Shown here: positions 1 through 20,351 of the stretch, in pieces
Numbering within the stretch: the stretch's first letter is position 1
How the letters are laid out: every line of letters begins with the position of its first letter
Virus record (IMG/VR): IMGVR_UViG_3300006754_000257
Span: 1-20,351 of that record
DNA: 20,351 nucleotides
Direction: 5' to 3' (one strand)
Source of the DNA: a virus
Position numbers and translations under genes: made by a program
The notes under the pieces: model-generated
Database searches by the model: none
Told to the model about the DNA's origin: nothing
The model's input: only the letters and a program-made list of their open reading frames with translations

Positions 1-471
1 CTCTACATCAGGTATAGCATCAAATACTGTCTCGTTTAATACCTTTGAAAGCTCTTCCTTGATAATCTGTTTAAGTTGTGATTTTGTGATTTTCATTTTG
101 TTTTCTGCGACCGGTCCTGGTGCTCCAGCGGAGGAATCTGACAAAGCCATTACCGCTAAATCCATGGCGTAATGTTTATCGCCCCGATATTTCTTTTGCA
201 TGGATGGGGACTTAAGAAAAGCCGCTACAAGAAAATCAATTAGTTTTTCTGCTTCATCGTCGTTTAGGTCCGTCCCTTCTGGGACTTGCTTTTGTATAAT
301 ATTCTTCATGACATCGAGTTCAAGTTCCCTGTCTGTAGCATCCTTAAAAGGGTCGACCAATGTTTTCAGTCCAGCCATTGCTTTTCCTTTAATATTTCCA
401 ACAAAGTCGCTTAGGCCCTCGTCCATTTCTTTCATTATAATCTGTTTAAGTTGTGATTTGGTTAGTTTCAT
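1..471 (-). CDS. Tagged protein with a duplicated N-terminal leader (partial, runs off the window)
   Basis: The frame is open from an ATG at 471 to base 1 (157 codons), so the C-terminus lies outside the window. The first residues read MKLTKSQLKQII. The same leader recurs in the same frame at residue 126 (ATG at 96) as MKITKSQLKQIIKEEL. I re-read every codon between the two and found no stop, so as written this is one protein carrying two leaders, not two genes. The region between them is acidic and helical-looking with no family I recognise. A GGAG Shine-Dalgarno lies 8 bases before the start, and the gene begins 5 bases after the preceding stop. A ribosome could also initiate at the internal ATG, but its upstream bases show only a weak GCAG. 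The leader matches that of the next gene upstream (477-881). Function is unknown; I infer a capsid-targeting or scaffold-type role from the leader only. Confidence 0.85.
   Translation of the reverse strand, partial: MKLTKSQLKQIIMKEMDEGLSDFVGNIKGKAMAGLKTLVDPFKDATDRELELDVMKNIIQKQVPEGTDLNDDEAEKLIDFLVAAFLKSPSMQKKYRGDKHYAMDLAVMALSDSSAGAPGPVAENKMKITKSQLKQIIKEELSKVLNETVFDAIPDVE
62..84. repeat. Direct repeat copy 1 (leader-coding)
   Basis: This 23-base stretch is identical to 437-459 and encodes the KSQLKQII part of the second leader in the same gene. The similarity continues, with a few mismatches, through the ATG and the AAACAAA just upstream of it. The copies lie 375 bases (125 codons) apart. Confidence 0.9.
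437..459. repeat. Direct repeat copy 2 (leader-coding)
   Basis: Partner of 62-84, encoding the KSQLKQII part of the first leader. Near-identity at the DNA level, not only the protein level, suggests a fairly recent tandem duplication of the leader together with its ribosome-binding environment. Confidence 0.9.
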
Positions 472-476
472 TTTGT

Positions 477-881
477 TTACTCCGATGATAATAGTGCAGC
501 TACAGCCTGTAGCAAAACACCTGCTTCCAACCCTTCGATTGGTTCAACTAATTTTTCGATTTCACTTGCGACTTCTTGTGCAAGTTCTTGAGCTACCTCT
601 GGAATCTCTTCTAGGGCTGTCATTATTTCATCTGATTCGCCGCCCTCATATACAACTTCGTGGCCGGCGTCGTCTTCGTACCATTCATCTCTGGCATACA
701 TTTCTGCCATTCCGGTCAATACTTTATAGAGATTGGCGTTTGGTCCAAGAGCCTCTCGAATAATTGGCACGATGTGGTCCATGATATTAGAATATGCGGA
801 TTCGTTTGGAGTATCTTCTCCCTGAATCGATGTAATCTCTTCCTTTATAATTTCGCTCAATCTCTGTCTTGTAATTTTCAT
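477..881 (-). CDS. Tagged acidic small protein
   Basis: A 134-residue protein starting MKITRQRLSEIIKEEI, the same leader type as the following gene. The rest is strongly acidic, mostly predicted-helical and free of membrane segments or recognisable catalytic motifs. The leader contains IIKE|E, which fits the (I/L)-x-E pattern cut by T4-type prohead proteases. An AAGGAG Shine-Dalgarno, lying in the last codons of the glutaredoxin gene, is 8 bases before the ATG. The stop is 5 bases before the next gene. I do not recognise a family for the body. Presence in the virion is inferred only from the leader. Confidence 0.85.
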   Translation of the reverse strand: MKITRQRLSEIIKEEITSIQGEDTPNESAYSNIMDHIVPIIREALGPNANLYKVLTGMAEMYARDEWYEDDAGHEVVYEGGESDEIMTALEEIPEVAQELAQEVASEIEKLVEPIEGLEAGVLLQAVAALLSSE

Positions 882-882
882 G

Positions 883-1302
883 CTAGTGACTCCTTAATTC
901 ACTTCGGGCCCTCTGGAAATGTTGCAAGGTACATTTCTTCAATCCTATTTTGCACATTAGTTCTTTTGGGTTAAATCCTAAAATAATCTCTTCGCCTACA
1001 ATAAATAATGGTACGGCATTCAATTCTCCATTATAACCTAATTTTTCCGCAATTTTAACTAGTTCTTCACGATCTTCTTTACTTTCCAGACTTTTTTCTG
1101 TGTATTTCACGCCGTAATCATCTAGGAACTTTTTCGCTTTTACACACCAGCCACACCACGATGTAGAATATATCGTAACTTGCTTAATCTTTGTTGATGT
1201 TTCTTCCGTAGACCACTGTTTGACCACATCGGGATTGCATGCAGCGAAAGCACCCACAAAACAAAAGAGCATTACATATAATATGAAAAAGGTCTCTTTC
1301 AT
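883..1302 (-). CDS. Exported glutaredoxin / thioredoxin-fold protein
   Basis: A 139-residue protein with a signal-like N-terminus: a hydrophobic stretch at about residues 5-20 ends in AFAAC, so Cys22 may be a lipobox cysteine or follow a signal peptidase I site. A glutaredoxin domain follows, with the sheet start QVTIYSTSW, the active site CGWC at 50-53, the cis-proline turn AVPLFIV (Pro98) and the GF turn near 110. Such proteins reduce disulfides or glutathione-mixed disulfides. The leader suggests action at the membrane or periplasm, where it might affect envelope or virion disulfides; that is inference. I chose the ATG at 1302 because it forms an ATGA overlap with the stop of the 824-residue gene. 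An in-frame ATG at 1320 would add MGKNDK. Ribonucleotide reductase partner glutaredoxins normally lack an export signal. Confidence 0.85.
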   Translation of the reverse strand: MKETFFILYVMLFCFVGAFAACNPDVVKQWSTEETSTKIKQVTIYSTSWCGWCVKAKKFLDDYGVKYTEKSLESKEDREELVKIAEKLGYNGELNAVPLFIVGEEIILGFNPKELMCKIGLKKCTLQHFQRARSELRSH

Positions 1303-3773
1303 TTTATCATTTTTCCCCATCTTTTATAAAGCTCGTTAAGTTGCTCGGCAACTTGTGGCTCATCTTCAACGTCGGCAAAGTGTGTAGCAGTACCCTTCTT
1401 CTCCAAATCCTTCGCGGTTTGTTGTGGGTTGTCCTTCATATACTTAAGCACAGCGTCATTCAAGGTTTCCTGGAGCATAGCTTCGATTTGATCTTTAATT
1501 TTATCTTGGTCGATCCACTTGATGAAAGCGATTAGCGCATTAAGCTCATCTTCGTCGGCGCCTGCTGTTTCCCAGTATTCCTCGTTGGTTATCTTGAGAA
1601 CAAGATCATAAGGATAATCAATGTTGATTCCTGCTCCACCCTTGTCGCGCTCTTTTGATGCAAATGGAACCTTCTCCGTTCCAGGAGTACGAAGATCAAT
1701 CTTGTCCGGACGTGGAGTAAACTCCATGTCTATTAACGGAAGAGAATCCATCGGCTCTGCTGCTGATGCGTCGGGGGCTAGGCCAGGAAGAGTTAATTGC
1801 TTATAAAAGGTTTCGTATTTGTCTTCGATTGCCTGCTCAACTTTACTAAGAGTTTCCTCTCCAATAGCATTAGCGATATTGGTGGCTTTAAACGGGGCGA
1901 GGCTGGGTGCACTGCCAACTTCTGGGTCACCCAGCTTAGGGCCGGCCAGGGCGCCGCCAGTAAAAGTGTTTATCATGCGACCGAAATAAAGACCACTAAT
2001 TCCTTTTGGTCTTGCGAGTTTTGGATCCAACTCCAACATAATAGTGAATACCTTGCCTTCCATGCCGTATTCTACATTCTTAAAATCAAATTTGTCGAGT
2101 TCATCTTCTAGTTCTTTCAGGCCGCCGGCTGTTAATCCAGAGTCCATTAAAGTTGTTGCCAATGAATCCCAAAAGTCTTCGCTTTCGAGAATATCATCTA
2201 CGTCTCTCATTCTGCTAAGGAATCTTTCGAAACCATCGATGCCACTTTGCTCGTCGTAATCCGGCGTGAGTCTTACATTAACCTCGTCATCATAACCGTC
2301 AGCTTCGACTTCATCCGGATATATGCCGGCGCCATCGATGCCCTTGTGGACAACATCTGCAAAGTCATCCATGTCAGTATCTTCGGGAAGTCTGAGATCT
2401 GCGAAGTGAGGATCGCCTAGGGCAATCCTAAAACTAGCCTCCCAATACCAAGAGTTTGTGTCGTATTCGTCGTAGTTTACGTAGACGTTGTTGAACGGGG
2501 TATACTGATCAAACACTTTATCGTAGTCATCGTGTTTTGGGCCTCCGGGATTTTCTTCGTTGTGGTAGGCCGCGTTGCCTGTGATGTCGTTGTAGGCCTC
2601 TTGTATAAGTTCGTCAAACTTTTCTTGGAGAGGTTGAATTTCTAAATCGATTACTTCGGAGTAGGTATTTGGGAAAAGATAGTTCGCTATTTTCAGGACC
2701 GTCTCGTCAGGGATATCGTCCTCTGTTGGGTCTTCAATTATTCTGGCGATCATATCTTTCATACCATCGAGTCTTTCATTTCGATCTTCTTCGCTCTTCA
2801 GACCTTTGATTTTATTTCTTGTTTTTGCAAAAACATCACTTTTACGAAATACGCGATAGAGTAAATTCTCGGTGATACCTTCGATTAAGCCAATATCGCC
2901 AGTCTCGTCGTCGGTTGCATCAAAAACCTGTTCTGGTTCTGTGTCATGACCCTGATTCGTCCCATATACAAGTGCCATCTTTTTGTATGGACTAGAATTT
3001 GGAAGGTGTCTAAACATAACAAAATAAAATGTCTTGCCCTCGCCAGAGTACTGATTGAAATAGTTTCGCGACTCTCTCGCTGAAATACACCACTTCGTTC
3101 CCCATCCATAATAACATGAGGCTCCCTCGGTGTTGGGGCGAATGACTGCGTAGTCTTCGGTTTCAAGAAGATCGTCTGCTTCGCCAGCAGCTTGTTTCTT
3201 TAATTTGCTCTGTTCCTCTTTGTCTTTCAACTGGCGCATTCCAATTTCAACTGCGCCTTTAAAATCTCCGACTTCATTTGTGGGGTCAAAGTCATATATA
3301 TCTTTTTTTATGGCGCCCTTTTGTTTCAGGGTGTGATAGTCTTGGATGGAGGGCAGCAGGTTATCGAGCGCATTATACATGTAGCCGGCAATACTTTCCG
3401 CCACTTTGTCCGGGTGGAAAGTGCTGTCCTCCGGAGCATTGGCATCATTCCATGCGATTGGACTTGTGCCCCAATTTTTGCTGTATTTCTGGAGCCTTCT
3501 CATCATATCTTTTCTAACGAAGCGTGCAAGCCACATAAGATATTTATTATCTCCGCTTGGGTCGACTTCCTTTGCATGTTCAATCGTTCTTTCTGCTCCC
3601 TTCTTGAGGATGGCAATTTGCTCATCCGACATCTGATCAAGCACGTCTTTGACCCTGAATTGTTTGGCGCCCTTATTGAAGTTTTGAGCATATGCAAGTG
3701 CGTCGGAAAAGCGGCTCTCAATGAGTAAATCTTCTGTCAAGAAGGTTTTCCAGTTTTTCATAAAATCTGTCAT
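1299..3773 (-). CDS. Large tagged protein with a conserved GTKWC domain
   Basis: An 824-residue acidic protein. The N-terminus contains MKNWKTFLTEDLL; L12-T13-E14 fits the (L/I)-x-E site of T4 prohead protease, and the whole resembles T4 capsid-targeting leaders such as that of internal protein IPII. Residues about 220-252 carry the motif YYGWGTKWCISARES followed by NYFNQYS and FYFVMF. From memory this motif recurs in phage proteins of unknown function, and I cannot assign an activity. The centre (about 400-560) is rich in Asp and Tyr. A C-terminal domain ends in a basic LYKRWGKMIK tail. The ATG overlaps the preceding stop as ATGA; an ATG at 3761 would give the leader directly. It may be a large protein packaged with the DNA, as T4 Alt is, but there is no sequence evidence of ADP-ribosyltransferase activity. 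Confidence 0.85.
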   Translation of the reverse strand: MTDFMKNWKTFLTEDLLIESRFSDALAYAQNFNKGAKQFRVKDVLDQMSDEQIAILKKGAERTIEHAKEVDPSGDNKYLMWLARFVRKDMMRRLQKYSKNWGTSPIAWNDANAPEDSTFHPDKVAESIAGYMYNALDNLLPSIQDYHTLKQKGAIKKDIYDFDPTNEVGDFKGAVEIGMRQLKDKEEQSKLKKQAAGEADDLLETEDYAVIRPNTEGASCYYGWGTKWCISARESRNYFNQYSGEGKTFYFVMFRHLPNSSPYKKMALVYGTNQGHDTEPEQVFDATDDETGDIGLIEGITENLLYRVFRKSDVFAKTRNKIKGLKSEEDRNERLDGMKDMIARIIEDPTEDDIPDETVLKIANYLFPNTYSEVIDLEIQPLQEKFDELIQEAYNDITGNAAYHNEENPGGPKHDDYDKVFDQYTPFNNVYVNYDEYDTNSWYWEASFRIALGDPHFADLRLPEDTDMDDFADVVHKGIDGAGIYPDEVEADGYDDEVNVRLTPDYDEQSGIDGFERFLSRMRDVDDILESEDFWDSLATTLMDSGLTAGGLKELEDELDKFDFKNVEYGMEGKVFTIMLELDPKLARPKGISGLYFGRMINTFTGGALAGPKLGDPEVGSAPSLAPFKATNIANAIGEETLSKVEQAIEDKYETFYKQLTLPGLAPDASAAEPMDSLPLIDMEFTPRPDKIDLRTPGTEKVPFASKERDKGGAGINIDYPYDLVLKITNEEYWETAGADEDELNALIAFIKWIDQDKIKDQIEAMLQETLNDAVLKYMKDNPQQTAKDLEKKGTATHFADVEDEPQVAEQLNELYKRWGKMIK

Positions 3774-4045
3774 TTAAAAACCCTCTCTCTTGTTGTCTTC
3801 ATCAAATCTCTGTGGAAATCTCTTTTAAGTCTCAGGAGTCTCTGAAACTTTACCTTTTGCCGCACGTCCATATAGAGAGCGGTTGGCTTTTTGATTTCTC
3901 CATCGATCAACTGTTCCGAAAAATCATAAAATTTTGCCTTTGGTTCGGCGGCATTTAAGTTTTCACATCGCATTATGGATATTAACATAAAAAGGCTCAA
4001 AATCGATAATATGAGCCTATATTTGACAAATTTATCCATAAACAT
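3770..4045 (-). CDS. Small lipoprotein-like or membrane-anchored protein
   Basis: A 91-residue protein with a hydrophobic N-terminal segment (about residues 9-27) ending near Cys27, in the context SIMRCEN. This could be a signal anchor or an imperfect lipoprotein signal. The mature part contains YDFSEQLIDGEIKKP followed by a basic helical KFQRLLRLKRDF. That order (Y-x-F, D-G-E-I, K/R-P, then a basic helix with R-x-x-F) reminds me of short envelope proteins of predatory and gliding Deltaproteobacteria, but this is memory-based and weak. A GAGG Shine-Dalgarno sits 9 bases before the first ATG, and a second ATG is two codons on. The stop overlaps the next gene as ATGA, so the two are translationally coupled. 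Function unknown. Confidence 0.75.
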   Translation of the reverse strand: MFMDKFVKYRLILSILSLFMLISIMRCENLNAAEPKAKFYDFSEQLIDGEIKKPTALYMDVRQKVKFQRLLRLKRDFHRDLMKTTRERVFK

Positions 4046-4059
4046 AAATAGTGTCCTCT

Positions 4060-4683
4060 TTAAGATAAATCCCTAGCTATTTTTTCAGCGTCCTCATCAT
4101 CATAGATGGTATAAACTGGGGCGCCCAGAGAGTCTACTGTCGCCTGTATTTCTTCTGCTTCTTTTCTAGCTTTTTGTACCCGAGTTTGATACTCTTCTTC
4201 GCTAGAATATTCTCCCGAATCTAGTCTTTCTTTGTGCCTTCTAATTAATTCTTTTGCTGCAGGTGGGGCTGAAAAGATTAATATTAATCTCTTTCCTTCT
4301 CTTCTTGCAACATTGTTTAGATCCCTTTCTCCGCGAGAACCATCAACATTAGTAACATCTGTAACTAAGATAGACTTACTTGCATTTCGGAAATCTGAAA
4401 TTTTTGTTCCGTAAAAATTTCCAGCGTACTCATTCCAATTAATCAAATTTCCCTGCTCGAATTCTTCCTTCCACTCTTCTTCGGTTGCGAACTCATATTC
4501 AACATCTTCTTCTCCCCGGGGAGGGCGAGTCACATAAGAAACTATCTCATTCCACCCATGCTCCTTGAAAATATTCTTTTGTCTGGATTTTCCGGAGCCG
4601 GATGGCCCAAAGATCGCAAGAATTGTTCCGGAATTAGCCTCTCTTAGATATTTTTTCCATCTCTCTAATGTTGTGTCTATCAA
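4060..4683 (-). CDS. Guanylate kinase-like NMP kinase with N-terminal leader
   Basis: A 207-residue P-loop kinase of the guanylate kinase fold, expected to transfer phosphate from ATP to (d)GMP in the cytoplasm. The P-loop GPSGSGKS is at 26-33, the NMP-binding TRPPRGEE at 52-59, the GNFYGT loop at 88-93 and a helical lid around 149-177. In front is a 15-residue leader with ERWKKYLRE|A, a good match to T4-type capsid-targeting and cleavage sequences; cutting after E15 would leave the kinase domain intact. One oddity: the glutamate that reads the guanine base in yeast guanylate kinase (E69, in FIEW) aligns with Asn82 here (LINW), so base preference may be altered. The start is TTG, with GGAGG 9 bases upstream inside the end of the preceding gene. 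Alternative starts downstream would remove the leader. The family call is secure, the substrate less so. Confidence 0.9.
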   Translation of the reverse strand: MIDTTLERWKKYLREANSGTILAIFGPSGSGKSRQKNIFKEHGWNEIVSYVTRPPRGEEDVEYEFATEEEWKEEFEQGNLINWNEYAGNFYGTKISDFRNASKSILVTDVTNVDGSRGERDLNNVARREGKRLILIFSAPPAAKELIRRHKERLDSGEYSSEEEYQTRVQKARKEAEEIQATVDSLGAPVYTIYDDEDAEKIARDLS

Positions 4684-5037
4684 TTATAAATACCTCCACC
4701 AGGAAAACCATCTTCTCTGGTCAAGGTAGTTTAGATTCTCTTGATTTAAATATGCTTCTTTCTCAAAAGGGTTTTCAGCATATGCTAAAACAGTGCTTTT
4801 ATATTTAATCAGCCCTATCAACCAAAAGAGTCCATACAAAATCCACTGAAAAACAAACAACAATTCTAATTGTTGGAAGAAATGTATATTCTCGTGATTT
4901 TTAATTACAGGATGCGCCTTTCCTCGATACCATGTGAATGGCCCGAAGGCCACAGCATATACGCTAACAGGCGCAAATATTGATATTATTTTCGGAACTA
5001 TACTATTCTCAAAAACAAATGGTCTTAATTTTCTCAC
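4684..5037 (-). CDS. Membrane protein with HENIH zinc-peptidase-like motif
   Basis: A 117-residue protein with two hydrophobic segments, about residues 13-33 and 59-78. Between them lies HENIHFFQQLEL, in which H48-E49-x-x-H52 has the HExxH form of a zincin active site. The downstream ENPFEKEAY (E92/E94) could supply the third zinc ligand. From memory, similar short proteins of unknown function occur in bacteria and phages, but proteolysis is not proved by this motif. The start is GTG at 5037 with GAGGAG about 9-10 bases upstream. The stop is immediately followed by the TTG start of the kinase gene. Possible roles are envelope protein processing or superinfection control, neither shown by the sequence. 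Confidence 0.75.
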   Translation of the reverse strand: MRKLRPFVFENSIVPKIISIFAPVSVYAVAFGPFTWYRGKAHPVIKNHENIHFFQQLELLFVFQWILYGLFWLIGLIKYKSTVLAYAENPFEKEAYLNQENLNYLDQRRWFSWWRYL

Positions 5038-5038
5038 T

Positions 5039-5215
5039 CTATTGTACTCCTCTCAAATTCATTATATCTTCTAAAAATCCCTTAACTTTGTTTTTTACTG
5101 CGCGTAGAGCCTGAAGATCATTAACGGCAACCTTCAAGCCGCTTAATTTCATTCCGTTTGGTAGTGTTACCTCTTCGACCGTGAAAGTTAACCAGTCTTT
5201 TTTTTCTTTATTCAT
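5039..5215 (-). CDS. Small hypothetical protein (58 residues)
   Basis: A short frame in the space between the thioesterase and the HENIH protein. It runs from ATG at 5215 (Met-Asn-Lys-Glu) to TAG at 5039-5041. GAGG lies 6 bases before the ATG. The start overlaps the preceding stop by 8 bases, and the stop lies one base from the next GTG, so it fits the close-packed operon exactly. The N-terminal half looks like a beta strand pair (WLTFTVEEVTLPNG); the C-terminal half is an amphipathic helix. No cysteines, membrane segment or family is recognisable. Support comes from spacing, Shine-Dalgarno sequence and the lack of any other explanation for these 170 bases. Confidence 0.7.
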   Translation of the reverse strand: MNKEKKDWLTFTVEEVTLPNGMKLSGLKVAVNDLQALRAVKNKVKGFLEDIMNLRGVQ

Positions 5216-5618
5216 TCGTAACCTCTCGGAAGATGTTTTCTTTCTTAATTTTTACATCGGCCCTTATTGGCACCGGCTCCCCGTCGCCATCCAGGCGAAC
5301 AAACTTCATATTTGTTTGGCATACAACCTTTTCGCTCTGGTTATAAGTGCTGTGTCTCCGGGCTTCTATTTTTAATAGACAAGAGGTTGTCCCAAAATTA
5401 ATAACTTCTCCGTAAACCTTAATTATCTGGCCAGGCCTGACTGGCTTAAGAAATTCTACCTTGTCCATGGAAACTGTTACCATCCTTGGCGTTTCACAAA
5501 CCTGACAAGCATATGCTACTGCTGCTTCATCCAGCCATGCTAGCATGAACCCTCCAAACAAAGTTCCATGATAGCCAACATCATTGACTTTACACATGTG
5601 CGTAGATAGCAATTCCAC
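5208..5618 (-). CDS. Hotdog-fold acyl-CoA thioesterase
   Basis: With the start chosen here the protein has 136 residues, the usual length for a single-hotdog acyl-CoA thioesterase of the YciA/BFIT type, which hydrolyses acyl-CoA to free acid and CoA. Diagnostic parts are VNDVGYHGTLFGG (11-23) followed by the long helix MLAWLDEAAVAYA with Asp30 at the usual catalytic position, then the strand VSMDKVEFLKPVRPG. The open frame extends upstream to 5729, but that would overlap the previous gene by over 100 bases. The GTG at 5618 has GGAGG 5 bases upstream and starts one base after the preceding TGA, so I prefer it. An acyl-CoA thioesterase is an unusual phage cargo; it may alter host lipid or CoA metabolism. 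Substrate unknown. Confidence 0.88.
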   Translation of the reverse strand: MELLSTHMCKVNDVGYHGTLFGGFMLAWLDEAAVAYACQVCETPRMVTVSMDKVEFLKPVRPGQIIKVYGEVINFGTTSCLLKIEARRHSTYNQSEKVVCQTNMKFVRLDGDGEPVPIRADVKIKKENIFREVTNE

Positions 5619-5619
5619 A

Positions 5620-5982
5620 TCAACCTCCGACCGGTCGGGCAAAAACAATTCTTGCGGCGGTAACTCCATGGACATTCGGGAGGGCTTTTCTAAGAAACTC
5701 TTTATATTCTTGGGGCAATTTATTAACAACCAGATATTTCATCTTGATGACCGACTTCTTCCTTCCAAGAAATTGTCTAGTCTCTTCAGTGTCGACCACT
5801 GTTATGCCCTCTATTGCTCTAACATCGTTTAAAATATCAGTTATGTTTCTATCTCCCGTAACATTCAATATTATTCTTGCTTCGTATACGACGGGCTCTT
5901 TGAACTCTTCTATAGTCTCAACGTTTTCTTCTTTCAAAGATTTTTGGTAAAGATATTTATTCCATTTTTTTTCGTCAAACAT
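5620..5982 (-). CDS. Conserved hypothetical phage protein with W-x-x-Y-L leader
   Basis: A 120-residue protein. The leader KKWNKYLYQKSLKEEN resembles the W-x-x-(F/Y)-L leaders of the guanylate kinase and the 824-residue protein and contains LKE. The body has a beta-alpha-beta look: ARIILNVTGDRNITDILNDV, then IEGITVVD, then the strand KSVIKMKYLVV, as in small ferredoxin-like (ACT-like) domains. I recall similar stand-alone proteins from phages but no known function. The ATG overlaps the preceding stop by one base (TAATG). The stop is one base from the GTG of the thioesterase gene and carries that gene's Shine-Dalgarno sequence. Confidence 0.78.
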   Translation of the reverse strand: MFDEKKWNKYLYQKSLKEENVETIEEFKEPVVYEARIILNVTGDRNITDILNDVRAIEGITVVDTEETRQFLGRKKSVIKMKYLVVNKLPQEYKEFLRKALPNVHGVTAARIVFARPVGG

Positions 5983-6185
5983 TATTTTTCTTCCAACTTT
6001 TTTACTCTTTTTGACAGTCTATTGACCTGCTTTTTAAGGCTCGAAACTTCCTCGGAGAGGGAGGAGTCCGACGAGCTTCCTTCTAGGCTGTCTAGCCGCA
6101 TTTGAGTTGTATAATAAAACCCTCCGAGACCAGCGATGAGAGCGGCCAGAGTCAATGCTAATTTTATGTCTATCTTAAACCCCAT
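5982..6185 (-). CDS. Small membrane-anchored coiled-coil protein
   Basis: A 67-residue protein with one N-terminal transmembrane helix (about residues 8-25, rich in Ala, Leu and Gly), a serine-rich linker (about 36-44) and a C-terminal heptad-like helix with regular Leu/Val (SSLKKQVNRLSKRVKKLEEK). The form is that of a small bitopic membrane protein. It could be a holin- or spanin-related accessory, but there is no lipobox and no adjacent lysis gene. It overlaps the end of the upstream tagged gene by 11 bases. Confidence 0.75.
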   Translation of the reverse strand: MGFKIDIKLALTLAALIAGLGGFYYTTQMRLDSLEGSSSDSSLSEEVSSLKKQVNRLSKRVKKLEEK

Positions 6186-6582
6186 GGTGTCGGCCGGCCT
6201 TCTTTTTTAGTTCTTTCACAATTTCTTCCCATTGTTCGACTCTTTCTGATGTTCTTGCCGCATCGCGCTTCCACATTTGAAGCCTCCCCTCTGCAACTGC
6301 TACCGGTTGTTCGGGGTGCTGGTCACCATGAAGACTAGTCCACAGTTGTTCAACCGCTTTATCAACGGCGCCACTGAAATGTGGTGAGTCTCTCCATGGC
6401 TCTAGGGTTGGCGTTGGCGGAAGCGGAGCAAGGCCATGGCCTTCTTCCAAAAACTCTAAAACTATATTCTTAATTTCCTCACGGATAGTTTTCTCCCTTA
6501 CCTCCGGTAGTTCTTCGATAAGGTCGATGGCCAGTAGTTCTTCTAAGATCAGCGCTTTCAATTTAGACTTTGTTGTTCTCAT
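6175..6582 (-). CDS. Tagged hypothetical protein
   Basis: A 135-residue protein beginning MRTTKSKLKALILEELL, a variant of the MK(I/L)TKxxLxxII leader with ILE|E as a possible (I/L)-x-E cleavage site. A second acidic helix follows, then a Pro-rich stretch (LAPLPPTPTLEPW), then a helical C-terminus with several Trp residues. No enzyme motif is visible. The ATG has GGAG about 11 bases upstream. The 68 bases between it and the previous gene hold no convincing promoter. Function is unknown; the leader suggests the same fate as the other tagged proteins. Confidence 0.75.
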   Translation of the reverse strand: MRTTKSKLKALILEELLAIDLIEELPEVREKTIREEIKNIVLEFLEEGHGLAPLPPTPTLEPWRDSPHFSGAVDKAVEQLWTSLHGDQHPEQPVAVAEGRLQMWKRDAARTSERVEQWEEIVKELKKKAGRHHGV

Positions 6583-6650
6583 ATATATTGAATCTCCAGT
6601 AACTTACAGTAAATAGTAGTTTTCACAACAAAAGCAACCTTAACATATTT

Positions 6651-7007
6651 CTAATGAATTGTCAAGGAAATATTGTGCTTTTCGTATAGTTGTGTGTCAA
6701 GAGCTTTCATCAAAACAACTATACTTCGAAGGAATTCTACTTGCTTTTTTGAAACACAAAAGTCTTCAGAATTAGTTTTTGGATTTTTTACTATGGGCGC
6801 CATTACAACATCGACTAAAACATCTAGATAGTTACTTAACTGTGCATAATAATCAAATAATAACCTGTTTAGATCTAGGGACCATGACCGGTCATTATCA
6901 ACATGTTCACAGATAAGACTTTGAATACAATCTTTCAAAATACCTGTTCTCTCAACCTGTGTCATAACGAATTCCATAGACAGGTATTTTGAAGATTTTT
7001 TTATCAT
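6651..7007 (-). CDS. Hypothetical protein
   Basis: About 118 residues, largely alpha-helical, with an aromatic and aspartate-rich centre (LDLNRLLFDYYAQLSNYLDVLVDVV) and three cysteines that form no metal-site pattern. No family recognised. The first possible codon is GTG at 7010. I prefer the ATG at 7007, which overlaps the preceding stop as TGATG and has GAGAGG just upstream. It is the last gene of the 7864-6651 cluster. Confidence 0.72.
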   Translation of the reverse strand: MIKKSSKYLSMEFVMTQVERTGILKDCIQSLICEHVDNDRSWSLDLNRLLFDYYAQLSNYLDVLVDVVMAPIVKNPKTNSEDFCVSKKQVEFLRSIVVLMKALDTQLYEKHNISLTIH

Positions 7008-7300
7008 CACCCTCTCAATACTCTTTTAGTATTAATAGTCTCATAAATTTGATCCGGGGAGCCGACAACTGTCATATCAATTCCAGTGTGGCCGCGATCC
7101 ATATAGATTTTAGAAAACCTTTGTCTCTTATCTAAATCCTGAAGCGCTTCTTCATTCTCTACTTTTTTTCTAAAAGCAAAGTCTTCTCTCACACACACGA
7201 CGTGATTCGGGTTAATGAAAGTCTCTCTCAAGGAAAAACCCTTTTTTGCGTCACTGGAATGAGGATTTGCTGTCTCGTAAACTTCAACTAATTTTATCAT
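7007..7300 (-). CDS. Conserved small phage protein, FlbD-like fold possible
   Basis: With the ATG at 7300 the protein has 97 residues and starts MIKLVEVYE; AGGAG lies 8 bases upstream in the gap after the previous gene. The open frame reaches 7360, but the extra 20 residues would overlap that gene. The pattern FINPNHVVCVRED, then a strand IYMDRG, then MTVVGSPDQIYETI resembles the small FlbD-type proteins (Asn-Pro followed by Ile/Val-rich strands and a terminal helix). The match is loose and from memory. It was also considered as a GroES-like partner for the phage GroEL, but it lacks the mobile-loop and strand pattern. Function unknown. Confidence 0.75.
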   Translation of the reverse strand: MIKLVEVYETANPHSSDAKKGFSLRETFINPNHVVCVREDFAFRKKVENEEALQDLDKRQRFSKIYMDRGHTGIDMTVVGSPDQIYETINTKRVLRG

Positions 7301-7310
7301 ATATAAACTC

Positions 7311-7529
7311 CTAAACCGGATAGAGATCTTGGCTTCTCGCAAGCCAGGATTCCCCATCATATAAAATTTTAAAATAAGGAGAATCTTCCTCCTTGTTCAG
7401 GACCAGGAGTGTGCGAGGCTCTTTTAACTTTCGCCATGTAGAGACCGCTCCGTTGGCCGAACACTGTATAAGCAATACATCGGACGGGAGAAAAGCTAAC
7501 TGACCTTGATCGATTCTCTCTCTTATCAT
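7311..7529 (-). CDS. Small hypothetical protein, SH3-like
   Basis: A 72-residue, mostly beta protein (short strands VLLIQCS, RTLLVLN, YFKILYDGESWLA) ending in SQDLYPV, a layout typical of small SH3-like barrels found in many phages. The ATG overlaps the previous stop as ATGA with GAGGAAG upstream. No catalytic residues are apparent. The role cannot be given. Confidence 0.7.
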   Translation of the reverse strand: MIRERIDQGQLAFLPSDVLLIQCSANGAVSTWRKLKEPRTLLVLNKEEDSPYFKILYDGESWLARSQDLYPV

Positions 7530-7864
7530 TCGGCTTCCTCTTCCTCTGTGGCCGGCACTGGAGGGGCTGGTGGTCTTTCTGGGCGCTTGCTGTCTTCTTC
7601 GAGACTTCTCTTGGCGGATTCATAACCGCTTAAAAGATCTGTCGCATCCTGAATTGATTGGTCGGCTTTAATTAGATTCTGGCGAGCCTCCTCTACTGCT
7701 AGCATAACTTGTTCTGTTCTAGTTTTGTTTTCTGCATCGCGTGCGCATTTTTCTAACAACTCAGCAGCTAATTTAACAGCTTCTATGGAATCTTCGAATA
7801 ATCCAGAAGTGATTGATGGAACCTCTTCTAGGTCTGCAGTATATCTTATTGTAACTCTTGGCAT
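7526..7864 (-). CDS. Hypothetical helical protein
   Basis: With the ATG at 7864 (Met-Pro-Arg-Val-Thr) the protein has 112 residues. A short beta N-terminus (VTIRYTADLEEVP) is followed by long Ala/Glu-rich helices with coiled-coil character (about 20-90) and a Pro- and Glu-rich tail. The frame also has an ATG at 7879, but the GGAG 9 bases before 7864 lies in that codon region and serves the downstream start better. It is first behind the promoter at 7884-7912 and overlaps the next gene as ATGA. No family recognised. Confidence 0.72.
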   Translation of the reverse strand: MPRVTIRYTADLEEVPSITSGLFEDSIEAVKLAAELLEKCARDAENKTRTEQVMLAVEEARQNLIKADQSIQDATDLLSGYESAKRSLEEDSKRPERPPAPPVPATEEEEAE

Positions 7865-7883
7865 GTTTTTTTTCTCCATTAAT

Positions 7884-7912
7884 ATAGTATCAAATATTTC
7901 CCAATTTGTAAA
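7884..7912 (-). promoter_or_regulatory. Sigma-70-type promoter for the 7864-6651 cluster
   Basis: Reading the minus strand, TTTACA (7907-7912) is followed after exactly 17 bases by TACTAT (7884-7889). It falls in the only gap in this region and the start codon lies about 20 bases downstream, giving a very short leader. This is a pattern match only. Confidence 0.4.
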
Positions 7913-7917
7913 GTAAA

Positions 7918-8568
7918 TTATTTCTTTTGTTTGGCCTTCTTAATATATCTTTCTTCACATTCTATAACTGAGCCTCCTTTGAATGGAAGTAGCAAATAAA
8001 TCTTTGCGCCTTTCGCTGCGCTCACAACTGCCCGGGCATCTGTGGCCATAACTGAAAACAATTTTTCTTTATATTCTATTGGGGCGTTTTTTCTTCCCTC
8101 AACCATCGACCCTATCTCATACAATGGTTCCGAAAACGTAGATGCCAAAACTTTTACAGCAAATTTATTCTCGCAAAGAGATTTCCAATGAGCCTCTGTG
8201 GGGACATATTCTTCTTCATGTAATATCTTGTCAACGATAGAAGAAAAATATGGAGGATTGGCTCTGTAATATTTAGCACATACTATTGCTTTGATTTTCT
8301 TTTCTTCTGTGTATTCCGCTCGCCACTTATCATATTTTTCTTGGGCTTCGTGAGATATCTTATTTTCTAATTGAGAGAGTGTACTAAACTGTCTTAAAGT
8401 TAGGCTATTGTTTAATTTATAAAATTCCCTCAATGATTCAAGGGAAGATTCATCGTGGGAATTTAAACCCTTAAACTTTAAAAGAGAATTTATTCTTCTT
8501 AAAACATCAGAATCTAAGATCTCTTCCTGCTCTAGCTCCTCGAATCCTTTAAAAAAATCATCACTCAT
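7918..8568 (-). CDS. Hypothetical protein
   Basis: A 216-residue, mostly helical protein with no recognisable family. The N-terminal part is acidic (FEELEQEEILDSDVL), the centre has a conserved-looking stretch AKYYRANPPYFSSIVDKIL, and the C-terminus is basic (IKKAKQKK). No membrane segment, cysteine pairs or nucleotide-binding loop. AGGA lies a few bases before the ATG, which follows the preceding stop after a single base, so it belongs to the groEL transcription unit. Confidence 0.78.
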   Translation of the reverse strand: MSDDFFKGFEELEQEEILDSDVLRRINSLLKFKGLNSHDESSLESLREFYKLNNSLTLRQFSTLSQLENKISHEAQEKYDKWRAEYTEEKKIKAIVCAKYYRANPPYFSSIVDKILHEEEYVPTEAHWKSLCENKFAVKVLASTFSEPLYEIGSMVEGRKNAPIEYKEKLFSVMATDARAVVSAAKGAKIYLLLPFKGGSVIECEERYIKKAKQKK

Positions 8569-8569
8569 T

Positions 8570-8863
8570 CTATCCTGCCATCATATTAGCGTAGGCAGAG
8601 GCTACTGCCAGGGTAGATAAAGAAGTAACAACGATCCATATAAGACGAGAATGCACGCTCTTCCAGTTCTCAAGTTCTTTTATTTGCGCTTCACATTCTT
8701 TGATTCTAGCGTATACACCTTCGTCCGGATTGTAAACTGCTTCTTTAATTCTAGATATTCCTGTTGCCATTTCTTCTTGTTTATCTTTCATAGCATCAAG
8801 AGAATCCATCATTCTCTCTAATTTTCCGTTAAGTTCGATCAATGCTGTTGGGTCTAGATTCAT
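8570..8863 (-). CDS. Coiled-coil protein with C-terminal membrane helix (XhlA-like)
   Basis: A 97-residue protein. A long N-terminal coiled coil (about 5-72) contains the pattern VYARIKECEAQIKELENWK and is followed by a single transmembrane helix near the C-terminus (about 74-92). This order resembles the XhlA/haemolysin-type phage accessory proteins that work with holins, so a role at the inner membrane during lysis is possible; this is inference. I chose the ATG at 8863, which has GGAGAG about 10 bases upstream. The frame also opens with GTG at 8899, overlapping the groEL stop, which would add 12 residues. Confidence 0.72.
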   Translation of the reverse strand: MNLDPTALIELNGKLERMMDSLDAMKDKQEEMATGISRIKEAVYNPDEGVYARIKECEAQIKELENWKSVHSRLIWIVVTSLSTLAVASAYANMMAG

Positions 8864-8895
8864 TGTACTTTGCTCTCCAATAGTAAATAGTTGTA

Positions 8896-10467
8896 TCACC
8901 CATTATCGATGATAGCATAATTAGTATTAATAAGAGTAGAAGATACAGATACTGCATTTTTTAATGCTGTTTTTGTAACCTTTGTTGGGTCGATGATACC
9001 GCTATTTGTCATATTAACTACAGTCGATGTTGAAAAATCCCATCCAAAACCATCAGCAGCAGCCAGTACTTCCGCGATGACCAAATCAGGAGATTCTCCA
9101 GCATTTAAGGACATTTGCCTGATAGGCTCTTTAACAGACTCCGCGACGATCCTGACTCCAAGAGACTGATCGTCATTCTCTGTGGCGACGTCTAAAGACT
9201 TTGCCGCAGTAACCAGAGCTACTCCGCCACCGGGGACAACGCCGTCTAATTGCGCCGATCTCACGGCCTCTAGGGCGTCTTCTATTCGATGTTTCTTTTC
9301 AATCATCTCAATCTCTGTTGAACCACCGACATGAATAATAGCAACTCCGCTGGCTAGCCTTGTTATTCTTTCTTGGGTTCTTTCGCACTCGTATAAATCG
9401 TCCATCGCTGTTACTTCGGCCTTCAAGGTAGAAATTCTTTTTTCAATCTGCTCAAGATTGCCATTACCTCCAACAATTGTAGTATTGAATTTTGTTATCT
9501 CGATTGTCTTTGCCGTCCCTAAGTCTTCCAAAGTTGCCTGATGGAGAGTTTTTCCGGATTCCCTGGTTATGTATTTTGCTCCAACAGAAATTGCCAGATC
9601 TCTCATGATTCCCTTTCGTTCTTCACCATAACGAGGAGCTTTTATTGCAACAATCTTCATTGTTCCCCTTACCGCATTCATAATTAATGCTGCAAGAGCT
9701 TGGCCCTCAACATCATCAGCTACGATTACCAGAGGCTTTCCTGCGCGGGCCACTACTTCAAGAATCGGAAGGATTTCATCCACAGTCTCTATCTGGGAGT
9801 CACATATTAAAATATATGGATCGTCGTATCTCGCTGTTCCCCTGCGATCATCGGTTACAAACTGGGGAGAGACATACCCTGAATCAAATCTAAACCCTTC
9901 GACTAGATCTAAGCTAGTCTCTAATGACCTCGCCTCTTCGACAGTTATCGCACCGTCTTTTCCAACAGAATCGACAGCAGTAGCTACAATTCTCCCTATT
10001 ACCTTATCTCCGTTCGCTGAAATAGTTGCGATGTGTTCAATATCATCTTGGCTAGATATTGGGCTTGATAGGTTGTCTAGGTTTTCAAGCATACATATTA
10101 AGGCTTTGTCCATTCCCCTCTTCATTTCGACCGGCGAGGCGCCTGTTGCAAGATATTTTTGTGCTTCTCTGAAGAGCGCCCGGGCAAGAACTGTCGATGT
10201 TGTGGTCCCGTCGCCGGCTGTAGAGTTTGTCTCTGATGCAGCTTGTTTCATGATCTGGGCGCCAACATTCTCTATTGGATCTTCCAATTCAACGAAATTG
10301 GCAACGGTTACGCCATCCTTTGTAATAACCGGGGATCCTGTTTCCCCGGCCAGAATAACATTTCGGCCTCGGGGACCAAGAGTGCTAGCTACGTTGTCTG
10401 CTAATTTATTTACGCCGGCTAGGATTTTTTCCTGAAGCTCGACTTTCGAACAGTAATGTTTTGTCAT
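8896..10467 (-). CDS. groEL: Chaperonin GroEL (Hsp60), phage-encoded
   Basis: A 523-residue group I chaperonin, which folds proteins in an ATP-driven double ring in the cytoplasm. Signatures run in order: TLGPRGRNV and DGVTVA near the start, GDGTTTSTVLA at 85-95 with the catalytic Asp86, an apical domain with KPLVIVADDVEGQALAALI whose GroES/substrate-binding helices look intact, RIEDALEA with the second catalytic Asp397, and GVVPGGGVAL at 409-418. The protein ends after the equatorial domain without the Gly-Gly-Met tail of bacterial GroEL. No GroES gene is in the window, so it may use host GroES or a phage cochaperonin elsewhere. It is probably needed for capsid or other virion protein folding. 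It has GAGG 5 bases before the ATG and its own promoter with a palindrome over the -10 box. Confidence 0.98.
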   Translation of the reverse strand: MTKHYCSKVELQEKILAGVNKLADNVASTLGPRGRNVILAGETGSPVITKDGVTVANFVELEDPIENVGAQIMKQAASETNSTAGDGTTTSTVLARALFREAQKYLATGASPVEMKRGMDKALICMLENLDNLSSPISSQDDIEHIATISANGDKVIGRIVATAVDSVGKDGAITVEEARSLETSLDLVEGFRFDSGYVSPQFVTDDRRGTARYDDPYILICDSQIETVDEILPILEVVARAGKPLVIVADDVEGQALAALIMNAVRGTMKIVAIKAPRYGEERKGIMRDLAISVGAKYITRESGKTLHQATLEDLGTAKTIEITKFNTTIVGGNGNLEQIEKRISTLKAEVTAMDDLYECERTQERITRLASGVAIIHVGGSTEIEMIEKKHRIEDALEAVRSAQLDGVVPGGGVALVTAAKSLDVATENDDQSLGVRIVAESVKEPIRQMSLNAGESPDLVIAEVLAAADGFGWDFSTSTVVNMTNSGIIDPTKVTKTALKNAVSVSSTLINTNYAIIDNG

Positions 10468-10482
10468 TTAAACCTCGATTGT

Positions 10483-10500
10483 GTGTTACCATTATAACAC
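10483..10500. promoter_or_regulatory. Palindrome over the groEL -10 box (candidate operator)
   Basis: A perfect inverted repeat GTGTTA-N6-TAACAC overlaps the -10 element and the likely transcription start of the groEL promoter. Two-fold symmetry with one helical turn between half-site centres suits a small dimeric repressor or activator. It may also form a weak hairpin in the RNA leader. Inference from symmetry and position. Confidence 0.4.
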
Positions 10501-10518
10501 TTTTTTCAGAAAAGTAAA
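10491..10518 (-). promoter_or_regulatory. Promoter for groEL
   Basis: On the minus strand there is a perfect TATAAT at 10491-10496 and a TTTACT at 10513-10518 with 16 bases between them. It lies just after the stop of the upstream 562-residue gene. The predicted start site is about 18 bases before the groEL ATG. The ten bases GTGTTATAAT also occur at the promoter at 14297-14306. Confidence 0.55.
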
Positions 10519-10521
10519 GGA

Positions 10522-12210
10522 TTATTTTTCAGCAGGACGAAGTTCTTCTGTTTTGCCCTCAATTGTGTTTGAGGCTTTAATGGCAGTTGCAGCGTCCCTA
10601 TCTTTTTTTAACCCTCCAGCAAAATAAGAATTTAAGCTGGAAGTCAGTACCTTGAGGTTCTCAACGATTACGAATACAGAATCATTAATTTCTGAAACAA
10701 CTCTATCAAGCATTTCCTGAATATATTTTTGACCAACGTTCGTCACTCCAATTTTTACGTCTGACTGACCTTCATCGAATAAATTTGAAGTTTGATCTCC
10801 TGCAAATTTCTGGATGTTATATACATGACCACGATTCAAAGAGAATTGATATGTCTTTAAAAATCCTTGAGAATTCCTTAGTGCGGCCATTTTTTGTTCT
10901 GGCGAGAGATTGTTATAAAAACTGACAGAATCCTCGATGGAAGCCCACTTCATTTCTTTCAAGGCCGATGTTCTTTTGGACTTAATTTTCTTGGCAGTAA
11001 ATTCTTTTCTAATTACCTCGTTGGCCGCATGGACTATGTTGACTAGAGCGATTAAAAATGGATCTTTTGTGTTTTTGGCATCTGGTACCAGGCCAGCACC
11101 AAAAACTGCTCTAGTAATAGAACTCTTTGCCATGGCGGATAAACCCCTGACCACACCCAAGTTTCGATCTCCACGCTTGACAGTAAGAAACATTTCGTCC
11201 TTGTTTGCAAAATCTATTACACTCACCAGATTCTCTATTTCTTGAGCATTTAAATCAATACCTTTAGTTTTACTAATCAAAGTATTAACATTGTCGACAA
11301 ACATAGTCTCTACCTCTTCAGGAGAAGGTGCTTTGTCGCCGGATGGTAAAACCGATTCCACATCATAATCAGAATTTCCGGCTTGGATAGCCTCCATCCA
11401 AGAAACTGGTAACTGTATACATCTGGATGATTCGTCTTTCGATTGTGATATTATGTTTGTCACATTGTCAAGGGTAAAGTTAAATCTATACCAAGAGATC
11501 GCCCCTTGTTGGTCCATACCCCTTCCTTCCAAATCTTTCATACAAACAATATACTGCATATACCTTGGGTCTCTTGTCAGGTCGCCAACTAGATCTGTGA
11601 AACTTCCACCGACTTCGACAGAAGCCTCAGAATATAATTTTAGACTAATTGGAGTTCCATTTCCAGAAATAAGATCAGCAATCGTACCTTCGCCCGTTGG
11701 AACCTGCTTACCATTAAGCATCGCGCCAAGGAAAGACTCGAAAGAGAACCCAGCAGAAGAAGCATTAAAGTTCTGAATTATTGATGTAAGTGTTTTATAA
11801 AATACTAAATAAGACAAAATCTTTGACACCTTCGTAGCTGGAGAAGTATTTCCTGGTAATTTTAAACCTTCGGAATAAAATTGATTAAGCGAACTTAATT
11901 TTTCTTGCAGGGTTGAACCTTTGATGTTGTTCAAATAACTAATCAAGGCTTGTCTTTGTGGTCCGTCGACCTGGGCACCCTTGTCTGTTGTTCGAACGTC
12001 AGACCACCCAAGTTCCGATACCGGGATTGATGGAATAACATCGACTGTTATCGTCTGTGGGCCGGCCTCTGTCAACATATCTTTTGCGCCAGGGATGACC
12101 GACTCAAGCACTTTAAGTTCAGATTCCACCATTTCAATAAGTTTCGAAAAACTTAGTTTGCTTTTGTTTCTTTCGAAGTGTTCGTTAATTGCTTTTTCAA
12201 ATATATCCAT
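10522..12210 (-). CDS. Tagged protein with a possible PD-(D/E)XK nuclease core
   Basis: A 562-residue protein. The first 48 residues form a helical, partly basic leader ending MLTE|AGP (46-51), an almost ideal T4-type prohead protease site; removal would leave about 514 residues. Residues 154-195 read as a possible nuclease core: GFSFESFLGAML with Glu158, then TIADL with Asp179, then ISLKL with Lys191. An E, D, x-K order on a helix-strand-strand background is typical of the PD-(D/E)XK superfamily, although the residue two before Lys is Ser, not Asp/Glu. The following EVGGSFTDLVGD is also conserved-looking. The C-terminal half is helical with no motif I know. It is the last gene before the groEL promoter. 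The nuclease idea is inference; a purely structural role is possible. Confidence 0.85.
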   Translation of the reverse strand: MDIFEKAINEHFERNKSKLSFSKLIEMVESELKVLESVIPGAKDMLTEAGPQTITVDVIPSIPVSELGWSDVRTTDKGAQVDGPQRQALISYLNNIKGSTLQEKLSSLNQFYSEGLKLPGNTSPATKVSKILSYLVFYKTLTSIIQNFNASSAGFSFESFLGAMLNGKQVPTGEGTIADLISGNGTPISLKLYSEASVEVGGSFTDLVGDLTRDPRYMQYIVCMKDLEGRGMDQQGAISWYRFNFTLDNVTNIISQSKDESSRCIQLPVSWMEAIQAGNSDYDVESVLPSGDKAPSPEEVETMFVDNVNTLISKTKGIDLNAQEIENLVSVIDFANKDEMFLTVKRGDRNLGVVRGLSAMAKSSITRAVFGAGLVPDAKNTKDPFLIALVNIVHAANEVIRKEFTAKKIKSKRTSALKEMKWASIEDSVSFYNNLSPEQKMAALRNSQGFLKTYQFSLNRGHVYNIQKFAGDQTSNLFDEGQSDVKIGVTNVGQKYIQEMLDRVVSEINDSVFVIVENLKVLTSSLNSYFAGGLKKDRDAATAIKASNTIEGKTEELRPAEK

Positions 12211-12218
12211 GCCTCTAA

Positions 12219-13130
12219 TTAGTCCCCAGAATCCTTAATTTCCTCAAGAATCTTCATAAGATCCAGGCCCGCGCAGTCAATCTTTTTTCTTGATACATGA
12301 TAGTGACAAACGGTACCGGTAAAATTCTTAATAGAACTTTTTACTTTCGTCAACAAAGTCCCATCACCATTGGTTGGGCACTCAAGAGGAATGTCATAAT
12401 GCTTGCTAAGTGCCGATACCAAAGCTTTATAAGCTTCGATCTGAACAGGGTAATATCCTAGATGTGGGCCAAGATCTACTCCGTGCACAGTTGAGTCCTC
12501 AAGAACAGGCCTGTTGCCAAACTTCTTTCTATACCACCTCTGGTATTTCATATAATAAGCGTTACTAATATCAATGCCAATTGATAAGTCGTTTACAGGT
12601 GGGGCATGCCAAGCAATATCTTGGGTATCAACCATTTGATATATGGTACCGTCATTGTCAATTACAAAATGAGACGAAATTCCTCTTTTCTTCAAAACCC
12701 TGTGACATGATGCTGCTGATAGACAGGCATCCCAGTGAGTTACGATCATCTGTGGATCTCTAACTTTTTTATGATAGTTTTTAAAGTTTGAATGTGGGAG
12801 TTTAAGCGATCCTTTACCATGAAGTCCAACAACCTTGTCCCAGTCTATGGGAATTCTCTCGCTGTTGCAAGAAATATATTTCTGGGCGCCTTCGGATTTC
12901 TCCGCGAGCGCCATCATGGCCAGTTCGAATTTTGCTTCTCTCTCAGTCATCGCTCTGGTAAATGTTGCTGGTCCAACTAGCCCATCTGCATCTAGGCCGT
13001 GGGTACGCTGAAACTCTATAACATTATTAATTAGTATATCATCAAAGGTTTCGCAACAAAACCATGACGGATCCCAACCAAACCTTTCCGCAGAGGACAA
13101 ATTATAGAAATTTTTATCGCTAATGGGCAA
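12219..13130 (-). CDS. Endolysin: peptidoglycan-binding domain plus N-acetylmuramoyl-L-alanine amidase
   Basis: A 303-residue modular lysin that cuts the bond between N-acetylmuramate and L-alanine to release progeny. The N-terminus holds a PG_binding_1 repeat (NVIEFQRTHGLDADGLVGPATF, about 36-57). The Amidase_2 domain covers about 125-290: IVTHWDACLSAASCHRVL with zinc ligand His132, ISSHFVIDNDGTIYQMVDTQDIAWHA, and CHYHVSRKKIDCAG with a second zinc His (276 or 278) and the third ligand Asp285 or Cys286. There is no signal peptide or membrane segment, so it needs a holin for access to the wall. The start is TTG at 13130, directly after the stop of the ClpP-like gene, with GAGG 8 bases upstream. 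The next ATG would delete the binding domain, which supports TTG. Confidence 0.95.
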   Translation of the reverse strand: MPISDKNFYNLSSAERFGWDPSWFCCETFDDILINNVIEFQRTHGLDADGLVGPATFTRAMTEREAKFELAMMALAEKSEGAQKYISCNSERIPIDWDKVVGLHGKGSLKLPHSNFKNYHKKVRDPQMIVTHWDACLSAASCHRVLKKRGISSHFVIDNDGTIYQMVDTQDIAWHAPPVNDLSIGIDISNAYYMKYQRWYRKKFGNRPVLEDSTVHGVDLGPHLGYYPVQIEAYKALVSALSKHYDIPLECPTNGDGTLLTKVKSSIKNFTGTVCHYHVSRKKIDCAGLDLMKILEEIKDSGD

Positions 13131-13868
13131 TTATACAACCTCGTCTGCGATACCTAACTCCACGGCCTCATCTGCAGTGAGATATACATTGACCTTTCTA
13201 TTTAATAACTTCTTGAGATAAGCTTTTGTCATATCTGTCTCTTTCACCAAGCATTCAATGTGTTTTTCTTGAATCCATCGCATTTCTTCCATTTCATTTT
13301 CCAAATCGTGGAGTTGACCTGCAGATCCTCCGACAACGCTGTGTATCATGACACGACAATTCTTTCCGATTCTTCTTTTTCCTTTGGTGCCTGAAGCCAA
13401 CAGCAAGACTCCGGCCGACATTACTTTTCCTAGGCCGAAGGTATGAATATCACAGTCTTTTCTGACCATCCTCATAGTATCGTATATTGCGAACATATCT
13501 GCCGCAGAACCACCGAAAGTAGAAATTGTCAAATCAAAGGGCTCATAAAGAGTTACTATTTGCGCGTTGTCAAGATCATTCGGATCTCCATCTAAATACT
13601 CTCTTTTTCCATACTCTCTTAGAGCCATCATAGAGAAAACAACATCATTTGCTATTTCTTCGTCTATGTTTCCATAGAGACTGATGCTTCTAAATTTGGG
13701 GCCGGCATCTTGTTGTTTGGCAGATGCCATTAGTAATTCCTGGAGAATTTCCTCTTCTGGATTTTGTTCTTCCGGTTGTTCTTCCGGTTCGGGCACTGCC
13801 TTTTTCTTTTTCCCCTTGCCGGAGGCCAGGGGCTTGGCCTTAGTTATTGAGCTTTTAATTGGTGACAT
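13131..13868 (-). CDS. ClpP-like serine protease
   Basis: A 245-residue protein: about 55 residues of charged, low-complexity N-terminal extension (KGKKKKAVPEPEEQPEE) followed by a ClpP/S14 protease domain. The nucleophile is Ser151 in GKVMSAGVLLLASGTKGKR, and His176 lies in RVMIHSVVGG. At the third triad position E. coli Asp171 aligns with Asn228 (KVNVYLTADEAVELGIADEV), which is unusual. ClpP works with ClpA/X-type unfoldases to degrade proteins; phage versions may capture host unfoldases or act in head maturation. No ClpX-type ATPase is in the window. AAGGA lies about 6 bases before the ATG. It sits between a hypothetical gene and the endolysin with gaps of 9 and 0 bases. Confidence 0.93.
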   Translation of the reverse strand: MSPIKSSITKAKPLASGKGKKKKAVPEPEEQPEEQNPEEEILQELLMASAKQQDAGPKFRSISLYGNIDEEIANDVVFSMMALREYGKREYLDGDPNDLDNAQIVTLYEPFDLTISTFGGSAADMFAIYDTMRMVRKDCDIHTFGLGKVMSAGVLLLASGTKGKRRIGKNCRVMIHSVVGGSAGQLHDLENEMEEMRWIQEKHIECLVKETDMTKAYLKKLLNRKVNVYLTADEAVELGIADEVV

Positions 13869-13877
13869 TTTGTTCCT

Positions 13878-14273
13878 TTATCGTTTGCTGTTTTTTTTAT
13901 AAATCTTTGTTAATTCATCCATTGCTTCCGGCCAGTTCTGGAATTTTAACATTTTTCTGTAAGGCCGGGGCCAAGCTGATATCATATGATAAATAGTCGC
14001 GTTCTTCCAAGTTTCAAATGTTTTTTCGTCTATTTCTTTTATTGTTTCTATTTCTTCTTCCGACAGACCAGAGTCTGCAAGGTTCAGATACTTGAGGCTT
14101 CTGGTAAAAGCCACATCTTCAGAAATAACTCCCAGAAGTTTTAAACTCTGCTGGCTTATTTCTTCCAAGAATAGCGCCATGTGTGTATATGCGAAAACCA
14201 TTGCCAGCGTCCTATATGTCATGACTCCGGCAAAAAACCACACAACCTCTGTTAAGCCTTGTTCTTCTAACAA
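13878..14273 (-). CDS. Hypothetical protein
   Basis: A 131-residue protein. Residues about 8-40 are hydrophobic and aromatic (VVWFFAGVMTYRTLAMVFAYTHMALF), perhaps a buried or membrane-proximal helix. The rest is helical with a WPRPYRKMLKFQNW segment and a basic end. I do not recognise a family. The start is TTG at 14273, supported by an extended Shine-Dalgarno AGAGGTGAT just upstream; no ATG lies nearby in frame. It is the first gene after the promoter at 14297-14325. Confidence 0.75.
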   Translation of the reverse strand: MLEEQGLTEVVWFFAGVMTYRTLAMVFAYTHMALFLEEISQQSLKLLGVISEDVAFTRSLKYLNLADSGLSEEEIETIKEIDEKTFETWKNATIYHMISAWPRPYRKMLKFQNWPEAMDELTKIYKKNSKR

Positions 14274-14296
14274 GTATCACCTCTTATATTTAAAGT

Positions 14297-14325
14297 ATTA
14301 TAACACACTTCGCACAAAAATTAAA
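14297..14325 (-). promoter_or_regulatory. Promoter for the 14273-10522 cluster
   Basis: On the minus strand there is a perfect TATAAT at 14297-14302. TTTAAT at 14320-14325 lies 17 bases further upstream and is a weak -35 box. It sits directly after the terminator of the acidic repeat gene, so a new transcript would begin here. The bases GTGTTATAAT are identical to those at the groEL promoter. Confidence 0.5.
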
Positions 14326-14355
14326 CAAAAAAATAGCGCCACGAGGGCGCTATTT
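14324..14355 (-). terminator. Rho-independent terminator of the acidic repeat gene
   Basis: A perfect 10-base-pair stem, AAATAGCGCC / GGCGCTATTT (14331-14340 with 14346-14355), has a 5-base loop. On the minus strand a run of seven T (14327-14333) starts in the stem base and continues past it. It begins 22 bases after the stop at 14378. This is the only strong terminator in the window. Confidence 0.88.
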
Positions 14356-14377
14356 CTAAAAGTAACACATTAAACAA

Positions 14378-15049
14378 TTATTTATCTTTTTTAGAGGATA
14401 ATCTCTTCATGATACGCTCTGCAAGGCTGTCTGCAATATCATCTTTGTTTTTTGATGCGGCCATTCTAGCTGCAACCTTCTTGGCAACCTCTGCAATAAA
14501 TCTATTGTCTTCGGTCTCCTCAAGCTCTTCTTCCTCTTCTGGGGCATCCAAAGGCTCTTCCATTGGTGCGTCAAGAGGCTCATCCATTGGCTCGTCCATT
14601 GACATCTCCATCTCTGGCTCTTCCATTTCTCCCTCGGCGCCGGCATCTGATGCACCAAGAATTTGATCTATTACATCTCTAGCTGTACGGAGCGCCTCAA
14701 CATCGGCCTCTGGTACAGTAACGGAGGCCTCGACCTCCTCTTCAGGAGCGTCTAAAGGCTCGTCCATTGGCTCATCAAGGGGCTCATCCATTGGCTCATC
14801 CATTGGCTCATCCATTGGTGCGTCAAGAGGCTCATCCATTGGTGCGTCCTCGTCGCGGGCATATGCCATGCCTTCGTCTGTGGTATCATCAGAAGCTACC
14901 TCTTCAAGCTCTTCGGTTTCCTCAAATTCTTCGGTCTCTTCCTTAATGTTGTTAGTTACAAATGTCTCTGAAAGCGGGTCGATAGAAGCTAGCTTCATAA
15001 AACGGCGTACTGCACCCTCGTTGAGTAAATTGTCTTTCTTGTTGCTCAT
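14378..15049 (-). CDS. Acidic repeat protein with a capsid-type N-terminal leader
   Basis: A 223-residue, very acidic protein. The leader LLNEGAVRRFMKLASIDPLSETF (8-30) matches a leader I recall from many marine phage proteins of unknown function. It includes LSE (26-28) and IKE (35-37), both possible (L/I)-x-E protease sites. Two blocks of MDEP(M/L)/LDAP repeats (71-102 and 151-170) flank a helical segment (about 110-138). The C-terminus is basic and helical (EVAKKVAARM, LAERIMKRL). The combination of strong acidity, head-type leader and a dedicated terminator suits an abundant internal head or scaffold protein, as T4 gp67 is acidic, but no homology to gp67 is claimed. AGGAG lies 10 bases upstream of the ATG. 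The unit stands alone between two gaps. Confidence 0.85.
   Translation of the reverse strand: MSNKKDNLLNEGAVRRFMKLASIDPLSETFVTNNIKEETEEFEETEELEEVASDDTTDEGMAYARDEDAPMDEPLDAPMDEPMDEPMDEPLDEPMDEPLDAPEEEVEASVTVPEADVEALRTARDVIDQILGASDAGAEGEMEEPEMEMSMDEPMDEPLDAPMEEPLDAPEEEEELEETEDNRFIAEVAKKVAARMAASKNKDDIADSLAERIMKRLSSKKDK
14540..14599 (-). repeat. Coding repeats, MDEP block 2
   Basis: Roughly 12-base units encode MDEP, LDAP and MEEP within the acidic protein. Units are near-identical in DNA, so copy number probably varies by slippage. Confidence 0.8.
14744..14839 (-). repeat. Coding repeats, MDEP block 1
   Basis: About eight consecutive 12-base units encode MDEP, LDEP and LDAP; several are identical in DNA (plus-strand unit ggctcatccatt). 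They are in frame, translated and separated from block 2 by about 48 codons. Confidence 0.85.
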
Positions 15050-15127
15050 GTGTTTTTCTCCTGGTGTTTGTTTTTTAGAACATTTTACGTTAATAAATAG
15101 TCTTTAAAACAGTAAAAGGCGCCTAAA
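15050..15127 (-). promoter_or_regulatory. Intergenic leader of the acidic repeat gene, possible weak promoter
   Basis: This AT-rich 78-base gap has a TAAAAT that could serve as a -10 box but only a poor -35 candidate 16-17 bases upstream. A GGCGCC palindrome near 15119 has no loop and no T run and does not look like a terminator. A promoter is expected here because the gene has its own terminator, yet the sequence evidence is thin. Confidence 0.25.
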
Positions 15128-15433
15128 TTATTCAAAAGGTTCTAAAACTGTCTTATTTTTCATTTTAGTTAGTTTTGTCAACCCTTTATCTTGGATTTGT
15201 TTGACCCTGACGAAGCTAACTCTTAGCCTATCGGCAATCTCTCGCAGTGTCATTTTTCCGTTATTTTCTATTGCGACTAAAGTACAATTTAGATCATCTT
15301 CATATTCTATCCAGTGTTTACAATCCTTTATAGGGCAAGATGTTTCTTTTTCAATGCAACATTTGCAACACTCTCTTAACTTCTCGTTTTTATTTGTCTT
15401 CTTAAACGAAGAACGTCTTTTATTCCAACTCAT
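15128..15433 (-). CDS. Sigma-70 region 4-like DNA-binding protein with a cysteine cluster
   Basis: A 101-residue basic protein. Residues 61-90 (MTLREIADRLRVSFVRVKQI, then a KGLTKL helix) match the region 4 helix-turn-helix of sigma-70, which contacts the -35 box. Upstream are clustered cysteines, C22, C23, C25, C26, C33, C38 and C50, that could bind zinc. Region 2, needed for -10 recognition and core binding, is absent, so it is not a complete sigma factor. It may act as a phage regulator that redirects or modifies host RNA polymerase, perhaps working at the window's promoters; that role is inferred. The ATG overlaps the preceding stop as ATGA. Confidence 0.82.
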   Translation of the reverse strand: MSWNKRRSSFKKTNKNEKLRECCKCCIEKETSCPIKDCKHWIEYEDDLNCTLVAIENNGKMTLREIADRLRVSFVRVKQIQDKGLTKLTKMKNKTVLEPFE

Positions 15434-15765
15434 ATATCTGAATTCTCCTTTTCTATTAAATCAAATATGCTTTCGATCTCGTTAGGATCTAATGCGAAAA
15501 TACCTTCTGTTTCTCTCCCTTGCTCAATTAATTCTTTGGATCTTTTTCTCTTTTTACGTGAATGTTTTTGTTTTTGTTCTTTATAACTCAGAATTAAATT
15601 CATAATGTTTTCCTCTTTTTCCAAATATGATTTTACTAACAAATTAAAAAATTCGTACTGTTTTAATCCGTCATAGTGAAGTCGAACCCTCAAATCGGCA
15701 TGAAATTTATCTATGCTATCAAAACATATTTTCTTTCTATCTTTTCCGTAATTGGGTTGATCCAC
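15430..15765 (-). CDS. Small basic protein, possible ribbon-helix-helix regulator
   Basis: A 111-residue protein. FHADLRVRLHYDGLKQYEFFNLLVKSYLEKE (about 21-51) has the strand, helix, helix pattern of ribbon-helix-helix DNA-binding proteins. A very basic KQKQKHSRKKRKR tract follows, then an acidic end. DNA binding is plausible but not proved. The start is GTG at 15765 with a strong GAGGAG 5 bases upstream, located in the last codons of the IMPDH/GMPR gene. It is translationally coupled to the sigma region 4-like protein (ATGA), suggesting that the two regulators are made together. Confidence 0.75.
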   Translation of the reverse strand: MDQPNYGKDRKKICFDSIDKFHADLRVRLHYDGLKQYEFFNLLVKSYLEKEENIMNLILSYKEQKQKHSRKKRKRSKELIEQGRETEGIFALDPNEIESIFDLIEKENSDI

Positions 15766-15766
15766 T

Positions 15767-16810
15767 TTATCTCCTCAAAATGTGTGTTGAACTTTCTATC
15801 TGGCCGGCAGATGTTTGTTTTACAAATTTGGCCATGGCCTGAAACTCTATTAGATTTCTAGCTCCGCTATACGAAAATCCGCTTCTAATACCCTTAGCTA
15901 AATCTTCAATTATATTTTCGACGGTGCCTTTATATGGAATCATAGTTGATATTCCCTCGGCCGAAGAAACCTTTCCTCTCCAGTCAATTTGTGCATCTTT
16001 ACTAGCCATGCCCCGGTACGCTTTGTGTTTTCCAGTGGCTGTTTCTACAATTTCCCCTGGTGACTCATCTGTACCGGCCAGGAGCGAACCTACCATAACT
16101 GCGTCCGCGCCGGCAGCGAGAGCCTTTACCATATCACCACTATTTTTGATACCGCCATCTGCAATCAGGAGGGCGTCTCGATCTGATCGAGCACAATCTA
16201 TCACAGATTGAAGTGTTGGCATTCCATGACCAGTCTGAACCCTAGTGCTGCAGATAGAGCCTCCTCCAATTCCGACTCTAATACTGTCGGCACCCCAATC
16301 AGCCAAGTCGTTGAACGCCTCAAGCGTTGCGACGTTACCAGCCATGATGTGAATTTTGTGTCCAGACAAGGCCTTTTTTATATTATGTAGCGCCTCCTTA
16401 ACCAAAATGTGGTGGCCATGAGCGACGTCGATACATAAAAGATTTAAGCCACGCGTGGCCAACTCCTGGGCGCGTTCGAGATAGTCGCCGGTGATACCAA
16501 CGGCCGCGGCGGGTACCCAGACGTCTGGTTCCATTTCCAATCTTCCAACAATGCTCGCCTGTTCCTCAATTGAGTTATATCTATGTATGACCCCGATGCC
16601 CCCTAGCTTCCCCAAAGTTACAGCCATTTCGAATTCCGTAACTGTATCCATTGGGCTGGATATAATTGGCAGCGGGGCCAATCCATTACCAATTGATATT
16701 TCTTTCCTGCTCCTGATATCTGAATACCTTGGTTGCAAGAGAATATCTTCGAAACTTAGCAATTCTCTTGGGTGTGATTCAACCTCTCCTTTAGAATTAA
16801 TTGTCACCAT
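15767..16810 (-). CDS. IMP dehydrogenase / GMP reductase family enzyme, CBS-less
   Basis: A 347-residue TIM-barrel purine nucleotide oxidoreductase. Conserved parts: [11 protein letters not shown] and [12 protein letters not shown] near the start, CIDVAHGH (Asp128), the catalytic loop [11 protein letters not shown] with Cys187, [17 protein letters not shown] and the YRGMAS flap region. IMP dehydrogenase makes XMP from IMP with NAD+; GMP reductase does GMP to IMP with NADPH. The CBS pair found in most IMPDHs is absent, and the flap between RGM and EG has only 16 residues with no Arg-Tyr dyad. In length this is closer to GMP reductase (19) than to IMPDH (26 in E. coli), while IPYKG is IMPDH-like, so I do not choose. 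GAGG lies 6 bases before the ATG, inside the end of the zinc-ribbon gene. Confidence 0.93.
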
Positions 16811-17081
16811 CGTTTTCCTCCTCTAAAACCTGCTGTGTCAGTTTTGTGGCTAATCCCCAGCACCTAGGGCAATATAAGTGCACTTTATTTTCTGTCTCGC
16901 GCACCGTAACATACCAGCTAGTGACCATTTCTTTATTCTTTTTATCGAATGGTTCCTCGCAAGCAAGGCATGCTTCTGGTATCTTACCAAAAAGAGCAGT
17001 TTTCTGTGCCATCTCTTTTTCGGCATCCTTCTTTTTCTTTTTCGCTTGTTCTCTTCTTATTTTTCTTTCAAATTTACTCAT
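16797..17081 (-). CDS. Small zinc-ribbon protein
   Basis: A 94-residue protein with a lysine-rich N-terminal helix (FERKIRREQAKKKKKDAEKE) and two CxxC knuckles (C38-x-x-C41 and C71-x-x-C74) about 30 residues apart. This is the spacing of a single zinc ribbon; the strands between are EMVTSWYVTVRE and KVHLYCPRC. Zinc binding is likely; nucleic-acid binding is plausible given the basic N-terminus. An AAGGAGA Shine-Dalgarno precedes the ATG. The gene overlaps the IMPDH/GMPR start by 14 bases. Biological role unknown. Confidence 0.8.
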   Translation of the reverse strand: MSKFERKIRREQAKKKKKDAEKEMAQKTALFGKIPEACLACEEPFDKKNKEMVTSWYVTVRETENKVHLYCPRCWGLATKLTQQVLEEENDGDN

Positions 17082-17098
17082 TTTAGTTTGTCTCCTTT

Positions 17099-17572
17099 TT
17101 AAAATTCGCCTGTCGAACCAAATCCGCCGGTGCCTCTAGAGGTTTTTTTATCGGCGGGATCTGTATAAACCTGTTGTATTCCGCACGTAATAATTGGTAC
17201 GAGGACCGCTTGTGCGATTTTCTGTCCGTGAGATATTTCTTGGGTACATTTCCCTATGTTGTGCAAGTTTACAAATATTTCCCCGGTGTAGCCGGGATCG
17301 ACCACACATGCACCGACCAATAACTGCCTCTTGCTGGCAACTCCGGATTTATTCTTAATTTCTAGCATATAACCTTCGGGAACTTCGATTTTAATTCCCG
17401 TGGGTATAAGACAGTTTTCCCCTGGTGGGATTCTAAAATCGCCATTTTCCCAAACACAAGAATTTGTTGCGCCAGGGTCAGTGCAATAAAATAAATCCAT
17501 GCCGGCATCTGCAACATGTGCTCGATGTGGCAGTTTTGCGTCAGGCCTAATTTTGTATATACTTATATTCAT
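17099..17572 (-). CDS. dut: dUTP diphosphatase (trimeric dUTPase)
   Basis: A 157-residue enzyme that hydrolyses dUTP to dUMP and pyrophosphate, keeping uracil out of phage DNA and feeding dTMP synthesis. All five trimeric dUTPase motifs are visible: DAGMDLF (I), PTGIKIEVPEGYMLEIKNKSG in which the last part is motif II (the short KNKSG), VVDPGYTGEIFVNLHN (III), GQKIAQAVLVP (IV) and the C-terminal RGTGGFGSTG (V). An insertion near residues 35-45 lengthens the loop after motif I compared with E. coli. AGGA overlapping the polymerase stop lies 6 bases before the ATG, so it is coupled to the polymerase gene. Confidence 0.97.
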   Translation of the reverse strand: MNISIYKIRPDAKLPHRAHVADAGMDLFYCTDPGATNSCVWENGDFRIPPGENCLIPTGIKIEVPEGYMLEIKNKSGVASKRQLLVGACVVDPGYTGEIFVNLHNIGKCTQEISHGQKIAQAVLVPIITCGIQQVYTDPADKKTSRGTGGFGSTGEF

Positions 17573-17576
17573 TTCT

Positions 17577-20351
17577 TTATCCTATTAATTTTAAGTTGTA
17601 ATATATGCTTCTAGTGCTGAAGCCCCACTGATCATCATAATCTAACTTAGCCATATAAGGCTTGTTAAGTTTGATCCTGTCTGTGTCTCGAACTCCCCAA
17701 CACTTTATAGATGTAAGTGTACTATTACTATCGATAACTTTTAAGATCCAATATTTTTTTCCGTTCTTTGTCTTTTTAGTAATAACTTCTCTAGGAATAA
17801 ACCAGACCAATTCTAGGTCTCGGTCATATTCAGATATCGGAGGGACACCCTTTGTTTTGAGACCTTCCTGAACCTCTTCAGCAACAACAAGGTGCATGGG
17901 AAAGACTCCCGTCAGATCTGACTTATGAGCCACAATCTCTTCTATGGAAAAATCTCCCTCTGGTTCGTATAAGCTTATATTTTCGGCCAGCTTCTTCTGA
18001 TTTTTAGGTCGGTCGACCACTGTTGCTGACCAAAAATGTTTTCGGCCGGTGAACCTTTCATCTGCGAGATCATCGGCGGCGCCAGATCTTACGAGAACAT
18101 CTAAAGCTTTCTTGTTTAATTTGCTATAAATTATATCTTCGTTAAACAAGAAGTCTTCAACACACTGAAAGGGGCGATTATTTAAAATTTGCTCAATTGC
18201 GGCCTCTCCCAATCCCTTGATGGAGGTTAATGGCTGGATCAGTGTCTTTCCATCTTCCGATATCTCCCAAACGTGCCCTGAAGTGTTGACATTTAACGGT
18301 TCAATTCGGAATCCCATTGATTTAGCAGTGCTGATAGCTCGTTCTTTTCTTGCCTGTGGTTCTTTGTCGAGAAATGCTGCCATCCATTCAGAGGGATAGT
18401 AATTAAAAAGATAGGCACACTGATAGCTAAGAACACTGTAGCTAACAGCGTGGGACTTATTAAAACCATATCCCGAGAAGTATTCGAATGTTTGCCAGAG
18501 TCGGTCTGCTTGACCTTGCGATAATCCTTTAGAGATGCAACCCTTAACGAACTTGTTGTAGATTTTTGTCTTTTTCTTTTCATGGTCTCCCGTTCCCTTT
18601 TTTGTTAATAGCTTCCGAAGTGTGTTCCCCTCATCAAGAGAGATTCCGTCCCCGAGTCGATGGGCCAAAAGTGCAATTTGCTCCTGAAATATCAAGAAGC
18701 CGTAAGTTTCTTTTGTGATTTCTTTCACCACATCGTTAAGATAATCAATGTGTTGAGGGTTCTTTTTGGCCTCGACATATGTTTTGTCGACATTGGCACC
18801 AAGGGGCCCAGGGCGATAGATCGATGTAATTGCAGAAATATCAATTATATTTTTAGGCTTCGCTCTTCTGCAAAAATCTTGGGCTCCGCGTTCCGTAAAT
18901 TGAAACACGCCAGCCCAGCGAGCGTCATGAAATATGTTTTTATATACGTCCTGATCATTTAAATTAATCTTGTCAGGATGTAATGTTTCATCGTAAAACG
19001 ATTTTACGTCGTTGAACGTTGGATTTGGATTATTGTGGTGTCTTTTCAAAATATGCCTAATGCACCCTTCAATCATCCTCAATGACGCCAGCCCAAGGAT
19101 ATCAAATTTGATAAATCCAAGTGGTTCAAGGTGTCGGACGTTTTGTCCTTCGCTCCATGGAGTCTGTCTAACTCCTCCACTATAAACAAGTGGCATCCAC
19201 TGATCCAAATTCTCTCCAATAACAACCCCACCGGCATGCCTAGATACAGAACGTACTTGGCCTAACAGGGCCTCAATGTGAGTTTTTACATGGGGATACT
19301 TAGTGAGAAATTTATTGAGAGTGTCTGAATATTCCATAACCTCTTCAAAAGTGGGTGTATATACCCCTGTCTTAATTCCGTTTGCTTTTTTAGCCAAAGG
19401 GGTTGCTTCAGATATCATCTTCCCAGTTACATTGTTCACTTCGATGAACGGGATATCATAAAACTTTGATACATCTTTGACCAGTGACCTAAGTTGCAAA
19501 GTATTATAATTTGAGATTGGAACTACGGTGTCATCACCCCATTCATCGATAAGCATCTCCTTGAGTTCCATGGGATTCGCGACATCATAATCAATATCCG
19601 GATAATCAACGGCGTCCTTTCTCAAAAAACGAGAAAACAAAAGTCCATATTTAATAGGGTCAATCTGTGTGATGTTGAGCACGTAAGCAACCAAAGAACC
19701 AGCGGCCGAGCCTCGGCCCGGGCCGGTTAATTGAACCGTGTTGGCTTTATCAGCTACGGCTTGCATTGTGAGGAAATATTTGGCAAATCCTCGATCTCGA
19801 ATAACCTCAAGTTCTTCTTTTAATCTGGAAGCATACTCTTGATTCTCGTTTAGGCCGCGCTCTTTCAAACCCTTAAGGCAGTTTTTGGTCAGAACGTGAA
19901 TATCTTTCTCTCCTTCCGGAACAATAAATTTCGGAAGCCTGACTTTATTATCTGGTAAGAATTTTTCAATTCTCTCGTGGGCGATTTCATGTGTTCTCGT
20001 AATTGAGTCCATCACAATATTATCATCGTATTTTTCTCCGAGCAGTTCAGAATATTTCATATAACTGTCCCACATCTGCTGGCCATTTTTTGGATATAGT
20101 TCATACCCAATCTCATCAACCCCAGAAGGAAGTTCCGCAGACATGTAAGATGGCAGACCTCCTTTCCCTAACCACCCAATACGCTTATAAAGCTCTCGGT
20201 CTTTCCAAGCATCAGGATTTGGATAGTGGCTGTCAGCAGCAGAGATGAGCTTAACATCAAACTCACCACAAACTTGAATAATGTACTTGTTGAGTTCATG
20301 CTGTTCTGGAATGTTGTTCCATTGAAGTTCTCCGTACCACCGGTCTCCAAA
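17577..20351 (-). CDS. dnaE: DNA polymerase III alpha subunit (C-family), partial
   Basis: The frame is open from the window edge at 20351 to the stop at 17577 (924 residues visible; the N-terminus is missing). An internal Met at 20144 is not the start: upstream codons encode the end of the PHP domain, including LISAADSHYPNPDAW, matching the VATNDxHY region of DnaE. The palm has GPGRGSAAGSLVAY, then PDIDYD (19584-19598), whose Asps match E. coli D401/D403. The third catalytic Asp is in KFDILGLASL (19101-19103). Thumb and finger segments follow, then helix-hairpin-helix-like SIKGLGEAAIEQIL and a C-terminal OB-like domain. The protein ends soon after the OB-like part, so the tau-binding tail of the E. 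coli protein looks absent. This would be the phage's replicative polymerase. Confidence 0.97.
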   Translation of the reverse strand, partial: FGDRWYGELQWNNIPEQHELNKYIIQVCGEFDVKLISAADSHYPNPDAWKDRELYKRIGWLGKGGLPSYMSAELPSGVDEIGYELYPKNGQQMWDSYMKYSELLGEKYDDNIVMDSITRTHEIAHERIEKFLPDNKVRLPKFIVPEGEKDIHVLTKNCLKGLKERGLNENQEYASRLKEELEVIRDRGFAKYFLTMQAVADKANTVQLTGPGRGSAAGSLVAYVLNITQIDPIKYGLLFSRFLRKDAVDYPDIDYDVANPMELKEMLIDEWGDDTVVPISNYNTLQLRSLVKDVSKFYDIPFIEVNNVTGKMISEATPLAKKANGIKTGVYTPTFEEVMEYSDTLNKFLTKYPHVKTHIEALLGQVRSVSRHAGGVVIGENLDQWMPLVYSGGVRQTPWSEGQNVRHLEPLGFIKFDILGLASLRMIEGCIRHILKRHHNNPNPTFNDVKSFYDETLHPDKINLNDQDVYKNIFHDARWAGVFQFTERGAQDFCRRAKPKNIIDISAITSIYRPGPLGANVDKTYVEAKKNPQHIDYLNDVVKEITKETYGFLIFQEQIALLAHRLGDGISLDEGNTLRKLLTKKGTGDHEKKKTKIYNKFVKGCISKGLSQGQADRLWQTFEYFSGYGFNKSHAVSYSVLSYQCAYLFNYYPSEWMAAFLDKEPQARKERAISTAKSMGFRIEPLNVNTSGHVWEISEDGKTLIQPLTSIKGLGEAAIEQILNNRPFQCVEDFLFNEDIIYSKLNKKALDVLVRSGAADDLADERFTGRKHFWSATVVDRPKNQKKLAENISLYEPEGDFSIEEIVAHKSDLTGVFPMHLVVAEEVQEGLKTKGVPPISEYDRDLELVWFIPREVITKKTKNGKKYWILKVIDSNSTLTSIKCWGVRDTDRIKLNKPYMAKLDYDDQWGFSTRSIYYNLKLIG

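What the first reader, a model, noticed from the sequence alone, without database searches (positions are those of the whole stretch)
1..15049. A shared set of N-terminal leaders suggests a packaged protein cargo
Unrelated proteins carry short leaders of a few types. MK(I/L)TK/RxxLxxII occurs at 471, 96 (internal), 881 and, loosely, 6582. W-x-x-(F/Y)-L occurs at 3761, 4683 and 5982. LLNEGAVRRFMKL occurs at 15049. Several contain (L/I)-x-E followed by a small or acidic residue, the site cut by T4 prohead protease gp21: FLTE|D, YLRE|A, IIKE|E, ILE|E and, in the 562-residue protein, MLTE|AG. T4 targets internal proteins to the head with comparable leaders. Enzymes such as the guanylate kinase and a possible nuclease would then be injected with the DNA. 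The sequences are seen; the targeting role is inferred.
Basis: partly seen in the sequence, partly recalled or inferred. Interest (0 to 1): 0.8.

Follow-up and report, generated by a model that had tools for sequence, protein, structure and literature searches.

The report
Phage tags that mark packaged proteins
A group of large, uncultured T4-like phages puts the same short removable tag on the front of hundreds of unrelated proteins, most probably to load them into the virus head and inject them with the DNA, which would let biologists read a phage's injected-protein set straight from its sequence.

Summary
Four window genes start with, and one ORF also contains internally, a short leader that recurs across uncultured T4-like phages: 453 tagged proteins in 314 unrelated body families. 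Three leader classes (MKITKxQLKxIIKEE, MKKLLTEWRKFLKE, MKxLRxYIRxLLxE) differ in sequence but share one pattern, hydrophobic-x-x-hydrophobic-(I/L)-x-E, with E usually at residue 14. T4's capsid targeting sequence, MKTYQEFIAE|, fits the same pattern and places the same four critical residues. The window's close kin carry a T4-type prohead protease (S77) and Gp23 capsid protein with conserved L-x-E sites. Every leader contig that covers the capsid gene away from a contig end also has the protease. Related cargo swaps leader class at the predicted cut, and leader genes also fuse into polyprotein-like ORFs. Identifiable cargo resembles injected effectors (ADP-ribosyltransferases, SAM lyase, kinases, peptidases).

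Best reading: capsid-targeting propeptides, a greatly expanded T4-like system. Packaging, cleavage and injection are inferred, not shown. The window is only a fragment, without protease or capsid genes.

The parts
430..471 (-). Class A leader of ORF 1-471 (MKLTKSQLKQIIMKEM), first 14 residues; one extra codon shifts the (I/L)xE site
   Evidence: profile E 1e-4; ribosome-binding site ggag
31..96 (-). Internal, in-frame 22-residue class A leader MKITKSQLKQIIKE|ELSKVLNE| with two PHIxxPHI(I/L)xE sites; no Shine-Dalgarno in front of it (polyprotein-like fusion)
   Evidence: (E 1.6e-12)
1..471 (-). ORF of at least 157 aa carrying the N-terminal and internal leaders; runs off the window end
840..881 (-). 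Class A leader MKITRQRLSEIIKE|E, 14 residues
   Evidence: (E 6e-8)
477..881 (-). 134-aa cargo protein of unknown function behind the leader
3732..3773 (-). Class B leader MTDFMKNWKTFLTE|D, 14 residues
   Evidence: (E 0.014); homologue G006_181301 starts MSLYHDKWRGFLSE
1299..3773 (-). 824-aa cargo protein; residues 188-351 match phrog_17056 (unknown function)
4639..4683 (-). Class B leader MIDTTLERWKKYLRE|A, 15 residues, TTG start
   Evidence: not recovered by the trained profile
4060..4683 (-). Guanylate kinase behind the leader (phrog_1815, E 1.9e-22)
6541..6582 (-). Class A-like leader MRTTKSKLKALILE|E, 14 residues
   Evidence: (E 0.012)
6175..6582 (-). 135-aa cargo protein of unknown function
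14378..15049 (-).
17577..20351 (-). DnaE, 60-67% identical to leader-bearing contigs; ties the window to the clade

Best explanation
The leaders are capsid-targeting propeptides. Hydrophobic residues at about positions 8 and 11 dock the nascent protein on the prohead core. Cargo is assembled into the prohead, and the S77 (gp21-type) protease cuts after (I/L)12-x-E14, and often again after E22 in class A, freeing the cargo inside the head. The cargo would then be ejected into the host with the DNA. New cargo arises when the leader cassette is copied in front of another gene, so leader genes accumulate in tandem and some have fused into polyprotein-like ORFs. Shown: the leaders, their shared pattern, unrelated bodies, class swapping, and the protease and capsid context in kin. 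Inferred: docking, cutting, packaging and injection.
For: (1) Leaders are N-terminal tags on unrelated bodies: 314 body families among 453 proteins; in alignments of one representative per family, essentially only leader columns are conserved; de novo N-terminal similarity far above three control segments; profiles from other contigs give 85 and 30 matches at E<=0.01 in nine kin contigs, none in reversed decoys.
(2) Same pattern as the T4 CTS: ipII and ipIII both begin MKTYQEFIAE. In the regex-free cluster the hydrophobic fraction is 0.80 at -6 and 0.86 at -3 relative to E, and 0.07-0.08 at -4, -5 and -8 (0.24-0.40 in other proteins at the same positions); PHIxxPHI(L/I)xE in 73% against 3.5% of other proteins. 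In T4 IPIII, residues 4 and 7 govern targeting and 8 and 10 processing (PMC9026906); these map to leader positions 8, 11, 12, 14.
(3) Protease: S77 in 19 of 22 leader contigs against 4 of 18 random long contigs. Leader contigs without it also lack the Gp23 capsid gene, except three whose capsid gene lies at or within about 9 kb of a contig end.
(4) Gp23 propeptides keep LTE, LLE and LL(R/K)E sites just before the conserved AFPIVRR segment.
(5) Related cargo with different leader classes joins at the (I/L)xE site (15 pairs).
(6) Cargo: ART, NUDIX, zeta-toxin-type kinase, C39/C70 peptidase, SAM lyase, GNAT, protein kinase; T4 also packages an ADP-ribosyltransferase, Alt (gpAlt named as one in the reference list of PMC9958956).
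(7) In the 484-kb phage LR756508 about a dozen leader genes flank the S77 gene.
Against: No virion proteomics or cleavage data exist for this clade. No T4-type late promoter was found upstream of leader genes. Leader genes lie only weakly closer to the protease than rotations predict (P about 0.05, class A only). Most class A cargo has no recognisable domain. The window itself holds no protease or capsid gene. Leader profiles match the head-cluster protein next to the protease best of 89 families, but only modestly. The closest named isolate examined, Microcystis phage Mel-JY01, has no such leader family. Leader codons resemble one another more than expected, so part of the similarity is recent copying.
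Confidence: 0.76

Rival explanations
1. The leaders are selfish or recombination-prone DNA cassettes (ribosome-binding site plus start region) spread by duplication, with no targeting role.
For: Leader codons match more often than codon usage predicts, within contigs (0.65 against 0.46) and across them (0.55 against 0.42), while bodies match as expected. The two leaders of window ORF 1-471 are almost identical DNA.
Against: Three dissimilar leader classes keep the same hydrophobic spacing and E position. Fused internal copies keep the leader although a start is no longer needed, and several have lost the Met. Occurrence is almost confined to viral contigs.
Confidence: 0.08
2. The leaders target proteins to another place in the phage programme, such as the tail, a membrane or a replication compartment, and the E-rich end is not a protease site.
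For: No proteomics; the cargo is mostly unknown; leader genes are often away from head genes.
Against: Match to the T4 CTS and its critical residues, conserved L-x-E sites in the clade's Gp23, leader swapping at the (I/L)xE site.
Confidence: 0.1
3. The tagged proteins are scaffold-type core components that are degraded during maturation rather than injected cargo.
For: The head-cluster protein beside the protease has the family N-terminus closest to class A leaders. Many class A proteins are short; T4 core proteins gp67 and gp68 are degraded (PMC9958956).
Against: Body diversity (314 families) and enzyme domains (ART, NUDIX, SAM lyase) fit effectors, not scaffolds.
Confidence: 0.06

Closest known systems
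T4 internal proteins IPI, IPII, IPIII and Alt with their capsid targeting sequence (CTS)
   Same: Short N-terminal propeptide shared by otherwise unrelated proteins; aromatic/hydrophobic-x-x-hydrophobic-(I/L)-x-E| pattern; S77 protease and Gp23 in the phage; ADP-ribosyltransferase among the cargo
   Different: Propeptide usually 14 (or 22) residues instead of 10; at least three leader classes; in the nine kin contigs several to more than twenty profile-matched leader genes each (4-25), often in tandem arrays; internal copies in fused ORFs; cargo families unrelated to T4 IPs as far as tested. Packaging not shown
phiKZ/SPN3US-type giant phage ejection proteins
   Same: S77-type protease removes N-terminal propeptides from many head and ejection proteins (PMC5694885, PMC9026906)
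   Different: Those propeptides are mostly over 100 residues with another cleavage motif (S/A-x-E in phiKZ); the leaders here are short and share sequence across unrelated proteins
Polyvalent proteins injected by tailed phages
   Same: ART and GNAT effector domains reported as injected with the DNA (PMC7824862)
   Different: Those are large multidomain proteins; here effectors are mostly separate small genes each with a leader, with occasional fusions

Membership tests
T4-type capsid targeting sequence | Short N-terminal peptide shared by otherwise unrelated proteins | tested here: met
   314 body families in 453 tagged proteins; N-terminal-only similarity
T4-type capsid targeting sequence | Hydrophobic targeting residues and (I/L)-x-E processing residues in T4 register (T4 positions 4, 7, 8, 10) | tested here: met
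   T4 mutational data in PMC9026906
T4-type capsid targeting sequence | gp21-family (Peptidase_S77) prohead protease in the same phage | tested here: met
   In kin contigs. Not testable in the 20-kb window itself
T4-type capsid targeting sequence | Gp23-type capsid protein with (L/I)-x-E processing sites | tested here: met
   PF07068 hit; N-terminal alignment of nine contigs
T4-type capsid targeting sequence | Late gene expression with head genes | tested here: inconclusive
   No TATAAATA-type late promoter signal; weak proximity to the protease
T4-type capsid targeting sequence | Leader sufficient to package a foreign protein | not testable with these tools
   Needs fusion and packaging assay
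T4-type capsid targeting sequence | Leader removed in mature virions | not testable with these tools
   Needs virion mass spectrometry
T4-type capsid targeting sequence | Direct sequence homology to MKTYQEFIAE | tested here: inconclusive
   Class B keeps aromatic-x-x-(F/Y)-L-x-E; class A shares only the pattern; judged by eye and pattern, no significant homology score obtained

The most novel reading that the evidence does not exclude
These phages run a modular protein-payload system. A short leader cassette is copied in front of new genes, turning them into injected effectors, and adjacent leader genes can fuse so that one precursor carries several leaders and is cut into several cargoes inside the head. 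Each genome would carry up to dozens of predicted injected proteins, mostly of unknown function and many likely to disarm host defences.
Probability: 0.45. Interest if true: 0.88.

Novelty: new variant of a known kind. Interest (0 to 1): 0.74.

Why it matters
In T4 only a handful of injected internal proteins are known, and finding more has needed proteomics. A sequence tag that marks predicted cargo makes the injected-protein repertoire of uncultured phages readable from contigs, points to hundreds of candidate anti-host or anti-defence proteins, and offers new short tags for loading proteins into phage heads. It also extends the CTS concept with a general rule (hydrophobic-x-x-hydrophobic-(I/L)-x-E) that can be tested directly.

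Tried and rejected
Late-promoter enrichment: none found. Search for leaders in the closest named phages by capsid protein: strict DNA pattern empty in six records; no leader family in most of the Mel-JY01 genome; looser profiles did find them in LR756508. Profile comparison of class B leaders with the Gp23 propeptide: not significant, so I do not claim they derive from it. Acidic 15049 protein against the Gp23 N-terminus: not significant. Gene position near the protease: only P about 0.05. ART search across 36 contigs: four hits; class B leaders read directly on two of them, the other two not checked one by one. Reversed DNA pattern as control: no hit in the viral collection. Window 5982 and the 562-residue protein rejected as leader carriers.

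Full report
What the window is. The window is a 20,351-base virus record with all genes on the minus strand: a DnaE fragment, dUTPase, an IMPDH-like enzyme, an acidic protein, ClpP, amidase, a 562-aa protein, GroEL, thioesterase, guanylate kinase, an 824-aa protein, a thioredoxin-like protein and several small genes (names for dUTPase, ClpP, GroEL and DnaE rest on my reading of the sequences and on orthologues). No phage record matches it at DNA level. Its DnaE is 60-67% identical to that of nine leader-bearing IMG/VR contigs of 72-193 kb, and blocks of its genes are conserved there. These contigs serve as its kin. The detailed comparisons below use eight of them plus the more distant 289-kb contig G001 (DnaE 39%); together they are called the nine kin contigs.

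Checking the observation. The leader sequences are present as stated at 471, 96, 881, 6582, 3773 (3761 is the second Met) and 4683. Profiles trained only on other contigs recover 96, 881 and 471 clearly, 6582 and 3773 marginally, and 4683 not at all. Four of 30 window proteins carry PHIxxPHI(L/I)xE in the first 20 residues, P = 0.009 against shuffled N-termini. The gene at 5982 lacks the glutamate and its weak homologues lack a leader. The protein at 15049 is a single-copy orthologous family found in 8 of 9 kin contigs. MLTE|AG in the 562-aa protein is at residue 48. These three are not part of the set.

How widespread it is. The same pattern in reversed codon order gave none, and 257 Gb of bacterial and archaeal genomes gave 11 stretches, all in metagenome-assembled genomes; two of the three such genomes examined also hold an S77 protease. 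Class B gave 59 stretches. In the nine kin contigs (1819 called proteins), 51 of 57 class A motif hits start within the first 10 residues, and 26 of 30 class B hits (which also counts 13 called window proteins). The contigs were chosen for class A, so the presence of one class A leader is expected; the number of copies, the unrelated bodies and classes B and C are not. A regex-free test compared N-terminal 19-mers of proteins whose remaining sequences are not homologous: 1039 pairs reach score 45, against 6, 0 and 1 for residues 21-39, residues 41-59 and the C-terminus. Tagged proteins of 60 aa or more fall into 314 body families out of 453.

One rule behind several leaders. In the regex-free cluster of 174 N-termini, residues at -6 and -3 from the glutamate are hydrophobic in 80% and 86%, those at -5 and -4 in 8% and 7%; in other proteins with an (L/I)xE the same positions are unremarkable. 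E falls at residue 14 in 92 of 153. T4 ipII and ipIII begin MKTYQEFIAE, which fits the rule exactly: Y4, F7, I8, E10. In T4, residues 4 and 7 matter for targeting, 8 and 10 for processing (PMC9026906). Class A often carries a second such unit ending near residue 22.

Head context. S77 prohead protease occurs in 19 of 22 long class A contigs and 4 of 18 random long contigs (Fisher P 7e-5; not corrected for relatedness or length). Among 22 class B contigs it is found in 7. A Gp23 search explains the gaps. Of the 18 contigs without protease (3 class A, 15 class B), 15 also lack Gp23 and so probably lack the head region. The other three (G057, G058, G059) carry Gp23 at about 7.3-9.1 kb, 58 bases and 1.8 kb from the contig start, and the protease lies upstream of Gp23 in kin. 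Gp23 of nine kin contigs keeps LTE, LLE and LL(R/K)E sites ahead of the AFPIVRR segment. The family N-terminus most like class A, of 89, is the small head-cluster protein just downstream of the protease; this is suggestive only. In the 484-kb phage LR756508 about a dozen leader genes surround an S77 protease that contains an intein.

Swapping and fusion. Fifteen pairs of homologous cargo carry different leader classes, joined at the (I/L)xE site; for example ...HFLSE|DEEYFYIEDA with class A and ...FLNE|EEEYYHIEDA with class B. The six non-N-terminal class A hits of the regex, and further ones from the profile, are complete leaders inside longer ORFs, including the window's own at 96. Cargo fused in G007 (EMEAELSEDKYATEDDRPLGT) is a separate leader gene in G005. 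Some fused copies have lost the start Met, so they are not alternative starts. In the window the stretch before the internal leader resembles the gene-start region of the first leader but lacks the ggag; reading it as a fused former gene start is inference.

Cargo. With class B and C leaders: ADP-ribosyltransferase, NUDIX, zeta-toxin-type kinase, C39/C70 peptidases, SAM lyase, GNAT, protein kinase, HD, ParB. Class A cargo is shorter and mostly unknown.

Mechanism. Most likely the leader docks cargo on the prohead core, the S77 protease removes it after (I/L)xE, and the cargo leaves with the DNA. The first step rests on analogy with the T4 CTS and its mutational data, the second on shared site and protease, the third on T4 precedent and cargo types. 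None is shown here.

Limits. Gene calls are from a simple caller of mine. The kin contigs are related to each other. Leader codons are more alike than expected, so duplication contributes. No late promoter was seen, and proximity of leader genes to the protease is weak. Literature searches found no description of these leaders in the papers held; the library is incomplete.

Noticed in passing
LR756508.1, L409:11480-13204: S77 prohead protease interrupted by an intein with LAGLIDADG and splicing-domain matches.
   Followed up: partly
G002:139128-142953: Two tandem Gp23-type capsid genes in one contig.
   Followed up: no
G056:9343 (L397): A 192-aa protein resembling the Gp23 propeptide and the segment after it (KWENARLLEE..QLLENEARHILS..AYICFPLIRRIF), in a separate gene about 16 kb from the capsid gene.
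   Followed up: partly
Head cluster of kin contigs, e.g. G004:98609; Mel-JY01 L399:9143: A small gene between prohead protease and capsid gene: annotated RpsU (ribosomal protein S21) in Mel-JY01 and a weak S21 match in G004.
   Followed up: no
window 1-96 and 430-471: The two leaders of one ORF are nearly identical DNA, including the AACAAA before ATG; the internal copy lacks the ggag, as if a former gene start had been fused.
   Followed up: partly
NHDW01000006.1 and PBIO01000025.1 (L414, L417, L419, L421): Leader-rich contigs of 306 kb and 101 kb inside bacterial MAGs; probably phage contigs binned with a host. Whether the S77 gene is on the same contig was not checked.
   Followed up: partly
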